Source: Kibdelosporangium persicum
Lineage (GTDB): Bacteria > Actinomycetota > Actinomycetes > Mycobacteriales > Pseudonocardiaceae
Length of the DNA: 64,000 bases
NCBI RefSeq assembly: GCF_013280595.1
Contig: NZ_JAAATY010000008.1
Coordinates: forward strand, 62,001-126,000
Reading direction: 5' to 3'
This document shows positions 1-64,000 of this stretch, in pieces. The notes below the pieces were generated by a model that ran no database searches, was not told the DNA's origin, and saw nothing but the letters and a program-made list of their open reading frames with translations. The position numbers and the translations under genes were made by a program. Position 1 is the stretch's first letter; each line of letters starts with the position of its first letter.

Positions 1-84
1 GATGTAGCCGAGTCCTTGGCCGGTCCAGACACCGCCGACCAGGATCAGCAGGGCACCCAGCACGATCGGAAGCCATTTGCGCAT
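1..84 (-). CDS. Small integral membrane protein (5' part only)
   Basis: The window edge cuts this gene, leaving the first 28 residues. They begin MRKWLPIVLGALLILVGGVW and continue TGQGLGYI, one hydrophobic helix followed by a Gly-rich turn. Many actinobacteria encode a roughly 60-aa two-helix membrane protein of unknown function with this N-terminus. The GAGGG before the ATG is almost too close to act as a ribosome binding site, so the start could be slightly different. Confidence 0.55.
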   Translation of the reverse strand, partial: MRKWLPIVLGALLILVGGVWTGQGLGYI

Positions 85-370
85 CCCTCATGATGGCACC
101 ATGAACTCCCGCACCATAAGCGGGCGCCGGCCACCCGGACATTTCCGATCCGCCCGGAGAGAGAATTGTCGATCCGCTGCCGTGCCCGGCCGCGCCAAGC
201 GATGCCCGGCGGACCACTGAGGACCGCCCGAAGCCACTGTCCACAATGTATCGAAGAGATGCGGGGGCCGGGTCTGCAACCCGGCGTTCACCGGGAAAAG
301 ACGTCCGCTCGGCGACACGGCCGGAAACCATTTCCGCAAAGCGAACTCCGGCCGAACGGAATGTGAACCC
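85..370. other. Intergenic stretch with nothing recognised
   Basis: There is no ORF with convincing codon bias, no RNA gene and no clear hairpin between the two leftward genes. The short ORFs present overlap each other in several frames, as expected for GC-rich non-coding DNA. Confidence 0.4.
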
Positions 371-763
371 CTAGAGTCCGTACGCGTCACCGGACAGCGA
401 GCCGTCCGGCAGCCGGGGCGGCTTGATCCCCGCCTGCGTGAACAACTCGCCGAGCTCCAGGTTCAGCCTGCCGACCAGCATCCGGTAGTCCGGGACCGGC
501 CGCAACCTGTCGTGCGGCACGATCCTCGTGAAGGTCTGGACCTCCGAACCCCTGGTCGGCCGCAGCCGGTTGACGTCCAGCTGGAGCTCGGCGTGATCCT
601 TGCGGCGCCAGATGGTCAGGCTCCACCACTCGCGCACGTCCCCTGACATCCCGCCGTGTTGCGGGCCCCGCGGTATGCGCCACGACCATGACTCGACCCA
701 GCTGCGCAGCTGTTCGGGACTCACTTGCACGGCGCTCCCACCAGGGCGAGGGTGATCACTCAC
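371..763 (-). CDS. Hypothetical protein, about 130 aa
   Basis: The product is Trp- and Arg-rich and soluble (SWVESWSWRIP near the start, REWWSLTIWRRKDHAEL in the middle). It has no signal peptide, no membrane segment and no motif I recognise. Third-position GC looks like that of neighbouring real genes. The start is uncertain: GTG at 763 gives 130 aa, and a second GTG about 13 codons in (VSPEQLRSW) would give a shorter protein. The upstream 764-892 gap holds nothing I can name. Confidence 0.5.
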   Translation of the reverse strand: MSDHPRPGGSAVQVSPEQLRSWVESWSWRIPRGPQHGGMSGDVREWWSLTIWRRKDHAELQLDVNRLRPTRGSEVQTFTRIVPHDRLRPVPDYRMLVGRLNLELGELFTQAGIKPPRLPDGSLSGDAYGL

Positions 764-892
764 CGGAAGACTACAACGACCGCCGCTGATCTTCCTGGTT
801 CGCCCGCACCCGCTACGAAGTGTGGTCGTTCGTTCGTGAGTCCACGGCTCGCGACGCCATCCTCACCGGCCGGCCCCGTGCCGGATCGATCT

Positions 893-2059
893 CTACGAAA
901 CGCGGGACAGTGAGCCGGCGGTCAGCTCCGCGACGGATCGATGCCCCGACAACGCGACAGTGAGGTCGAAATCGGCGAGAATGCTCCGGACCACGTGCCG
1001 CACACCGGCTTCCCCGGCATGCGCGAGTCCCCAGACGTACGGACGGCCGAGCAGCACGGCCTTCGCCCCCAGTGCGAGGGCCTTGAAGACGTCCGCGCCC
1101 GTCCGGACCCCCGAGTCGAACAGGACTTCGAGCCGGTCGCCGACGGCGTTGACAATCGGAGGCAACGCGTCGAGCGACGCGATCGCGCCGTCGACCTGAC
1201 GGCCGCCGTGGTTGGAGACGACGATCCCGTCCATTCCCGCGTCGGCCGCGCGCCTGGCGTCGTCGACGTGCTGGATCCCTTTGAGCACAATCGGTCCCTC
1301 CCAGTGCTCACGCAGGAACGGCAACGCCTCCCAGTTCCGGTCGGTGCCGGTGAACATCGGGATCCACTTCAGCACCGCGGACGGGATGTCGTCCTCCGGC
1401 GGCTGGGCCAGGCCGTCGCGGAACACCGGGTCGGAGAACGGGATCGCGGTACCGGTTCCACGGATGAACGGCAGATACGCGTTGTCCAGATCGTTGGGCC
1501 GCCACGCCAGTGTCCAAGTGTCCAACGTGACCACGAGCGTGGAGAACCCGGCTTTGGCCGCACGGCTGAGGATGCTCACGCACAGGTCCGGGTCGTTCGG
1601 CCAGTACAGCTGGAACCACCGGGGTCCGGTACCGTTCGCGACGGCGACGTCCTCGATCGTGTTGGACGACGCGGTCGACAGCACCATCGGCACGCCCAGG
1701 GCGTTCGCCGCTCGTGCGGTCGCCAACTCGCCGTCCTCGTGCACGATCGACTGCACACCGACCGGCGCCAGCAACACGGGCGCGGGCATCCGCGTCCCTA
1801 ACACCGTCGTGGAGACGTCGCGTGCGGTGGCGTCACGGAGCATGCGCGGCACGATCCGCCACTTGTCGAACGCGTCGCGGTTGGCACGCATGGTCGCGCC
1901 GGAGCCGGCGCCGCCCTCGACGTACCAGAACGGCCCGGCCGCGAGGATCTCGCGCGCCGACTCGGCCAGCCTGGTCGGGTCGGTGGTGAACGGGGGCACC
2001 TGGTCGGCCATGCCCTGGAGGTACAGCTCGTACTGGTATCCGCCGAGGTGTTGCGTCAT
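893..2059 (-). CDS. FMN-dependent alpha-hydroxy-acid oxidase, lactate 2-monooxygenase-like
   Basis: This 388-aa TIM-barrel flavoenzyme belongs to the lactate oxidase, lactate monooxygenase and glycolate oxidase family, which oxidises 2-hydroxyacids with FMN. Visible marks are the N-terminal YQYELYLQG segment typical of actinobacterial lactate 2-monooxygenases, APVLLAPVGVQ, the active-site block VVSNHGGRQVDG (catalytic His and substrate-binding Arg) and the FMN-phosphate loop DSGVRTGADVFKALALGAKA. Length is normal for the family. The ATG start lies 15 bp after the TPR gene's stop, so the two are probably co-transcribed. Lactate is the likely substrate, but other short 2-hydroxyacids cannot be excluded. 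Confidence 0.85.
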   Translation of the reverse strand: MTQHLGGYQYELYLQGMADQVPPFTTDPTRLAESAREILAAGPFWYVEGGAGSGATMRANRDAFDKWRIVPRMLRDATARDVSTTVLGTRMPAPVLLAPVGVQSIVHEDGELATARAANALGVPMVLSTASSNTIEDVAVANGTGPRWFQLYWPNDPDLCVSILSRAAKAGFSTLVVTLDTWTLAWRPNDLDNAYLPFIRGTGTAIPFSDPVFRDGLAQPPEDDIPSAVLKWIPMFTGTDRNWEALPFLREHWEGPIVLKGIQHVDDARRAADAGMDGIVVSNHGGRQVDGAIASLDALPPIVNAVGDRLEVLFDSGVRTGADVFKALALGAKAVLLGRPYVWGLAHAGEAGVRHVVRSILADFDLTVALSGHRSVAELTAGSLSRVS

Positions 2060-2074
2060 ACCCCGACAACTTAC

Positions 2075-3091
2075 TTACCTGGGATGGCTGCGCCGCCAGA
2101 TGGCCATGACGGAGACGACAACACTGGCCACACTGGCCACGAGAACGATCGACAACGGACTCAGGGTGCGCGCACCGAGCGCGACCAACACGGTCCACAA
2201 CACCAGCAACACCGACGACAACGCCAACAGGCCGGTCGCCACGGCCAGCATCCGGTGCTCCCGCATCGTCTGCTTCACCGGCACGCCGCGGGCGAACTTC
2301 ATCCACGCGGTACCCAGCACGTACGCCACGAACAGCACGAGCACCAGCCCGAACCAGCCCAGCACGCTGAACGTGTCGTCCAGCCCGATGAGCATGAGCA
2401 CCAGGCTGCCGGCCGCCAGCCCGGCGGACGCGCGTCTGAGGGCCAGCCACACGCCGAGCTCCTCGATCCGGCCGAGGTGCGGCCGCTGCACGACGGGCTC
2501 CGCCGTGGCGGGCGTGGTGGTCGTGTCCAGCTGCGGACGGCCGAGCCGGATCAGGTTCGTGCGGGCGTGCTGGTTGGCTGGATCGATTTTGATCGCCTCG
2601 TAGTAGGCGCGTCGCGCGGTTTCCTTGTCGTGCACGCGCAACGCCGCGTCGCCGAGGACTTCGAACGGCCGGGGCTCGTTGTTGGCCAGCTGGATCCCGC
2701 GGCACGCCGCGGCGAACGACTCTTGTGGATGGTCCGTGCCCAGCGCCTCGGCGAGAGCCACGTGGCAACGCCAGTCCTGGGAGTCACGCCGTACGGCTTC
2801 ACGCGCCGACACGACGGCTTCGTCGCGCCTGCCGAGCTCCAGCAACGCGACGCTGGCGAGCCGGTAACCCCAGGACCGTTCGCCGTTGCGGATCGCGTTC
2901 TTCGCGGCGTCGAGCGACGCCTCGGCGTCACCGGCGTCGAGGTACGCGGCGCCCAGATGACACCACGCCTCGGAGTGCGTGGGGTGCTCGTCCAGCACCC
3001 CACGCACGACGTGGATCGCCGCGTCGGAATTGCCCGCGGCGGTGAGGTCGGCCGCGCGACGTAGCGCGACCGCGATCGGCTCGTCGGCCAT
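2075..3091 (-). CDS. Tetratricopeptide-repeat protein with C-terminal membrane helices
   Basis: The protein has 338 aa. About residues 1-170 are tandem TPR-like helical pairs (AAWCHLGAAYLDAGDAEAS-type, YRLASVALLELGRRDEA, VLGDAALRVHDKETARRAY), a scaffold for protein binding. The C-terminal half has four hydrophobic helices (AGLAAGSLVLMLIGL, VLGWFGLVLVLFVAYVLG, MLAVATGLLALSSVLLVLW, LSIVLVASVASVVVSVMAIW). It is therefore a membrane-anchored TPR protein with the repeats probably cytoplasmic. It lies directly upstream of the hydroxyacid oxidase gene. The partner is unknown. Confidence 0.75.
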   Translation of the reverse strand: MADEPIAVALRRAADLTAAGNSDAAIHVVRGVLDEHPTHSEAWCHLGAAYLDAGDAEASLDAAKNAIRNGERSWGYRLASVALLELGRRDEAVVSAREAVRRDSQDWRCHVALAEALGTDHPQESFAAACRGIQLANNEPRPFEVLGDAALRVHDKETARRAYYEAIKIDPANQHARTNLIRLGRPQLDTTTTPATAEPVVQRPHLGRIEELGVWLALRRASAGLAAGSLVLMLIGLDDTFSVLGWFGLVLVLFVAYVLGTAWMKFARGVPVKQTMREHRMLAVATGLLALSSVLLVLWTVLVALGARTLSPLSIVLVASVASVVVSVMAIWRRSHPR

Positions 3092-3143
3092 CCTGACTCC
3101 CTGGCTTGGGGTTTCGGATGGCGACAGTCTTGCACTGTCCGCG

Positions 3144-4511
3144 TCAGGCCGGTTTCGGCGAGTCCACTCCCGGGCGGCTCTGCCGCCACCTTCCCCTGGT
3201 GAAGTCGGGAATCTGTTGCGGCGCGCCGCCTTGGTCGATGGACTTCGAACTCAGCGGGACGGGTGCGCTCCACACCGCGCCGTCGTACACGTCCATGTCC
3301 GGGACCAGGCCGAGCCGCATCGTCTGGATGGTCCGGTACACCATGTAGTAGTCCATCCCGCCGTGCCCGCCCGGTCCGGGTGGGACGTCTGTCCACAACC
3401 AATGGTCGTACGACTTGTACTCCTCGAAATCCGCCCACTGGTGGCCGGTGTTGTGCGGTTCGAGGTAGATCCGGGGTGGATAGTCCTCGAAAACGCCCTT
3501 GGTTCCGGCGATGTGGTTGAGCCTGCTGTACGGGTGCGGTGTGGACACGTCGTGTTCCAGGCGGATGACCCTGCCTTTGGCCGTCTGCAGCAGGCTGATG
3601 GTCATGTCGGACTCGACATACCGCTCCCGCCATGACGAATCGCCCGGCTCCTCGTGTGCCTTGCGGTACTCCGCGAGGCCGAGCGCGGGTGTGCCGTACG
3701 ACGACATGCGCACGATCCGGTCGCCGCGGTTGATGTCCATGTACCCGGCGACCGGCCCGAGGCCGTGCGTCGGGTACAGGTCACCCTTGAGGCGGTTCTT
3801 GGTGTGCCACGCGCGCCGCCACTCCCCCGCGTAGTACGTGTCGGAGAACAGCAACTCCCGCAGGTCGTGGTTGTACGCGCCCGCACCGTGCAGCAACTCA
3901 CCGAACAAACCTGCGTGAACCATCCGCAGAACGCGCATCTCGTTGCGCCCGTAACAGCAGTTCTCCAGTTGCATACAGTGCCGCTGGTAGCGCTCGGACG
4001 CGTCCACCAGCTGCCAGAGCTCGTCGATTGACGTCGCGAACGGTGTTTCCACACCGACGTGCTTGCCTTCACGGACCGAGGCCAACGCCATCGGCACGTG
4101 CCATTCCCACGGCGTGGCGACGTAGACGAGGTCGATGTCGTCGCGCCGGAGCATGTTCTCGTAGTCGTGCTCGCCCTTGGTGTACAGGGCGGGCGCGGGC
4201 TGGCCCGCGTCGGTGACGGCCTTCGCCGCGCGTGCCGCCGCATCCGCGTTGACGTCGCACAACGCGGTGACCTTGACGCCGGGGACGGCCAGGAACGACC
4301 CGATCATCCCGCCGCCCCGGTTGCCCAGGCCGATGATCGCGACGCGGACCGTGTCATGCCGCTCGAACGGCACGCCGATCATGCTGCGCCCCTGCTGACG
4401 GGGCCAGTCCTGCTGATCCTCCTGGGCCTGCGCCTCGGCCTGGGCCCCCGAACCCAGGCCGAGCGCCGCACCGGCCGCGAGCAACGACCGACGGGAGACC
4501 TGATCGCTCAT
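3144..4511 (-). CDS. Tat-exported Gfo/Idh/MocA oxidoreductase, GH109-like
   Basis: This is a 455-aa NAD-dependent oxidoreductase-fold protein. The N-terminus [20 protein letters not shown] is a twin-arginine signal, so it is exported folded. The Rossmann motif [17 protein letters not shown] follows, then the [12 protein letters not shown] and [12 protein letters not shown] blocks. Further on, [14 protein letters not shown] and [19 protein letters not shown] match the GH109 alpha-N-acetylgalactosaminidase group, which hydrolyses glycosides through a transient NAD oxidation. Length is normal for that group. The exact sugar specificity cannot be read from sequence. The gene stands alone. Confidence 0.82.
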
Positions 4512-4610
4512 GACACCTCCTGCTCAAATCTGCACATTCGAGCTCGATAGCAAGCAGATTCACACAGTCGGCCGGAGGTGTCAGCCTACTTTCGGACTAA
4601 AAGCCCGCAC

Positions 4611-5252
4611 TCAGGCCATCGCGGCCAGCTCCTGGACGGCCTTGTACGCGTTCTCCTTGGAGGTGTCCGCGATGTGCTGGAACTGCTTGAGGTGCTCCAC
4701 GACGTAGGCCAGTGTCATCTCGGTGTGCACGAACGTCAGGTCCTCGTCGAGCCCGAGCCCGTTGAAGTACAGCCGCAGCAGCGGCTCCTGGTGATCCCAG
4801 CTCTCCTTCGGGGTGCCCGGCCCGTACGAACCGCCGCGCGCGGTCACCACGAACACCTTCTTGCCGTTGAGCGGCCCCCGCCCGGTCTCCGGGTCGGCCC
4901 GCAGCTCGGGCACGAGCACGTGGTCGAACCAGGTCTTGATGGTCGACGGGATCGTGAAGTTGTACATCGGCACGCCCAGCAGGATCACGTCCGCCGCGAG
5001 CAGCTCGTCGCGCAACGGTTTGACCTTGTCGTACTCCGCCCGCATCTCCGGCGTGCGCTCGTCGGCGGGCACGTTCGCAGCCGTCATGTACAGGCCGGTC
5101 ACGTGCCCGACCGGATCAACCGCGAAGTCACGGTACGTGTACCCGCCGTCCGGGTTGGCCGTGCGCCACGACTCGGCGAACGCGGCGCTCACCGGCCGCG
5201 AGTGCGAGTGGGCGCCCTGGATGCTCGAGTCGATGTGCAGCAAGTTCGTCAT
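4611..5252 (-). CDS. azoR: FMN-dependent NADH:quinone/azo reductase
   Basis: The 213-aa flavodoxin-like enzyme reduces azo compounds and quinones with NADH. The N-terminal LLHIDSSIQGAHSHSRPVS is the FMN-phosphate loop of AzoR, and PMYNFTIPSTIKTWFDHVL and TARGGSYGPGTP are the conserved flavin- and dimer-contact blocks. I place the start at ATG 5252 (MTNLLHIDSS), because the 12 upstream codons are not conserved in the family. It is divergent from a MarR gene 76 bp away, the common arrangement for MarR control of azoR in response to electrophiles. Confidence 0.87.
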   Translation of the reverse strand: MTNLLHIDSSIQGAHSHSRPVSAAFAESWRTANPDGGYTYRDFAVDPVGHVTGLYMTAANVPADERTPEMRAEYDKVKPLRDELLAADVILLGVPMYNFTIPSTIKTWFDHVLVPELRADPETGRGPLNGKKVFVVTARGGSYGPGTPKESWDHQEPLLRLYFNGLGLDEDLTFVHTEMTLAYVVEHLKQFQHIADTSKENAYKAVQELAAMA

Positions 5253-5260
5253 AACCGAGA

Positions 5261-5297
5261 AGATACGAATCAAGATGTTCTGAGTCAAGAATATCTC
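5261..5297. promoter_or_regulatory. Candidate MarR operator between azoR and marR
   Basis: The divergent gap is AT-rich compared with its surroundings and carries two TCAAGA copies 15 bp apart (5270-5275 and 5285-5290). They are flanked by AGATA and ATATCT, which can pair as a loose inverted repeat. MarR dimers normally bind such sites over divergent promoters. The repeat is short, so this is a suggestion only. Confidence 0.35.
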
Positions 5298-5328
5298 CGG
5301 TCACACCGGTCTCCCGTAAACTGCCAGC

Positions 5329-5823
5329 GTGGACGAGAACGTCATGGCGACCGGTGTGGTCGACCAGCGGTGCCTGCAGCACTTCGACGTGAACTGGCTG
5401 CTCAACCGAGCCGCACACGGGCTGCGCGAGGCCATGGACGCCGAGGCCAACGCCCACGGCACGACCATCCGCGGCCACATCGTGCTGACCGCGCTCGTCC
5501 AGAACTCACACCCTGACGCCCGCCCATACAGCCAGCTCGCGCTGGGGCACGCGTTGGGCGTGGACAAGACGACGATGACCGCGCTGCTCGACAAGCTGGA
5601 GCGGCAAGGACTCGTGGTCCGCACGCCCGACCCCAACGACCGCCGCGCCCGCATCCCGGTGCCGACCGAGGCCGGCCGGGAGTTGCAGGCGAAGCTCTAC
5701 CAGCGTCTCCAGCTGGTCGAAGACCAGGTGCTCGGCGACCTCACGACCGAGGAACGCGACGTCTTACGGGGACTACTGCGCCGGATCATCCCCGTCCAGC
5801 CGGTCGAGGGCTCGTGCATGTGA
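5329..5823 (+). CDS. MarR-family transcriptional regulator
   Basis: The protein has 164 aa with a winged helix-turn-helix at about residues 60-115. The recognition region is LGVDKTTMTALLDKLERQGL and the wing is RTPDPNDRRARIPVPT, typical of MarR. It starts at a GTG; an in-frame ATG lies five codons later. Its stop overlaps the start of the next gene, so the MFS pump is translationally coupled, and azoR is divergent. The likely role is repression of both until a toxic electrophile or drug binds. Confidence 0.87.
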   Translation: MDENVMATGVVDQRCLQHFDVNWLLNRAAHGLREAMDAEANAHGTTIRGHIVLTALVQNSHPDARPYSQLALGHALGVDKTTMTALLDKLERQGLVVRTPDPNDRRARIPVPTEAGRELQAKLYQRLQLVEDQVLGDLTTEERDVLRGLLRRIIPVQPVEGSCM

Positions 5824-7109
5824 GCGTGCCAGGCAGGCTGCGGTTCACGCTCATCCTGGGGGCTTTGTCCGCTTTCGCGCCGTTGTCGATTGACATGTAT
5901 CTGCCGGGTTTTCCGGCGATGACCGATCAGCTGCACGCTTCGGCGTCCGAGATCCAGCTGACCCTGACGGCGTTCGTGATCAGTCTCGCACTCGGCCAGG
6001 CCGTCGCCGGGCCACTGTCCGATGCTTACGGACGGCGACGACCGCTCGTCTTCGGCTTGGTGTTGTACGCCATCGCGTCCGTCGCGTGCGCCTTCGCTCC
6101 GTCGGCGTACGCGCTTGTCGCGTTCCGGTTCGTCCAAGGGCTCGGGGCCGCGACCGGGATCGTGATCGCCCGCGCCGCGGTCCGTGACCTGTTCTCCGGG
6201 GTCGCGCTCGCCCGGTTCTTCTCGACGATGATGCTGGTCACCGGGCTGGCACCGATCCTGGCGCCGGTGATCGGCGGACAGCTGCTGCAGGTCACGTCGT
6301 GGCGCGGGGTCTTCGTCGTCCTGGCGGCGTTCGGCGTGGTCCTGCTGCTGTCGACTGTTTTCGCCTTGCCGGAGACGTTGCCGTCGTCGCGACGCAGGCC
6401 CGCACGGGTCGGCGCGGTGCTCCGCTCCTACGGCGGACTGCTGCGGGATCGGGTTTTCCTCGGTTACGCCTTGACTTCCGCTTTGCTGTTCGCGGCGATC
6501 TTCGCGTACATCTCCGGTTCGCCGTTCGTCCTGCAGGACGTCTACGGCCTCTCGCCCCAGCAGTACAGCTGGGTGTTCGGGGTCAACTCGGTCGGGATCG
6601 TGCTCGCCGGCCAGATCGGCGGCTGGCTGGTCGGCCGTGTTCCGCCGCGCCGGCTTGTCGTGGCCGGTCTGGGTGCCGGGTTGGCCGGCGGCGCCGGACT
6701 GATCGTCGCGGTCGCCGCCGGGGCGGGACTGTTCGTGGTCTTGGCGCCGATGTTCCTGATCGTGTCGAGTGTCGGCATCGTGATGCCGAACGCCTCCGCG
6801 CTCGCCTTGGCCGATCAGGCGGACAACGCGGGCGCGGCGTCCGCGCTGATCGGCATCTCGCAGTTCATCATCGGCGGCGGCCTCGCGCCCTTGGCCGGGC
6901 ACGGCGCGCTGGCCATGGCCGTGCTGATGGGCTCGGTCGCCGTCGGGTCGGCGCTGGCGTACGTCACGCTAACCCGTCACAAGCCGAACCGCGAGGACAG
7001 TGATCACGGCGCTGGAGACGATGGCCGTGATCATGCGGCCTCGTTGCCCGGTGAGCACGCGACCGACGACGCTGCCACCACCGGCGAGCAGGAGTTGCCA
7101 ACTCGCTGA
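5814..7109 (+). CDS. Bcr/CflA-type MFS drug efflux transporter
   Basis: The roughly 430-aa protein has about 12 hydrophobic helices. The N-terminus LSAFAPLSIDMYLPGFPAM is the Bcr/CflA hallmark, followed by GPLSDAYGRRRPL (MFS motif A) and RFVQGLGAATGIVIARAAVRD. It expels drugs in exchange for protons. The GTG start (5814, or 5820) overlaps the marR stop, giving a marR-efflux operon. The last roughly 45 residues are hydrophilic and run 141 bp into the convergent lysE-like gene, an unusually long 3' overlap. Confidence 0.85.
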   Translation: MHVSVPGRLRFTLILGALSAFAPLSIDMYLPGFPAMTDQLHASASEIQLTLTAFVISLALGQAVAGPLSDAYGRRRPLVFGLVLYAIASVACAFAPSAYALVAFRFVQGLGAATGIVIARAAVRDLFSGVALARFFSTMMLVTGLAPILAPVIGGQLLQVTSWRGVFVVLAAFGVVLLLSTVFALPETLPSSRRRPARVGAVLRSYGGLLRDRVFLGYALTSALLFAAIFAYISGSPFVLQDVYGLSPQQYSWVFGVNSVGIVLAGQIGGWLVGRVPPRRLVVAGLGAGLAGGAGLIVAVAAGAGLFVVLAPMFLIVSSVGIVMPNASALALADQADNAGAASALIGISQFIIGGGLAPLAGHGALAMAVLMGSVAVGSALAYVTLTRHKPNREDSDHGAGDDGRDHAASLPGEHATDDAATTGEQELPTR

Positions 7110-7568
7110 CGCCAGCAGCGCGCCGAGCACGAACACCATGCCGTGCACCAGATCGGGCACGACATCGGCCCGCATGCCGAGCACGAGCGCTCCGAAGTAG
7201 ATGATCGTCGCGGGGTTCAGGATGGTCAGTCCCAGCAGTCCGAAGTAGGCACTCCGGGCCGTGACTTCCTTTTCACGACCCCGTTTGCGTGCGTCGACGA
7301 CCGTCTTGACCGCCAACGCGATCAGCACGACCGCAGCGGCCCAACGCATCGGGCCCGCGATGGGTCCGATCAGGTTGGCGATCGCTGCGCCACCAAGGAC
7401 GGCGACCAGGGCGTACACCCCGTCCGCCGTGGCGACACCGAGGGCCGCGGCGGCGCCGACCCGCAACGAGGTTCTCGCGGTCAGACTGATCAGCAAGGCA
7501 CCGATCGCCCCGACGGGGATCGCGACGCCGTAACCAGCCACTACCCCCGCGAGGAACGCGCCGCTCAT
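6969..7568 (-). CDS. LysE/RhtB-family amino-acid exporter
   Basis: This 199-aa inner-membrane protein has about six helices. The opening AFLAGVVAGYGVAIPVGAIG is the LysE-family N-terminus, and LTILNPATIIYFGALVLG is the conserved NP-containing helix. The start is ATG 7568 (MSGAFLAG), because the upstream codons are charged and not family-like. Exporters of this group remove amino acids or related small molecules; the substrate is not predictable. Its 3' end overlaps the convergent MFS gene. Confidence 0.82.
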   Translation of the reverse strand: MSGAFLAGVVAGYGVAIPVGAIGALLISLTARTSLRVGAAAALGVATADGVYALVAVLGGAAIANLIGPIAGPMRWAAAVVLIALAVKTVVDARKRGREKEVTARSAYFGLLGLTILNPATIIYFGALVLGMRADVVPDLVHGMVFVLGALLASASWQLLLAGGGSVVGRVLTGQRGRMITAIVSSAVITVLAVRLVTG

Positions 7569-7705
7569 GACGCGGCCGCGTCGCACCTCCGGGTCACGCG
7601 CTGCTGTCGGCGTGCTCCCGTCGCCGCGGCGACAGGACACTTCCGAGTCAGCTTCTTCTCCATGGCACGAACATACCCCCGCCCGCAACCCCTTTACCCA
7701 TAAAA

Positions 7706-7757
7706 CCCCTCGTGAGTGTTTATCAGGGTTAGAACACGGATAAACACTCACGAGGGG
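7706..7757. repeat. Long hairpin, copy 1 of a repeat found twice in the window
   Basis: A 19-bp perfect stem (7706-7724 with 7739-7757) closes a 14-base loop. The left arm reads CCCCTCGTGAGTGTTTATC. The left arm plus the start of the loop (AGGGTTAGAACAC) recurs at 57471-57528. It lies just past the stop of the permease-GNAT gene and can act as its terminator, but being repeated almost word for word 50 kb away it is better seen as a dispersed REP-like palindrome. Confidence 0.75.
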
Positions 7758-7775
7758 GTACTGGGGGTTTACCGG

Positions 7776-9965
7776 TCAGAGTCCTCTGTGGACTGAGGGT
7801 GGCCGCCACATGGGGTACAGCTTCGGCCCGTTGTCCGGCAGAGCGATCGGGCCGCCGGTCGGCTGGAATCCCAGATGGACGTACAGGGCGAGGTTCCTGC
7901 GGTTCGTGGCTTCGAGATACGCGGGCATCGAGGCGATGTCCAGCTCGCGCAACCGGTGCTGCACCAACGCCGTGCCGATCCCCCGGCTTTGCAACTCCGG
8001 AAGCACCGCGACGTACGCGAGGTAATGATGAGGCGCCTTGGGATGCGCGGCGTCCATCGCGTGGTGCAGCGCGTGGAACCGCGGCGCGTACGGCCCGCAC
8101 ATCACGTCGATACGTTGGTCCCAGTCGCGCGGCGAAGCGTGCGGCGGCCCGAAAACCGCCGGGTACCACACCGAAACACCCGACAGCTCGCCTCCGGCGA
8201 ACACCTCTCCCACGCCCAACGCGTGTTCGACCGCCATGGCCCAGTACGCCGGGTAGATCCGGCGGCGGTCCTCGGGGTCCGGCACGAGCCACTCGGCGAC
8301 CTCGCCGGTCACGAACGCCTCGCTCAGCACGCGGCTGACCGGGCCGATCGGGTGGTCCGCGCCGATCCGGAAGACCTCGTGCCGGATCGGGCCCATCGCC
8401 AGGCCCGGGCTCGTGATCGCCGGGATCACCCCGGAGGAGTCCGTGCGGGCGGGCAGGTCCTGGCTGGCCCGGCCGATGACACTGTTGGCGCCCAGGCCGA
8501 TCGCCGCGTAGACCGACGGCCTCGCCGACTTCAGGTACGCGCCCCAGCAGATCCCCGCGACGCCGAACACGGCGAACGTCAACGGCAGTATCCACACGGC
8601 GGGATGGCCGGCCGGCAGGCCGAGCAACGTGGAGTACTGGTCGAGGGTCAACCAGAGCACGACCAGCAGCAGGATCGCCGCGATGGCCGGGGAGACGAAC
8701 TTGCGCCACGCGTTCTCGCCGGTGTCCCCGCGCCTGCCGAAGTACCCGATGACCGAGATGGACGTCAGCGCCATCAGGATGACCACGCCGAGGCCGCCGA
8801 ACGTCGTGCCGATGTACATCAGGTCGATCAACGGATCCAGCCCCGCCGCGGCGAACACGACGATCACCCCGAACGCCAGCACCGTCTGCGTCAACGATCC
8901 GACGTAGGGCGAGCCGGTCCGGCGATTGGTCGACCCCAGGCCGGCGGGCAGGACCTTCTCGCGCCCCAGGGCGAACAGGTACCGCGCGACGGTGTTGTGG
9001 AAGCTCACCAGCGCCGCGAAGAGGCTCGTCACGATCAGGATCCGGCCGGTGTCGACGATCCAGCCGCCGAGGAAGCCCGCGTTGAACGTGAAGATCAGGT
9101 CGGCCTGTTGCTGTGTCGCCGCGTCCACGATCCTGTCCGGCCCGATCGCCACCGTCAGCGCCCACGCGGACACCGCGTACAGCACGCCGACGAACGCCAC
9201 GGCGATGTACGTCGCTCGTGCGACCGTACGTCTCGGGTCACGGCTCTCCTCGGCGTACACCGCTCCGCCCTCGAAGCCCACGAACCCGGTCACCGCCGTC
9301 ACCAGCAACGCGCCGACCCCGGCGGTCACCAGGTTCGACGGCGACAACGAGTCGAACGTGATCGTGCCGTCGGCCGGATTGCCCAGCTCGACCACGTTGA
9401 ACACCAACATGATCAGGCACTCGGCCGTCAGCAGGACCGCGAGCACGCGACTGTTGAAGTCGATCCTCAGCACGCCGAGGACCGCGATCACCAGCCACGC
9501 CAGCAGAGCCAGCGCCCACCACGGGACACTCCAGCCGAACCAGGTGTTCAGGTGACTGGCCAGGATCGCGCCGAAACCGCCGTACAGGCCGACCTGCATC
9601 GCGTTGTACGCCAGCACGGCGACGAACGAGGCACCGACGCCGGGCACGCGGCCAAGGCCCTGCGCCACATAGGTGTAGAACGCGCCCGCGTTGGTGATGT
9701 GCCGCGACATGGCGACGTAGCCGACCGCGAACAGGGCCAGCACGACCGCGATCACCGCGTACGCGATGGGAATCCCGATGGTCTTCGTGTTGGCGAACGT
9801 CAGCACGGCGCCGCTGCCGATCACCGTCAGCGGCGCCGCCGCGGACACGATGAAGAACACGATCGACGCGACCCCGAGCCGGTTGCGGGCGAGCGCGGAC
9901 GACACACGGCTGCGTCCAACCCGGACGAGCGCCGTGCTGGGAGAAGCTAAGTTGTTGTCTACCAA
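7776..9965 (-). CDS. APC amino-acid permease fused to a GNAT acetyltransferase
   Basis: The protein has 729 aa. Residues about 30-500 form a 12-helix APC-superfamily transporter (IVFFIVSAAAPLTVIGSG, then HITNAGAFYTYVAQGLGR and VTGFVGFEGGAVYAEESRDP). After a short linker, residues about 520-729 form a GNAT N-acetyltransferase with the acetyl-CoA loop VLPELQSRGIGTALVQ and the C-terminal YLEATNRRNLALYVHLGF. One continuous frame joins them with no internal stop. The domain pairing suggests uptake coupled to acetylation of the substrate, though the GNAT may simply have been captured by the permease gene. It lies downstream of the GPP34 gene by 21 bp. Confidence 0.83.
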   Translation of the reverse strand: MVDNNLASPSTALVRVGRSRVSSALARNRLGVASIVFFIVSAAAPLTVIGSGAVLTFANTKTIGIPIAYAVIAVVLALFAVGYVAMSRHITNAGAFYTYVAQGLGRVPGVGASFVAVLAYNAMQVGLYGGFGAILASHLNTWFGWSVPWWALALLAWLVIAVLGVLRIDFNSRVLAVLLTAECLIMLVFNVVELGNPADGTITFDSLSPSNLVTAGVGALLVTAVTGFVGFEGGAVYAEESRDPRRTVARATYIAVAFVGVLYAVSAWALTVAIGPDRIVDAATQQQADLIFTFNAGFLGGWIVDTGRILIVTSLFAALVSFHNTVARYLFALGREKVLPAGLGSTNRRTGSPYVGSLTQTVLAFGVIVVFAAAGLDPLIDLMYIGTTFGGLGVVILMALTSISVIGYFGRRGDTGENAWRKFVSPAIAAILLLVVLWLTLDQYSTLLGLPAGHPAVWILPLTFAVFGVAGICWGAYLKSARPSVYAAIGLGANSVIGRASQDLPARTDSSGVIPAITSPGLAMGPIRHEVFRIGADHPIGPVSRVLSEAFVTGEVAEWLVPDPEDRRRIYPAYWAMAVEHALGVGEVFAGGELSGVSVWYPAVFGPPHASPRDWDQRIDVMCGPYAPRFHALHHAMDAAHPKAPHHYLAYVAVLPELQSRGIGTALVQHRLRELDIASMPAYLEATNRRNLALYVHLGFQPTGGPIALPDNGPKLYPMWRPPSVHRGL

Positions 9966-9986
9966 AGCAAAGCTCCTTCGCGAAGG

Positions 9987-10688
9987 TCAACGGCGGCGGC
10001 CAAGCACCGCGTCGCCGACCGCGGCCTCAGTCTGCTTGGCGAGTTCGAGCAACGGGTCCGGCAGCGCGCGGCGCATCTCGTCCAGCTGGGAGCGCGCCCG
10101 GTGCGGGCCGTGGTACCAGAGCAAGGCGCTCAGCAGGCCCGTCGAGTGCGCCAGCGCGGCCAGCGTGACGTCCCGCATCAGCTTGTGGTCCTTGCTGATC
10201 CTGGCGAACTGGATGTCGGGGTGCGGCCGGGCCAGCAGTTCGTGCAGCCGTACCTCGGGGATCAGTGCCTGCTCGGCGTTGACCGTCCGGTACTGCACGG
10301 CGGTGCCGCCCCACCATTTGCGCTGGCGGGTCTGGGCGAGGTGCCCGGCGACGTGCAGCCTGCTGCCGACCTTGTCCCGGGCGTCCTGACTGAGGTACTC
10401 CAGCCAGACGCGGATGCTCAGCGGCGGCTCCATCACGATGTCCCGCAGCACGCTCGCGGCCAGCTGGTCGTTCGGTGGTGTCGGGTCGAAGACGATGACG
10501 CGCCCGTCCACGACCCGCAGCCTGCGTTCCAGCACCAGCTCGGCCAGCAGTGCCCCGGCCAGGCCGAGATCGATCCCGGTGTCGTGCAGGCGCGGCACGA
10601 TCGTGTCCGTGTCGTGGTTGTGGGCCACCAGGAAGTACTCGTCAGCCAGCCGGAGGTGTGACGACGAGCTCGGCGCGCGACCGGTCAC
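9987..10688 (-). CDS. GPP34 (GOLPH3/Vps74-like) family protein
   Basis: The 233-aa protein opens LRLADEYFLVAHNHDTD and continues GIDLGLAGALLAELVLERRL, the signature of the GPP34 family. Eukaryotic members bind phosphatidylinositol-4-phosphate on Golgi membranes. Actinobacterial members are common, often in multiple copies, and their function is not settled. The gene precedes the permease-GNAT gene by 21 bp and is probably in one transcript with it. Confidence 0.83.
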   Translation of the reverse strand: MTGRAPSSSSHLRLADEYFLVAHNHDTDTIVPRLHDTGIDLGLAGALLAELVLERRLRVVDGRVIVFDPTPPNDQLAASVLRDIVMEPPLSIRVWLEYLSQDARDKVGSRLHVAGHLAQTRQRKWWGGTAVQYRTVNAEQALIPEVRLHELLARPHPDIQFARISKDHKLMRDVTLAALAHSTGLLSALLWYHGPHRARSQLDEMRRALPDPLLELAKQTEAAVGDAVLGRRR

Positions 10689-11056
10689 CGGTGCGCTTCC
10701 GCGGTTCTCACCCGGCGGGGTGAAAATGTGATAGTTGTCATGTCAACTGTCGAGGTCACCTGCCGGGGAGGGTCAAGCACCGCAACAGGATGCCACCGAC
10801 GATCTCCGCTCTCCACGATCGATGACCGGGCGTCACCCGATCGGTCGAGTCGAAATCGCGGATATACCAAACTGTGGCCGTTCCGGTGACGTATCACCTT
10901 GTAGGCTCAGTCAGCTTCAAGATCGACAACTACGGAACGGGTTCGGGAAACAATAGTGGGAAAAACCTTCGCGCACGCGTCACGGCGCCGCACCTCAGCC
11001 GTCTCACCCACGGGTAGCAGAAGCGTTGGCCATACGACCGTGGAGGTCAGACAGAG
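10689..11056. other. Divergent intergenic region with a candidate operator
   Basis: This 368-bp gap separates the leftward GPP34 gene and a small rightward gene. At 10733-10748 it contains AGTTGTCATGTCAACT, a 16-bp near-palindrome with one mismatched pair, 45 bp upstream of the GPP34 start. Read leftward it also supplies a TTGACA, so it could be a -35 element with an overlapping operator. Nothing else stands out. Confidence 0.35.
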
Positions 11057-11260
11057 GTGAACACCCGCAAGGAATGGTCCGTGAGCTGCCGTGACATCGC
11101 GGGACGGCGGCGTGACCTGACGGTGTTCGTCAGCGGTGGGCGCGTGGTGCTCGTCTCCCCACCAGGCGAGACGGCCGTGCTGACCCCGCTTGACGTGGGC
11201 AGACTGCGTGCGGCACTGCGCGACGCGGTAGTGGACGCGTCGGCGATCCACGACCAGTAG
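11057..11260 (+). CDS. Small hypothetical protein, 67 aa
   Basis: The GTG start is preceded by GGAGGT about 10 bp upstream, a good Shine-Dalgarno sequence. The sequence (KEWSVSCRDIAGRRRDLTVFVSGGRVVLVSP, then ETAVLTPLDVGRLRAALRDAV) resembles small beta-rich proteins seen throughout Pseudonocardiaceae and Streptomyces genomes with no known function. There is no membrane segment. It sits 37 bp before the two-domain SDR gene in the same direction. Confidence 0.6.
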   Translation: MNTRKEWSVSCRDIAGRRRDLTVFVSGGRVVLVSPPGETAVLTPLDVGRLRAALRDAVVDASAIHDQ

Positions 11261-11297
11261 GGTTTGATTCCTACTCGCCAGTAGATAGGGTTCCGCC

Positions 11298-13244
11298 ATG
11301 ACCGGATACTTCGTGACGGGCGGGACCGGGTTCCTGGGCAGCAGAGTGGTGTCGCGGCTGCTCACCCTGCCGGACTGCACCGCGGTGCACGTGCTCGTGC
11401 GCCCCGGTTCGCTCGGCCGGTTCGACGCGCTCGCCCGGACATGGCCGGCCGGGCGGGTCGTCCCGGTCGTCGGCGACCTGACGGCACCGTTGCCCGATGT
11501 GGCCGGCGTGGATCACGTGGTGCACCTCGGCGCGATCTACGATTTCACCGCCGCTGCCGAAGCCAATCAGGTCACGAATGTGGACGGCACCCGGAACGTG
11601 ATCGAATTCGCCGGACGGGTGGGCGCCAAATGGTTGCACCACGTTTCCTCGGTCGCGGTGGCGGGAGATCATCGCGGGCGTTTCACCGAGCGGGATTTTG
11701 ATCTCGGCCAGCACCTGCCCTCGCCCTATCACGCGACGAAGTTCGAAGCGGAAAAGCTGGTCCGCGACCAGAACGCGGTGCCTTGGAAGGTTTATCGGCC
11801 CTCGGCGGTGGTGGGTGATTCCCGGACCGGTGAGATGGACAAGATCGACGGCCCGTACTACTTCCTGCCCGCGATCACCCGGCTGTCCCGGCTGCCTGCC
11901 CGGCTGCCCCTCGTCGTGCCGGACCTCGGCTCGACCAACATCGTGCCCGTCGACTACGTCGTCGACGCGCTGGTGCACCTCATGCACTCCCCGGCACCGT
12001 CAGGGTCGACATATCACCTTGTGGCTCCGCGCAACCAGACCCTGGCCGAGGTGTACAACGCCTTCGCGAAGCCCGCCGGCGCTCCCCGGATCGTCGCCAG
12101 TCCCCGCGTGTCCGGTCTCCGCGCTCTGGGATCCGTTGGCGCGCTTGCGGTCGACCGGCTTCCCGGTGGCCGGGAGGCCCGCTCGGCGGTCCTGACGGAA
12201 CTGGGAGTTCCGCCGGAGATCGTGCCGCACATGGCTTTGCGAGCCGAGTTCACCACGTCCGCGACGGTCGCGGCGCTGGCCGGAAGCGGTCTCTCGGTGC
12301 CGCCGTTGGCTTCTTACGCGCCCCGGTTGCTGCGGTATTGGTCCGATCACCTGGATCCGTACCGCGCCCGCCGGGCCGACCGGTCGGACCCGTTGGCAGG
12401 ACGGCGAATCCTGATCACCGGCGCGTCCTCCGGCATCGGCCGCGCGACCGCGCTGGCGGCGGCTCGCCGTGGCGCGCAGGTCTTCCTGGTCGCCCGCCGT
12501 GCCTCCGAACTGGACTCGGTGCGAGCGGAGATCTCGTCGTTCGGCGGTTCGGCCTGGGCATATCCCTGCGACCTGACCGACGGTGCGGCCGTGGACGCGT
12601 TGATCAAACAGGTGCTGACCGAACACTCCGCGGTCGACATGCTGGTGAACAACGCGGGCCGCTCGATCCGCCGGTCGGTGTACCTGTCGGTCGACCGGAT
12701 GCACGACTTCGAGCGGACCATGGCCCTGAACTACTACGCGCCCCTGCGACTCACTCTGGGCTTGTTGCCGCACATGCGGGAACGCCGTTTCGGTCACGTG
12801 GTCACCGTGACGACGATGGGGTTGCAGAGCGACACGCCCCGGTTCGCGGCGTACCTGGCCTCCAAGGCGGCGATCGAGGAGTTCGGCCGGGTGGCGGGAC
12901 GCGAGACGCTGGCCGACGGCATCACTTTCACCTCGGTCCGGATGCCTTTGGTCCGGACGCCCATGATCTCCACGGCCGCTTACCGGGCGATGCCCGCCCT
13001 GTCCCCGCGACGCGCGGCCGAGATGGTGATCAACGCCCTGGTCCGCCGGCCGGAGGTGGCCAACCGCCCTGAGGGCGTGGCTTTGGAGGTCACCCGGATG
13101 ATCGCGCCCCGGACTTCCCGCCGGGTCGCGAACCTCCTGTACCGCATGATGCCCGAAACGGCACCGGAGGCGCGGTCCCGTCCTCAGCCGCCTTTGGCGA
13201 CGGTCGCGGCGACCCTCACCCGACTGGTCTGGCGCAAGCTCTGA
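11298..13244 (+). CDS. Two-domain SDR, fatty acyl-CoA reductase-like
   Basis: The 648-aa protein carries two dehydrogenase domains. Residues 1-340 are an extended SDR (TGGTGFLGSR nucleotide loop, YHATKFEAEKLV with the Tyr-x-x-x-Lys pair). Residues about 370-600 are a classical SDR (ILITGASSGIGRATALAAAR, LVNNAGRSIRRS, YLASKAAIEEFGR). Mycobacterial acyl-CoA reductases of the AcrA1 type (about 650 aa) have this layout and reduce acyl-CoA to aldehyde or alcohol for wax or mycolate-related metabolism. That function is inferred from architecture. It stands alone and converges on the AraC gene. Confidence 0.78.
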   Translation: MTGYFVTGGTGFLGSRVVSRLLTLPDCTAVHVLVRPGSLGRFDALARTWPAGRVVPVVGDLTAPLPDVAGVDHVVHLGAIYDFTAAAEANQVTNVDGTRNVIEFAGRVGAKWLHHVSSVAVAGDHRGRFTERDFDLGQHLPSPYHATKFEAEKLVRDQNAVPWKVYRPSAVVGDSRTGEMDKIDGPYYFLPAITRLSRLPARLPLVVPDLGSTNIVPVDYVVDALVHLMHSPAPSGSTYHLVAPRNQTLAEVYNAFAKPAGAPRIVASPRVSGLRALGSVGALAVDRLPGGREARSAVLTELGVPPEIVPHMALRAEFTTSATVAALAGSGLSVPPLASYAPRLLRYWSDHLDPYRARRADRSDPLAGRRILITGASSGIGRATALAAARRGAQVFLVARRASELDSVRAEISSFGGSAWAYPCDLTDGAAVDALIKQVLTEHSAVDMLVNNAGRSIRRSVYLSVDRMHDFERTMALNYYAPLRLTLGLLPHMRERRFGHVVTVTTMGLQSDTPRFAAYLASKAAIEEFGRVAGRETLADGITFTSVRMPLVRTPMISTAAYRAMPALSPRRAAEMVINALVRRPEVANRPEGVALEVTRMIAPRTSRRVANLLYRMMPETAPEARSRPQPPLATVAATLTRLVWRKL

Positions 13245-13254
13245 GCATGGTTCG

Positions 13255-14166
13255 TCACGCGTCGACCATTTGGACTTCGGCCCGGCGCCGGCGGCGATAG
13301 TCCGTGGGGGACAAGGAGAACTCCCGCTTGAACGCCTTGCTGAACGCGAACTCCGACCGATATCCGACCTGCCGGGCGATCGCGGACAGAGGCTGGTCAC
13401 CTCGGGTCAGCAGCTGGCCCGCCTTGGTCATCCGCCACCACGTGAGGTAGGTCAGCGGCGGTTCGCCCACCAGCTCGGTGAACCGGCGGGCGAACGTCGC
13501 CCGGGACAGCCCGGCGTGCTCGGCCAGGCCTGCGACTGTCCACTGTGCCGCCGGTTCGCGCTGGATCCGGGTCAGTGCCGCCAAGATCGCCGGATCGTCC
13601 AACGCGGACGCCCAGCCGCCGGACTGCTTCCGGTACCAGGTTCGCACGACGTATAGGAGCAACAGGTCCAGCAACGCGGGGACGGCCGCGCTTGTCCCCG
13701 GCTGGCGGGAGTCCATCTCGGTGCCGAGGAGTTCCACAATGGAGCGGACACCGGGCTCGGGCGCCGCGCGGGCGGGCAGGTGGATGACCTCCGGCAGTGC
13801 CGCGAACAGCGGGTGCGGGCGGACCTGGTCGAGGTAATACGAACCACACAGCATCGAGGTCCGCGGGCCGTCGCCGTCGGGGATGTCCTCGGCCGCGACG
13901 CCGCCCATCGGGAACTGCGGTGACGCGGGATCGTCGACCAGCGCGTGGCTGCGGCCGTGTGACACGAAGACCACGTCGCCGACGTTCAGGCGGATCGGGG
14001 ACGCGTCGCCGGGCGGCAGCATCCAGGCCGCGCCCTCCAGGATCACGTGGAAACCGGCGCCGCCCATCGCGGGGAACCGCATGCCCCAGGGCGCTCGCAG
14101 GCTGCATCGCGCAGACGTCGGCCGGCCTGCGCGCATCGCGGCGATCGCCTCACCGATGATGTCCAT
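13255..14166 (-). CDS. AraC-family regulator with N-terminal cupin domain
   Basis: The protein has about 303 aa. The N-terminal half is a cupin-like sensor (APWGMRFPAMGGAGFHVILEG, then VGDVVFVSHGRSHAL). The C-terminal ~100 residues hold the two AraC helix-turn-helices (WTVAGLAEHAGLSRATFARRF and PLSAIARQVGYRSEFAFSKAF). I place the start at MDIIGEAIAAM (14166); an upstream ATG at 14205 is possible and neither has a strong ribosome site. It is divergent from the SnoaL-like and SDR genes and probably controls them. Confidence 0.8.
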   Translation of the reverse strand: MDIIGEAIAAMRAGRPTSARCSLRAPWGMRFPAMGGAGFHVILEGAAWMLPPGDASPIRLNVGDVVFVSHGRSHALVDDPASPQFPMGGVAAEDIPDGDGPRTSMLCGSYYLDQVRPHPLFAALPEVIHLPARAAPEPGVRSIVELLGTEMDSRQPGTSAAVPALLDLLLLYVVRTWYRKQSGGWASALDDPAILAALTRIQREPAAQWTVAGLAEHAGLSRATFARRFTELVGEPPLTYLTWWRMTKAGQLLTRGDQPLSAIARQVGYRSEFAFSKAFKREFSLSPTDYRRRRRAEVQMVDA

Positions 14167-14261
14167 CACACCAGCGTACCAGCGCTTCGTCAGACGATCA
14201 GACATGAACGAGCGGGTCATGAACATGGATCGTCTCAACGGATGCTCCTAACGTCGATGGC

Positions 14262-14615
14262 ATGACAGAACTGCCAACCGTGGTGAACGACTTCATCAAC
14301 GCCGGGAACGCCCACGACGCCGACGGCATGCTCGCGACGTTCCCCGACGACGCCCTGGTCATCGACGACCAGCGGACTTTCTGGGGCAAGGAGTCCATCG
14401 GGCGCTTCGTCGACAAGGAGATCGTCGGCGCGAAGGTGACCATGGACGTCGTGAACGTCCGGCGGCACTACGACACGTGGATCGTCGACGCCGAACTGGA
14501 CGGCACGTACGACAAGACCGGCCTGCCGGACCCGCTCGTGCTCAGCTACCACTTCACCGTCACCGGCGACAAGATCACGACGCTGATGATCCTCTCGACG
14601 AAGCCGGGGTACTGA
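14262..14615 (+). CDS. SnoaL/NTF2-like small protein
   Basis: The 117-aa protein has a cone-shaped NTF2 fold signature: [40 protein letters not shown], then a beta-rich second half ending in MILSTKPGY. Members are polyketide cyclases, isomerases or binding proteins; no catalytic set is evident. Its stop is one base before the next start, so it is an operon partner of the following SDR. Confidence 0.75.
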
Positions 14616-14616
14616 C

Positions 14617-15341
14617 ATGACCAAGCGCGCACTGGTGACCGGCGGGACCAAGGGCATCGGCGCGGCGATCGTCGAGCGCCTGACCGAGGACGGCATGCGA
14701 GTGGCCACGACCGCACGCTCGGCCGCCGACTCCCCCGTCGAACTGTTCATCAAGGCGGACGTGGCCTCGCAGGCCACCGAGGTGGCCGGGGAAGTGCTGG
14801 AAGCGTTCGGTGGCATCGACATCGTGGTGCACAACGCGGGCGGGTTCCAGTTCGAGCCGGGCACCGCCGAGTCGTACCGCGATCAGGACTGGCAGAGCGT
14901 GCTCGACCTGAACCTCCTGGCCCCGGTACGAATCGACCGGGCACTGATCCCGCACATGGACTCCGGCGCGATCGTGCACGTCACATCGATCGCGCGGGTG
15001 ATCCCGACGACCGGCCCGTTGCCTTACGCCAGCGCCAAAGCCGCGCTGACCGCGTACAGCAAGGGCCTCGCGGCCGAACTCGGGCCGCGCGGGATCAGGG
15101 TCAACGCCGTGCTGCCCGGGTTCATCGAGACCGAAGGGGCACGCAAGGTCCTGGCCAAGTTCTCCGACGACCCGGACACCGCCCGCGCCGAGCTGCTGAA
15201 AGCACTCGGCGGCGTGCCGCTCGGCCGCCCGGGACGGCCCAGGAGGTCGCCGACCTGGTCGCCTTCCTGGTGTCCGGCCGGGCCTCGTGGATCACCGGCG
15301 AGGAGTACCGCATCGACGGCGGGAACGTCCCGTCCGTCTGA
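14617..15341 (+). pseudogene. SDR oxidoreductase interrupted by a one-base frameshift
   Basis: The first 205 codons are a normal classical [25 protein letters not shown], the catalytic YASAKAAL, and [17 protein letters not shown]. At about 15233 one base is missing. From there the frame that continues the family ([20 protein letters not shown], then [14 protein letters not shown] and TGA at 15341) is shifted by one. The shift drops the native stop, so the ORF runs on in frame into orn. It is either a recent true frameshift or a sequencing error in a GGGACGG context; the intact downstream coding argues it is very recent or an error. Confidence 0.75.
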
Positions 15342-15438
15342 GCGGCCGTGTGCCTTCGATCACGTGACCCGGGGCGACCGGGACACGCGTACCGCAGGTC
15401 GGAGGCCCCGGCCGGGCTCTCGGGATAGGCTCGACCAG

Positions 15439-16044
15439 GTGAGCGACCATCTGGTGTGGATCGACTGCGAGATGACCGGACTCGATCTGGTGAACGACGC
15501 CCTGATCGAGATCGCGGCGCTGGTGACCGACGCCGAGCTGAACATCCTCGGCGAAGGAGTGGACGTGGTGATCCACGCCTCGGACGACGTGCTGGCGAAC
15601 ATGCCCGAGGTGGTCAGGGAGATGCACGCCAAGTCCGGCCTCACCGAAGAAGTCCGCCGCTCGACCGTGACACTGGCCGACGCGGAACGGATGGTCCTCG
15701 ACTACGTGCGCACCCACGTGCCCGAAGCCCGCAGCGCGCCGCTGGCGGGCAACTCGATCGCGACCGACCGAGGCTTCATCGCCAGGGACATGAAGGCACT
15801 CGACGCCCACCTGCACTACCGGATGGTGGACGTCTCCTCGATCAAAGAGCTGTGCCGCCGCTGGTACCCCCGGATCTACTACGCACAGCCAGGCAAAGGC
15901 CTGGCGCACCGAGCCCTGGCGGACATCCGCGAGTCGATCAAGGAGCTCGCCTACTACCGCAGCACGGCCTTCGTCCCCCAACCAGGCCCGACGAGCGAAG
16001 AGGCCCGGGCAGCCGCGGAACGCGTGCTCAACGCCGACACCTGA
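15439..16044 (+). CDS. orn: Oligoribonuclease (3'-5' exoribonuclease)
   Basis: The 201-aa DEDDh exonuclease degrades 2-5-nt RNAs and pGpG to mononucleotides. [10 protein letters not shown] gives the first Asp-Glu pair, [14 protein letters not shown] the second Asp block and [11 protein letters not shown] the His-x-x-x-x-Asp block. I choose GTG 15439 ([14 protein letters not shown]), because everything upstream in the same open frame is the shifted SDR tail. Length matches actinobacterial Orn. The tRNA-His follows 60 bp later, a common chromosomal neighbourhood in this group. Confidence 0.92.
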
Positions 16045-16103
16045 CCCGAATTTCAGCTGCTGCCGAGGGCGCGCTACGATACTGTCGCTTCAGCAAGAAG
16101 CAT

Positions 16104-16178
16104 GGTGGGTGTAGCTCAGTTGGTAGAGCACCTGGTTGTGGTCCAGGAAGTCGCGGGTTCAAGTCCCGTCACTCACCC
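16104..16178 (+). tRNA. tRNA-His(GTG), 3' half supplied by the integrated element
   Basis: A full cloverleaf can be folded: acceptor GTGGGTG with CACTCAC, D-arm GCTC/GAGC, anticodon stem CCTGG/CCAGG with GTG at 16138-16140, and T-arm GCGGG/CCCGT. G at 16104 is the extra G-1 of tRNA-His opposite C. CCA is not encoded. The T-loop begins TTCAAGT here but TTCGAGT in the right attachment copy. The 3' part therefore differs by one base between the element's version and the other version. Confidence 0.93.
16130..16178. repeat. attL core (anticodon arm to 3' end of tRNA-His)
   Basis: These 49 bp run from the anticodon stem to the end of the tRNA and recur at 43954-44002 with a single A-to-G difference. 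Tyrosine integrases of AICEs cross over inside such tRNA identity segments and rebuild an intact tRNA, as seen here. Confidence 0.92.
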
Positions 16179-16185
16179 GCAGGTC

Positions 16186-16222
16186 AGATGCCCTTTCTTC
16201 CACTCCGGAGGAAAGGGCATCT
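16186..16222 (+). terminator. Rho-independent-type hairpin after tRNA-His
   Basis: A perfect 12-bp stem (AGATGCCCTTTC at 16186-16197 with GAAAGGGCATCT at 16211-16222) and a 13-base loop follow the tRNA by 8 bp, then TCGCGTTT. It lies inside the element, so the element brings its own terminator for the tRNA it occupies. The former chromosomal terminator is now at 44007. Confidence 0.75.
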
Positions 16223-16229
16223 TCGCGTT

Positions 16230-16250
16230 TGGGAGAAATTTGGGAGACGA
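16230..16250. promoter_or_regulatory. Candidate integrase arm-binding site, left
   Basis: The site has two copies of TGGGAGA (16230-16236 and 16241-16247) 11 bp apart, within a 21-bp block that recurs with two mismatches at 43834-43854 in the same orientation. It is placed between the core and int, as expected for arm-type sites of tyrosine integrases. Confidence 0.55.
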
Positions 16251-16328
16251 TCTTGGTCTGACGGTTGCTGCGCGACCTTGGAACCCACAGCGCCCGAACG
16301 GTTTTCCGGCATGTACACCGTCCGTCGT

Positions 16329-17849
16329 CTAAGCCCCCCGTGCCCGCGCCTGCAGCAGATCGTTGAGCACAGCCACCGGTGAGGTTGGCCACATCGCCAG
16401 TCGTGCGTCGAGAGCCGCCTCCCACTCAGCCGTCAGCCCGGCCATCAACTCCTGTCGCATCTCGCGTGTGACGTGGTCGTAGTTGGCCTGGACCGTGCCG
16501 TCCAGGTGTCCGAGCCGGTCATCCATCAATTTCGGCGGCGTGCGCAGTCCCCGCATCCGTGTCTTGTGCGTGTGACGCAGCCCGTGCGGCGTCAGGCCCT
16601 GGGCGATGGGCAGCCAGCACGCATCCGCTCGACTGGAAGCGCTCCGCCCTCGAACCGGAACGCCCGGCCACGGTTCGCCGCGCACCGGCACGGGCCGCGC
16701 CTCGAACCGCCCTTTCCTCTGATACCAGCCCGTCACCGCCGGGTGGAACACCCACGTTGCGAAACCATTCCGGCGCCAATGCGGTGCCGACTCGCCCGAC
16801 GAACCGCCACGGACGTACCCGAGATCGGTGACGGCCGCTTCGATCCTCGTCCGTGTCTGGGCGGCTACCGCACCCGGGCGGTTGAGGAACGCCGACACCG
16901 TGGCGGGTGAGACACCCGCTCGCCGGGCAACGTCGACCAACGTCGCGCCTACTCTCCGGACTGCACCATTCGCGGCGCCCAGCCCTCGGAAGACGTACGT
17001 CCGGCCGTGACATGGGCACGGCCGCAGCTCGGTCCGTCTAATATGGTCGCCCAGCAGATCACTGAGGAAACGCGGCGAGTCGACGGTGCGATAGCTGTCG
17101 TCCTTGGGTGGGCAGCGAACGAACTCGCCTGTATCCAGTTGGTACAGCTGCCACTCAATCCGAATCGACCCGGGGCGCACGAATTCTGTTTCCAGCCCAA
17201 CAACCTCACCCCAGCGCATGCCGGTGTACGTCGCGAGCACACAGGCCACGAATTCGTCGTCCCTGCCCGCGAGCAGAGCAGCCCGCTCAGCAATAAGAAG
17301 GGCGCCCAATGGATCGGTGATGATCTTTTCTGGTCCACGGTGGCTGGCTCGTCCGGCGCGTTTGCCCCTGCCCCGCCGCCTAGCTGCGGGGTTTGTGTCG
17401 ATCAAATCTTCGTCGTAAGCGTCCTGCAAGATGAGGTGGAGCAACGCCCGCCAGTTCTTGATGCTCTTGGGCGCGTAGCCAGCCGCCGTCTCCTGCTTCT
17501 CCCATTGGGTGATGGCCGGGCCGAGGATGTCGGCGAGCGGCTTATCCTCGAACTCCGGTAGTAGATGGTTCTCGATGTCCGCCCGGTAGGTCTCCATAGT
17601 GGACGCGGCGAGATCCTGCCGGGCGTACCACTCGGACACGTACATGCCGAAGGGCACCTGGCCGACCGATCGGTTCCGCCATCTGCCAGCCCGCACCTTG
17701 GCCTCTTCGTCATCCGCAGCCTGCTCAGCTTCGCGTTTGGTCCGGAACTTGATGGTGGCGCCAGTGGCATCGCTGACTGTGCCGTACTTGCCCGGAGCGA
17801 TTTTGTACCGCCCGCGGTAGTAGGTCCCGCGGTTTTCGGCGTATCCCAA
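16329..17849 (-). CDS. int: Tyrosine site-specific integrase with an embedded LacI-type HTH
   Basis: The 506-aa recombinase integrates and excises the element at tRNA-His. The N-terminal part is arm-binding (about 1-60), followed by a SAM-like core-binding domain (about 65-165). Catalytic residues are visible: Arg212 (TYTGMRWGE), a beta-hairpin Lys near 249, His422-x-x-Arg425 (PHGLRHTHKTRM), His448 (RLGHLD) and the nucleophile Tyr457 (ANYDHV). Between Arg212 and the HxxR block, residues about 302-348 read as a LacI-family HTH (TLVDVARRAGVSPATVSAFL then NRPG), making the protein about 100 aa longer than simple AICE integrases. The start is a TTG; the frame stays open upstream to the xis stop but offers no better start codon. 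Confidence 0.9.
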   Translation of the reverse strand: MGYAENRGTYYRGRYKIAPGKYGTVSDATGATIKFRTKREAEQAADDEEAKVRAGRWRNRSVGQVPFGMYVSEWYARQDLAASTMETYRADIENHLLPEFEDKPLADILGPAITQWEKQETAAGYAPKSIKNWRALLHLILQDAYDEDLIDTNPAARRRGRGKRAGRASHRGPEKIITDPLGALLIAERAALLAGRDDEFVACVLATYTGMRWGEVVGLETEFVRPGSIRIEWQLYQLDTGEFVRCPPKDDSYRTVDSPRFLSDLLGDHIRRTELRPCPCHGRTYVFRGLGAANGAVRRVGATLVDVARRAGVSPATVSAFLNRPGAVAAQTRTRIEAAVTDLGYVRGGSSGESAPHWRRNGFATWVFHPAVTGWYQRKGRFEARPVPVRGEPWPGVPVRGRSASSRADACWLPIAQGLTPHGLRHTHKTRMRGLRTPPKLMDDRLGHLDGTVQANYDHVTREMRQELMAGLTAEWEAALDARLAMWPTSPVAVLNDLLQARARGA

Positions 17850-17920
17850 CTTGACCTGCCCTTGCTCGACGAGTGCCCGCCATTCCGGTGCGGATGGCGG
17901 GCACTCGTTGTGGTTCTGAA

Positions 17921-18247
17921 CTAGCTGGCTGCCCGGCGTGCCCGCCGCGGTCTGCGCGCGGTAAGCCGCGTCACTTGCGCGCCTGTCGAGGCATGGGGGC
18001 GACGTGAGTGCGTCTGCGCAGACGCTGAGGTGGCCGGTTCGTCAGTTGGGCGGCGCTCGAACAGGGCCACGATCTGTTCGATGTGCTCGGCCGTGAACCG
18101 GTAACCGCCGCCTATCCAGCTGAAGGGGATTCGGCGCTTCCGGGCTTGTTCCTTCACCCACCACTCCGAACAGCGGAGCATGGTGGCCACTTCACTCGGC
18201 AGGTAATACAGCGGTTCGCCGGTGGGCTGGGTACCGACGGTGGTCAT
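17921..18247 (-). CDS. Excisionase-like MerR-type DNA-binding protein
   Basis: This 108-aa protein has an N-terminal helix-turn-helix (YLPSEVATMLRCSEWWVKEQ) and wing-like RIPFSWIGGGYRFTAEHI, the usual Xis/HTH_17 pattern, and a basic Ser/Arg-rich tail. The start is ATG 18247 (MTTVGTQ), with GGGAGAA 9 bp upstream. It lies 71 bp before int in the same direction, the standard xis-int order, and should direct excision by bending att DNA. Confidence 0.82.
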   Translation of the reverse strand: MTTVGTQPTGEPLYYLPSEVATMLRCSEWWVKEQARKRRIPFSWIGGGYRFTAEHIEQIVALFERRPTDEPATSASAQTHSRRPHASTGAQVTRLTARRPRRARRAAS

Positions 18248-18276
18248 CGTGATGGTTCTCCCGTTCTGACCGTGCA

Positions 18277-18564
18277 TCAACGCGTGTGGGCGCCAGTGGG
18301 CTGTCCCGATGGGGCGGTTGGCGTCCTGGGCGCGCTGGGACGGCCGTAGTGAGGTGTCACGTCCCCCTGCGTCTCCCCCGGTATTCCGGCGGCGTTGCGT
18401 GCTTCACGTGCGCGGCCGGACGCGCCGGGCGAGTTGTCGCGGATGAACGCCAGGCACACGTCGGCACGAGTGCGACCATGCGCCTGTTGCGGGCGTGTCC
18501 GGCGCCACGGCTGGCCTGCCATTCCGTTTCGGACACGGGATGTTCTTCGGTGGGCCGTCTCCAC
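18277..18564 (-). CDS. Doubtful small basic ORF, 95 aa
   Basis: An Arg/Pro-rich ORF starts at GTG 18564 with only a weak ribosome site. It reads through a GGGGACGTGAC motif copy (QGDVTPHYG). Composition is not convincing, but it fills the 400-bp gap between xis and the next gene in the same direction, so a real small gene cannot be excluded. No homology is recognised. Confidence 0.25.
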   Translation of the reverse strand: METAHRRTSRVRNGMAGQPWRRTRPQQAHGRTRADVCLAFIRDNSPGASGRAREARNAAGIPGETQGDVTPHYGRPSAPRTPTAPSGQPTGAHTR

Positions 18565-18650
18565 AGTTGCCCGAGCCAGGCTGCCCCGGGGCGCCGCCCC
18601 GGGCGTTGCGGTGTACCGGGGTGGCGCTGGCAGTGCGTTGCGGTGGTGGG

Positions 18651-19157
18651 TCAGCGGCCGGGCAGGCCCGCGCCCAGGCCGGCCATGACAGCGGCCATCT
18701 CGGTTTCGAGGGCCTTCATCGCGGCTTTCGCTGCGTGGCGACTGGCTGTCAGGCGTTCCTCTGTGCGGCTGGCCTGATCCTCAAGCGCAGTGTCCATCGC
18801 GTACACCGCCTGAACGGCGCGATCGACGTGCGGTCGTAGCAGGGGAGCCAGCACGGCAAGTTGGGTGTGCGGTCGGGTGACCGCGCTACGGGTCGCCAGT
18901 GTCGCGGCCAGTGTGGATTCGATCTGCATGGCGTTGTTCCTGATACGTGCCGCTTCCAGATCCCACATGGCCGCGTAGTGGTTCGAGAGCGCGGTCATCA
19001 GGTCGCCGTAGATCTCCACCACAGTCACCTGCCACTCGTGCACTCTGCCAGCGGAGTCTGCCCGGCTTTTCAGGACACTGCCCACCACAGCACCGGTGAC
19101 AGTGGCCACCAGCGTGGATACGACCGTGATCACGGTTTGCCAAATCGGCATGGCCAT
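18651..19157 (-). CDS. Membrane-anchored helical protein, 168 aa
   Basis: An N-terminal hydrophobic helix (WQTVITVVSTLVATVTGAVV) precedes an all-helical, Ala/Glu-rich domain (HEWQVTVVEIYGDLMTALSN, QIESTLAATLATRSAV, and ASRTEERLTASRHAAKAAMK with coiled-coil character). The start is ATG 19157 with GAGAGG 5 bp upstream; the longer ORF start lacks support. Function is unknown. Its position between the replication genes and xis is within the element's leftward gene block. Confidence 0.6.
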   Translation of the reverse strand: MAMPIWQTVITVVSTLVATVTGAVVGSVLKSRADSAGRVHEWQVTVVEIYGDLMTALSNHYAAMWDLEAARIRNNAMQIESTLAATLATRSAVTRPHTQLAVLAPLLRPHVDRAVQAVYAMDTALEDQASRTEERLTASRHAAKAAMKALETEMAAVMAGLGAGLPGR

Positions 19158-19341
19158 AGTGACCTCTCTTGAATCTTTGAGGGAGGGAAAAGGGATAGGC
19201 CCTGTCAAGCGCGCTGTTCTGTCCGAAGTGGTCATGCCGCCTGGCATGGTGTGTGCGGGGTGTCACGTCCCCTACGTCTGCCCCCTCGGTTTCAGCCTGT
19301 CTGGTGTGGCTGTAACCGAGGGGGCGGGTTGTAGGGGTTTT

Positions 19342-19526
19342 AAACCCGGAAACCCGGCGCACGTGTGTTGACCTGGGAAAACAGGTGCCGGGTTTGAGTT
19401 GATCTCCGGGTTTGCAAACCCGGAAGTGCCGGGTTTCCGGGTTTGAACCGGACGAGGCGAGGAGAAACCCGGCGGTTGCATGTGCTGGTCAGGTGGTGTT
19501 TTCCGGGTTTCCGGGTTTCCGGGTTT
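19342..19526. repeat. CCGGGTTT octamer array (11 copies), clt- or iteron-like
   Basis: AAACCCGG starts at 19342, 19350, 19416 and 19465. CCGGGTTT starts at 19388, 19406, 19429, 19437, 19503, 19511 and 19519. Units are head-to-tail without spacing at 19342-19357, 19429-19444 and 19503-19526, and form a perfect 18-bp palindrome at 19406-19423. The array lies just beyond the stop of the helicase gene. Each tandem junction contains AACCCGGA, one base from the octamer GACCCGGA that, from memory, is the TraB recognition sequence of Streptomyces plasmid pSVH1. It may be the transfer locus (clt) or the replication origin. Confidence 0.75.
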
Positions 19527-19538
19527 GATTTCGGGGGG

Positions 19539-21143
19539 TCAGTCCGAGCTTGATCGTTTGACCCAGTAGATGCGGGCGTTGGTGGCCGGGTCGGTAGCCG
19601 ACCGGAGCACCATGTCACCGCGCCAGCGGCCGACCTGACCGGTGAGCCGGCGGCCGAGCGATTTCACCGACAGCAGCTTCCCTGCCGGGGTGGTCGGGAA
19701 CAGTCCGTTCCAGGGGTCGCCGCCGATGTCGGGTTCGGCGCTGCGGCGGACATCGTTGGCTGACAGTGCGGTCTCGCCGTGCAGTTGGTGCCAGCGCAGC
19801 AGAAACGCTTGCCATTCGGCGGCGTCGTCGTCCAGTTCCCGGGCGCTTTCGGTGTTGGCCAGGAACGACGGGACGCCGTGGTGTTCCAGGAACCCGCCGA
19901 CCCAGCGTGCCCAGCGGGTGAACTGCCGCATCTCCGGCACGGTGTTTGAGACGGGTGCGCCGTGCGCGGTCCAGTCCAGGATCAGGGTCAGCACGTGCCG
20001 CAGGACGGTGGCCCGGTTGGCCGGGTCGAGGATCCACGAGTCCAGATCAGGGATGGAGAACCCGGTGCGGGCTTCCGGCCGCGGGCAGTCCGGGTCGAGC
20101 CGGACCCAGATGGTGCGTGAGGCCATGTCGCCGCCGGTGCGCAGGTTGTTGCCGGTGGCCAGCCAGAGCCGGTCGTTGTCGTACACGGCGGCGGAGTTGG
20201 TGCCGAGTTTGCGGTCGGTCCAGGTGCGTTCGGTGACCAGCCGGGCCAGGTTGGCGGAGTTGATGACGGTGCCCTCTTCGAGGTTGTCGAACACCACCGC
20301 GCCGACCGAGTCGGCCAGCACGGTGGTGATGGACTTGCGCAGTTCGTCCTCGCTGTCGGTCCAGGTCAGCACCCGTTGGCCGACCAGCAGCCCGACACAG
20401 CTGGTCAGGATGGTTTTGCCGGAGCCGGGCATGGTGGCGTCCACGATCCCGAACGGCGAGAGCGTCCGGGTGAACGGCCGGATGATCGGCGTGACCAGCA
20501 ACCCGAGGTAGTTGGCGCGGTCGGCCGGCGTGCGCCACGGGAAGTCCACCAAAAACCGGTCGAGCAGGAACTCGCAGGCCTCGTTGACCTGCTGCGGGGT
20601 CGGTTTGTCCGGGACCGGATCGAGTACCAGAGAACCGGTGGTCAGGTAGAAGCCGGTGGCGCGGTCGTAGCCGGGGGTTTGCAGCAGCGTGCCGTCGGGG
20701 CGCAGCACCGGTGTGGAGATCACCCGCCGCAACGGCGGCAACCCTGGCCAGGACTGGCGGGCCAGGACCGCGGCCAGGACTTCGCGGCGGGGGGTGACTT
20801 CGCCTTTGTCGTCGACCACGGTGGCCTGTTCGGCCAGCAGGCTGGCCAGCAGCGGCGGGCGCAGCACCGACACGGCCAGCGGCATCGGCACGTCCTCATC
20901 GCCGGAGGTCACGTCCCCCGCTCCGGACACCGGTTCGATGACCACCGGGGCGCCGTCGGTGACGTAGGTGTCCGGAATGACCCGCTCGTCCAACGCCCGG
21001 GTCAACTCCCGGATCGTTTCCGGGTCGGACCCGACCCGGATCAGCTGGCGGGTTCCCGCCCGCGGCGGGTCGGTGTCGTCGCCGGTGTTGTCGACGGGGT
21101 GCAGGTGCCGGTCGTCAGGCCGATGCTGAGCGGCGGTGGTCAT
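19539..21143 (-). CDS. P-loop replication helicase/ATPase of the element
   Basis: The 534-aa protein has Walker A MPGSGKT (238-244), Walker B AVVFDNLEE (282-290), a sensor-like WLATGNN (327-333) and a putative Arg finger SRTIWVRLD. The order resembles superfamily-3/AAA-type phage and plasmid replication helicases. With the separate prim-pol gene upstream it would form the replication initiator of a RepPP-type AICE, which in other elements can be one polypeptide. The first roughly 110 residues are poorly conserved-looking and contain one GTCACGTCCC motif copy (GDVTSGDEDV). The CCGGGTTT array starts 13 bp after its stop. Confidence 0.72.
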   Translation of the reverse strand: MTTAAQHRPDDRHLHPVDNTGDDTDPPRAGTRQLIRVGSDPETIRELTRALDERVIPDTYVTDGAPVVIEPVSGAGDVTSGDEDVPMPLAVSVLRPPLLASLLAEQATVVDDKGEVTPRREVLAAVLARQSWPGLPPLRRVISTPVLRPDGTLLQTPGYDRATGFYLTTGSLVLDPVPDKPTPQQVNEACEFLLDRFLVDFPWRTPADRANYLGLLVTPIIRPFTRTLSPFGIVDATMPGSGKTILTSCVGLLVGQRVLTWTDSEDELRKSITTVLADSVGAVVFDNLEEGTVINSANLARLVTERTWTDRKLGTNSAAVYDNDRLWLATGNNLRTGGDMASRTIWVRLDPDCPRPEARTGFSIPDLDSWILDPANRATVLRHVLTLILDWTAHGAPVSNTVPEMRQFTRWARWVGGFLEHHGVPSFLANTESARELDDDAAEWQAFLLRWHQLHGETALSANDVRRSAEPDIGGDPWNGLFPTTPAGKLLSVKSLGRRLTGQVGRWRGDMVLRSATDPATNARIYWVKRSSSD

Positions 21144-21206
21144 GGCAGCCTGCCTTTCTGCGTCAGTGCGACGCGATGGAACGACGGGTGCAGAGGGTGC
21201 GGATGG

Positions 21207-22877
21207 TCATGCCGCTGTCACCGCTGACGGTGTCGCGCCACTGAGGGACGTGACATCGTCGCGGGTGATGGCTTCGACCACGGCGGCCCACAGGTCGCGG
21301 GAGACCGGTGGGGTGACGGCGTTGCCGCACATCCGGACCTTGACGCGTTTGGACGTGCCCAACAGCACGAACCCGGCCGGGAACGCCATCCCGAGTTTGA
21401 TCTCCTCGACCAGCAGCATCCGAAACAAACAGTCCTTGATCGACGGCGCGGCCCGCATGACCGCGTCACCCTCCACAGTGGTCTGTGTCGGCAACGGCGT
21501 GTCCAGGCCGCGCAGGCGGCCGGTGTCGTAGGCGTAGAGTACGTTCGGGTCCCAGGTCACCAGGCTCTGATGTCCGTCGGTGGTGAGCGTGCGCAGCGGT
21601 TCACCCACCGGCGTGCACATCTGCGCCGGGTTGCCACGGGGTGTGTTGTTGCGCATCGCCATCGCCAGCGCGTGATGGGTGCCGCCCGCGGCGAAGGTGT
21701 CCAGCGGATCCAGCACCTCTTTGACCCGGTTGTTGTTGCGCAGCGGCACCACCACCACAGCGTCGCTTTCGCGGGTGGTGCGGGTGCGCATCGGCACGAT
21801 CGCGGACTGCGCGTCGTCGTTCCATGTCCCGCCGGCCGGGACCAGCAGCGCGGTCTCGTGCCGTGCGGTCTGGGTCCGCACGGGGGACGTGACCGGTGCG
21901 GCGTGCTTGTTCTCCCGGCCTTCCACGGGAACCAGCGCAGGCATCACCCGCAACCGCTCACCGCTGTCACGTCCCCGCTGCGGGCGGGTGAACCGCGCCA
22001 GCCACGCCTCGATCCGGGCGGTGGTCTTGGGCGACAACGGCTCCGCGCGGTCACCGATCCGCTCGCCGCGCACCGACAGATCCAGCGCGGCCAGCGCGGG
22101 CAGCGCAAACGGCGCCACCTGAGTACCGCGGCAGGCGACCGAGGGGCAGCGGTAGACGTACTGACGGCCGTACGCCCCATACGGTTTCTTCGGGTTCTTC
22201 GGTGCGTGCAGCGCGGTAACGGTCTGCTCGCACGACGGGCACCACGCCCGCGGCCGGGTCCACCGGTCGAAATCCGGTGCCTGGTAGCGGTTCTGCCAGA
22301 ACACCACATACACCCGGTCGCGCAGCTGGGGTGCCGGCGCGCCCAGTTGGTGGGCGAAGGCGGAGTTGAGGGTGAGCACCTTGTGCTCGTAGCCGAGGTT
22401 GCGCATCCGGGCGATCCACTTGCCAAAGTACCGCCACTTCAGCAGCGGCGGGGTGTTCTCCACGATCACCGCGCGGTAGCGGTGGTATTCGGCGAACCGG
22501 GGCACGTCGTGCATCAACGCCCGGCTGCGTTCCCGGGCCTCGTCGGGCAGCGGTTCGTCGTCGGTGTCCTCGGTGCTGTCCAAGTCGAACAGGGTCGGAT
22601 CGGTCGGCTGGTCGGCGAAGTCCTGGCGTTCCCCGCGGGCCTGGGACCAGAAGGTGCACGCCGGGCTGGCCCACAACACGTCGGTGCGCGGAAACCGCCC
22701 AGGGTCCACGGTGGCAATGTCCTGGCGGTCATGGTCCACGTGCGGGAAGTTGTGCTGGTGTGTTTCGATGGCCAGGTCCCAGTGGTTGGCGGCCATCACC
22801 ACCCGCACACCCGGGACGGATTCGGCGCCAGAGGAACTGCCCCCTGCGCCACAGAACAGGTCCGTGACCGTGATCAT
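21207..22877 (-). CDS. C5-cytosine DNA methyltransferase
   Basis: The 556-aa enzyme has motif I DLFCGAGGSSSG (6-17), motif IV with catalytic Cys74 in ASPACTFWS (PAC instead of the usual PPC), motif VI VIVENTP (ENT rather than ENV), motif VIII PQLRDRVYVVF, and motif IX/X near the end (MAFPAGF, GNAVTPPVSRDLWAAVV). A CPSC/CPSVAC pair between them may bind zinc. Such solitary methyltransferases on phages and AICEs protect incoming DNA from host restriction; no partner nuclease is adjacent. Three motif copies (21245, 21883, 21966) fall in its linkers and C-terminus. Confidence 0.87.
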   Translation of the reverse strand: MITVTDLFCGAGGSSSGAESVPGVRVVMAANHWDLAIETHQHNFPHVDHDRQDIATVDPGRFPRTDVLWASPACTFWSQARGERQDFADQPTDPTLFDLDSTEDTDDEPLPDEARERSRALMHDVPRFAEYHRYRAVIVENTPPLLKWRYFGKWIARMRNLGYEHKVLTLNSAFAHQLGAPAPQLRDRVYVVFWQNRYQAPDFDRWTRPRAWCPSCEQTVTALHAPKNPKKPYGAYGRQYVYRCPSVACRGTQVAPFALPALAALDLSVRGERIGDRAEPLSPKTTARIEAWLARFTRPQRGRDSGERLRVMPALVPVEGRENKHAAPVTSPVRTQTARHETALLVPAGGTWNDDAQSAIVPMRTRTTRESDAVVVVPLRNNNRVKEVLDPLDTFAAGGTHHALAMAMRNNTPRGNPAQMCTPVGEPLRTLTTDGHQSLVTWDPNVLYAYDTGRLRGLDTPLPTQTTVEGDAVMRAAPSIKDCLFRMLLVEEIKLGMAFPAGFVLLGTSKRVKVRMCGNAVTPPVSRDLWAAVVEAITRDDVTSLSGATPSAVTAA

Positions 22878-22902
22878 GACTGCCTCTTTCTGTCCGGTGT
22901 GG

Positions 22903-22957
22903 TCACGCGAACTTGGTCATACGGCCGTCCCCTGCCACGTTTGGATGTCACGTCCCC
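22903..22957. repeat. 55-bp direct repeat, copy A
   Basis: This copy matches 23266-23320 with few mismatches and ends in the GTCACGTCCCC motif. It contains a vestigial start (ATG ACC AAG TTC GCG then TGA, read leftward) that copies the first codons MTEFA of the flanked gene. Copy A therefore looks like the decayed twin of the gene's own start region. Confidence 0.7.
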
Positions 22958-23282
22958 TAGCGGGCCTCGTGACTTCGGCATCGTCATCTGGTTCTTCGGG
23001 AGTGCGGTATTCACTGCCCCACGTCTCCCATTGGGACGGTGGAAGGTAGATCCAGACGCGGGCTGCCAGGTCGGTGCCCGATTTGGTGGTCTGGTAGGCG
23101 AAGGTGGTGGTGGGTGCGTAGCAGCGGCTGGCGCCGTCGGGGCGATCGAGCGGGCACCGCAGGCGTCGGCTGGCGCGGCGGGTGGCCAGCCAGTCGCCGT
23201 AGAAGTACCAGCGGTGATCGCGTGGTCCGCCGGACAGGGCGACCAGGTCGCTATGCGGGTCGTCCCACGCGAACTCGGTCAT
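22917..23282 (-). CDS. Hypothetical protein flanked by direct repeats, 121 aa
   Basis: The ATG overlaps the prim-pol stop (ATGA), so translation is coupled. The sequence is aromatic-rich (MTEFAWDDPHSDLVALSGG, HRWYFYGDWLATRRASRRL, ARVWIYLPPSQWETWGSEY) and probably a compact soluble domain. No known family is recognised. Its C-terminus ARGRDIQTWQ reads through a GGGGACGTGAC motif. The 55-bp sequence covering its start is repeated just after its stop, as if the gene were a unit gained or duplicated by recombination between repeats. Confidence 0.65.
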   Translation of the reverse strand: MTEFAWDDPHSDLVALSGGPRDHRWYFYGDWLATRRASRRLRCPLDRPDGASRCYAPTTTFAYQTTKSGTDLAARVWIYLPPSQWETWGSEYRTPEEPDDDAEVTRPARGRDIQTWQGTAV

Positions 23283-23320
23283 GCGGCCGTCCCGTTGCCA
23301 CACTGGGATGTCACGTCCCC
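23266..23320. repeat. 55-bp direct repeat, copy B
   Basis: This copy spans the prim-pol stop and the start of the 121-aa gene, and ends in a GTCACGTCCCC motif at 23310-23320. Spacing to copy A is 363 bp, the length of the flanked gene. Confidence 0.7.
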
Positions 23321-24298
23321 GTGCCGCGCTGGGGTTGTCGTGGGTGGGATGCGGGGACGTTTCGCCCCCGCGCGTAGTCCGTTGGTGATGGTGCGGCGCA
23401 GTTCGTAGTCGGTGCAGTCGCAGTCGGCGGTGAGCATGTGCCGTGCGGCGGCGAGCAGCTCCTCGAACGCGGTGGCCCAGTCGAGGCTGCCGCCGCCGAC
23501 GTGCTGTCCGAGGTTGCCCGCGGCGCTGTAGAGCGTCTTGGAGTGCTCCCCGGCCGGCGCGTCGGCGACGCGTTGGCATTCGCCGCACACGGCGGCGGCT
23601 GTGTAGGCCGCCAGGCGCGTCGAGGTGCGCGGTGGGGGTGCCGTGGTGTGCACGACCGGTTTGGGCGTCAGCAAGGCCGTGAGCCATGCGGGAAGCGGCA
23701 CCGGGGGCAGGTCCACGGCGAGTTCGTACATGCCGTCCGGGGTGATCGAGCCGGGCGCGACGATGTAGCCGCCCCAGGCGCGGGTGTCGATCTTCCAGCC
23801 CAGGCCGGTGCCATGCTCCCCCTCGGTGTTGCGCAGCCGTACCCCGGTCGGCGCGGCGAAGAACAGGTGCATCCCGCCCCGGGCGGTCAGTCCCCAGCAG
23901 GTACGGGGAAACGGCTGGCCCTGCTCGGTGCAGATCGCGGCGAAGTGGCCCAGCCCGTCCCGCACGCCCTGCGCTGCAAGGCCGGGCGGTGGCGTGTCCT
24001 TGGCGGACTTCGGATGATCCAGGTCGATCACCACCAGCCCGCTGGGACCGGTGGCGACGCCGATGTTGTACGGCGCGCGGGTCCAGGCCGCCCGGATCCG
24101 GTCCGGGTCGGTGGTGGCCCGCTGTTCCCAGCCCTGATGCCCGTCGCGGCAGAGCCCGGTACGGGGGCAGGGTTTGCGCGCGGTGTCACCGTGCAGCGCG
24201 GGCGGTTTCTTCAGGCCGGGCTGGATCGGGAAGACATGCCAGCCGCGCTCGGCAGCGGCCAGGGCCGCGGCCAGCAACTGACGGTGGGTGGCGTCCAT
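23279..24298 (-). CDS. Bifunctional DNA primase/polymerase (prim-pol)
   Basis: The 339-aa protein has the archaeo-eukaryotic primase fold of AICE and archaeal-plasmid replication proteins. Metal ligands lie in GLVVIDLDHP (Asp92 and Asp94) and around Asp171 (WKIDTRAWGGYIVAPGS), with the nucleotide-binding His144 in GGMHLFF. The N-terminal GWHVFPIQPGLKKP is the standard opening of the family. It would synthesise primers and extend them for element replication with the separate helicase. Its stop overlaps the next gene by ATGA, and its last codons read through a motif copy (HGDVTSQCG). Confidence 0.88.
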   Translation of the reverse strand: MDATHRQLLAAALAAAERGWHVFPIQPGLKKPPALHGDTARKPCPRTGLCRDGHQGWEQRATTDPDRIRAAWTRAPYNIGVATGPSGLVVIDLDHPKSAKDTPPPGLAAQGVRDGLGHFAAICTEQGQPFPRTCWGLTARGGMHLFFAAPTGVRLRNTEGEHGTGLGWKIDTRAWGGYIVAPGSITPDGMYELAVDLPPVPLPAWLTALLTPKPVVHTTAPPPRTSTRLAAYTAAAVCGECQRVADAPAGEHSKTLYSAAGNLGQHVGGGSLDWATAFEELLAAARHMLTADCDCTDYELRRTITNGLRAGAKRPRIPPTTTPARHGDVTSQCGNGTAA

Positions 24299-24477
24299 GC
24301 GGGTGTCCTTTCGCGGTCAACACGGCGTTGTCCGGTCGGTGACGGCAACCGGGTTGCTGCCCGGGAAAAAGGGCAGCGGCGCAGCCGCACCGCTCAGAGC
24401 AGTGCGGCGCGCCGCCGGGGCAGACAGAGGGTCGTCGGACGCGCTGTCGCGTCCGACCGGTAGGGAACGGATGCGGG
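24299..24477. other. Gap between ssb and prim-pol
   Basis: No gene is supported in these 179 bp. The stretch GAAAAAGGGCAGCGGCG and nearby GC blocks could form weak hairpins, but none is convincing. Confidence 0.3.
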
Positions 24478-24915
24478 TCAGAAGGGCGGTTCGCCGCTGT
24501 TCCACTGGCTGTCCGCAGTTGCCGACTGCGCGCTGGTGTCCCCGTCAGCACGGGTGGCCTTGGTCACGGTCACGGTGGCCCATCGCATGGACGCGGCGAC
24601 TTCGGCGACGTCCAGCTCGAACGCGTAGCGCTTCTCGCCCTGGCCGGTTTCATACGAGCGTTGCCGCAACGCGCCGGTGACCAGGACGCGGGCGCCTTTG
24701 GACAGTGAGTTGGCGAGGTTTTCGGCGGCTTGGCGCCACACGGTGCAGCGCAGGAATGTCGCGTCCCCGTCGATCCAGGAACTGGTTTTCTGGTCGTAGC
24801 GGCGGTCGTTGGCCGCGACGGTGAAGTTGGCGACCGCGGTGCCGGTCGCGGTGTAGCGCAGTTCCGGGTCGGCGGTGAGGGTGCCCGCGACGGTGACGTC
24901 GGGAAGGCCGGACAT
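24478..24915 (-). CDS. ssb: Single-stranded DNA-binding protein
   Basis: The 145-aa protein has the OB-fold signature: VTVAGTLTADPELRYTATGT, AVANFTVAANDRRYD, FLRCTVWRQAAENLANSLSK and GARVLVTGALRQRSYE. The tail ends GEPPF, a degenerate version of the acidic DDDIPF tip that recruits partners. ATG 24915 with GGAG upstream is the start; the longer frame upstream is low-complexity. It is an element-encoded SSB for coating replication or transfer intermediates. Confidence 0.9.
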   Translation of the reverse strand: MSGLPDVTVAGTLTADPELRYTATGTAVANFTVAANDRRYDQKTSSWIDGDATFLRCTVWRQAAENLANSLSKGARVLVTGALRQRSYETGQGEKRYAFELDVAEVAASMRWATVTVTKATRADGDTSAQSATADSQWNSGEPPF

Positions 24916-25030
24916 GGCAAGAACTCCTCTGGTCAAAGGTGACGGGGGTGTGGGGTCCGGTGTGACGCGGGCGCATGGTGTCTCCGCGTCACACCGGGGT
25001 GCGTGCCGCGCCACCCGTGGTGGCGGCTGG

Positions 25031-25852
25031 TCAGCAGCCGTAGTCCGCATTCGGGTTGGGCGCGTGTTGGCGGGTGCAGTCCGGGCAGAGCCAATGGGTG
25101 CGGTCGTGCCGGGTCCAGCCACGGTCGCGGGCCGCTTGCGCGGTCGTTGCCCGGTCGGGGTGCCGGATCTCGTACCAGCCGCCGGCGCGGTCGTCGTCAG
25201 CGTCACCGAGCACGGCCGGCTGTTCGGATTTCCATTCGTGGTGGTCGCACAGCGGCGCGGCGCAGGTCAGCCGCCAGGTGGCGTCTGGTTCGCGGGAGAT
25301 GTCCTCGACGCGGTACCACGGGTCGCCGTGGTGTATGTCCAGCCAGGCGACCAGTTCAGGCCAGGCGTCGAACTGATACTGCTCGCCCAGTGCCTCGTTT
25401 GTGTCGACCAGCCAGGCCGGGCAGACGTGCCGCCAGCTGTGTCGTGACCACCAGGCCGGCGCTCCGGCGTCCCACGCCTCAAGCACGCGGTCGCGGACGC
25501 GCAGGACCATGCTCGCGGTGCGCCGGGCGGCGTCCGTCAGTTCGGCAGGCCGCGCGGTCCAGTCGACGCCAGTGGCGGCCAGCAGCGCGGCGTATTCCCG
25601 GGCGTAGACCAGCGGGACCGAAGTCAGCGCCATGTGCAGACCGGACTGTGTGTGGACGACCGTCCAGCCGCCGGTGTAGCGGCGGGTGCAGGCGTCGACC
25701 GACGGGATGATCGCCAGTCCGCGCGCCGGACAGGGTTCGCCGGGGAAGGTCAGTCCCGGCTGGTCGCGGTACACCGGTGTGACAGGCAGCCACCCGGTGG
25801 TGTCGTCCACCGTGGTGATGCCGCCGTCCGGCGGCGAAGTCGTCAAGGGCAT
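25031..25852 (-). CDS. Hypothetical protein with C-terminal Cys/His clusters, 273 aa
   Basis: The product is Trp- and Asp-rich, with no membrane segment. The C-terminal third holds CAAPLCDHHEW and CPDCTRQH, spaced like a zinc-binding site, and the protein ends NADYGC. ATG 25852 gives 273 aa. It lies in the replication block upstream of ssb. A GTCACGTCCC motif copy sits 57 bp upstream of its start (25909). I do not recognise the family. Confidence 0.6.
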   Translation of the reverse strand: MPLTTSPPDGGITTVDDTTGWLPVTPVYRDQPGLTFPGEPCPARGLAIIPSVDACTRRYTGGWTVVHTQSGLHMALTSVPLVYAREYAALLAATGVDWTARPAELTDAARRTASMVLRVRDRVLEAWDAGAPAWWSRHSWRHVCPAWLVDTNEALGEQYQFDAWPELVAWLDIHHGDPWYRVEDISREPDATWRLTCAAPLCDHHEWKSEQPAVLGDADDDRAGGWYEIRHPDRATTAQAARDRGWTRHDRTHWLCPDCTRQHAPNPNADYGC

Positions 25853-26012
25853 GGCAGAACTCCATCCAATGCGTCAACGGAGCGAACGCCCACTGAGGAC
25901 GACCGTTGGTCACGTCCCGTGTGGGTGTAAGGAACCTGGGAGTTAGCTGTCGCGGCGTCCGGTCACGCGTAGTTGCGTGGTGCGTCGGTGAGCCGATACA
26001 GGGTGCACGGCG

Positions 26013-27980
26013 TCAGCGGATCGTGTGGTCGAAGTGCAGGAGGTGCCCTCCACTGCAGGTGCCAGTGAGGCGTGTGGTGTCCCCCTGCCTGCCTTGTCCG
26101 CTGAGATATACGCTGCCGGCGCATACCGGGCAGGTGGCGGTGAGATACGCCTGAACAACGCGCTCGCCTTGGCCTGTCACGCCTTTCACGTTCAGTGTCA
26201 CCGGGCGCTTCGGTTTCTCGTTCTCGTCATGGTTGACGGCCAGGCTCTGCGGGGTCGAAGGCCGCGCGGAGCCTGGATTGCTTCCTGGACGCTGACGCCC
26301 CCGGTTCAGGTCAGGGGTGTCACGTCCCTTTTTGGTGCGGTTGACGGGACGATCGGCGGCGTCCACGCGGTTGTCGAGTTGGGCGAGGGTCTCGGGTGCG
26401 ATGGCGATGAGGTGGTTGTCTTCGCCGCCGATGCGCACCGCGGCGGCGTGGTCGTCGTCCGTAAGGGCCTTGCGGTTGGACTCCGGCACGATGTTGGCCG
26501 TCTTCGTGCGGCTCAAACACTTGAGCGCCTGGTCAACTTCCTCCTTGCTGAGGTCGCGGTTGAGGCGTGCCCGCAGTTCGTCCAACCCGACCCAATCCCG
26601 GCCGGGACGCACGGTGAGCAGATCCCGGTAGGCCTGGACGATCTGGCCCTGGATGTGTTCCTCGCGGTTGTCGGCGGGTGTCCGGCCACCGTTGAACGGG
26701 TCGCTGATCGGCTTGGTCTGTCCTCGCTTCTGTGTTGGTGTCGACGGGGTGTTGGTGTCGGCTGTGGATGTCGCGTCCCTTGTGGTGCGCCGCCGCGGCG
26801 GTGTCTTTGCTGCGGCCGGAGTCACGTCCCCTTTCGAAGTGATGGTGCGTGGTTTGTCGAACTGGCGGTTGTCGGCCGGGGTCCGGGATAGCGTTTGGTC
26901 GGCAGTCGCGGCTGTCGCTGTGTCAGCGCGCGTTACCGGCGCTTGCTGCGATCGGCGACGTTCTTCCCTGCGGATCTCACGATAGAGCTCGTCACCAACG
27001 CCCTGGGTGTGCATGGCGGCGACCAGATCGTCGTCACTGGACGCGGCAACGCCTTGAGCCCGGACCCGCTGAAGGGCGTCTGGGTCATCCTGGCGGTGGC
27101 TGAGGAACGAGATGAGGTGCTTGGCCTCGCCACCTAGCTTGACGGCTGCGTCGCGATCTCGATCGGTCAGAGTCTTCTGGTTCTCTTCGGGGATCAGCGA
27201 GGCGTCCGGATCGTGAAGGCTCAATTCCGTTATGGCTTTGTCGAATTCAGCGCGGTCTACGTGGGGGAGCTGATCGCGCAGTGCGGTCAAGCTGACCCAG
27301 CCGCTGCTGGCCCACCGGCCCGGTCGGCTGGCGAGTCTGCGTGCGGCGTCTCGGATTTGGTCCGGCACGTTCACCTCTGGCGCTTCCGGCATACCGCTGG
27401 GTTTGTCCGATGTGGTCACAGGTGTCACGTCCCTTGTGATGTCCACGGCGTCCTGAGCCGCGATGGGCGGTGCTGGCCGCGTGGCCTGCTTGTTGTGCTC
27501 TTTGGCTTTGGCGATGCCCTGGGCGAGCAGATGCAGCTCGGCCATCTCACGCGAGCTGAGGTTCTTCTTGCCCTTGAGGTAGCGCAACCGGTTCTGCAGA
27601 CCCTTGAGACCTTTGTCGGCGAAGCGCTGGTTGACCTCTCGGGTGAGGTCGGCCTTGACGGACGTCATCGAGCCGTCCCAGAACCGTTCGGCGACCTCGG
27701 CGCGTTCGGCGACCGGGACGATGTCCAACGGAGACTGAGACTGTGGTGTCACGTCCTTTGTCTGCTCACCGTTGTCGCAGACGTGCGCCTTTTTGACGGC
27801 GTCCATGGTGGACTGGGCAGCAGTGAGTTTCTGTTCCGCCGCCGCGATCTTCGCCGGATCGCCGGTGGCCTCAGCGGCGGCGAGAGCCCGGCGGGCACGG
27901 CTGAGGCGTTGCCGCGCCGCCTGATGGGCCTTGGTGCGCGATGCGCCGCCTGTGCAGCGGCGCCCACCGGCTCGACACAT
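26013..27980 (-). CDS. Large hypothetical protein with a duplicated helical domain
   Basis: About 655 aa. The N-terminus is Cys/Arg/Ala-rich (MCRAGGRRCTGG) then helical. Two related blocks of about 80 residues occur: one runs QIRDAARRLASRPGRWASSG to AVKLGGEAKHLISF, the other QIVQAYRDLLTVRPGRDWVG to AVRIGGEDNHLIAI. Both contain LxxLRxxL and an IPExNxKxLTD segment, so the domain is duplicated and may be a winged-helix-like module. The linkers are Thr/Pro-rich and hold four exact or near GTCACGTCC motif copies (KDVTPQ, TRDVTPV, SKGDVTPA, KKGRDTPD). The C-terminus has CPVCAGSVYL. ATG 27980 is my start; a GTG at 28007 overlaps the Nudix gene. Confidence 0.6.
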   Translation of the reverse strand: MCRAGGRRCTGGASRTKAHQAARQRLSRARRALAAAEATGDPAKIAAAEQKLTAAQSTMDAVKKAHVCDNGEQTKDVTPQSQSPLDIVPVAERAEVAERFWDGSMTSVKADLTREVNQRFADKGLKGLQNRLRYLKGKKNLSSREMAELHLLAQGIAKAKEHNKQATRPAPPIAAQDAVDITRDVTPVTTSDKPSGMPEAPEVNVPDQIRDAARRLASRPGRWASSGWVSLTALRDQLPHVDRAEFDKAITELSLHDPDASLIPEENQKTLTDRDRDAAVKLGGEAKHLISFLSHRQDDPDALQRVRAQGVAASSDDDLVAAMHTQGVGDELYREIRREERRRSQQAPVTRADTATAATADQTLSRTPADNRQFDKPRTITSKGDVTPAAAKTPPRRRTTRDATSTADTNTPSTPTQKRGQTKPISDPFNGGRTPADNREEHIQGQIVQAYRDLLTVRPGRDWVGLDELRARLNRDLSKEEVDQALKCLSRTKTANIVPESNRKALTDDDHAAAVRIGGEDNHLIAIAPETLAQLDNRVDAADRPVNRTKKGRDTPDLNRGRQRPGSNPGSARPSTPQSLAVNHDENEKPKRPVTLNVKGVTGQGERVVQAYLTATCPVCAGSVYLSGQGRQGDTTRLTGTCSGGHLLHFDHTIR

Positions 27981-27987
27981 CGCCCTG

Positions 27988-28428
27988 TCACGTCCCCTCA
28001 CTGTCACGGCCGATCAGCGCGTCGAGCACGATGGTTTCGTGGTCGAACGCCAGCCCGCGCTGGATCGCCAGCGGGACCGGGATCCAGTCGGCCGCGCGGG
28101 CGTCGTCGGCGGCGCGGGGGATGGACATGTGGTCGAGCAGGGCGGTGTAGGCGGTACTCACGACGTGGCCGCGCGGGTCGCGGCCCGGAGTGTCGTAGCG
28201 GCCGACCCATTCCAGGGTGTCCGGGGCGATAAGGCTGGTTTCCTCCCGCAGTTCTCGGCGGGCGGCGTCCTCGGGCGTCTCGCCGGGATCGACGTAGCCG
28301 CCGGGCAAGGCCCAGCAGCCGGGGAAGGCGCTACTGGTGTGCGTGCGCTGGATCAGCAGCACCCGCAGCAGCCCGTCCGTGTCCCGGGCGAACAGCACGA
28401 CATCGACGGTGTACCGGATGGAGTCCAC
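27988..28428 (-). CDS. Nudix hydrolase, Pif-like
   Basis: The 146-aa protein has a complete Nudix box: GGYVDPGETPEDAARRELRE followed by ETSL (G-x5-E-x7-REUxEE). In the AICE pSAM2 the Nudix-motif protein Pif blocks redundant transfer between cells that already hold the element. The place here, directly downstream of traB, supports a Pif-like role, but general nucleotide-sugar hydrolysis is possible. Start GTG 28428 has GGAGG 10 bp upstream; a longer start at 28491 lies inside a motif copy. Its stop TGA is part of the motif copy at 27987. Confidence 0.82.
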   Translation of the reverse strand: MDSIRYTVDVVLFARDTDGLLRVLLIQRTHTSSAFPGCWALPGGYVDPGETPEDAARRELREETSLIAPDTLEWVGRYDTPGRDPRGHVVSTAYTALLDHMSIPRAADDARAADWIPVPLAIQRGLAFDHETIVLDALIGRDSEGT

Positions 28429-28568
28429 GATCGTCGAACCTCCAGAATGATCACACAGAGTGACGATAAGGGGTAGGATGGAATGCGTCACGTCCCCCAG
28501 GGAGGGAGTGGCTTGAGATCACCGCGTGCCGGGGTTTCGACCGTTTCAGCGGGTGTCCGCTGGCCGCG

Positions 28569-28658
28569 TCCCTGCCTCCCTGATCACTGTTTCCGCAGGT
28601 GAGTTCAGGGAGTCGCGGCAGGGAGGCGGGTAGGGAAAACTCCCTGCCTCCCTGCCGC
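28569..28658. repeat. Large hairpin and CCTGCCTCCCTG repeats downstream of traB
   Basis: TCCCTGCCTCCCTG occurs at 28569-28582 and again at 28641-28654. The second copy pairs with GCGGCAGGGAGGC (28615-28627), giving a perfect 13-bp stem with GCCTCCCTGCCGC (28646-28658) and an inner AGGGA/TCCCT stem. It starts within 5 bp of the traB stop. It may terminate traB or be the transfer locus (clt), which in Streptomyces plasmids often lies beside the tra gene. Motif orientation flips across this site. Confidence 0.6.
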
Positions 28659-28662
28659 CTCC

Positions 28663-30918
28663 CTAGGCGTCCACGCCCGCCTGCTCGCCGTCGGCACCGC
28701 CAGAACGGTCACGCTCCGCGAGCGCGGTGTGGACGAGGTCGGCACTGACGTGCATTTTGCCGTCGGTCTTGTACGGCGCGGCGTGGTACTCGGTCAGGTA
28801 CTGCTTGAGGTCGCCGAGTTCCCAGCCGCCGTAGGTGATGCGGTGCAGTTCGGTAAGCCGTTGCAGCACTTCCTGAGTGCGCATCTTGGGCAGGTCACCG
28901 ATCACGGTGGCGATGTCGGTCAGCGGGTCGCGTTGCGGCTCGCCGTCGTCGGCATCGTCGTGGCCGATGGTGCGGCCGTGTTGTTCGAGGATCTGCATGG
29001 CCCGGTCGATCACCCCGTAGGCGTCCTGTGTGGACACATAGTGGGACTTGGAGATGACGAACGCCATGCCGTCCGGAATGTCGTCAACCTCGCCGGTCAG
29101 CACGACGGTGCCGGCGTCCCGGCCGGGACGCAGGTCCTGAGGCCGGGCGCCCATGTCGGCGGCGTCGGCCAGGACCAGCTTCGCGGTCGGGTGGTTGGGC
29201 ACGTACAGGCTGGCCCGCACGTGCGCGCCTTCCCGGACCGCGACGGGCAGGGTGCGGTCGTCGGGCCGCTGTGTGGCCTGGTACAGGTGGATGTTGACCG
29301 CGCGGGCCTGGTCATGCAGCCGCTTGGCGGCCCGCCAGGCACGGGCGTCGGCCTTGGTGCCGCCGATCGGGTGCTGCTCGGCGTAGAGCACCTGGACCTC
29401 GTCGACGAACGCGTAGATCGGATGGAAACCCGATCCGGGCTGGCGCGACAGCTCCCGGGTGATGTTGCCCCGGATGCCCGCAGCACGTTTGGCCTCGTAG
29501 CGGCGTTGCATCTCTTCAACCAGGTCTTCGAGCATGACGCAGGTCGCTTCGGTCTGCTCGACCGCGGAACCCTCGATCAGGGTGTGCGCGCGGGGCTCGA
29601 ACATCGACCAGTCGCCGTCGCCCTTCAGGTCGGCGATGCGCAGCTCCACGGTCGGGTCCAGCGCCAGACCAAGGGCCTTGAGCCGCATGAACGCGGTCTT
29701 GCCCTGTTTGGACACCGCACCGATCAGGCCGTGCCGGTTGAGCATGCCCTGCTCGATCTGCTCCCCGCGCATGGTTACGCCGATCGGCAGCCGGTCGCGG
29801 AACACGTCGAACTCGCCGTTGAACTGCAACGGCCAGGGAGGGGCGGGCTTGTCCATCGTGCCCGCATCAGCGACCCACAGGTCCAGCACCCGCGCGTCGG
29901 CTTTCGGCTGGCGTTGCGGGTAGACCTCGTGCTTGTGCCGGCCGAGGTTCCCGGCGAGCAGCTCGACCCGTTTCGGGTCCAGGAAGTCGCTGGCCGCGCA
30001 CCCGAACGGCAGCCTGACCTGCACATACGTGCCGCCACCTTGCTGGCGCGGCAGCACTACGAACTCCAGTTGCTGTCCCTCTTTGAGCGCCTTGGTCAGG
30101 GACGTGACCTTGCAGTGCGTCAACGCGCGGGTGAGCATGCTCTCGTCGATCACTGCGAAGGATTCGGCACGCTGCTCGGGTGTGTGCAGCCACTCGGGCT
30201 CCCATGTGGAGTGTCGGCGGCCCTTGTGCCACAAGTACACCAGCACACCGGTGGTGGCACCGGTGACCAGCACGATCCCGTAGGCGGTGGCCACCCACAC
30301 CACGAACGCGACCGCGTCGATCACCGCGGTGATCGGGCCGGTCACCTGGCTGATGTCCTCGCGCGAGATCGCGAGGATCACCCCGAGGGCCAGCAGCAGT
30401 GCCGCGACTGAAAAAGCCGCCGTGGCCAGGGCTTTGACCACCCTGGCCGGTGAGTCGATCCAGTCCATCATGCGCTGGTGGCGGCGTTGTTTTTCTGCGA
30501 CCGCACGGGCTTCCCACTCCCGCAGGGCTTCCTGGTCACGGGACTGTTCGGCGTCGTTGAGCAGCCGCTCGTAGCGCGCTGATCCATGCGTGTCGCGCCA
30601 GTGCCTGAGCACCATCCCGGCCCCGGCGACCGGGTAGGACACGTTGCGCGCCAGCGCTTTGACCACCCGCAGCGTCCGCTGATGGGTCGCCACGGTGCGG
30701 ACTACGTGCACTACCACCGTGACGTCTCGTCGGTAGGCCTCGATCCGCTGCAACGCCAACGCTTTCTGGCTCGGGCGCCGCTGCTGGTATTCCTCCTCGC
30801 TGATCAGTTCGGCGTCCAGCACCTGTCCGGCCGGGTCGGCCGGGGGACGGTGGGGCAGGTAGTGCACGTTCGCCAACTCCTCCGGCCGATCGCCGCCGGG
30901 GGTGGTCCCGTCAGTCAT
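28663..30918 (-). CDS. traB: TraB-type FtsK/SpoIIIE DNA translocase
   Basis: The 751-aa conjugation protein pumps double-stranded element DNA between mycelial cells. Two hydrophobic segments (about 163-184 and 196-230) anchor it. Walker A is GAVSKQGKTA (400-409) and Walker B IYAFVDEVQ (501-509), with DARAWRAAKRLHDQARAVNI and YQATQRPDD in between and after. The C-terminal ~90 residues (MRTQEVLQRLTELHRITYGG) look like the winged-helix part that reads the DNA recognition octamers. The ATG overlaps the upstream gene's stop by 8 bp. One motif copy (30099) falls in the linker near residue 271. Confidence 0.9.
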   Translation of the reverse strand: MTDGTTPGGDRPEELANVHYLPHRPPADPAGQVLDAELISEEEYQQRRPSQKALALQRIEAYRRDVTVVVHVVRTVATHQRTLRVVKALARNVSYPVAGAGMVLRHWRDTHGSARYERLLNDAEQSRDQEALREWEARAVAEKQRRHQRMMDWIDSPARVVKALATAAFSVAALLLALGVILAISREDISQVTGPITAVIDAVAFVVWVATAYGIVLVTGATTGVLVYLWHKGRRHSTWEPEWLHTPEQRAESFAVIDESMLTRALTHCKVTSLTKALKEGQQLEFVVLPRQQGGGTYVQVRLPFGCAASDFLDPKRVELLAGNLGRHKHEVYPQRQPKADARVLDLWVADAGTMDKPAPPWPLQFNGEFDVFRDRLPIGVTMRGEQIEQGMLNRHGLIGAVSKQGKTAFMRLKALGLALDPTVELRIADLKGDGDWSMFEPRAHTLIEGSAVEQTEATCVMLEDLVEEMQRRYEAKRAAGIRGNITRELSRQPGSGFHPIYAFVDEVQVLYAEQHPIGGTKADARAWRAAKRLHDQARAVNIHLYQATQRPDDRTLPVAVREGAHVRASLYVPNHPTAKLVLADAADMGARPQDLRPGRDAGTVVLTGEVDDIPDGMAFVISKSHYVSTQDAYGVIDRAMQILEQHGRTIGHDDADDGEPQRDPLTDIATVIGDLPKMRTQEVLQRLTELHRITYGGWELGDLKQYLTEYHAAPYKTDGKMHVSADLVHTALAERDRSGGADGEQAGVDA

Positions 30919-31285
30919 GGTCCCGGTCCTTCCCGGACGGTTCCTCGGTGTTTGCGCTGTTCCCAGGCGGTGACGCGGTCCCGCCGCCGGGTGTGCGGTG
31001 GCGGCGGGTCAGCTGGATCTCGTGGGTGGCCCAGGCGGCGGCGATCACCCCGGCCGGCACCGCCCACGTGCCATCGACCGTGACGGCCAGCGCGAGCGGG
31101 ATCCCGACACCGGCCAGCTCCAGCCCGTGCCAGCCCAGCCACGCCGCCGCCAGCCGCGCCCGCGCCGTCAGACCCGGGGACGTGACCCGATCCCGCACCG
31201 CCGGAAGGCGGGCCGGTGGCACGTCCGCCACCGGCCCGGGACCGGTCTCGGGCTGGCTGGTGTTCCTCGCGTTGTCCGTGGTCAC
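30911..31285 (-). CDS. Small membrane protein, Spd-like, 124 aa
   Basis: Two hydrophobic helices (LAAAWLGWHGLELAGVGIPL and ALAVTVDGTWAVPAGVIAAA) lie between hydrophilic ends. It overlaps the traB start by 8 bp. Small membrane proteins encoded next to traB are usually Spd proteins, needed to spread the element along the recipient mycelium. The N-terminal tail reads a motif copy (DRVTSPGLT). Confidence 0.65.
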   Translation of the reverse strand: MTTDNARNTSQPETGPGPVADVPPARLPAVRDRVTSPGLTARARLAAAWLGWHGLELAGVGIPLALAVTVDGTWAVPAGVIAAAWATHEIQLTRRHRTPGGGTASPPGNSANTEEPSGKDRDHD

Positions 31286-31300
31286 TGCGATGTCACCTCC

Positions 31301-31525
31301 CTATGTGTTGTGCCGCAACGGTTCACGCCGCGACCATGACCCATCACCTGCGGAAACGCGGGTGCTGATCAGCCGGTCGATCCCGCTCATGCCCGCTTCC
31401 AGCACCCTGGCCACCGCCAGCAGCGGCCAACGGGCCAGGTGCAGCAGCAGAAACACCAGCAGCGCGGCCACGAACTTCGCCAGCGCCCACGTGCCGAACT
31501 CCTCCAGCACTTCGGTCGCGGACAT
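31301..31525 (-). CDS. Small membrane protein, about 74 aa
   Basis: One strong helix (FVAALLVFLLLHLARWPLLAVA) is followed by an amphipathic region and a basic tail. Its ATG overlaps the upstream stop as TGATG, so it is translationally coupled to the DUF2637-like gene. It is probably another spread component. Confidence 0.62.
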   Translation of the reverse strand: MSATEVLEEFGTWALAKFVAALLVFLLLHLARWPLLAVARVLEAGMSGIDRLISTRVSAGDGSWSRREPLRHNT

Positions 31526-32643
31526 CACGACACCGCCCCGGCCGGGCTGTTCCCGTCACCGCCGCCGTACAGCGCGTAGGTCACCACGATCGCGACCTGG
31601 GCGCGGACTTTCAGGAACCGCTGCACTTCGGTGCGGGTCGGGCGGGCCGGAAGCACGCCCGCCTGGATGCCCTCGCGTACCCGGGCCAGCAGCGCCGGAA
31701 CACGGCGCGCCACGCGTTCCGGAACGTCCGGCGGCAACACCACCTGATCCGTACCGGACGGGGTTTGTCCTGTTCCCGGCCTGTTCCGCGACTGGCTGGC
31801 GGCCGTGTCGGCCAGGTAGGCGGTGATCTCGTCCACCAGCGTCTCGGTGGCCGGGTCGATGCCCGGCAGCGGCCCGGGCGGCAACCCGGGAACAATCACC
31901 GGAACAAGCCGCGCCCGGCCCCACCACGTGCGGCCCAGCCGGACCAACCCCGGCTGGAACACCAGCCGCGCGGTGCCGTCACCCGACACGTCAGCCACCG
32001 CGTGACGCACCGCCGCGGCCCGCACGGCCACCGTGCGGCGCTCAGCCAGCCGCGCCAGCCAGGCCGCGTAGCGTTCCGCGCGGGTCGGCAGCGGACCGCG
32101 GGGCCGGGCGGTGATCAGTTGATGCACCACCACCCCACCGACCGACACCGCCGCCATCACCACGCCATCGCTGATCCCGCCGCCAGGCTGGGTGTAGCCG
32201 TGCGCGAAGTTCAACCCACCGGCCACCGCGCAACACACCCACACCCCCACCACCAGCCACCCGACCGGCCGCCCGGCCGCGCGCGCCATGGTCACCGCGA
32301 ACGCGAACGCCCACATCGACCCCTCGGTGAACCCCGGCAGCAGCACCCCCCACGCACCGAAGATCTCCCGGCCGTAGACAGCCATCGCCGGCCACGCCAG
32401 CACCGCCGGAATCAGAATGATCGGCAAGAACAGCAGATGCATCGCATGTGCACGCACCCACCCCGCGACCGCAGCCCGACGCGCCTGCCACCGCGCTGCC
32501 TTCTCCGCACGGTCCTTGCGTGCTTGCTCCGCCTGTACGGCCCGGTCGGCGCGCTCCTGCTCGCGCATCGCCAGCTGCGCCGTCAAGTTCCGCGCCGCAG
32601 CGGCGTCCTGGTCCTTGCGGCGCTCATCACGCCATCCCATCAC
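31525..32643 (-). CDS. Polytopic membrane protein, DUF2637/Spd-like, 372 aa
   Basis: The N-terminal 60 residues are a charged coiled coil (RNLTAQLAMREQERADRAVQ). Four membrane helices follow (HLLFLPIILIPAVLAWPAMA, FTEGSMWAFAFAVTMARA, GWLVVGVWVCCAVAGGLNFA, GVVMAAVSVGGVVVHQLITA), then a roughly 180-aa cytoplasmic domain. DUF2637-type proteins occur in most AICEs next to traB and are thought to be spread proteins. It is coupled to the next small membrane gene. Confidence 0.68.
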   Translation of the reverse strand: MMGWRDERRKDQDAAAARNLTAQLAMREQERADRAVQAEQARKDRAEKAARWQARRAAVAGWVRAHAMHLLFLPIILIPAVLAWPAMAVYGREIFGAWGVLLPGFTEGSMWAFAFAVTMARAAGRPVGWLVVGVWVCCAVAGGLNFAHGYTQPGGGISDGVVMAAVSVGGVVVHQLITARPRGPLPTRAERYAAWLARLAERRTVAVRAAAVRHAVADVSGDGTARLVFQPGLVRLGRTWWGRARLVPVIVPGLPPGPLPGIDPATETLVDEITAYLADTAASQSRNRPGTGQTPSGTDQVVLPPDVPERVARRVPALLARVREGIQAGVLPARPTRTEVQRFLKVRAQVAIVVTYALYGGGDGNSPAGAVS

Positions 32644-32946
32644 TCCCTCACCTCCCCTGCACGCGCAGGAACTCAGTCACAACACGAATCGAATCTGTCC
32701 CCATAGGACAGTCACGACGGCCGTTCCGCATTGGGCAACGCCGTTAAGGAACAGGCGCCTACGCCGTTCCACAGGGGACGTGACACCGGTCAAAGGTGGA
32801 CACCGTGGCCAACCAGCCACAGCAGCAGCGGATCGACCCGGGCGGCGAATGCGTGTAACTCGGTGCCTTCGCCGTCGGACTCGTCCCTGGCGGCACCCCA
32901 TCGGGCCTGTGGCCACGTCGCGTCCGGCCACTGATACTTGGTCTGG
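32644..32946 (-). pseudogene. Non-coding gap with an M23-peptidase tail remnant
   Basis: Read leftward, 32945-32790 is open and ends FAARVDPLLLWLVGHGVHL then TGA. That resembles the last residues of the M23 peptidase 700 bp away (RAARIDPLPWLARHGVHL). No start codon fits, so it appears to be the fragment of a second peptidase copy. A GGGGACGTGAC motif follows at 32774. The rest shows nothing. Confidence 0.4.
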
Positions 32947-33390
32947 TCAGCCGTGGCCGTTGCTTCTGGTGAAGGCGGCCAGCAGATCAGCGGGGGCGAC
33001 GGTCAGGGTCGGCTGATCGCTGCTGACCGGCCGGCGCAGCGCGGCGCCCAGTTCGTAGGCCTGACCGCTGTGCAGTGACACCAGCAGCCGCGCCGGGTGA
33101 CCTGCCAGATCCACCTGGACAGCGGCATCGCCCGACCCGCCGTAGGACAACGTGATCGTGACCGTGGTGTTGAACGCGGCAGCCCACGCACACAACCGGG
33201 TCAACTCGTCGATCAGGCGTTGTGTGGATCCCGACTCGATCGAGTACGGCAACGACAGGTAGGTCATCCCGCTGCCGTACACGGCAACCCGGTCGATGCG
33301 CGGAAGGTGGTCGTATTCCGCGAGCGCCGTAGCCACCTCGGTCATCAACCGGGTCACGTCAGCCGTGGTAAGCGCGGCAGTGGTGTTCAT
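32947..33390 (-). CDS. Hypothetical protein, 147 aa
   Basis: The start MNTTAALTTADVTRLMTEVA has GAGGGAGA upstream (ATG 33390). The protein is mixed alpha/beta with no membrane segment (VTITLSYGGSGDAAVQVDLA, HPARLLVSLHSGQAYELGAA). No family is recognised. It belongs to the leftward conjugation block, downstream of the M23 gene. Confidence 0.62.
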   Translation of the reverse strand: MNTTAALTTADVTRLMTEVATALAEYDHLPRIDRVAVYGSGMTYLSLPYSIESGSTQRLIDELTRLCAWAAAFNTTVTITLSYGGSGDAAVQVDLAGHPARLLVSLHSGQAYELGAALRRPVSSDQPTLTVAPADLLAAFTRSNGHG

Positions 33391-33483
33391 GGTGGTCTCC
33401 CTCGAAAGAACCGAATCCCCAGTAGCCGGTGTGGACACCACCGCCGCGCAGCGCGAGGCGCGCGGCGGCAGCGAGAGGAACGC

Positions 33484-33978
33484 TCAGAGATGCACCCCGT
33501 GGCGGGCCAGCCACGGCAGCGGGTCGATCCGGGCGGCGCGCTGGCCGCCGGGCCAGACCTCGAAATGCAGGTGCGGGCCGGTGGATTGGCCGCGGGAGCC
33601 GACCGTAGCGATCTGCTCCTCGGCGGCCACGTCCGCACCGTGCGGCTGGTCGATGGTGTGCATGTGGCCGTAGACGGTGACTGTGCCGTCCGGGTGGCGC
33701 AGCCGCATCCACAGGCCGAACCCGGATGCGGGTCCGGCTTCAATCACGGTGCCGTCGGTGACCGCCCGGATTGGGGTGCCTTGCGGTGCGGCGATGTCGA
33801 TGCCGTAATGCGGGCCACCACTGCGTGGCCCGTAGCCGGAGGTCAGCCGCCCGTCTGTAGGCGCGACGTACCGGCCGCTGGGGACAGCGTCCGCACCCGT
33901 GGTCGGGTTGTTGGTGTGGTGGTAGGCCACAGCGGCGACCACGACGGCGACCACGATCACCGGGCCACTGCGGGCCAT
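33484..33978 (-). CDS. M23 (LytM/lysostaphin-type) endopeptidase
   Basis: The 164-aa protein has an N-terminal membrane anchor (VIVVAVVVAAVAYH) and one M23 domain. Zinc ligands are visible in GPHYGIDIAAP (His57 and Asp61) and GPHLHFEVW (His136-x-His138), with YGHMHTI between. It cuts peptide cross-links of peptidoglycan outside the membrane. In a conjugative element this would open the wall at the mating or septal site. Its ATG overlaps the upstream stop as TGATG. Confidence 0.88.
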   Translation of the reverse strand: MARSGPVIVVAVVVAAVAYHHTNNPTTGADAVPSGRYVAPTDGRLTSGYGPRSGGPHYGIDIAAPQGTPIRAVTDGTVIEAGPASGFGLWMRLRHPDGTVTVYGHMHTIDQPHGADVAAEEQIATVGSRGQSTGPHLHFEVWPGGQRAARIDPLPWLARHGVHL

Positions 33979-34457
33979 CAGTCGTCACCTGCCCGGCACT
34001 GGCAGGTGTCCTCGGTCACGAGCCGGTTCGGTGTGGTCCATACGGGACACGGAGCGGTGTGCGGCCCGGCCAGCCCATCAGACGGATCCCCGGCCGCGCC
34101 GGCAAGCCGGGCGCGGATCCTGGTCGCAGCGCGGGCCAGCACGGTAACCGGGTCCACCCCGATGCTGTGCATCGCCACCAGGCTGCTCAGGCACACATCA
34201 GACAGCTCATCAGCGACATCGGCCAGTGAGTGGGTAACGCCCTTGCGAGGGTTCTGTCCAGTCGCGCCGATCCAGGCCCGGGAGACCTCCCCGACCTCTT
34301 CACTGAGCTTGAGAATGCGGCACTGTGTCTCGTGCAGGCTGTGCCCGTTGTGCCGATCCAGCCACCGGGCCACTGCCCGGGTCGTGGCCACGATGTCCTG
34401 CTCCGGTGCCCCAATACCGGCCGATCGGTCAGCACACGGGTGCGGGTTGTCTAGCAT
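33978..34457 (-). CDS. MazG-like nucleotide pyrophosphohydrolase family protein
   Basis: The 159-aa helical protein has the metal-binding pattern ILKLSEEVGEVSRAWIGA (E-x-x-E) and HSLADVADELSDVCLSSLVA (E-x-x-D), the core of all-alpha NTP pyrophosphatases. The C-terminal 50 residues are Cys-containing and variable. ATG 34457 with AGGAG upstream is chosen over a longer unsupported frame. The likely role is cleaning or altering dNTP pools; some mobile elements carry MazG homologues to modulate stress signalling. Confidence 0.75.
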   Translation of the reverse strand: MLDNPHPCADRSAGIGAPEQDIVATTRAVARWLDRHNGHSLHETQCRILKLSEEVGEVSRAWIGATGQNPRKGVTHSLADVADELSDVCLSSLVAMHSIGVDPVTVLARAATRIRARLAGAAGDPSDGLAGPHTAPCPVWTTPNRLVTEDTCQCRAGDD

Positions 34458-34545
34458 GGTGATCTCCTGACTGCGTCGGAGAATGCGGTGGGAGACCCGG
34501 CCCGGCGGGGTCTTCTTCGCGGGAGGACCGCCGGGCCGGGCGACA

Positions 34546-34725
34546 TCACCGGCGGGTACGCACGATGTGCTCATCCTTGTTCTTGCGACCGAACAACGCC
34601 CCCGCGGTGCAGGCCAGGGCGATCAGGCCCATGCCGATGGCGATGCCGAGTTCGCCCATGCCGCCCGCCGTGTACGCCAGGTACCCGAACACGACGGCCA
34701 GGATCACCAGAATCAGCTTCAACAT
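34546..34725 (-). CDS. Two-helix membrane peptide, 59 aa
   Basis: MLKLILVILAVVFGYLAYTA and a second helix GIAIGMGLIALACTAGALF, then a charged tail KNKDEHIVRTRR. GGAGG lies 6-7 bp before the ATG. It is the size and shape of small Spd-like peptides of AICEs. Confidence 0.6.
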   Translation of the reverse strand: MLKLILVILAVVFGYLAYTAGGMGELGIAIGMGLIALACTAGALFGRKNKDEHIVRTRR

Positions 34726-34843
34726 CACATACCTCCACAGTGGTTTTCGTTGGTGTTCAACACTTCCGCCCGCAGACCACAGCTGGTGGCCAAGGGGCGT
34801 GAACCTGAGTGCCGTGCCGATATCGCCGCACGCCGTGGCGTGA

Positions 34844-35347
34844 TCAGGACGCGGCACAGCCAGCACTGTCGACCGCGTCGACAATCGCCCTGGCAGAGTT
34901 CTCATGCCGGGCATACGCGGCGGGAAATCCCGAGCGCTGCACCGCTTGAGCGGCGGTGGTGACGCTCATCTGCTGCCAGCCTGGCACGGAACGCAGACGT
35001 TCGTAGAACTTCCGGGCGCTGTAGCTGGGGCTCATGATCTGTACCGGAGACCCCCAGCCCATGCTCGGCCGCTGCTGGAACAAACCCAGCGAGTCCCGGT
35101 CGCCGTGATTCAGGTTGCGCAGCCCGGACTCCTGCAACGCGGTCGCCACCGCGACCACCCTGCCCCGCTCCGGAATGCCCATGTCCCGGCCGACCGCGAC
35201 GATCGTGGCCGCGTTGTCCAGCTGGTCCGGTCCGTACCCGGACACCAAGCACACCGTCCCGCGGGCGGTTCCGGTGTCCGGGCCGGCCAGATACCCCACG
35301 ACCACGACACCGGCCAGCACCGCGCCCGCTTTGGTCAACAACGACAT
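34844..35347 (-). CDS. Lysozyme-like transglycosylase
   Basis: The 167-aa protein has a membrane or signal segment (KAGAVLAGVVVVGYLAGP) followed by a lysozyme-superfamily core: VAVATALQESGLRNLNHGDR with the probable catalytic Glu, then DSLGLFQQRPSMGWGSPVQI. It would cleave peptidoglycan glycan strands. With the M23 endopeptidase the element encodes both glycan- and peptide-cutting activities, fitting wall remodelling for DNA transfer. ATG 35347 is used; the ribosome site is weak. Confidence 0.8.
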   Translation of the reverse strand: MSLLTKAGAVLAGVVVVGYLAGPDTGTARGTVCLVSGYGPDQLDNAATIVAVGRDMGIPERGRVVAVATALQESGLRNLNHGDRDSLGLFQQRPSMGWGSPVQIMSPSYSARKFYERLRSVPGWQQMSVTTAAQAVQRSGFPAAYARHENSARAIVDAVDSAGCAAS

Positions 35348-35381
35348 CACGACCACCTGACCCGGAGTAGGGCGCGGGTCT

Positions 35382-35600
35382 TCACGCCGCGTCCAGCAAC
35401 GCGACCCGCTCGCTCCGGACATGGGCGACGGCAGGTGCCGGGGCGGGCGGTGTCTGGCTGCTCCTGCCGGGGCAGGTCGTACGCCAGGTGCCGCAATGCA
35501 CCCGCACCTGACGGCCGTCGCCCAGCCGGGCCAGGACCGTCAGTGAGCCACAGCCGAACGCGCAGTTGCGCAGCGTTTGGTCCGGGTCGGGAAAGTTCAT
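35382..35600 (-). CDS. Small hypothetical protein, 72 aa
   Basis: MNFPDPDQTLRNCAFGCGSL then VLARLGDGRQVRVHCGTWRT and a Pro/Ala-rich tail. The Cys residues (CAFGC, HCGTWRTTC) could bind zinc. AAAGGA lies 9 bp before the ATG. No family is recognised. Confidence 0.45.
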   Translation of the reverse strand: MNFPDPDQTLRNCAFGCGSLTVLARLGDGRQVRVHCGTWRTTCPGRSSQTPPAPAPAVAHVRSERVALLDAA

Positions 35601-35777
35601 GACAGTGCGTCCTTTCTGGACATCCGTCTCGGTACAGCACGACAGGCCGGGTCAGCGCAGGCGCGCGGGCGAGCATGACCGGTTTGGCGGCTCCCATTGG
35701 ACGGAATGGTGGTGAGGATCAGGATTCGCGCCGCATGGCTCCACACCGCGGTGGTCGCGACCGTGCCGCAGCGGCGG

Positions 35778-36278
35778 CTACGCCGCCCACGCGGCGAGAC
35801 TGTCTACCGGGGACGTGACACCCGGCAGGGGCGTGCACGGCGTGGACTCGGTCAACGCGGTGATCTCCGCATCGATCCGGTCACGCTGCACGGGATCGGT
35901 GGTCTCCCACCACAAATCGATCAGCTCACGCAACCGGTACGCCCTCGCCCAGCCCGCGTCCAGCGTGGCTGACCGGTCGGGCATTGGGCGCACGCCGCAC
36001 AACGGGCACCGCCGGGCCGCGCCGCCCATCCGCTTGATCTGCCGCTCCCGCGACCGGGATCCCCGCCAGGTACGGGCCAGCGTCCACGTGATCCCCGCGG
36101 CCTGCACCACTTGCAGCAGCCGCGCACCCTGCCCGGCTTCGTGCAGCGCCAGACGGGACGTGACATTCTTGGCCCACCCGATGTAGTGGCGGGCATGCCG
36201 ATACGGCCGGTCAAAGTGCAACAGATACACCGTGCCCACATACCGGTCGGGCACCGTCACCGGGCTAGCCGAGTCCAT
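35778..36278 (-). CDS. GIY-YIG-like nuclease domain protein
   Basis: The 166-aa protein contains VYLLHFDRPYRHARHYIGWA, the GIY-YIG hallmark (YLLH...HYIG), followed by a conserved-looking helix with Arg (RLALHEAGQGARLLQVVQAA) and RSRERQIKRMG. CPLCG follows, then a helical tail. Two motif copies lie in it (36155, NVTSR; 35809, GVTSPVD near the end). Such domains act as endonucleases in repair, homing or DNA processing; an element-processing role is possible. It overlaps the upstream gene by 14 bp. Confidence 0.7.
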   Translation of the reverse strand: MDSASPVTVPDRYVGTVYLLHFDRPYRHARHYIGWAKNVTSRLALHEAGQGARLLQVVQAAGITWTLARTWRGSRSRERQIKRMGGAARRCPLCGVRPMPDRSATLDAGWARAYRLRELIDLWWETTDPVQRDRIDAEITALTESTPCTPLPGVTSPVDSLAAWAA

Positions 36279-36828
36279 ACAGCACACGCGCCACAACCCG
36301 GTTGAGCACGTCACAGATGCCGCCGACCGCGTCCTGCGCGACCACGGTCACCGGACTGCCGTTGACATAGGCCGGTTCGGTCACATCCCCCGGGGTGATC
36401 GGCACCCGGATCAACACCGACGGCAACACGGTCAACCGGCTGGAATCCTGCGGATCGAACCACCGGCGCGGCGACAGCGAATCCCGCCCCCACCCGGCCG
36501 CCTTGTACCGCAGATCCCCCAAATCCGGCCGATCCTCGGTCGCGATCACCACGTCGATCGCCATGCTGCCCTGGTCGTCCCACGCCACACCCGCCGACTG
36601 GATACGCGGATGCGTCCGCACATACGGCGGCGCCATGATCGGCGAACTGGCGATCTCCCACGCCGCCGCGGCGAACTCCAACCGATCCCGCGTCGGTGTC
36701 GGATCCTCGCCGTAATCCAGGAACATCCCCCGCTTCTGCGCCAGATAAGCCCCATACCTCGAAACACCATCACTGGCCTGGACCGTGTCATACCCGTCAT
36801 CCGGCCAGAACGGCAACTGAGCACTCAT
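36265..36828 (-). CDS. Hypothetical protein, 187 aa
   Basis: The protein is soluble, with aromatic and acidic stretches (MSAQLPFWPDDGYDTVQASD, LAQKRGMFLDYGEDPTPTRD) and a beta-rich middle (AIDVVIATEDRPDLGDLRYK). No domain is recognised. It is translated with the GIY-YIG gene through a short overlap. Confidence 0.58.
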   Translation of the reverse strand: MSAQLPFWPDDGYDTVQASDGVSRYGAYLAQKRGMFLDYGEDPTPTRDRLEFAAAAWEIASSPIMAPPYVRTHPRIQSAGVAWDDQGSMAIDVVIATEDRPDLGDLRYKAAGWGRDSLSPRRWFDPQDSSRLTVLPSVLIRVPITPGDVTEPAYVNGSPVTVVAQDAVGGICDVLNRVVARVLYGLG

Positions 36829-36901
36829 CCCTCTTGTCTCCCAACACTTGACACCAACACCAACAGAGCCACAACCCGGCCCTCGGGCATCGCCCGTGCG
36901 G

Positions 36902-37090
36902 TCAGACAGGGCCGTCTTCGGAGGAAAAGAACTCGATCAACACGGCGGACGAAACCCGGTACTGGCCATCGGTCGTCTGCAGATAGGTCCACCCACGTTC
37001 AGTGAGGGGCTTCTCGACAACCTGCTCACGGGTACCGGCGGGCGTCGTGATCCACGTGCCCCGATCTGCCCACTCAGCCTTGCCCAGCAT
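36902..37090 (-). CDS. Small hypothetical protein, 62 aa
   Basis: MLGKAEWADRGTWITTPAGT, then VVEKPLTERGWTYLQTTDGQ, a small beta-rich fold. The start overlaps the preceding stop as TGATG, so the pair is coupled. Unknown function. Confidence 0.55.
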   Translation of the reverse strand: MLGKAEWADRGTWITTPAGTREQVVEKPLTERGWTYLQTTDGQYRVSSAVLIEFFSSEDGPV

Positions 37091-37350
37091 CACGCCGCCT
37101 CCGGCGTCTCGTCCACGCACGCAAGGGCGCGCTGGGCGATACGGCGATCACGCCGCTCCCGGGCAGAACCGTCACGGAAAGCCGTAGTCGGCTCCACACA
37201 CGACTCGCGCAACCCAGCCAATTCAGCAGACAACCGGGGATCACTGATCACATAGTGGAACTCAGGATCCAACGGCGTCAACACGTCAACCCGCTCCTGC
37301 TCGAACAGTTCGGCGGACTCCTCAGGCAACACATCGTCATCGGCGTACAC
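37090..37350 (-). CDS. Small acidic hypothetical protein, 86 aa
   Basis: A GTG start with AAGGAG 9 bp upstream begins MYADDDVLPEESAELFEQER. The C-terminus is basic (RDGSARERRDRRIAQRALAC). It is the first gene of the long leftward block of the element. Function is unknown. Confidence 0.55.
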   Translation of the reverse strand: MYADDDVLPEESAELFEQERVDVLTPLDPEFHYVISDPRLSAELAGLRESCVEPTTAFRDGSARERRDRRIAQRALACVDETPEAA

Positions 37351-38082
37351 GGCACGAACTCCTTACCTCACAAGGGTGAAAGCGATGGGGCCGTTGGTCC
37401 CCGACCCCTCCACACCCGATCCCGAACACGCCACGGGCAGCTGTGGAGAGGCGGCACCCAACGGGGCGCGATGCAGTGACCGGCGTTGAAGCAAAGCGCT
37501 TGTCAGCGGCCGGTCTCCCACTGGCAAGCGCGGCGTTTCGATCGATTCACGACGACACCCTTCTCAAGCAAGAGCCGTTGTCGCGAACGGAAACAACGGC
37601 TCTTGCTGGGGTTGTTCACCGACTGGACTGGATCTCAGTCGGTGCAAGTGAAATACCGCTGTCCCCTGGTGCTTCACGTGGAAACCCGGACACGTCAACG
37701 GATCGTGAAGGACGAGAGGATGCCCATCCCAGCGGAAGGATGGTTGGCAGCCTTCTCCGTGACCGACTCCCGACTGGTTCACACCGATGGGAGGACCACG
37801 CGCCGCAGGCTGCCCTAAATGGCGTCAATCCACTGTGGAGTTCTCTCACGTGGCGAGTGCGTCAGCACGGCGATTTACCCATCAGCTCCCGTAATCCGAG
37901 CTACTTCAGGCACGCCAGACACACTGGTCCCAGCACTAAGGACGACCGCCTATCGCTGCATGAGCAGCGTTCTCAGTTAATGCTGCAAAAAGAAGTAGGA
38001 ACGTTAAGCGAAATGCCAAACAGACGGACTCCGCATTGTCACTCCTTGATGCCGATTTGGGTTGGTAGCCTGTATCGGAGCC
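37351..38082. other. Non-coding centre with a 15-bp perfect hairpin
   Basis: No gene is supported between the leftward block and the GntR gene. AGCAAGAGCCGTTGT (37567-37581) pairs perfectly with 37593-37607 across an 11-base loop. There is no T-run. It could be a structured single-strand origin, a transfer site, or a regulatory RNA element of the leftward transcript's promoter region. The following 400 bp become progressively more AT-rich. Confidence 0.5.
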
Positions 38083-38135
38083 GCATACCTAGTATGCTGA
38101 TACGTACCTAGTACGTCAACACGTACTAGGTACGT
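38083..38135. promoter_or_regulatory. Three operator palindromes in 19-bp register
   Basis: GCATACCTAGTATGC (38083-38097), ACGTACCTAGTACGT (38102-38116) and ACGTACTAGGTACGT (38121-38135) are each palindromic around CTA/TAG. Their centres are exactly 19 bp apart, just upstream of the GntR gene. The third is the reverse complement of the second. This is a textbook array for an autoregulating dimeric repressor of the KorSA type. Confidence 0.8.
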
Positions 38136-38160
38136 CACCCGTTCGGACTAAGGAGAGACG

Positions 38161-38859
38161 TTGGCAGCTAACGACAAGGCTCGGCGACAGCTCCCCAAGT
38201 ACATGGAGATTGCCGGAGAAATCCGCAAGAAGATCAAGACCGGTGAGTGGCCTCCCGGTCACGAGGTGCCTAGTGCAGCTACGCTGTGCGACCAATACGG
38301 GGTCAGCATGAGCGTGGCCAAGCATGCGCTTAACCTGCTCAAGTCAGGAGGCCACGTGTATGGCGTATTCGGCGTGGGAACATTCGTGGCTGACCGTCCC
38401 AGCCCTGTCCGTATCTCACCCGAGCGACAGCTACAGAGCGCAGAGGCAACCTTCGACAGCGAGGCCGAACAGGCCATCGAAGTCCGCCGCACCACCGAGC
38501 GGGTCGCCGCACCGGCCGACATCGCCGAAGCCTTCGGTATCGCCACAGGGGAGGAAGTAACCCACACCCTCACCCGCTCGTCAGAAGGCGGACAGCCGAT
38601 CTCTATATCGGACACATACCAACTGATCGGAGTTGAGGGGATTTCAGGCGCCACTATTCTGGAGGAGACGGTGAGCCAGCAAGTTCCCTCGGTAAGCCAC
38701 GCAGAATGGCTCGGAACGCCTCCCGGTGAGCAGGTCAGGACGATCCGTCAGCGGTTCCTTACGGCAGACGATCAGGCGGTCATGATCTCCGACGTATCGT
38801 ACCCCATTGATCGCTATGATACATTCGTTTTTCGAATGGCCATCCCGTCTGATGTCTAA
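38161..38859 (+). CDS. GntR-family (HutC-type, KorSA-like) repressor
   Basis: The 232-aa protein has a TTG start with AGGAGA 5 bp upstream. The N-terminal winged helix (YMEIAGEIRKKIKTGEWPPG, LCDQYGVSMSVAKHALNLLK) is followed by a UTRA-type effector domain (from about residue 95: ERVAAPADIAEAFGIATGEE, then HTLTRSSEGGQPISISDTYQ). In pSAM2 the related KorSA represses activation of excision and transfer and its own gene. It is the only rightward gene of the core element and faces the operator array. Confidence 0.87.
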   Translation: MAANDKARRQLPKYMEIAGEIRKKIKTGEWPPGHEVPSAATLCDQYGVSMSVAKHALNLLKSGGHVYGVFGVGTFVADRPSPVRISPERQLQSAEATFDSEAEQAIEVRRTTERVAAPADIAEAFGIATGEEVTHTLTRSSEGGQPISISDTYQLIGVEGISGATILEETVSQQVPSVSHAEWLGTPPGEQVRTIRQRFLTADDQAVMISDVSYPIDRYDTFVFRMAIPSDV

Positions 38860-38924
38860 ATGAAACCAGGGATATAACTCAACACTTACCCGGGCCTGGC
38901 TGAAGTGATACTTCAGCCAGGCTT

Positions 38925-39776
38925 TTAACGCTTCACCCAGGCTTGCGCGACGTCATCCAAGTTCCACCACGAAACGTAGTGGGCGTCCTTAGACCGCAGC
39001 TCCCATCCGGCCGACAACCGGTCAAAAAAGGTGTCATCGGCCGTTTTGCCGCCCTTTGGCTCACCAATGAACACAAGGCGCTTTCCGCCTGCCCTCTCGA
39101 ACCACGAAAGAGCCTCCGAGGCCATGCGGTTACCCCAGCCTGGTGGCCAGCAGAGGAACAAGACGTCGCCTGAACGATCTCCAGCCGAAAGCTTGTCCAG
39201 ACCTTCGACGGGGTGCCACACATCGGCCTGGCCCGCGCCTGCCTGAAACGACACGTTGTCCCCCTGGTCCGGTGGTTCAGAGTCGTACGCCTCGACCTCC
39301 ACCCCAGCTGCCGACAGTAGCGCTGCCCAGTAGCCTCTCCCGGCACCCAGCTCCACCATTGGACTTCCGTCGCAGAACTTGATAATCCACCCGACGGTTT
39401 CGGGCGATGGGATGGCATAAGAGTAAATACCTTGCAATAGCATCTGCGCGTATGCCAGGCGGGCGCTCCCATTTGGTCGACCGGCGTCTACCACCCTGCG
39501 CCCACTGCGCTCCGACACCGCTGGCGCGACCACATCCCAGTACGGGTTCTCGCTGTGCGCTTGGCCGCCCGTAACGTAGTGGACAAACCTCAAATCGAAT
39601 GATGCGTCTGCCCTATCGTCACCGGTACCGCTCAAGTTCGGGGCCAAGTCCAAGTACTCGGCGACCTTGGGATACGTGGCTTTAAGGCGATGCTCGTCGT
39701 CCAGCAGTACGGCCAGCTCATGGCGTCGTTTAGCGGTCAGCACCAGGTCGTTCATGTATGCCATTCTCGCACCCAT
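38925..39776 (-). CDS. SAM-dependent methyltransferase-like protein
   Basis: The 283-aa protein has a class-I motif VELGAGRGYWAALLSAAGVE followed by an acidic residue (EAYDSEPPDQ). FLCWPPGWGNRM (a motif IV-like C-x-P-P) and a final GWELRSKDAHYVSWWNLDDV resemble a group of small bacterial methyltransferases of unknown substrate. Start ATG 39776 with GGGGGA upstream. The gene is leftward and convergent with the GntR gene. It may be cargo together with the NACHT gene. Confidence 0.65.
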   Translation of the reverse strand: MGARMAYMNDLVLTAKRRHELAVLLDDEHRLKATYPKVAEYLDLAPNLSGTGDDRADASFDLRFVHYVTGGQAHSENPYWDVVAPAVSERSGRRVVDAGRPNGSARLAYAQMLLQGIYSYAIPSPETVGWIIKFCDGSPMVELGAGRGYWAALLSAAGVEVEAYDSEPPDQGDNVSFQAGAGQADVWHPVEGLDKLSAGDRSGDVLFLCWPPGWGNRMASEALSWFERAGGKRLVFIGEPKGGKTADDTFFDRLSAGWELRSKDAHYVSWWNLDDVAQAWVKR

Positions 39777-40212
39777 GCCTATCCCCCGGCGACAGCGCGG
39801 CCTGGGTACATAGTGAGCCGCATCTGCAGAGCCATGCTGAACGCGGGATACCAGGTCGGATCTCGACTCGACCACGGTCGGACGTTCAGCAAGCAGCGCC
39901 GTCCGTCACCTGGGAGCGAAGTGACAGCTAACTCGGTGCCCCACCTCCGAGGAACCTCAGGGAAGGTATCCGCTCAGAAGATACGTGGTTAGGTCCGCAC
40001 CCAGATGGCGCGCGTGTTCGAGGTCCGAAGGTTCCGACCAACCTAGGGTTCTGAACAGCCTTTCACGGTCCAGGTCAATTGGAATGTTGATCAGTAATAT
40101 CGGTACCGCTCAAAATTTATCCAGTGAAAACCGCGCTCACGTCACAGCAACGAATAATATATTCACCCGTATTACGCGACGCGCACACATCATCAACCTA
40201 AAGGAACGCCTC
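39777..40212. other. Intergenic region between the methyltransferase-like and NACHT genes
   Basis: These 436 bp are GC-rich near the methyltransferase start and then AT-rich (from about 40070). No convincing gene, RNA or long hairpin was found. The composition step suggests a join between DNA of different origin. Confidence 0.35.
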
Positions 40213-43200
40213 TCAATTTCCAGAATGCGAGATCAAATCTGCCTCACCGTAGAGCCACGCTGTAATCAACAGCTGGACTTCCATACTCATACCCAAGTCG
40301 CTGAGATCTTCAATTATCTGCGAAATCGGAGCACCATAATGCCCCAAACTCCATCTACCACTCGCAACATCTATGAACCATTCATCCCTGGTCCTAGATT
40401 CATCTTCATCATCACGACGCCTCGACTCATCCGTACTTAGCACATCGGAGGGATCTTCGAACGCATAAACACTGCCATCTACGCGCTGCCATTCATAAAC
40501 AAATACGGTCATAAGGACCAAAACGTCAAGCTCTTCAGAATTGAGGCGACTCTCTCTTAGGTTGATCTCCGGGATAACCGTAGGAAAGCCTGCGATGTCG
40601 TCCTCTGAATCTGCTATCACCCACGGACGGCGACCTTCCAGCAGGACTTGCCGAAGGTCTGCAAAGTAACCGTTTTCCACCCACTTCGCCTTATTAAATT
40701 GCGGAAATGCCTCCGACATGAGAGCTTCATCCGAGAGTGCTATCCGGATCAACCCCGCCAACGGTGGCTCAAATTCTAGCTGTTCATGCACCGGCAAAAT
40801 AACTTCGGCTACATCACGCTTTGCATTACGCCAAATAGTTAGCGGACTCAGGTTACCAGTGACAGCAAGATAACGCTGCAGCCACAACCATTTTGCCCTG
40901 AGGAGGTACTCCGGAATATCCAACTCTATTGATCTATGAAACTGTGACCAGAATGACTGACACTCGTGCGGTAGATATCCAACGCTGGTTAGTCGATTCA
41001 CATGCATAAGAAAAACTGCAGATGGCTCTGCATGCTCTTGATCTTGGGCCTCTTCTACGAGTTTAAGTAGTATCCTCCCTATTTTGGCTAGTAGCTCTGG
41101 CACTGCTCCGGCAATTTCCGGAAGACCCTTCCCGACGAACAACAAAATCGAGCGATAACGCCCATCATCGCGCTTGCCTGCCATATGTTGATTGAAACAA
41201 AATCTGACGATCATCTCTACCGTGGTTGGCCTCGGCACAAGATACGACAGAGACCGAGCGAGAAAGGATGCAATATTGTCTAGACTCGCCTTTGAAGACA
41301 CCTCGCCGGTGTGAGCGATAACCTTACGCAAAAAGTCGTCGGCACCGTCCTCCAATTCATCGTTCAACATCTGAAGCGAGAGCTGCGCTACCATGTCTGA
41401 TTCTGCTCTTTTGATCAGGGCAATAAGGCGATCGTATAGGGCTGCAGCGTTATGCTGAGTACGAACCATTTGGCGAGCAGCGAAATATTCCAGAAACGTT
41501 CGGTGTGTAAATCCAAAGAGTGGCTCTGTGGGACTTGAGCCGATGTCTGTCAACACCCAAGCGCGGCCAGTACAAAAGTCGATAAACTCATTCGCGGCGT
41601 TTTCGGACTCCTCAATTGAGTCGAATCTCTTCTCTCGGAGATACTTCGTCATGAAAGCAACAAGCCGCTCACGTGTCAAGCCTTCTTGGTTCTCCGGATT
41701 CTCGTAGAGCCAGAGGGCAAGGGCGTAGAGGGCGGACTTGACATGTGCATCGAATGGTAGAGGAATGACAATACTTCGTTGCTTATCCCAACGCTCGAAC
41801 AACATCTTTGCACATTTTTCGTATACCTCGGGACGGTTTCTGGGTATATATCCCTCGATGGAGTAGATTCCGCACATCAGAGACAGCATCAGTGGATTCT
41901 CGCGCAGATCTCGCACCAATTCACTCTCGTGCATAAAGGCGCGTGGAAAGCTTTCCCGTTCTGCGGTACTAAGCGAAGAGTCAAGGTTGAACCACTTACG
42001 GACGTAGTCCTCAATTTGCGCTGTACCGAAGTGGCTCAGTGCAACTACGGGGAACATATCCGGATCAAGTGGAGCTTCAGAATATCCTACCTTCCGTGAC
42101 GTCACGAGTATCTGCGTTGTAGGATAGCGGCTTGCGAATGCATGGACAGTATCTACAATACGGACGCGCAATGCAGTGTCTATTAACTCATCGAGACCGT
42201 CGAAGATTACAAACGCGCGTCCACTCATCAGAAGATATTCCACAGCTTCAACGGGTGGCTCAACTTCATAAGGCGACCGACAGACAGATTTTATGTATTC
42301 GGTCATGGTGGTTCGCTTCTCTTTGAATTCCACGGCAAACTCTCGAAGTACCACCACGAAGGGTACTGTTGCCTTTATTGAAGTGGCGCCATTGCAGATG
42401 TCAACTGCTGTCTTCAGTGATAGAGTTGATTTACCACCACCTGGATCTCCTAGAAGAACACAACGAGAAGTAGTTGCAAATACCTGCGAAATATCGGAGA
42501 TGTGCGCGTACTCCTCTGACCGTCTGCGGCGCCGCCGTACAGCTGAAGGCTTCAAACCCAGATTCTTAGCGGAATCTACCTCCTCCCATCCAACCAGATA
42601 CGGCTGCACATATAGTGAGTCGAAGGGAACGTACTTGGTGGTTCCCCAATGCGGGAGGCGCATCTTTCCATTTATGAATGCTATTTGCTTTTTGAGTTCC
42701 TCCTCGAACTGCTCTATACGCGCGATCGACCTAACCGCCTCGATGATCGAGCAATTCCGCTCTGCATCTCCAACAATTCGCCCTGCGGCTATCCGAAAAA
42801 TTTCTCCTGGGCGCACCATGAAGTCTTTGTCTAGGTTAACCTGAGCGAAATATTCGCTCGCGATGCGAACAGATTCGTCAACAAGAAGAGACGCAGTCTC
42901 TCGGCACATTGGCTCATTGAGGCTTGGCATATGCAACCGGACAGCCATTGCCAGCTCTTTCTCAACCGCATGCCTCGCCGGCCCGCTGTCTATGTCTCCT
43001 TTGGTGCAATGATAGATCAGCATTCTCATTGTCAAACTACTAAACTCGGCGGTAGCCAGGAACTTGGCCAGTTCCGACGCATGACCTGGGTTAAGCGAAG
43101 TGATAAAGTGGGTGAAGCGCTCGCTATACGGGGGATCGCCTACCTCCGCAACGGAGCGAGCGATATGCTTGCGTTTGAGGAAAGTTTTTGCACCGCCACC

Positions 43201-43260
43201 AAGGAGCTTTCCAACTGCTGACGCTACGGTCCTCGTAACGATTGCCAGTCCAGCTTCCAT
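40213..43260 (-). CDS. NACHT-domain STAND ATPase, likely phage-defence protein
   Basis: About 1015 aa from ATG 43260 (GGGAGAGG 7 bp upstream; a GTG 30 bp earlier is less likely). The N-terminal ~230 residues are helical and uncharacterised, a possible NNH-type domain. The NACHT core has Walker A GDPGGGKST (271-279) and Walker B FVIFDGLDEL (about 350-359), then VTSRKVGYSE (sensor). The C-terminal ~600 residues are helical, without clear LRR or TPR periodicity. Bacterial NACHT proteins sense phage infection and kill or arrest the cell. Base composition is far more AT-rich than the rest of the element, marking separate transfer. Confidence 0.85.
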   Translation of the reverse strand: MEAGLAIVTRTVASAVGKLLGGGAKTFLKRKHIARSVAEVGDPPYSERFTHFITSLNPGHASELAKFLATAEFSSLTMRMLIYHCTKGDIDSGPARHAVEKELAMAVRLHMPSLNEPMCRETASLLVDESVRIASEYFAQVNLDKDFMVRPGEIFRIAAGRIVGDAERNCSIIEAVRSIARIEQFEEELKKQIAFINGKMRLPHWGTTKYVPFDSLYVQPYLVGWEEVDSAKNLGLKPSAVRRRRRRSEEYAHISDISQVFATTSRCVLLGDPGGGKSTLSLKTAVDICNGATSIKATVPFVVVLREFAVEFKEKRTTMTEYIKSVCRSPYEVEPPVEAVEYLLMSGRAFVIFDGLDELIDTALRVRIVDTVHAFASRYPTTQILVTSRKVGYSEAPLDPDMFPVVALSHFGTAQIEDYVRKWFNLDSSLSTAERESFPRAFMHESELVRDLRENPLMLSLMCGIYSIEGYIPRNRPEVYEKCAKMLFERWDKQRSIVIPLPFDAHVKSALYALALWLYENPENQEGLTRERLVAFMTKYLREKRFDSIEESENAANEFIDFCTGRAWVLTDIGSSPTEPLFGFTHRTFLEYFAARQMVRTQHNAAALYDRLIALIKRAESDMVAQLSLQMLNDELEDGADDFLRKVIAHTGEVSSKASLDNIASFLARSLSYLVPRPTTVEMIVRFCFNQHMAGKRDDGRYRSILLFVGKGLPEIAGAVPELLAKIGRILLKLVEEAQDQEHAEPSAVFLMHVNRLTSVGYLPHECQSFWSQFHRSIELDIPEYLLRAKWLWLQRYLAVTGNLSPLTIWRNAKRDVAEVILPVHEQLEFEPPLAGLIRIALSDEALMSEAFPQFNKAKWVENGYFADLRQVLLEGRRPWVIADSEDDIAGFPTVIPEINLRESRLNSEELDVLVLMTVFVYEWQRVDGSVYAFEDPSDVLSTDESRRRDDEDESRTRDEWFIDVASGRWSLGHYGAPISQIIEDLSDLGMSMEVQLLITAWLYGEADLISHSGN

Positions 43261-43833
43261 TACGTTGCCTCTCCCTATCACTCGCCCCACGTTCGAGGGG
43301 TATCAGTCGTGAAGTATCGCGCCTGCGGACGAATCGTAACCATCAATCGTTATTACCTGGGTTCAATCACCCAAAAGAGTGACATGCGTACGTCGGAGAC
43401 TAACGCCGACCTAAGAGTGATCCGTCGCGGCGCGACGATCTGATCCACTCTCACCCTGGAGTGCAAGAACAACACGAGCCCAGTCTGCAAGACTTCTACA
43501 CCTTCAGGGCAAGAAGGCCGGAGGACTACGGAGCTATGCAATCTGGTCAAGGCTGATGAGGCAGTTCTGGAGATCATGCCGCGCTGCTGGAGCCCGGAGC
43601 GAGGACGGTCCTGCTCAGTGCCGGGACCGGGGGAGAAACCGAAGCAGCCAACCTCCATCGCACCACCCACCCTCGACACCCGCCGTCGGCCCCGTCCGCC
43701 CCGACACCCTCGCCAGCGGAAATCATCTTCGTGATGTTCAGAAGCGACTGCAAAACCGGAGGTTCATTCTGGCGGTCACGTCGGCGCCGCACGAAGACTT
43801 GATGAAACGACGGTGATCGAGATTCGAAGGTGC
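43261..43833. other. Right end of the element without a supported gene
   Basis: The stretch becomes GC-rich again after about 43.4 kb. Short ORFs occur on both strands, but none has good coding signs. It holds the promoter of the NACHT gene and leads to the right arm site. Confidence 0.4.
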
Positions 43834-43854
43834 TGGGAGAAGTCTGGGAGACGA
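43834..43854. promoter_or_regulatory. Candidate integrase arm-binding site, right
   Basis: A 21-bp block with two TGGGAGA copies 11 bp apart matches 16230-16250 with two mismatches. It lies 100 bp inside the right attachment core. Matching sites at both ends support a function in recombination rather than chance. Confidence 0.55.
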
Positions 43855-43953
43855 GCTACCGATCGACGTGCCAGGACACCTGCGTAGACCAACACGCATC
43901 GACAGCCCTCACCTTTGCTTTTACCTAACACTGCAGGTGGGAAGCGATGGTGG

Positions 43954-44002
43954 ACCTGGTTGTGGTCCAGGAAGTCGCGGGTTCGAGTCCCGTCACTCAC
44001 CC
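43954..44002. repeat. attR core
   Basis: This is the second 49-bp copy of the anticodon-arm-to-3'-end segment of tRNA-His, with G at 43985 where attL has A. No acceptor 5' strand or D-arm precedes it, so it is not a second tRNA. It marks the right boundary of the element. Confidence 0.92.
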
Positions 44003-44006
44003 CAAT

Positions 44007-44055
44007 CCCCGAAGTGTGCGCAGCTGACGCTGCGCCGCTTTGGGGTTCGGTTTTG
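44007..44055 (+). terminator. Displaced native terminator of tRNA-His
   Basis: CCCCGAAGTG pairs with CGCTTTGGGG, and the inner GCGCAGC with GCTGCGC (44007-44045). TTCGGTTTTG follows. It starts 5 bp after attR, so before integration it would have followed tRNA-His directly. Confidence 0.65.
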
Positions 44056-44135
44056 TTCTGGGGGCCGAGCCCCCAGACCCCCACGTGCGTGCTCCTTACC
44101 TTCCAGCGCTGGTTACCTTTCAGCTGAACCAGCTG

Positions 44136-44175
44136 CGCGGCTTTGCCGCGAGGCGCCTCCGGCGCCTTTTCTTTT
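44136..44175 (+). terminator. Tandem GC hairpins with a T-run
   Basis: CGCGG-CTTTG-CCGCG is followed by AGGCGCC-TCC-GGCGCCT and then TTTCTTTT. It reads as a rightward terminator, though no rightward gene is nearby. It may be a second terminator of the old tRNA transcript. Confidence 0.55.
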
Positions 44176-44349
44176 GGGCGAGTTGGGGCTGGGGTTGGTA
44201 CGCCTGAAGCACGTGCCGGGGGTGGTGGGCAAGAGTGGAAGGTGGGGGAGGCCGCGGGGGCGGTGATCCGGCTACGCGGACCGGCCCCGGGCGGTAGTCA
44301 TACGGATCGCCGCCGTGAGGTGCGCGGTAGCGCGTGGGTGGTCTTCGTG

Positions 44350-44493
44350 CTCCCTTCCTCCCGTCTGGCCTGGACGCAGTCCAACCATGGGGGTCAAGGG
44401 GTCGGCCCACGCGAAAAGACCAGGCTGGAAGCCAAACCGATCCCCTTGACGGCCATGGTTGCCTTTGGCAGGCCGGACGGGAGGAAGGGAGTG
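44350..44493. repeat. Imperfect 56-bp inverted repeat
   Basis: 44350-44405 and the reverse complement of 44437-44493 match at roughly four of five positions, including CTCCCTTCCTCCCGT and AACCATGG. A 31-bp centre separates them. No transposase gene is present. It may be a non-autonomous element or a structured RNA region. Confidence 0.55.
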
Positions 44494-44565
44494 CGGCCCC
44501 CTCTCCTCTTGGTGGCCTGCCCGTCCGGCGAGGACACCTTCTTGAGAGCCCAACCCTCAACGCCA

Positions 44566-44626
44566 GCCGAAGACACCAACCCCCGGCGCAACGCAAGCCG
44601 AAGACACCAACCCCGGCGCAACGAAG
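44566..44626. repeat. Two tandem copies of a 31-bp unit
   Basis: GCCGAAGACACCAACCCC followed by GGCGCAACG occurs twice in a row, with one-base length differences. It is non-coding and lies between the inverted repeat and the terminator of the Ldt gene. Confidence 0.55.
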
Positions 44627-44672
44627 GGCAAAGAAATCCCAGCCCGGCGCCGCCAAGCGCAAGGACAAAGAA

Positions 44673-44699
44673 AGGCCCCGGACAGAAAGCCCGGGGCCT
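44673..44699 (-). terminator. Terminator of the L,D-transpeptidase gene
   Basis: AGGCCCCGG (44673-44681) pairs with CCGGGGCCT (44691-44699), 14 bp past the stop. On the leftward strand TTTCTTTG follows, giving a standard rho-independent shape. Confidence 0.8.
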
Positions 44700-44712
44700 C
44701 GAAGACAAGAAG

Positions 44713-45918
44713 CTACTTCTTGCCGCCCTTCTTGTACTCGTCCCAGGACAACTGCCAGTCGGACAGCCCGTCCCAGGCCTGCAACGGCTTGCCGCCGGAG
44801 TTGCGGACCTCGAAGATGTCGCCCTTGTTGCCGATCTCCTGCATCCACCGGGCGTTCTCGGTCGACATGTTGATGCAGCCGTGGCTGACGTTGCTGTTGC
44901 CCTGCTGCTTGAGCGACCACGGCGCCGAGTGGTAGAAGATGCCGCTGTTCGATAACCGGCTCGCCACCTCCACCTTCGTGCGGTAGCCGCCCGGCGAGTC
45001 GGCCGGGACGCCGTACGTGCCCGAGTCCATGGTGTAGTTCTGCTGCTCGGACATCACGGTGTAGATGCCGTTCGGCGTCTCGTGCTTGGGCTTGCCCAGC
45101 GAGATCGGGATGGTCTTCACGACCTGGTCGTTCACCGACACCGTCATCTGCTTCGTGGCGCCGTCGGCGACCGCGACGACCTTGTTGCCGATGGTGATCG
45201 CGGCCTTGCGGTCCTCCTTGCCGAACACACCGGGGCCGAGTGCCTTGCCGTAGATCGCGGCGTTCACCGTGATCTTCGTCCCGGACTTCCAGTACTCCTT
45301 GGGACGCCAGTGCACCTCGTTGTCCCGGAACCAGTGGAACGCGCCCTCGGTCGCCGGTTCGGCGGTGATCCTCAGCGCCTTCTCCGCCGCGGCCTTGTCC
45401 GCCACGTTGCCGGAGAAGTAGAACGCCAGCGGCTGCCCGACCCCGACCGTCTGGCCGTCCTGCGGGATCATCGAGAGGCCGATCTGCTTGCCGGGCTTGA
45501 CCGTCGTGAACGACGAGGTGATGGTCGACGGCTTGCCGTCGGTGCCCGTTCCCGCCGCGTTGACGGTGTACGACTTGCTGTAGCCGAGCGGCTCGGACGA
45601 CTCCCACTTCAGGCCGTCCGGGCTCAGTGTGCCGCTGACCGCCTTACCGTCCTGATTGGTCACGGAGACCTGGGTGAGCTTGCCGTCGGCGGCGGTGACC
45701 GTGATCGGGTCGCCCGGCGCGACGCCGGCCGCCTTGTCCGCGGGCGTGACGCTCATCGCGATCGGTTTCGGCTGCGGCGCGGGCGAAGCGCTGGACGTCT
45801 GGCCCGCGGGCGCCGGCGCGCCGTCGGTCGGCTGCGGCGAAGGGGAATCGCCTGAGGAGCAGCCGGCGACCGACAGGACAGCTAAGGCTGTGGCGATCGC
45901 CACAATAGATCGTCGCAT
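44713..45918 (-). CDS. L,D-transpeptidase lipoprotein (YkuD, Ig-like domains)
   Basis: The 401-aa protein starts at ATG 45918 (GAGGT upstream). It has a lipoprotein signal (ATALAVLSVAGC lipobox), a Pro/Ser-rich linker, two Ig-like domains (about 55-250) and a C-terminal YkuD domain with the catalytic SHGCINMS (His346 and Cys348) and upstream FYHSAPWS. It makes 3-3 cross-links in peptidoglycan outside the membrane, like mycobacterial LdtMt2 and LppS. It is a single-gene transcript with its own terminator. Confidence 0.92.
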   Translation of the reverse strand: MRRSIVAIATALAVLSVAGCSSGDSPSPQPTDGAPAPAGQTSSASPAPQPKPIAMSVTPADKAAGVAPGDPITVTAADGKLTQVSVTNQDGKAVSGTLSPDGLKWESSEPLGYSKSYTVNAAGTGTDGKPSTITSSFTTVKPGKQIGLSMIPQDGQTVGVGQPLAFYFSGNVADKAAAEKALRITAEPATEGAFHWFRDNEVHWRPKEYWKSGTKITVNAAIYGKALGPGVFGKEDRKAAITIGNKVVAVADGATKQMTVSVNDQVVKTIPISLGKPKHETPNGIYTVMSEQQNYTMDSGTYGVPADSPGGYRTKVEVASRLSNSGIFYHSAPWSLKQQGNSNVSHGCINMSTENARWMQEIGNKGDIFEVRNSGGKPLQAWDGLSDWQLSWDEYKKGGKK

Positions 45919-46104
45919 CAAGACACCTCTACCGTCAGCCCGTCGACACTTCGGATACCCGGACCTGAATCCCCCGACCCCAGCTTGGCCCGAACGCACC
46001 AATTCTGCCCGCCAGCTGGGGGTGTCGATCAACCGGGGGTCCGATTTCGGGCCACCGGCAGGCCCATGCTAAGGTTTTCCTCGTTCGCAAGGGAGACCTC
46101 GCGA

Positions 46105-46177
46105 GCGCCGCTAGCTCAACTGGCAGAGCAGCTGGCTCTTAACCAGCGGGTTCGGGGTTCGAGTCCCTGGCGGCGCA
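46105..46177 (+). tRNA. tRNA-Lys(CTT)
   Basis: The cloverleaf is complete: acceptor GCGCCGC with GCGGCGC, D-arm GCTC/GAGC, anticodon stem GCTGG/CCAGC with CTT at 46138-46140, and T-loop TTCGAGT. CCA is not encoded. No element is inserted here. Confidence 0.93.
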
Positions 46178-46262
46178 CTCCAAGGCCCAGGTCAGATCGT
46201 TGACCTGGGCCTTTGTGCACGATAGAACTTCTCCTCCGGGGTCCTTCATCTGGGGAGATGCG

Positions 46263-47090
46263 ATGTTCCTTGTCACCGGCGCGACCGGCAACGTCGGCAC
46301 GGAGTTGGTCAGAGCCTTGGTCGAGTCGGGCGCGCCCGTACGGGCCTTGGTGCGCAAGCCGGACGCGGTGGTACCGGAAGGCGCGGTGCCGGTTGTCGGC
46401 GACCTGAACGACCCGGCCAGCATGGGCACCGCTCTGCGGGACGTGGAAGGCATGTTCCTGATGCCCGGCTACGCCGACATGCCGGGCTTGCTCAGCCGGG
46501 CACGCGAGGCCGGCGTGCAGCGGATCGTGTTGTTGTCCGGTGGATCCGCCGCGTTGGAGGACATGGACAACGCCGTCTCGCGCTACCTGGCGTTGTCCGA
46601 ACGGGACGTCCGCCGGTCCAGTGTCCCGTGGACATTCCTGCGGCCGAGGGCGTTCATGTCCAACGCTCTGCGCTGGCTGCCGCAGTTGCGCACGGGCGAC
46701 ACGATCCGGCTGCGGTTCCCTCACGTCCGGGCCGCGTGCATCGATCCGTTCGACATCGCCGCCGTGGCCGCCGTCGCCATGGTGCAGCCGGGGCACGAAG
46801 GTCAGATCTACGAGTTGACCGGTCCGGAGGCGTTGCTGCCCTCGGCACAGGTCGCCGTGCTCGCCTCGGTGCTCGGCCGGGATCTGCGCGCCGTGGAACT
46901 CTCGGACGAGGAGACCCGGGCCGAACTGGAAGCCGAGATGCCCGCGGAGTACGTCGAGGCCTTCGTCAACTTCTACGTCGACGGGACACTCGACGAATCC
47001 ACCGTCCACCCCACCGTCCCGCGGATCACCGGCAGGCCCGCGCGGACCTTCGAGCACTGGGCCCAGGCCCACGCCGGCGACTTCCGCTGA
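46263..47090 (+). CDS. NmrA-like NAD(P)-binding protein
   Basis: The 275-aa atypical SDR has MFLVTGATGNVGTELVRALV as the nucleotide loop, a Rossmann core and the middle block VQRIVLLSGGSA. It lacks the Tyr-x-x-x-Lys pair, so it is a redox sensor or a quinone/azo-type reductase of the NmrA/QOR2 group. ATG 46263 is the start, since the upstream codons overlap the tRNA-Lys trailer. Confidence 0.78.
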   Translation: MFLVTGATGNVGTELVRALVESGAPVRALVRKPDAVVPEGAVPVVGDLNDPASMGTALRDVEGMFLMPGYADMPGLLSRAREAGVQRIVLLSGGSAALEDMDNAVSRYLALSERDVRRSSVPWTFLRPRAFMSNALRWLPQLRTGDTIRLRFPHVRAACIDPFDIAAVAAVAMVQPGHEGQIYELTGPEALLPSAQVAVLASVLGRDLRAVELSDEETRAELEAEMPAEYVEAFVNFYVDGTLDESTVHPTVPRITGRPARTFEHWAQAHAGDFR

Positions 47091-47357
47091 GCCGGAATCC
47101 GTTGGCCACGATTTGGCCAGCTCCTGACCAGTCCACAGTGGAGCGTGCGGATCGCTTACCGGAAAGCCTTGCCCGTTAAGTGCTCTGCCCCTCTTCGGCG
47201 GTACTGCGAATCACGAACGGTGCATACGCTGAGGACCGGACCGGGGCGGGAGTTGCGCGCGCTCTTGCGCCGCACTGTGGGCTCGCCGTGCGCTCATCCG
47301 GCCCGTCCATGCCACAGGCGCCGACCGGGCGCTGGTGCCGAAGCATGGGAGGGCACA

Positions 47358-47567
47358 GTGGGACACGACAGGCGACCGACCGTCGTTGAGGTGGACTCCA
47401 AGGGCCACGTCTGGGTGAAAAGCTCGGCGAGCGGCGGCGACAACACAAACTGCGTTGAAGTCGCTCACGACGACACGTCAATCCTGGTCCGGGACTCGAA
47501 GGATCACGGCGGCCGTCGGCTGCGCCTGCGTTTTGCCACGTGGCAAACGCTTTTGCGGCAGATCTGA
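47358..47567 (+). CDS. DUF397 small protein
   Basis: The 69-aa product has the DUF397 core WVKSSASGGDNTNCVEVAHD then ILVRDSKDHGG. A GTG start has GGGAGGG 5 bp upstream. DUF397 genes in actinomycetes are nearly always paired with a DUF5753/XRE regulator, as here (next gene downstream), and such pairs control development or secondary metabolism and behave like antagonist pairs. Confidence 0.85.
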   Translation: MGHDRRPTVVEVDSKGHVWVKSSASGGDNTNCVEVAHDDTSILVRDSKDHGGRRLRLRFATWQTLLRQI

Positions 47568-47802
47568 GCTCAAGCAGACCAAGCCTCGCGTCGCTATCGT
47601 GCCGCGGGGCAACACAAACATGCCGACCATCCGGTCGCAGGTGGCGTGACGCCTCATAACTTCGCGCTTGGTATCTGGTTACAACCTCCCAATCTGCCAT
47701 GTGGCATTACGGTAGCATGCGGAGTAATGTGTGTCACATTGACAGTCGGCGTCAAGCCAGCCGTCGATTCGCCACCTCGACCCCGAGGAAGTGAGGATAT
47801 TC

Positions 47803-48699
47803 ATGGCCCAGGGGGACAACCCTGTAGTCCAACAGCGTCGTTTGCGTGCTGAGCTGCGGCGAATCAGGGATGACGCGCGGATGACCCAGAAGGAGGTGGC
47901 CGATGCCCTGGAATGGTCCACGTCCAAGATCATTCGCATTGAGACGGGCGGCGTCGGCATCTCCAAGACGGACCTCATCGCCCTGCTTCGCCATTACGGG
48001 GTCGAGGAACAGCGCGTCGACGAACTCGTGGAGGTCGCCAGGATCAGCAGGCAGTCGGCGTGGTGGGACCAGTACCGGGACCGGTTCACGCCCGAGTTCA
48101 TCAGGTTCATCGGTTACGAACAGTCGGCCAAGCTGATCAGGACGTTCGCCGCGTTGACGATCCCCGGTGTGCTCCAGACCCGCGCCTATGCGACAGCGAT
48201 CCTCGAGTCGTTCAACACCCCGGTGGACCGGATCAGCCTGAACGTCGATGTCCGGCTCAAGCGGCAGGAGTTGCTTGACCAGGCCGACCCGCCCGAACTG
48301 TTCTTCATCCTCGACGAAGCCGTCGTCCGCCGATGGGTCGGCGGCCCCGAAGTGATGCGGGAGCAACTGCTCAAGCTCAAGGAGCTCAACAACCACCCGC
48401 ACGTGAGCATCCAGATCGCACGGTTCGACATCGGCGCGTACCTGGGGATGAAGGGTTCTTTCGGCGTCCTGGAGTTCCCGCAGGACCAGGACTACGTGGT
48501 GCTGGTGGAACACGCGCACGGCGACGAACTGATCCAGAACAACCCCGAGCGGGCCAGTGGCTTCGTCGCGACGTTCTTCGATCTCGAGGCGCTGGCTTCA
48601 CCGAAGTCGGAGACCGATTCGATCCTCGACGAAATCCTCGCGACGATCCCGGGTGGCAAGCCCGCGAAGAAGGGAGCCGCCGCGACGACAGGATCCTGA
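47803..48699 (+). CDS. XRE-type HTH regulator with DUF5753 domain
   Basis: The 298-aa protein has an N-terminal helix-turn-helix (LRRIRDDARMTQKEVADALE, WSTSKIIRIETG) and a C-terminal DUF5753 domain (FIRFIGYEQSAKLIRTFAAL, IPGVLQTRAYATAILE, and later YVVLVEHAHGDELI). Start ATG 47803 follows GTGAGGATATTC. It is the partner of the DUF397 gene 235 bp upstream. The final Lys/Ala-rich tail is not conserved. Confidence 0.87.
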   Translation: MAQGDNPVVQQRRLRAELRRIRDDARMTQKEVADALEWSTSKIIRIETGGVGISKTDLIALLRHYGVEEQRVDELVEVARISRQSAWWDQYRDRFTPEFIRFIGYEQSAKLIRTFAALTIPGVLQTRAYATAILESFNTPVDRISLNVDVRLKRQELLDQADPPELFFILDEAVVRRWVGGPEVMREQLLKLKELNNHPHVSIQIARFDIGAYLGMKGSFGVLEFPQDQDYVVLVEHAHGDELIQNNPERASGFVATFFDLEALASPKSETDSILDEILATIPGGKPAKKGAAATTGS

Positions 48700-48942
48700 C
48701 ACCAGTGCGGACGACCTCTGCGTCACCAGAGGCCGCCCGCGGCACTTCACAACCATCCGCGTCAGATTAGGTAAACATTGGAAGGTTGCCCGACATGTCT
48801 AGCGCATCGGGCTGCCCGTGCGCAGCCCTTCCTCATGAACTTCACCTGATGGTTGCGCCTTGCCGGCTGGATCCGAGGCCGGTTCACGTCCAAGTGCGGG
48901 TCAGCGCGTACCGAACGGCCAGCGGACCTCCGGTGTCCGGCC

Positions 48943-50142
48943 ATGATTGAGGACTCCGAGCAACGACTCCCCGGTTGGGGGACGTTCCGTAGCGAAAAGA
49001 CCGTCTGCGCGGTCGCCCACAATGCCGCATCGGCACACCGCTTGGTCGACTACATCGAGTTGATGGAGGGCGATCGCCGGATCTGTATCGAATGGACAGT
49101 CGTTCCCGACCGTCTCGGCAGCGGTGTGACCAGGATGCTCGACCGCCTTGGCATCGAGCCGATTCCTTGGCCGGAGGCCAAGAAGCGCTCGTACGACCTC
49201 GCTGTCTGCACCAGCCTGCACGAGGTCGAGTTCCTCGACGCCAAGAACAGGTTCGCCGCACCGCACGGCTGCGGCTACAACAAGCGGTATCCGGCCTGGT
49301 TCTGGCGAACCAACGACGACCCGCCGGTCTACGGGCTCGACCGGCAGTCGTTGCTCGACAGGGACGGCAAACCCGTGTTCGCCGCCTTGGTCCTGTCCCA
49401 CATCGATCAGTTCACCGTGCTGGCCGGCCAGTGTCCCGAAGCCGCGCACGCCGCACTCGTCGGCGGCGACATCGCCTTCGACCGGTTACTGGCCAGCCTG
49501 CCGCTGCGGGAGCGTTACCGTCACGACTTCCGGGTCGGGCGAAACCAGAAACTGGTCGCCGTCTCCAGTACTTGGGGTCCGGAATCCCTGCTGTCGCGAT
49601 TCCCGGCGCTGCCCGAACGGCTGACGCACGAGCTGCCAGCCGACCACCGGGTGGTCATGACCATGCACCCGGCGGTATGGGCCGAACACGGTATCCGGTC
49701 CGTCCGCTCGTACCTGCGTGACGCCGTTGAGGCGGGCATGACACTGCTCGGCCCGGCAGTGGATTGGCGTGCCGTGCTCGCCGCCGCGGATGTGCTCGTC
49801 AGCGACCACACATCCCTCACCCCGTACGCGGCGGGAGCGGGAATTCCCGTACTGCTCAGCCATTTCGCCAGGGACGAGATGTCCGACCGCTCCCCGATCA
49901 ACGACCTCGCACGGCACAGCCCGAGGCTGGACGCCGCCAAGCCGCTGCTCGGGCAACTGGCCGAGGCCTACGCCGTCCGGGAGACCCAGCAGCGAATCGC
50001 ACTGGGACAGATCTCGTCGGTACGCGGGCAGTCCGCGAGAGTCGTCCGCAAAGCCCTGTACCGGCTTCTCAAACTGTCCGAACCGGACACAGCGCCACGC
50101 GTCGATGCCGTGCCGTTCGGCGCGTTGCCGGAAGGGTGGTGA
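48943..50142 (+). CDS. Glycosyltransferase-B-like / CDP-glycerol transferase-like protein
   Basis: The 399-aa protein has two Rossmann-like halves. The second contains KLVAVSSTWGPESLLSRFPA, VVMTMHPAVWAEHG and VLVSDHTSLTPYAAGAGIPV, which resembles the donor-binding half of glycerophosphotransferases and GT-B enzymes. Related actinomycete proteins are of unknown function. No membrane segment is present. ATG 48943 is the likely start. It ends two bases before the convergent STAND gene's stop. Confidence 0.5.
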   Translation: MIEDSEQRLPGWGTFRSEKTVCAVAHNAASAHRLVDYIELMEGDRRICIEWTVVPDRLGSGVTRMLDRLGIEPIPWPEAKKRSYDLAVCTSLHEVEFLDAKNRFAAPHGCGYNKRYPAWFWRTNDDPPVYGLDRQSLLDRDGKPVFAALVLSHIDQFTVLAGQCPEAAHAALVGGDIAFDRLLASLPLRERYRHDFRVGRNQKLVAVSSTWGPESLLSRFPALPERLTHELPADHRVVMTMHPAVWAEHGIRSVRSYLRDAVEAGMTLLGPAVDWRAVLAAADVLVSDHTSLTPYAAGAGIPVLLSHFARDEMSDRSPINDLARHSPRLDAAKPLLGQLAEAYAVRETQQRIALGQISSVRGQSARVVRKALYRLLKLSEPDTAPRVDAVPFGALPEGW

Positions 50143-50144
50143 GA

Positions 50145-52748
50145 TCAGGACGGCCCGAGCGAGGCCAGCTGGGCGCGGACCCGGTCCACGCCGGGATTGC
50201 CGAGGCCGGCCAGCAGCGCCTCGGTGCGCTGGTAGAACTCGCGCGCCGCGGCACGGTCGCCGGTCTTCTCGAACAGTTCGCCGAGTGCCCACAGCGCGTC
50301 GGCCTCGCCCAAGGGCGACCGGACTTCACGCATCCGGGCAAGGGTTTCGTCGAGGTGCTCCTTGGCCGCGCTCCAGTCGCCGAGCCCGGTTTCCGCGCGT
50401 CCCAGCGCAAGCAGGGCACGGGCGTGGTTGTACGGGTCGGCGACCGGCAGCGTGCCCAGTTCGGCACGGGCCTCCCGGAGCGGGGCCACGGCTTCGCTGA
50501 ACCGGCCGGATTCGATCAGCGCGCGGCCGATGCTGATCAGGGCGAGGCCCGCGCTTCGTTGTTCACCGGCTTCCCGGTAGCCGACCAGGGCCCTGGTGAA
50601 GTGGTCGATGGCCAGTTCCGCTCTGCCCTGGTCGAGGTAGGCGAACCCGAACCGTTCGGTCGAACTGGCGATTCGTTGCCGCTCGCCCAGTTCACGCCAG
50701 ATATCGGCTGCCCTGGCCATGTGCTCCAGGGCTTCCTCGTTGCGGCCCAGTGCGTGGAACAGCAGGCCCAGCCGGTCCTCGGCCTCGGCTTCCGCCGCAC
50801 GGTCCGGCCCGCCCCGCGTCGCCTCGACCGCCAGCAGGTCGAACCGCATCCAGTCGTGATAGTGCGTACGGTACAAGTGCAAGCCCCACATGGCGTCGGC
50901 GAGCTGCCACGCCATGGCCGGCATGCCTTGGTCGTACGCCGCGCGGGCCGCGGCGAACAGGTTGAGGCGTTCGCGGTCCAGCCACTCCAGGGCTTCCGTG
51001 TGGCCCGCGAACGTGACCTGGTCGACGGGGACGTGTTCGACGTCCCGCCGCAGGCCTCTGCGGTGCGGTGTCACGAAGCGCCCGGCCTCGGTCGCGACGC
51101 TCAGATACCAGTCCATCATCCGGCGAGTGCCGATCGAGCGGTCCCTTTCGGACTCCTCGTCCTGGGCCGCGGACAGCGCGTGCAACCGGATCAGGTCGTG
51201 GAACCGGCAACGGTCCGGTTCGACCTCCTCGATCAGGCTGGCCGTCAGCAACTCGTCGATCAGGCGGTCGGCTTCGGCACGGGACGTCGCCAGGACCGCG
51301 GCCGCGACCCCGGTGCCGAAGTCCGGCCCGGGATGCAGCCCGAGCAACCGGTACAACCGGGCCGCGGAGGGGGAAAGCGCCTGATAGGACACGTCGAACA
51401 CCGCCTTCACCGACAGGTCGTCGTCAAGACTCAGCCGGGCGAGCCTGCGCCGTTCGTCGACCAGGTCCGCCACCACCTTCTCTACCGTCCATTGAGGACG
51501 TGTGGCCAGCCGGGCCGCCGCGACGCACAGCGCGATCGGCAACCCGCCGCACAACACCACCAGCTCACGCGCGGGGCCGGGTTCGGCCTTGATCCGGCCG
51601 ACGCCGACCGCGCGGGTCAACAACTCCACCCCGGCCCAGACACCCAGCCTGTCCAGCGTGACGAACCGCGCTCCCTGCGAGATCAGACCACCGAGCCGGG
51701 AGCGGCTCGTCACGAGCGTCACGGCGGACGGCGAAGCGGGCAGCAGAGCACGGACCTGCTCCGCGGACGCGACGTTGTCCAGCAGCACCAGCAGCCTGCG
51801 GCCCGCGGTGAGCGACCGGAACATGGTGGCCTGTTCGTCGGGATCGACCGGGACCCGTTGCGGGGCGACTCCCAGCGCCCGCAGGAATCGGCCGAGCACC
51901 TCGGCCAGCGCGACGGGCCTGCCCGGCCCGCCCAGGTCGGCGTAGAACTGGCCGCCGTCGTACCTGGTCCGCACGCGGTGGGCCCAGTGCAGGGCGAAGG
52001 CGGTCTTGCCGACACCTGGCGGCCCGACCAGCACCACGAGCCTGCCGTCGCGTCCCGCGTGGTCCAGGGCACGCAGTTCGCGTTCACGGTTGACGAAGGT
52101 CGGGACGTCGGGGCGCAACTGGCTGGGTGAGTCCTGGCGGTCCTGCCGGCGTTCGATCACCGGCGGGGTGCTGGTCGCGGGCAGATGGATCCACGCGTGC
52201 AGGCTTGTCCGCTTCACCTTGATGGACACCGGGTGATACGCGGCGGGATCGATGTTCCTGAACCGGTGACGGACAATGCCGTCGTAGACGCCGTCGGACA
52301 CGATCGCGGCCAGCGGAACCGGCGAGTGGCGGAGCGCGACCTTCAACTCCTCCGCGTCGAGCAACCGGCAGACGACCACGACGTCAGTGCCGGAAAGACC
52401 GTGCTCGTCGGTCGTGATCTCGCCCGCGTGCACCGCGAGCCGCAGCCGGATTCGCTCAGCCAGCCGCGTGTCCCGGTTGTAGTCGACCAGCGACGCGCAC
52501 AACGCACTGAGCAGTGGGTCGAGCAACAGCACCTTGGAGATCTCGGGCGGGACGACCACGATGGCACCGTCACCACGGTCCTCGTGCAGGCACGCGTCCC
52601 ACGGGATGCCCGCCGACGCGAACGACTCCTGCACCAGCCGGTACACCGCGGACCTGATGGCCGCTTGGGCGCTGTCGTCGCGGTACGGATCGCTGAAACC
52701 CTCGACATCGAAAGCGATCACGGACTGGTGGGTCGGATACCGGTGCAT
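50145..52748 (-). CDS. STAND protein: cyclase-like domain + NB-ARC + TPR
   Basis: The 867-aa protein has three parts. Residues 8-190 look like a class III nucleotide-cyclase domain: VIAFDVEGFSDPYR at the first metal position, EDRGDGAIVVVPPE at the second, then LRLAVHAGE; catalytic completeness is uncertain. Residues 220-560 are an NB-ARC ATPase (Walker A GPPGVGKTA at 242-250, Walker B LLVLLDN, GLPIAL and FHDLIRLHA). The C-terminal 270 residues are TPRs. Such proteins are signal-gated switches in actinomycetes. Confidence 0.85.
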   Translation of the reverse strand: MHRYPTHQSVIAFDVEGFSDPYRDDSAQAAIRSAVYRLVQESFASAGIPWDACLHEDRGDGAIVVVPPEISKVLLLDPLLSALCASLVDYNRDTRLAERIRLRLAVHAGEITTDEHGLSGTDVVVVCRLLDAEELKVALRHSPVPLAAIVSDGVYDGIVRHRFRNIDPAAYHPVSIKVKRTSLHAWIHLPATSTPPVIERRQDRQDSPSQLRPDVPTFVNRERELRALDHAGRDGRLVVLVGPPGVGKTAFALHWAHRVRTRYDGGQFYADLGGPGRPVALAEVLGRFLRALGVAPQRVPVDPDEQATMFRSLTAGRRLLVLLDNVASAEQVRALLPASPSAVTLVTSRSRLGGLISQGARFVTLDRLGVWAGVELLTRAVGVGRIKAEPGPARELVVLCGGLPIALCVAAARLATRPQWTVEKVVADLVDERRRLARLSLDDDLSVKAVFDVSYQALSPSAARLYRLLGLHPGPDFGTGVAAAVLATSRAEADRLIDELLTASLIEEVEPDRCRFHDLIRLHALSAAQDEESERDRSIGTRRMMDWYLSVATEAGRFVTPHRRGLRRDVEHVPVDQVTFAGHTEALEWLDRERLNLFAAARAAYDQGMPAMAWQLADAMWGLHLYRTHYHDWMRFDLLAVEATRGGPDRAAEAEAEDRLGLLFHALGRNEEALEHMARAADIWRELGERQRIASSTERFGFAYLDQGRAELAIDHFTRALVGYREAGEQRSAGLALISIGRALIESGRFSEAVAPLREARAELGTLPVADPYNHARALLALGRAETGLGDWSAAKEHLDETLARMREVRSPLGEADALWALGELFEKTGDRAAAREFYQRTEALLAGLGNPGVDRVRAQLASLGPS

Positions 52749-53019
52749 CTGATGGCGTCACCCTACGGTCGAAGGGCCAGCCCTCTAGGAATACCACCGG
52801 ACGCGGCGGCGGACGTGTCACCGTGACACATACCGGTCGGTGGCGATCCGGCCCGTGAACGTCGTGCAGTGGTCGTCCGCGGTCTTCGCCATCGGCCGGC
52901 CGTTGCTCGACGACGTGCCGGTCAGGGCCAGCTTGTGCCGTTCGCGCAGACGTCTGAGCGTGTTCTCCCGCCGTGAGCTACGGTCATGCCCTGCGAAGAT
53001 CGACCTGGGGGCATGACCG
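52749..53019. other. Intergenic region
   Basis: This 271-bp divergent gap has no supported gene; a leftward 75-codon ORF overlapping it looks accidental. It must hold the promoters of the STAND gene and of the following rightward gene. Confidence 0.35.
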
Positions 53020-53787
53020 GTGGACACGAACGAGGCCAAGCGCATCGAGGCGACGAACTACGAGCGCTACCAGATGGCGACCGGCTACGGCTGGCAGTTC
53101 TGGGCGGACGTGCCGAGCCTGCTGGAGCGGTGGCAGGTGCTGCCGTTCAACCAGCGCGGGGACAAGCGGATGGCGTTCGGCGTCGTGCAGGGCAACTACC
53201 AGGGCATGCCGTTCACCGTCTTCGACTTCCACCGGCGCCCGACCGTCACCAGCGTGCACACCCGGTGGACGAACAAGAAGGTCAACGAGCTGGACACGAT
53301 CACCATCGACAGCGTCTGGGTGATCACGTTGCCTGCCGCGATGCCGCCCTTCCAGATCGTGTCGAGCGTCGATTCGGCGTTCGACACCGAGCAGTACCCG
53401 GAGCCGCCGACACCGGACCGCAAGTTCAACCGCTGGTACAAGCTGATCAACACCGACCCGCACGCGGCCATGCAGGTCCTCACCCCACCGGTGATGAGCA
53501 CGATGCGGCAGCTCAAACTGCACAACTGGTCATTGGCCGGCAACGAGCTGATCTACGTCGACCACCCGATCTTCAGCCGGACCAAGCCCGACGACATCGT
53601 CGAGACGCTGGGCAGACTGGCCTCGCTGGTGTCGGTGTTGCCCGTGCACCAGCCCGCTCCCCCGCCGGTGCCGGCCCACCACCCACCGGCCCACCACCCG
53701 TCAGCCCAGTACCAGCAGCCTTATCCACCGCGGCAGTACCAGCAACAGCCGCCGCCTTACGGCTATCCACCCCACCGCGGCTACTGA
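53020..53787 (+). CDS. Hypothetical protein with Pro/Gln/Tyr-rich tail, 255 aa
   Basis: Residues 1-205 form a soluble, beta-rich domain (RYQMATGYGWQFWADVPSLL, GMPFTVFDFHRRPTVTSVHT, VNELDTITIDSVWVITL). The final 50 residues are low complexity with repeated PPA-HHP and Y-Q-Q-P segments. The family is not recognised beyond resemblance to DUF3137-like proteins. It starts at GTG 53020. The next gene follows by 33 bp. Confidence 0.6.
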   Translation: MDTNEAKRIEATNYERYQMATGYGWQFWADVPSLLERWQVLPFNQRGDKRMAFGVVQGNYQGMPFTVFDFHRRPTVTSVHTRWTNKKVNELDTITIDSVWVITLPAAMPPFQIVSSVDSAFDTEQYPEPPTPDRKFNRWYKLINTDPHAAMQVLTPPVMSTMRQLKLHNWSLAGNELIYVDHPIFSRTKPDDIVETLGRLASLVSVLPVHQPAPPPVPAHHPPAHHPSAQYQQPYPPRQYQQQPPPYGYPPHRGY

Positions 53788-53820
53788 CCGGATAAACTCG
53801 GTCACAGCCGATCACGGGGG

Positions 53821-55167
53821 GTGACTGTGGCCGAGCGCGTCACCTCGTGGTGGCGGATCGCTTTCATCTGCGCGGTGCTGCTGCTCGAAGGGATGAGCTC
53901 GTCCAGCATCAACGTGCAGATCGGTGCACTCGAGTCCCATTTCCGGCTGTCCCCGGCGTTGCTGCAACTCGTCGTCGGGGCGTTCCTGATCGCGTACGCC
54001 GGGCTGTTGCCGCTGGCCGGGAGATGGGTCGACACGCGGGGCGGCCGCACGGTCTTCCTGCTGGGTGTGGCGCTGTTCGGGCTCGGATGCGTACTCTGCG
54101 CCGCCGCGATGTCCGGATTGTGGCTGGTCGTCGGCAGGTTCGCACAGGGCGCGGGTGCCGCGTTGAGCGCGCCGGCGGCGGTGGCGTTGATCATCGCGGG
54201 CCTGCCGCCGGGACGGACGCGTAACCAGGCAATGGGCTTGTACGCCGCGATGGGCGCGGTCGGATTCTCGCTCGGCCTCGTGCTGCCCGCGTTCGTGGTC
54301 ACCGAACTGGGATGGCGCGCCAGTTTCCTCGTGTACCTGCCGGTGGTCGCGGCCATGCTCGTGGTCGGCCAGACGATCGAGCGGTCTCCCGCCTCCGGCG
54401 GACGGGTCGATCCGTTCGCCGCGATCGCGGTCACCGTCGCGATGATGCTGGCGGTGCACGCCATCGGCGACGTCGGCCAGGCGCCGTGGTGGGGCACGAC
54501 GGCGCAGCTGGCCGTCGCGGTCGCGCTGGGTCTGGGCGGACGGCGCCTGTTTCCGGCGGAGGTCACGAGATCCGCCGGCGTGCTGAGCGGCTCCTTCGCG
54601 CTGGCCGGGGTCTTCTCGGCCCTGACCACGTCGATGTACCTGGCCAGCCTTGCCTTGCAGGCCGACCACAGCGCGTTCGAGGCCGGCCTCGCGCTCGTGC
54701 CGCAGAGCGTCAGCAACGCGATCGCCACGATGTTCGGCGCACGCCTGGTGACCAGGTTCGGCGCGCGGAAAGTGCTGACCGCGGGCATGTCGATGATCGT
54801 GGCGGCATTGGGCTACCTGGGCACGGCAGGCATGGGATTGCCTTACGCCGCAGGGCTTCTGCCCGCGTTCATCGTCATCGGCGTCAGCATCGCGCTGTGC
54901 TACCCGGCGTCGACGATCATGGCGGTGGACGCGGTCGAACCCGTACACCACGGCACGGCGGCCGGGATGCTGACGACCTTCCAGAACGTCGGCGGCGCGG
55001 CCGGACTGGCCGTCGCCACGGCCGCCGCGGTCGTGCCGCTGCCCGGCAACGGCGTGCCGCCGGAGCCAGGTCAGCTGCTGTGCATGGCGATGATGCTGTT
55101 CTTCGCCGCGATCGTCGTGCTGATCTGGCGGTTCAGTCGACGGCGGCTTCTGTCCACACGCGACTGA
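53821..55167 (+). CDS. MFS transporter, DHA2 (14-helix)-like
   Basis: The 448-aa membrane protein begins LLLEGMSSSSINVQIGALES and has motif A-like GRWVDTRGGRTVFLLG and GRFAQGAGAALSAPAAVALI. There are 12-14 helices. Drug or metabolite export is likely. Its 3' end overlaps the convergent kinase gene by 35 bp. Confidence 0.82.
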   Translation: MTVAERVTSWWRIAFICAVLLLEGMSSSSINVQIGALESHFRLSPALLQLVVGAFLIAYAGLLPLAGRWVDTRGGRTVFLLGVALFGLGCVLCAAAMSGLWLVVGRFAQGAGAALSAPAAVALIIAGLPPGRTRNQAMGLYAAMGAVGFSLGLVLPAFVVTELGWRASFLVYLPVVAAMLVVGQTIERSPASGGRVDPFAAIAVTVAMMLAVHAIGDVGQAPWWGTTAQLAVAVALGLGGRRLFPAEVTRSAGVLSGSFALAGVFSALTTSMYLASLALQADHSAFEAGLALVPQSVSNAIATMFGARLVTRFGARKVLTAGMSMIVAALGYLGTAGMGLPYAAGLLPAFIVIGVSIALCYPASTIMAVDAVEPVHHGTAAGMLTTFQNVGGAAGLAVATAAAVVPLPGNGVPPEPGQLLCMAMMLFFAAIVVLIWRFSRRRLLSTRD

Positions 55168-55672
55168 GAATCTCGGTCACCGTCTGCTCGGGCGTCTGGT
55201 CGGACGTGTCCAGCCACAACCCGATCCTCGGGGTGTCCTCCCGCAGGCCCCTGTCCAGCGACTCGATCGTCCACCGGTCGTACGTGTCCGCCTTGGACCT
55301 GCCGGTTTCCCTGGCGAGAACAGCCTCCGGCCGCGGCGCGAGCACGACGACGAACAAGGGCCGCTGCTTGATCATCCGGACCATCTCGCCGAGCGGTTCG
55401 CCGAGGATGACGTCCTGAGCCACCACCGTGAACCCTTCCCGGAAGTACTCTTCGCACGTCATCGCGGTCAGCCTGTACCGCAACCGGAGTTGCCGCCACG
55501 CCTCGTCCGGCGGATCGGGCGTCATGTCCGCACGACCGTTGACGATCATGCGCCGGAACGAGTCACCCCGCACGTGCACGGACCGGTCAAGCCGCTCGGC
55601 CAGCAACTGCGCGATGGTCGACTTGCCCGCCGCCTGGATTCCCGTCAGCAGAATGATCGCCTGGTGGGTCAT
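55133..55672 (-). CDS. P-loop kinase, chloramphenicol phosphotransferase-like
   Basis: The 179-aa protein has Walker A LLTGIQAAGKST, then VHVRGDSFRRMIVNG (a DSFR substrate motif) and FVVVLAPRPEAVLARE. This is the AAA_33/CPT group of small-molecule kinases and gluconate-kinase-like proteins. ATG 55672 (MTHQAIILL) is my start; two ATGs lie further upstream. The substrate is unknown. Confidence 0.7.
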   Translation of the reverse strand: MTHQAIILLTGIQAAGKSTIAQLLAERLDRSVHVRGDSFRRMIVNGRADMTPDPPDEAWRQLRLRYRLTAMTCEEYFREGFTVVAQDVILGEPLGEMVRMIKQRPLFVVVLAPRPEAVLARETGRSKADTYDRWTIESLDRGLREDTPRIGLWLDTSDQTPEQTVTEILSRVWTEAAVD

Positions 55673-55710
55673 ACGAGACATCATGCCCACCAACGCAAGA
55701 CAATTCGCCC

Positions 55711-55901
55711 TAGGTCGTGTTTCGAATGTCCCGGTCGATGAGAGTCTGCCCCGGCCGGAGGCCGGAATCGGCTCGGTGGGGCGGTTCCTGGCGTCGCCGC
55801 GGGATCGCCGCGAATACTGGTTGTCTTTGGGCGGTCCCGCGGTGGCGTCAGGGGCCGCATCCGGCCCGGCTATCGCGATCGGGCACTTGAAACACGGCCT
55901 A
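55711..55901. mobile_element. 191-bp MITE-like element with terminal inverted repeats
   Basis: The left end TAGGTCGTGTTTCGAATGTC and the reverse complement of the right end (TAGGCCGTGTTTCAAGTGCC) match at most positions over 26 bp. No transposase is encoded. The right end supplies the TAG stop of the phosphatase gene. It is probably a remnant or non-autonomous insertion. Confidence 0.6.
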
Positions 55902-56597
55902 GTCGGCTCCTACCAGACGATCGCGCAGCACGAGCAGGTCGTCCGGGCTCACGTACCGCGTGAAGTCCAGCGATCGCACGGTTTCCAGCACGAGCGCACG
56001 CGTGGTCGTGCCACGCTGGGCCACCATCGCCTTGGTGAGGGGCTCGTAGTCCTCGATGCCGAGGGTCTGCGCCATCACCGACAGCCTGGGGAAACTGGCC
56101 TCGTAGTCGTCGGCGATCACCTCGCCGGGCACGCCCGCCAACGCCAGCAACAGCAGCGCCACCAACCCGGTACGGTCCCTCCCCGCCGCGCAGTTGATCA
56201 GCACACCCCCAGGCCGGGCATGGGTGACGGCCCGCAACACGGCCCATGGCAGATGCGGGCATCTTTCCAAGTACGGCTGGAAATACAACGCGGTGCCGTG
56301 CAGGCCGTTGCCCCATTCCGTCCAGAACTCCACGTCGTCGACCGGATCCATCGGCACATTGACCACGTCGATGTCGTCCAGGTCCGGCATCTTGTCGCGC
56401 TCGGCGGGATTCCGCAGGTCCACGATGGTTCGGATGCCGTACGCACGCAAGGCCGCCCACCCCTGCTCGGTCAGTTTGTCCGGCGCGTCGGCGCGTACGA
56501 CGGCCTTCATCCGGGTGCGATTCCCGTCGGTCGTGGCCAGCCCGCCCAGGTCACGGACGTTGAAACAGCCGGGCCACGCCAGGTTTCTCCCCTCCAT
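55899..56597 (-). CDS. Protein tyrosine/serine phosphatase-like protein
   Basis: The 232-aa protein belongs to the Y_phosphatase3 group: WPGCFNVRDLGGL, RADAPDKLTEQGWAALRAYG, IRTIVDLRNPAER, and the P-loop INCAAGRDRTG (Cys136, Arg142). The residue before the catalytic Cys is Asn instead of the usual His, which should change Cys acidity. No partner kinase lies adjacent. The last codon is supplied by the end of the MITE-like element. Confidence 0.8.
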   Translation of the reverse strand: MEGRNLAWPGCFNVRDLGGLATTDGNRTRMKAVVRADAPDKLTEQGWAALRAYGIRTIVDLRNPAERDKMPDLDDIDVVNVPMDPVDDVEFWTEWGNGLHGTALYFQPYLERCPHLPWAVLRAVTHARPGGVLINCAAGRDRTGLVALLLLALAGVPGEVIADDYEASFPRLSVMAQTLGIEDYEPLTKAMVAQRGTTTRALVLETVRSLDFTRYVSPDDLLVLRDRLVGAD

Positions 56598-56677
56598 GCC
56601 CGGTACAGACGTCGCACTGCGTGATCAGGTTGCCTGCCGGATGATGGTCCACGGGACCCTCACAAGGAGACTTCGGC

Positions 56678-57460
56678 ATGCGATTGGATCTTTCCGGCAG
56701 GACGGCGCTGGTCACCGGCTCGACCCAGGGCATCGGCACGGCCATCGCGGCGGGACTGGCCTCGGCCGGGGCGCGGGTGGCGATCAACGGCCGGAGCGCG
56801 CCGGGCGTGCGGGCCGCGATCGACGGGCTCGAGGGCGACGGCTTCGTGGCCGCGCCGGGGGACGTCTCGACCGACGAAGGCGCCCGGCAGGTGCTCGCCG
56901 CCGTGCCCGATGTGGACATCCTGGTCAACAACCTGGGGATCTTCGGCGCCCAGCAGCCGCTGGAGATCACCGACGACGAATGGCGCCGCTACTTCGAGGT
57001 GAACGTGCTGGCCGCGGTCCGGCTGACCAGGGCGTACCTGCCCGGCATGATGACGCGCGGCTGGGGCCGGATCCAGTACATCGCCAGCGACTCGGCCATC
57101 GTCACCCCGGCCGAGATGATCCACTACGGCGTGTCCAAAACGGCTTTGCTCGGTGTGTCACGGGGTTTCGCCAAGAGCGCCGCGGGCAGCGGGGTGACGG
57201 TGAACTCGGTGATCGCCGGGCCGACGCACACCGGCGGGGTCGAGGACTTCGTGTACCAACTTGTCGACAAGAGCCTGCCGTGGGACGAGGCGCAGCGGGA
57301 GTTCATGCGCCTGCACCGGCCGCAGTCGTTGCTGCAGCGGCTGATCGAGCCGGCGGAGATCGCGAACATGGTGGTGTACCTGAGCTCCCCGCTCGCCTCG
57401 GCGACCACCGGCGGCGCGGTGCGAGTGGACGGTGGCTACGTGGACGCCATCCTGCCGTAG
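56678..57460 (+). CDS. Classical SDR oxidoreductase, 260 aa
   Basis: TALVTGSTQGIGTAIAAGLA gives the cofactor loop, LVNNLGIFGAQQPLEITDDE the NNxG motif, and YGVSKTALLG the Tyr-x-x-x-Lys pair with the upstream Ser. AAGGAG lies 8 bp before the ATG. Substrate unknown; it resembles the 3-ketoacyl-ACP reductase/sterol dehydrogenase-type group. A long hairpin follows its stop. Confidence 0.85.
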   Translation: MRLDLSGRTALVTGSTQGIGTAIAAGLASAGARVAINGRSAPGVRAAIDGLEGDGFVAAPGDVSTDEGARQVLAAVPDVDILVNNLGIFGAQQPLEITDDEWRRYFEVNVLAAVRLTRAYLPGMMTRGWGRIQYIASDSAIVTPAEMIHYGVSKTALLGVSRGFAKSAAGSGVTVNSVIAGPTHTGGVEDFVYQLVDKSLPWDEAQREFMRLHRPQSLLQRLIEPAEIANMVVYLSSPLASATTGGAVRVDGGYVDAILP

Positions 57461-57470
57461 TAACCCCAGG

Positions 57471-57528
57471 TCACCCCTCGTGAGTGTTTATCAGGGTTAG
57501 AACACTCACAAACACTCACGAGGGGTGA
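57471..57528. repeat. Long hairpin, copy 2 of the dispersed repeat
   Basis: TCACCCCTCGTGAGTGTTT (57471-57489) pairs perfectly with 57510-57528. The left arm and loop start are the same as at 7706. The right side differs by having a second ACACTCA. It lies 10 bp past the SDR stop and can terminate it. Confidence 0.75.
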
Positions 57529-57552
57529 GCTGGGATAAGGGAGACTGGGGCC

Positions 57553-58332
57553 ATGCGCAGGATCCTGGTAATCGGCATCGGGGCGGGCGACCCGGAGCAC
57601 ATCACCATGCAGGCGGTCACCGCGCTGCGTGCCGTCGACGTGTTCTTCGTCCTGGACAAGGGCGAGGTCAAGCAGGAACTGGTCGACCTGCGGCAGGAGA
57701 TCCTGCGGCGTTACGCCCCCGACTCCGGCTACCGGGTGGTCTACGGCCGTGATCCGGACCGTGACCGGACGACCGACGCGTACGTTCAGGCCGTGGACGA
57801 CTGGCGCAAGCGCCGCGCGGACGTCTGCCAGGAGATGATCAGCACCGAGCTGGCCGACGGCCAGACCGGCGCGTTCCTGGTCTGGGGCGATCCGACGCTG
57901 TACGACAGCACGCTGGCGATTCTCGACGACATCGCCGCGCGCGGGTTCGAACTCGGCATCGAGGTGATTCCCGGCATCAGCAGCGTGTCCGCGCTCGTCG
58001 CCCGGCACAGGGTGCCGCTCAACCAGGTGGGCAGGCCGGTGCAGATCACCACCGGGCGCAGGCTTTCCGAACAGTGGCCGGACGACGTGGACGACGTCGT
58101 GGTGATGCTCGACGCGCGGACCGCCTTCACCGAGCACGTTTCCCAGGACGCGGAGATCTACTGGGGTGCGTACATCGGCACCCCGGACGAGATCCTGATC
58201 AGCGGCAAACTGTCCGAGGTGGCCGGTGAGATCGTCTCGGCGCGCGCCGAGGCCCGGGAACGCAAAGGCTGGATCATGGACACGTACCTGCTGCGGCGGG
58301 GCGCCCCGCCGGCGTCCGGCGAGGCGCCCTGA
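57553..58332 (+). CDS. cobF: Precorrin-6A synthase (deacetylating)
   Basis: The 259-aa tetrapyrrole methylase makes precorrin-6A from precorrin-5, with C-1 methylation and loss of acetate, in aerobic cobalamin synthesis. ILVIGIGAGDPEHITMQAVT is the SAM-binding start, LVWGDPTLYDSTLAI and EVIPGISSVSALVARHRVPL are the conserved loops, and the length is right for CobF. Other cob genes are not in this window, so it is an orphan copy here. Confidence 0.9.
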   Translation: MRRILVIGIGAGDPEHITMQAVTALRAVDVFFVLDKGEVKQELVDLRQEILRRYAPDSGYRVVYGRDPDRDRTTDAYVQAVDDWRKRRADVCQEMISTELADGQTGAFLVWGDPTLYDSTLAILDDIAARGFELGIEVIPGISSVSALVARHRVPLNQVGRPVQITTGRRLSEQWPDDVDDVVVMLDARTAFTEHVSQDAEIYWGAYIGTPDEILISGKLSEVAGEIVSARAEARERKGWIMDTYLLRRGAPPASGEAP

Positions 58333-58340
58333 GCGCGGTT

Positions 58341-59393
58341 CTACCGGCCCTGCAGCGACTTGACGTTGTTGCCGAACGTCCAGCCCTTCGACCCGTCCCA
58401 GTTGATGGACCAGGTCATCAGACCCTTCAGGGCGCCGTTGTACCCGCTCCAGGCCTGCGAGACGAGATTTGTCGACATGTAGCCACCGCCCGCGCCCGGT
58501 TGCGCGGGCAGGCCCGGCGCCTGCTTGTCGTACGGCACGCGGATCGTGGTGCCCTGGATGACCAGGCCGCGGTTGAGGCAGTCGGTCTGCGCGCGGAACC
58601 CTTGCACGGTCCCGGCTTGATAGGAGTCGCCGGAGCAGCCGTACATGCTTCCGTTGTAGTACTGCATGTTCAGCCACCACAGCCGCCCGTTGTCCGCGTA
58701 CTTCTTGACGATCGGCAGGTACGCGCCCCAAATCGAGCCGTAGACCACGCTGCCGCCGGTGACGTACGCGGTCTCCGGCGCCATCGTCAGGCCGAAGTCG
58801 GACGGCATCTGCGCCAGCACGCCGTCGATGATCCGGATCAGGTTGGCCTGCGACGGCGACAGCGAGGTTATGTTGCCGCTGCCCACAAGCCCGGTCTCGA
58901 TGTCGATGTCGATCCCGTCGAAGTTGTACCTCTTCAGGATCGGCACGATCGTGGCGACGAACCTGTCCGCCACGGCCGAAGAGCTGAGGTCGATGCCGGC
59001 CGTCGCACCCCCGATGGACATCAGGATCGTCGCGCCCGCGGCCTTGGCCGCGCACATCTCCGCTGGCGTCGCGACCTTCACCGTGGCGTCCATGCCGTCT
59101 TCCCACAACACCGTCCCGTCGGACCGGATCACCGGGAACGCCGCGTTGATGACGTTGTACCCGGCGTTCCTGATCCGCGCGTCGGTGATGGGAATCCAGC
59201 CCAGCGGCGGGTGCACGCCGTTGGCGGCGCCGTCCCAGTTCTCCCAGTACCCTTGGAGCACCTTTCCGGCGGGCTTGGACTTCACCGCGCACACGTCGGC
59301 CTGGACCTGGACCGGTTGCGCGGTTGCGGGCACGGGCGCGGCCAGCAGCAGTACGCCGAGGCCGATACCGAGCAAACGTGACCGTCGAGCCAT
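58341..59393 (-). CDS. Secreted GH18 chitinase
   Basis: The 350-aa protein has a Sec signal (ARRSRLLGIGLGVLLLAAPV, then PATAQ) and a GH18 domain. YWENWDG is followed by the catalytic FDGIDIDIE (159-166 with acid Glu166), and later LTMAPETAYV and WLNMQYYNGSM. It hydrolyses chitin outside the cell. There is no carbohydrate-binding module. ATG 59393 with AAGGGAG is chosen over a longer frame. It converges on cobF. Confidence 0.92.
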   Translation of the reverse strand: MARRSRLLGIGLGVLLLAAPVPATAQPVQVQADVCAVKSKPAGKVLQGYWENWDGAANGVHPPLGWIPITDARIRNAGYNVINAAFPVIRSDGTVLWEDGMDATVKVATPAEMCAAKAAGATILMSIGGATAGIDLSSSAVADRFVATIVPILKRYNFDGIDIDIETGLVGSGNITSLSPSQANLIRIIDGVLAQMPSDFGLTMAPETAYVTGGSVVYGSIWGAYLPIVKKYADNGRLWWLNMQYYNGSMYGCSGDSYQAGTVQGFRAQTDCLNRGLVIQGTTIRVPYDKQAPGLPAQPGAGGGYMSTNLVSQAWSGYNGALKGLMTWSINWDGSKGWTFGNNVKSLQGR

Positions 59394-59648
59394 CACGGCT
59401 CCCTTCTGGGGCACAGCCTGGCAACCGGCGTCAGCCGCCGGTCCGCGCCGCCAGAGCAGTCGACTGCAGGGTGCCTGTGACGCTAATGGCCTAGACCACT
59501 GGTCACAACCCCGCTTTCGACTGAACACGCACGGTGATGGCTCCCGACCGTTCGCCGCTGGTCACGGCAGGACCGACGAACCGCACCGGCGAAGCCGGCA
59601 GGCCAACCCACACCCGCACCCGGTGACCAGTCATGGCAGGGTTTTGGC

Positions 59649-60497
59649 ATGGACGAGGTACTGGGGCGGGACGGGACGTGGGCGTTCGACCTGGAAACGC
59701 TGCGGATCGTGCCGAGCCACGGCCGGGGCGTGCACAAACTGCGGCAGGCGATCGGGGAAGTGTCCGTTCCGTTGGCGGCGATCGCCGGTGTTTCGTACGA
59801 GCCCGGCAAGAAGGGCGGCCGGTTGCGGCTGCGGGTACGGGAAGGCGCGGACCCGCTGATGCAGGCCACCGGCGGGAGGCTGGGGGACAACGCCGACCCG
59901 TACCAGCTCGCGGTCGACGCGAACCAGGCCGCGACGAGCCAGTACTTCGCCGAGTCGGTGCGGACCGCGTTGATGGTCAACCAGGTGCCTTCGACTCCGG
60001 TCACGAGTTACCTGTTGCCTGGGCCTGGCGTGCCGATCGCGGCGACGGCCGGGGACGGGACCGCGACGTTCGACGGCGAGCACATCCGGCTCGACTGGAA
60101 CTGGATGGCGAAGGAGAGCAAGTCGGCCGCCGGACCTGTCCAGTTGACACTGTCCGATGTGGCCTCCGTCGAGTGGCATCCGCAGAGCGGTTTCGGCTAC
60201 GGCTGCCTGCGGTTCCGCACCAAGGGCGTGTCGGGCCTGCCCGCGCCCGAACACGACCGGAACTGCCTGGCGTGGGGCGTTCAGCGGGAAGGCGGGCACA
60301 CGGCGCTTCTCGCGGCGGCCGTGACTTACCGTCTTCCCCATCCGTTGGCCGCTCCGGCCCAGGTCGAGGGCAAGGGTCCGGACGACGATCCGGACGCCAT
60401 GCTCCGGCGGTTACGGGAACTCGGTGAACTGCACCGGTCCGGCATTCTCACCGATGCCGAGTTCGCCGCCGCCAAACAGAAGCTTCTCGGGCTGTGA
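59649..60497 (+). CDS. DUF4429 protein with C-terminal SHOCT helix pair
   Basis: The 282-aa protein has two related beta-rich halves (GTWAFDLETLRIVPSHGRGV and GTATFDGEHIRLDWNWMAKE), each a DUF4429 domain. It ends with SHOCT (LRELGELHRSGILTDAEFAA then AKQKLLGL). SHOCT is an oligomerisation or membrane-targeting tail; the family's function is unknown. Confidence 0.85.
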   Translation: MDEVLGRDGTWAFDLETLRIVPSHGRGVHKLRQAIGEVSVPLAAIAGVSYEPGKKGGRLRLRVREGADPLMQATGGRLGDNADPYQLAVDANQAATSQYFAESVRTALMVNQVPSTPVTSYLLPGPGVPIAATAGDGTATFDGEHIRLDWNWMAKESKSAAGPVQLTLSDVASVEWHPQSGFGYGCLRFRTKGVSGLPAPEHDRNCLAWGVQREGGHTALLAAAVTYRLPHPLAAPAQVEGKGPDDDPDAMLRRLRELGELHRSGILTDAEFAAAKQKLLGL

Positions 60498-60627
60498 ACG
60501 CCGTCAGTCCAGCGGCGGGAACCAGCTTACTGCCGGTGATCTTGACTGCCAGCTCAACAACGCCGTGACCATGTAAGCGAAGCGCGTTTGCTCATCCAGC
60601 CCCCGCTGTTCCCGGAGTATGCCGGGG

Positions 60628-61485
60628 TCAGATCCGGCGCAGACGGCCGACCCACCAGAACGCGAAACCGAGCAAACCTGCCGCCACAAGCAGGAACAAC
60701 CCTGTCTCGATCAGCTGGAACGTCCCCAACCGGTCCGCCGTCTGGAACTCGGCGAAATGCCCGCGCACCCCGTTGACGAACTCCACGCCGCTGTCCACCC
60801 TGCGCCCGTCTGCCGGTACTTGCGGGATGTACGGTTCAGGCGAGTCCGCACGCCAGGTACGGATCGGCGGCAAGTAGTGCTCCCGCAGGACGACCGCGGC
60901 GAACATCCGCGTACCGACGAAGCCGACGAGCGTCAGACCCATTGCCAGCAAGGTGTTTCTGGTCAGCACGCTGAAGGCCAACCCCAGCGCGAAGCCGAAC
61001 ACCGTGTGCCCCAGCATGACCGGAACGCTCGCGTCGAACGACTCGGCGTCGAACGGATCGATCGGGTAACGCGCACCGAGGACGTGCTCAAGCGTGCCGA
61101 GCAGATCGATCGTCAGCAGGCTGAGCAGGACCGACAGCAGGACCGCGAGCCCGGCGAGGAACAGGACGTGCCCGGCCAGCCAGCGCCTCGGCCGGACATC
61201 CTGGCTCCAGGCCAGGACATGCGTGCGGTTCTCGTACTCGCGGCTGACCAGCGGTGCGCCGACGAAGACGGCGACCAGCGCGCCGAAACCCGTGGGGAAG
61301 TAGAGCACCTCCCACGTCAGGTCTCCGTATGCCAGCCACGGGCGGGCTCCCACGAGATCCGGCGGTGTCGCGGCGACCATGTGGTTCAGTACCACAATGA
61401 CGACCGACGCCAGCGCCGCGATCGCGGTGATCGCCGCGACCGCGAACCGCCGCTGGCGCAACGTCAGCAGTCCCAACGAGATCAT
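60628..61485 (-). CDS. ABC-2-type transporter permease
   Basis: The 285-aa protein has about six helices (AVAAITAIAALASVVIVVLN, GFGALVAVFVGAPLVSREYE, and GHVLFLAGLAVLLSVLLSLL). EYENRTHVLAWSQDV is the conserved cytoplasmic loop of this group. ATG 61485 overlaps the ATPase stop (ATGA). It is the last gene of the GntR-ABC operon, similar to the Ytr systems that respond to envelope stress. Confidence 0.82.
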   Translation of the reverse strand: MISLGLLTLRQRRFAVAAITAIAALASVVIVVLNHMVAATPPDLVGARPWLAYGDLTWEVLYFPTGFGALVAVFVGAPLVSREYENRTHVLAWSQDVRPRRWLAGHVLFLAGLAVLLSVLLSLLTIDLLGTLEHVLGARYPIDPFDAESFDASVPVMLGHTVFGFALGLAFSVLTRNTLLAMGLTLVGFVGTRMFAAVVLREHYLPPIRTWRADSPEPYIPQVPADGRRVDSGVEFVNGVRGHFAEFQTADRLGTFQLIETGLFLLVAAGLLGFAFWWVGRLRRI

Positions 61486-62291
61486 GCCGCACCTCCGCCG
61501 GTCAGGTGGGCCAGCACCAGATCCTCCACAGTGACCGGCTCGGTGACCCACGGTTCGCCTGGGCGATCGCCGCCCCTGACCAGGAACGCCGACTGTTGCT
61601 CGTGGTGGCTGGCGTGCACGACCTCACCGGCCGGCGGCGTTCGCGCGGGTGGCCCGACATACCTCGAATGACTGGACATGAGCTCGTCCAGGTCACCGGA
61701 CAGCACGAGTTTCCCGCCCCGCAGCAACACCAACGAGTCGGCGACGCCGGAGATCTCAGCGACCACGTGGGTGGACATCAGCAACGCCATCCCGGTGTCG
61801 GCCGCTTCGGTGAGCAGTTCCCTCATCACGTCCCGCCGGACAACCGGGTCCAGGCTGGCCAGCGGTTCGTCGAGCAACAGCACATCAGGCCGGGAGCCCA
61901 GTGCCACGGCGAGCGCGACCTGGGTCTGCTGGCCGGTGGAAAGCCTGCGGCACCGGCGGTCCAGTGGCACGTCGAACCGCCGGGCCCAGCTTTCCGCACG
62001 CTGCTGGTGCCAGACGTCGTTGAGCCGCCTGGCGATCTGGAACATCCCTCCGGCGTCCAGATGCCCGTACAGCGGCTTGTCCTGCGCGACGAAGGAAATC
62101 CGGCCGCGGGCTTCAACGGTCCCCTCGTCCGGTCGTAAGACCCCCGCGAGCATCGTCAGCAGGGTCGTCTTGCCCGCGCCGTTCGCGCCGACGAGCGCAG
62201 TCACCCTGCCCCGCTCGAGCTCGAACGAACAGTCGCGTAACGCCCAGGAATCGCCATACCGTTTGCCCAGGCCCTGCACGCGCAGAGTCAT
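61482..62291 (-). CDS. ABC transporter ATP-binding protein
   Basis: The 269-aa ATPase has Walker A VGANGAGKTT, Q-loop FVAQDKP, signature LSTGQQTQVALAVALG (LSTGQ variant), Walker B VLLLDEPLASLDP and the H-loop LMSTHVVAEI. It is YtrB-like. ATGA overlaps couple it to both neighbours. Confidence 0.9.
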   Translation of the reverse strand: MTLRVQGLGKRYGDSWALRDCSFELERGRVTALVGANGAGKTTLLTMLAGVLRPDEGTVEARGRISFVAQDKPLYGHLDAGGMFQIARRLNDVWHQQRAESWARRFDVPLDRRCRRLSTGQQTQVALAVALGSRPDVLLLDEPLASLDPVVRRDVMRELLTEAADTGMALLMSTHVVAEISGVADSLVLLRGGKLVLSGDLDELMSSHSRYVGPPARTPPAGEVVHASHHEQQSAFLVRGGDRPGEPWVTEPVTVEDLVLAHLTGGGAA

Positions 62292-62674
62292 TTCTCCCTT
62301 TCCGCGAGGACGATCCGCAGCAGCGCTCGCACGTCCTCGTCTTCAAGCCCGGCCGCGTGCGCCTGCTTCACCCAGCCGGCAAGCCGTTCACGCAACTCCG
62401 CCATGATGTGCGGGTCGGCGGACCCCAGCGACGCCTTGACGAAGGTCCCCGAACCCTGCCGCGCCTCCACCAACCCGGAAAGCTCCAGCTCGCGGTACGC
62501 CTTGAGCACGGTGTTGGCATTGACACCGCTGGCACGCACCACTTCCCGCACGGTCGGCAACCGGTCCCCAGGCTTGAGCCAGCCCAGCCGCAACGCCTCC
62601 CGCACTTGCCGGACAAGCTGCAGGTATGCGGGCACCCCAGCGCCACGGTCAATCCGGAACTCGACTACCGACAC
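62288..62674 (-). CDS. YtrA-type GntR regulator
   Basis: The 128-aa protein has a GntR winged helix (GVPAYLQLVRQVREALRLGW, LPTVREVVRASGVNANTVLK, AYRELELSGLVEARQGSGTF) and only a short helical dimerisation tail, as in YtrA. It is first in its operon and faces a perfect 14-bp inverted repeat 10 bp upstream of its start, so it is autoregulated. Confidence 0.9.
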   Translation of the reverse strand: MSVVEFRIDRGAGVPAYLQLVRQVREALRLGWLKPGDRLPTVREVVRASGVNANTVLKAYRELELSGLVEARQGSGTFVKASLGSADPHIMAELRERLAGWVKQAHAAGLEDEDVRALLRIVLAEREK

Positions 62675-62683
62675 CCGGCAAGT

Positions 62684-62717
62684 GTTCTACTTGACTAAGA
62701 CACTAGTCAAGTAGAAC
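62684..62717. promoter_or_regulatory. YtrA-type operator, perfect inverted repeat
   Basis: GTTCTACTTGACTA (62684-62697) and TAGTCAAGTAGAAC (62704-62717) are exact reverse complements separated by AGACAC. The site also supplies a TTGACT usable as a -35 box for the leftward operon. Confidence 0.85.
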
Positions 62718-62804
62718 ATCGGCTCGGAACGTGGTCGAGACGAAAAGCCCTGATCAGGGACCCTGTCTCCGGAGCTCACGGTTGCCCGGGGCGGGAGCAC
62801 CCGG

Positions 62805-64000
62805 TCAGTCGATCACTGTGACGGTGCCCTTGCCGCCGTCGACCCGGACACGGTCGCCTGTGGACAGCACCGCGGTAGCGTTGCCGCAGCCCACCACGGC
62901 GGGAATGCCGAGTTCGCGGGCCACGATGGCGGCATGCGACAGAGGCGCCCCGATGTCGGTGACCACGGCGGCGGCCCGAGGGAACAGCGGGGTCCAGCCG
63001 ATGTTGGTCACCGTGGTCACCAGGATCTCGCCGTCCCGCAGCAGCTCCCCTTCCTCCACTGTGGACACGACACGGGCCACGCCCTCGACCACACCGGGCA
63101 CCCCCGGAAAGCCGGTGATCGCCGAGGACTCGGCCGGCTCGGCGGACCAGTTCTCCGGATCGAAGCGGCCACGGATCAAGGTCGGGTACGGCGGAAGCGC
63201 CGAATAGTGCTCGTAAGCCGCCTTCCGGGCGGGAATCGACGACAAGGGCGCCTTGGCGCCGTCCAGGACCTCGATGATCTCCGGGAAGCGCAGGAAGAAC
63301 AGGTCCTCGCCGACCAGCTCGCCGGCTCGCAGCACGAACGCACGGAACACCCAGAAGGAACGCGCGAACTCCGACCGGGCACGTTCCCGTTTACGCGCCG
63401 AAGCCGCCGCGCGGGACAGTCGACGGGCGAGGCGGGGAGCCGAGCGGGGATGTGCGGCCCGCAACCGTTCCCAAGCCGCGGCACGGGCGGAAGCCTGACG
63501 AGTGAGCAGTTCTTCCGGTGACGACGTCATCCCGTCGAGCAAGCGTTTGATCCACGCCGGGTCCTCCCCCGGTTTGGGCACCGAGATCTCGAACTCGTCA
63601 TGCCCGCGATGTCCCCAGGCCTCGGTGTACTGCTCCGCGGTGATCTCGCCGCGCTTGAGCCGTGCCAAGCCGATCACCGGGCCCAGGCTGACCAGTTCAT
63701 CCGCCGGCGTGTGCAGGCCGGACAACAGCAGCGCCGCGTCCGAGGGCCCGGCCCGCTCGGCGAGCCGGACGCCGAGGCGAGCGGCTCCGGCCTGACGGGC
63801 ACCCGCGTCGAACGTCCGGCACGCCGTCAACAGGTCCGCCACGTCGGACCGCCACAACCTGGCCAGCTCCGAAGTGGACGATGCCGCGGCGATCCTGGCA
63901 CGCAGTGCCGAACACCGTGCCGGGTTCGCGGCCACAAGCGAGTCCAGGTTCCTGCGGTAGGCGCGGAAGTCCCGGGCGACCCGGACAGCCGCGGACACCG
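62805..64000 (-). CDS. PEP-utilising enzyme, C-terminal part (window edge)
   Basis: About 398 residues are visible and the gene continues past the window. The phosphohistidine domain lies at the end: DIGAPLSHAAIVARELGIPA (His near residue 355 of the visible part) followed by VVGCGNAT and a beta-rich tail. The preceding ~300 residues are helical. This matches the C-terminus of phosphoenolpyruvate synthase/rifampicin phosphotransferase-like proteins, which have about 850 residues. The function (PPS or antibiotic phosphotransferase) depends on the missing N-terminal ATP-grasp part. Confidence 0.8.
   Translation of the reverse strand, partial: VSAAVRVARDFRAYRRNLDSLVAANPARCSALRARIAAASSTSELARLWRSDVADLLTACRTFDAGARQAGAARLGVRLAERAGPSDAALLLSGLHTPADELVSLGPVIGLARLKRGEITAEQYTEAWGHRGHDEFEISVPKPGEDPAWIKRLLDGMTSSPEELLTRQASARAAAWERLRAAHPRSAPRLARRLSRAAASARKRERARSEFARSFWVFRAFVLRAGELVGEDLFFLRFPEIIEVLDGAKAPLSSIPARKAAYEHYSALPPYPTLIRGRFDPENWSAEPAESSAITGFPGVPGVVEGVARVVSTVEEGELLRDGEILVTTVTNIGWTPLFPRAAAVVTDIGAPLSHAAIVARELGIPAVVGCGNATAVLSTGDRVRVDGGKGTVTVID

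Follow-up and report, generated by a model that had tools for sequence, protein, structure and literature searches.

Why does a single 10-bp word, GTCACGTCCC, recur so often and in so regular an orientation within one integrated element of Kibdelosporangium persicum, and which protein might read it? The element, an AICE, lies in a stretch of 64,000 nucleotides that was analysed as a whole (the window). Actinobacterial double-stranded DNA transfer requires TraB and clt, and a traB gene as well as a candidate clt are found among the features of the element (Table 1). A preliminary description of the window had counted 19 exact copies in about 18 kb, thirteen of them extending to 11 bp. A scan of both strands returned the same 19 copies, spanning 17.8 kb (18356-36164), and in 13 of them the additional base is a C. 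Dinucleotide shuffling of the window (100 shuffles) left a mean of 0.50 copies and a maximum of 2. The whole genome of 10.35 Mb contains 75 copies, against 15 of the reversed word used as control; outside the element 56 copies remain in 10.3 Mb (~5.4 per Mb), which excludes an equal density on the chromosome. At chromosomal density, 0.097 copies per 17.8 kb would be expected against the 19 observed (P ~4e-37).

Table 1. Features of the integrated element and exact copies of the word in the window (G131, G027 and G147 denote related elements; the hub is the point on which the copies converge)
Feature	Position	Strand	Remarks
Integrated element (AICE)	16130-43984		Delimited by identical 31-bp repeats at 16130 and 43954
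tRNA-His	16105-16178		Holds the 31-bp repeat at 16130
Copy 1 of GTCACGTCCC	18356-18365	+	Hub-directed
Copy 2	19262-19271	+	Hub-directed
AAACCCG iteron cluster	19342-19526		11 copies; candidate replication origin
Copy 3	20908-20917	+	Within replication gene 19539-21143 (GDVT); same in G131, G027, G147
C5 cytosine methyltransferase	21207-22877	-	Context; unlikely reader
Copy 4	21245-21254	-	Off-polarity; methyltransferase gene; 9/10 bases in G131, not conserved
Copy 5	21884-21893	-	Off-polarity; methyltransferase gene; 8/10 bases in G131, not conserved
Copy 6	21966-21975	+	Methyltransferase gene; 10/10 bases in G131
Copy 7	22947-22956	+	Intergenic
Prim-Pol replication gene	23279-24298	-	Context
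Copy 8	23310-23319	+	Prim-Pol gene, 3' end
Copy 9	25909-25918	+	Intergenic
MCR gene, candidate reader	26013-27980	-	655 aa; N-terminus MCRAGGRRC
Copy 10	26319-26328	+	MCR gene, reads KGRD
Copy 11	26821-26830	+	MCR gene, reads GDVT
Copy 12	27424-27433	+	MCR gene, reads RDVT
Copy 13	27987-27996	+	Upstream of MCR, start codon 6 bp away
Copy 14	28487-28496	+	Overlaps 5' end of NUDIX ORF 27988-28491
Hairpin-forming CAGGGAG/GCCTCCCT repeats, candidate clt	28569-28664 (approximate)		Directly 3' of traB, at polarity switch
traB, FtsK/SpoIIIE-like translocase	28663-30918	-	PHROG FtsK/SpoIIIE-like 7e-18; PF01580 21.3 bits, under the 24-bit cut-off
Copy 15	30099-30108	-	Within traB
Copy 16	31177-31186	-	Within ORF 30911-31285
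Copy 17	32775-32784	-	Intergenic
Copy 18	35810-35819	-	Same in G131, differs in G147
Copy 19	36155-36164	-	Same in G131, differs in G147

The preliminary description had placed the constraint on DNA, on the grounds that copies lie in gaps as well as in all coding frames. Mapping to the genes gave the same picture, with coding copies in all three frames and further copies intergenic. Upon synonymous codon shuffling (n=500) a mean of 0.92 and a maximum of 4 coding copies were obtained, compared to 13 in the real sequence, so that codon or amino-acid repeats do not explain the enrichment. A role of the word at the level of RNA was considered and rejected; it fits badly because the copies upstream of traB run antisense to the genes. 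The word is also strict. In 16 motif-bearing regions we counted 127 exact copies where 2.2 were expected from 21 motif-poor regions, whereas all 30 one-mismatch forms pooled reached 68 copies in the same 16 regions against 35 expected and were devoid of polarity (39/68). GTCACGTCCC is thus a conserved, polar site system acting at the DNA level.

Its polarity had been described as 12 of 14 copies forward left of 28.6 kb and all five copies reverse right of 30 kb, with the flip around the hairpin downstream of traB. Both statements proved exact, the hairpin repeats sitting inside the interval of the orientation switch. One switch accounts for 17 of the 19 copies in the window. Since random orientations matched this in 923 of 100,000 trials, the polarity of the window alone is modest evidence, and its strength comes from the relatives, where the layout recurs: among 17 element regions with at least two copies, 122 of 128 copies are directed at the traB 3' end (105/109 downstream of traB, 17/19 upstream). 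Farther than 4 kb downstream of traB, and hence outside most MCR genes (see below), 29 of 33 copies still point to the hub. A de novo search for polar words ranked GTCACGTCCC top in 11 of these 17 regions. The GC skew of the window changes sign at 30 kb and the AT skew at about 32 kb. Positions of individual copies are conserved in part, several sites being kept in relatives and others turning over (Table 1); in the methyltransferase gene of G131 the hub-directed copy is conserved, both off-polarity copies are not. Taken for itself, the word looks like a directional guide with a putative reader and motor.

The gene whose occurrence follows the word most closely is absent from the preliminary description. 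It belongs to a gene family beside traB for which we coined the name MCR (N-terminus MCRxGGRRC). All 12 MCR loci obtained from a genome scan carry an array of 3 to 19 copies, and in all 12 one copy begins 10-32 bp ahead of the ATG. An MCR profile matched 10 of 33 TraB regions, nine of which hold at least two copies; among the 23 regions without a match, 21 hold 0 or 1 copy, the exceptions being G031 and G295b. In G031, which has six copies, there is only a divergent MCR-like gene beyond reach of the profile. Strictness, enrichment, selection on the DNA, recurrent polarity and co-occurrence with MCR genes are thereby demonstrated. Common descent accounts for part of the association, because elements with short arrays keep most copies in or beside the MCR gene. 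Counter-evidence against MCR as the sole reader comes from G077, where an evident MCR N-terminus (profile E 1.4e-15) is accompanied by zero copies of the word, and from the MCR-free chromosome ends of G022 described below. Compared with the PDB, the MCR N-terminus matched helical chains, designed ones for the most part, and a DNA-binding fold is therefore unproven.

Arrays of this kind also occur on linear replicons. The linear Amycolatopsis plasmid NZ_CP108429 harbours an MCR gene and 39 copies of GTCACGTCCC (reversed-word control, 0), and a single inward switch at the MCR start fits 34 of the 39. Leaving aside the right-end copies that are mirrored in the inverted repeats, 28 of 32 fit, which was equalled by 9 of 20,000 random orientations. 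Copy density on this plasmid peaks towards its ends and not around the hub. pRL1 possesses an MCR gene and seven one-base-variant copies, all inward and one of them ahead of the MCR ATG; in the portion of PMC8743542 available to us, on streptomycete telomeres including that of pRL1, CACGTCC has 0 occurrences. At either end of the apparently linear chromosome of G022, the outermost 10.5 kb carry eight copies, all inward, and a search for the MCR N-terminus there found none. The two ends are mirror copies and therefore count as one observation; their origin could be a linear plasmid from which they were acquired. Plasmid FU40, which encodes a protein homologous to hypothetical protein 9329-11005 from NZ_CP108429, had zero copies of the word in 26.3 kb read out of 150.7 kb. 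A telomere-type extended word, ACCAGC-N3-6-TCACGTCCC, was present in at most 2 copies per genome in 394 genomes of the class. The MCR scan gave no relative in viral contigs and no match in phage records; a paired-word scan of the viral contigs returned 18 stretches. Two small word clusters, in G163 and G114 (spacings of 129-135 bp, and of 135 and 414 bp), lacked a canonical MCR gene across the 20 kb inspected; they probably belong to genes of repeat proteins and were not considered further. Near a cluster on contig 10 of the K. persicum genome itself, no MCR-like N-terminus was seen in two 20-kb pieces.

In our view the most likely reader is the product of the neighbouring MCR gene, at a probability of roughly 0.47, with the word serving as a strict, asymmetric binding site that belongs to the mobile element and marks the DNA one-way and inwards. 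The MCR product would bind the copy just ahead of its own start codon and thereby regulate its own synthesis, as proposed for similar binding-site genes, SpdA/sps among them. The remaining sites would be held in a single orientation per arm and directed inwards at a hub, consisting of the 5' end of MCR, to which AICEs add the traB 3' end with the candidate clt hairpin. Bound protein may then act as a one-way marker orienting a DNA motor, be it the TraB pump or a replication fork, or else may distinguish the arms from the hub; the stage of action would be replication, segregation or transfer. MCR binding, autoregulation, the motor and the physiological role are what we infer. More tentatively, one replicon-specific polar address code may be common to actinobacterial AICEs and linear plasmids whose transfer proteins differ; it would be read by MCR, be KOPS- or Ter-like and travel with the mobile elements, not tied to FtsK or TraB. 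MCR would then be a new family of DNA-binding proteins carrying the word in their own gene, with the word pointing from the ends to the hub. If common to both kinds of replicon, such a code would give mobile DNA a portable guidance system, and with a polar word and a candidate reader beside the hub, both an arm-versus-hub distinction and a SpdA-type action become testable. Our searches of open-licence papers listed no description of GTCACGTCCC in such elements; the listed matches to its letters all concern other subjects.

The closest precedent is SpdA2/sps of Streptomyces plasmids such as pIJ101 and pSVH1. According to PMC4170104, SpdA2 binds an sps site inside its own gene, sps overlaps the start codon in pSVH1, sps occurs together with the spdA gene, is absent where the gene is absent and is rare on chromosomes, and only the N-terminal part of SpdA2 is conserved. 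The MCR loci are alike in that a site is found inside the partner gene or where it begins. As regards joint occurrence of site and gene, nine of ten MCR regions have an array and 21 of 23 others have 0 or 1 copy, with G031, G295b and the G022 ends as exceptions. In a post hoc comparison the sps core GTCACGTGAC matches GGGACGTGAC at 8 of 10 positions. In contrast, sps is a palindrome found in 1-3 copies, whereas GTCACGTCCC is asymmetric and polar, and as many as 39 copies are spread over one replicon. The 12-bp sps palindrome CGTCACGTGACG has no counterpart in the asymmetric word, the sps core was absent from nine loci tested, and the N-termini of MCR and SpdA2 had no significant similarity (hhalign probability 0.4%).

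With the KOPS and SRS guides, read by FtsK and SpoIIIE, respectively, GTCACGTCCC shares that it is short, strict, over-represented, strand-polar, partly coding and converging on one locus. It is longer than these and, as examined, restricted to mobile replicons and the ends of one chromosome; unlike KOPS, its presence does not track an FtsK-like protein, here TraB. The same likeness and differences hold for AIMS (PMC5993296). The word further resembles the fork traps. In Tus/Ter and RTP/Ter, polar sites are opposed on two arms and the gene lies next to one site; the copies of GTCACGTCCC are likewise opposed and convergent, but are far more numerous on a small replicon.

There are several rivals to MCR. 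The word could be the site of a host-encoded factor acting on DNA ends or on forms of the element, for instance one that protects ends in the manner of Chi or has a role tied to telomeres. Chi is oriented towards DNA ends, and so is the G-rich GGGACGTGAC; the inverted terminal repeats of NZ_CP108429 are dense in inward copies, and the ends of G022, again as one observation, have theirs without a detected MCR gene. We consider a host factor unlikely, as the word is only at background on the chromosome of K. persicum and scarce in TraB regions without a profile match (21 of 23, as above). The same background lacks the chromosome-wide abundance of Chi, and a host-wide KOPS or Chi was rejected on this ground. 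Also unlikely is a landmark of replication, which the preliminary description had named beside segregation; the word would then mark sites of polar fork arrest (Tus/Ter-like) or of priming, with the hub as the terminus on which they converge. It would agree with the autoregulated tus gene and its adjacent Ter site, and with skews at third codon positions of genes on the same strand. When the regions having at least two copies are pooled, G/C skew runs from +0.18, +0.02 and -0.07 upstream of and within traB to -0.30, -0.26 and -0.15 downstream, and T/A skew through +0.44, +0.25, -0.07, -0.26, -0.26 and -0.12. However, regions with fewer than two copies display a weaker change of like kind, and chromosomal genes around the element have G/C skews from -0.21 to +0.02. 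If the repeat cluster near 25.4 kb of NZ_CP108429, a candidate origin, is indeed the origin, polarity would oppose fork movement. Copy number moreover does not follow Prim-Pol identity (G295a, 32% and 7 copies; G210, 52% and 0 copies), and Prim-Pol was rejected as reader.

The preliminary description had proposed, among others, a KOPS-like guide for the TraB pump and a site of the C5 methyltransferase. Of the former, the polarity on the DNA stands and recurs in relatives, whereas TraB as the reader is improbable. Its FtsK-like character, a C-terminal region that appears winged-helix-like by eye and the direction of the copies towards the traB 3' end would suit this role; yet the TraBs of G295a (7 copies) and G210 (0 copies) are 81% identical, and G095, whose TraB is 58% identical to that of the window, has one copy. 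NZ_CP108429 has the word and a TraB-like protein without a tblastn match in the AICE regions (E 1e-4). A methyltransferase site is highly improbable. The gene is present in the window element and also in G131, G027, G295a, G148, G147 and G194 (tblastn or Pfam; tblastn with the window gene missed divergent ones, and a PF00145 search found those of G147 and G194 inside the elements). It was not found in the 40-kb region of G060, which has 3 copies; it is not required, because the genome of G031, with its six copies, yielded no such gene. Six motif-poor regions (G276, G245, G032, G230, G238a, G238b) have the gene, and methylation leaves the polarity unexplained. Equally improbable is that the word results from a repeated protein linker (GDVT) or from biased codon usage. 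In MCR genes many copies do read GDVT or RDVT, but synonymous shuffling fails to reproduce them, a single spelling, that of GTCACGTCCC, is used in 28 of 31 [GR]DVT tetrapeptides among 15 MCR proteins examined, and there are intergenic copies and antisense copies in other genes.

A further point against TraB as reader of GTCACGTCCC lies in the hairpin repeats, which by eye follow the TraB C-terminus where the word does not. The hub adjoins traB and these repeats, possibly clt, in likeness to TraB-clt/TRS of Streptomyces, with TRS given as an 8-bp repeat at clt in PMC4170104; the hairpin repeats fit a TRS/clt role better than the dispersed word. By eye, the repeats 3' of traB are of the type GGGACCC in G295a, G210 and G194, GGGGAAG in G276 and G060, and GGGAG in many others. 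This seeming change of the repeats with the TraB C-terminus represents a possible clt code.

The asymmetric 10-bp word GTCACGTCCC occurs exactly 19 times in the window, all copies lying inside 17.8 kb of the integrated mobile element (AICE), and 13 of them are extended to 11 bp by an extra C. Recounting gave the same numbers and orientations as the preliminary description. The word is also enriched over the host chromosome: the whole genome contains 75 copies, 56 of them outside the element (about 5.4 per Mb), and 0.097 copies are expected in 17.8 kb at chromosomal density. A single orientation switch fits 17 of the 19 copies, which was equalled in 923 of 100,000 trials with random orientations. 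The element, about 27.8 kb long, is bounded by 31-bp repeats, of which the left lies in tRNA-His. All ORFs between int and about 37.3 kb, selected by codon-position composition, are on the minus strand, and the Pfam matches among them agree; the genes therefore do not change direction where the word flips. On the left side of 30 kb, the C-rich face of the word sits on the G-rich strand, so that the polarity is not explained by base skew.

Features of the element and their positions in the window
Feature	Position	Strand	Remark
Integrase ORF	16329-17849		LacI-type helix-turn-helix (residues 303-346, Pfam 2.9e-15) flanked by integrase matches
Copies of GTCACGTCCC	18356-36164
MCR gene	26013-27980	minus	adjoins traB
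Repeats 3' of traB	28569-28664		candidate clt hairpin
NACHT-domain protein	40213-43290		in the AT-rich cargo

When 297 genomes of the family were searched for TraB, 173 had matches. We took 32 relative regions, mostly of 40 kb and some ending at contig ends, from the best-scoring TraB places down to G133 (G020 contig 13 was skipped), which with the window makes 33 (G-numbers denote genomes or their TraB regions, a and b two regions). Copies numbered 26 in G131, 20 in G027, 19 in the window, 10 in G147, 7 in G295a, 6 in G031, 4 each in G194 and G287, 3 in G060 and 2 each in G148 and G295b. The remaining 22 of the 33 regions held 0 or 1, and the reversed word, used as control, occurred at most once in every region.

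A gene downstream of traB and the hairpin tracks the word best; it is named MCR after its N-terminus, MCRxGGRRC. A profile built from 15 MCR N-termini (cut-off E 0.01) matched 10 of the 33 TraB regions. Nine of these have at least two copies, one of them shortly ahead of the start codon; G077 matches with E 1.4e-15 and has no copy. Among the 23 regions without a match, 21 have 0 or 1 copy, G295b has 2 and G031 has 6; G031 carries a divergent MCRKHRRC gene that scores below the profile threshold, and four copies lie inside this gene, none at its start. A scan of genome contigs with eight MCR N-termini yielded 12 confirmed loci from 34 stretches, in Kibdelosporangium (2), Saccharothrix (5), Umezawaea, Lentzea (2) and Kutzneria (2), six of them elements already in the TraB set. 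The word array is present at all 12, the queries coming from motif-bearing elements, so that divergent MCR genes can escape.

Polarity was counted in the 17 regions with at least two copies, namely those of the TraB set and six further loci from the MCR scan. Between -9 and +12.5 kb of the traB 3' end, the copies pointing at it are 105 of 109 on the downstream side and 17 of 19 on the upstream side, counts that are not independent events given the common ancestry of the elements. Beyond 4 kb downstream, 29 of 33 are so directed; G027 supplies two of the upstream exceptions. When polar words were sought de novo, this one came out at the top in 11 of the 17 regions, the others being G060, G287, G031, G148, G295b and the single locus L107. 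The G/C and T/A skews at the wobble position of same-strand genes also change around traB in the 33 AICE regions, a change that is strong where there are at least two copies and weaker elsewhere. In genes of the chromosome, taken from beside the element and from contig 10, the G/C skew ranges from -0.21 to +0.02. A second polar word, TGGCCGAG, was seen in the AICEs G238a and G238b (17 and 14 copies in one sense, 4 and 3 in the other), which have no MCR profile match.

The proposal that the constraint acts on DNA is borne out by exchanging codons among synonymous positions. After shuffling, the mean number of coding copies was 0.92 for the window element (maximum 4 in 500 shuffles; 13 observed), 1.30 for G131 (5; 11), 0.55 for G027 (4; 9) and 0.35 for G147 (3; 6). 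Copies were again seen in every reading frame and between genes. Of 31 [GR]DVT tetrapeptides in the 15 MCR proteins examined, 28 share one spelling, the word itself; two GDIT caught by the same expression are not spelled with it. With G190 and G295b left out, 16 motif-bearing regions hold 127 exact copies versus 2.2 expected from 21 motif-poor regions, whereas the 30 one-mismatch forms together reach 68 versus 35 and lack polarity (39/68); the site is therefore strict.

Nine coding copies can be aligned in G131, three others lying in gaps. Four correctly oriented copies are unchanged in genes 84-89% identical and three are not retained in genes 40-42% identical. Neither of the two wrongly oriented copies, which lie in the 89% identical methyltransferase, is retained, so that the window's two wrongly oriented copies look fortuitous, small as this number is. 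G027 retains 4 of 7 alignable copies (three in gaps) and G147 1 of 4 (six in gaps); as background, codons are identical at 60-66% of conserved residues.

That the word is polar on either side of one hub, and independently of transcription, suggests a directional process, be it replication, translocation or end processing. As reader of the word, the preliminary description had considered the C5 methyltransferase and TraB. With the methyltransferase gene of the window, tblastn gave no match in G147, G194, G060 or G031. A Pfam search (PF00145) did find such enzymes inside the G147 and G194 elements, and found none in the 40-kb region of G060 or the whole G031 genome, both of which carry copies; a methyltransferase is thus common but is no requirement. 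Prim-Pol was rejected too, its identity not tracking the word. TraB is an unlikely reader: proteins 77-81% identical occur with copies (G295a, G194) and without (G210). The 350 bp directly 3' of traB hold repeats that, compared by eye in the window and 32 relatives, vary with the TraB C-terminus, as expected of clt: GGGACCC in G295a, G210 and G194, GGGGAAG in G276 and G060, GGGTGGA in G256, AAGTGGA in G230 and GGGAG types in many other regions. TraB therefore has another likely site, and these repeats may constitute a TraB-clt recognition code.

Concerning linear replicons, a plasmid search with one MCR N-terminus yielded two records with weak matches (E 1e-3 and 8e-3). NZ_CP108429, a 39.7-kb plasmid of Amycolatopsis sp. 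NBC_01286, is labelled circular, yet it bears inverted terminal repeats and is probably linear. Besides an MCR gene it carries 39 copies (none of the reversed control word), densest at the ends; 34 of them fit one inward switch placed immediately ahead of the MCR start. The copies at one end mirror those at the other. Without those at the right end 28 of 32 point inward (equalled by 9 of 20,000 random orientations), and without both ends 23 of 26 (29 of 20,000). Its TraB-like protein matches pRL1 and none of the AICE regions (E 1e-4). The plasmid pRL1 (Streptomyces sp. 44030) also has an MCR gene but lacks the exact word; ATCACGTCCCC occurs at six places, two being a mirrored pair, all inward, and CTCACGTCCCC lies inward ahead of the MCR ATG. 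The apparently linear chromosome of G022, a single contig of 11.8 Mb, has two ends that are identical, inverted and in register along the 20 kb examined, with eight inward copies of the word in the outermost 10.5 kb on either side. Scoring 150 of 659 candidates there gave no MCR N-terminus, and further search gave only another domain elsewhere, which counts against MCR as sole reader; the end copies could have been captured from plasmid ends. The termini of this contig 1 are palindrome-rich, and 7 of 8 inward copies are preceded by TGACCAGC.

Our preferred reading is an SpdA/sps-like binding system that would have turned into a polar guide, the MCR protein being its candidate reader. We put this whole reading at slightly under one half (about 0.47); its descriptive part is much firmer. 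According to PMC4170104, SpdA2 binds a palindrome that lies inside the gene encoding it, segregational stability is affected when SpdA2 is lost, and sps is absent from plasmids that have no spdA. The sps core GTCACGTGAC and GGGACGTGAC agree at 8 of 10 bases in a post hoc comparison. The layout resembles KOPS or Ter and the gene link resembles sps. However, the word does not covary with the translocase, as KOPS would, it is no palindrome, and MCR has no significant SpdA homology; we therefore class it with neither. It would be a variant of a polar guide or of a self-gene-embedded binding site. No description of the word in such elements was found in the open-licence papers searched.

The MCR proteins (loci L099-L110 and the window) have a common N-terminus and variable middles and ends. 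Several contain repeated VGSQHDV-like stretches, which by eye we take to resemble amyloid signalling motifs.
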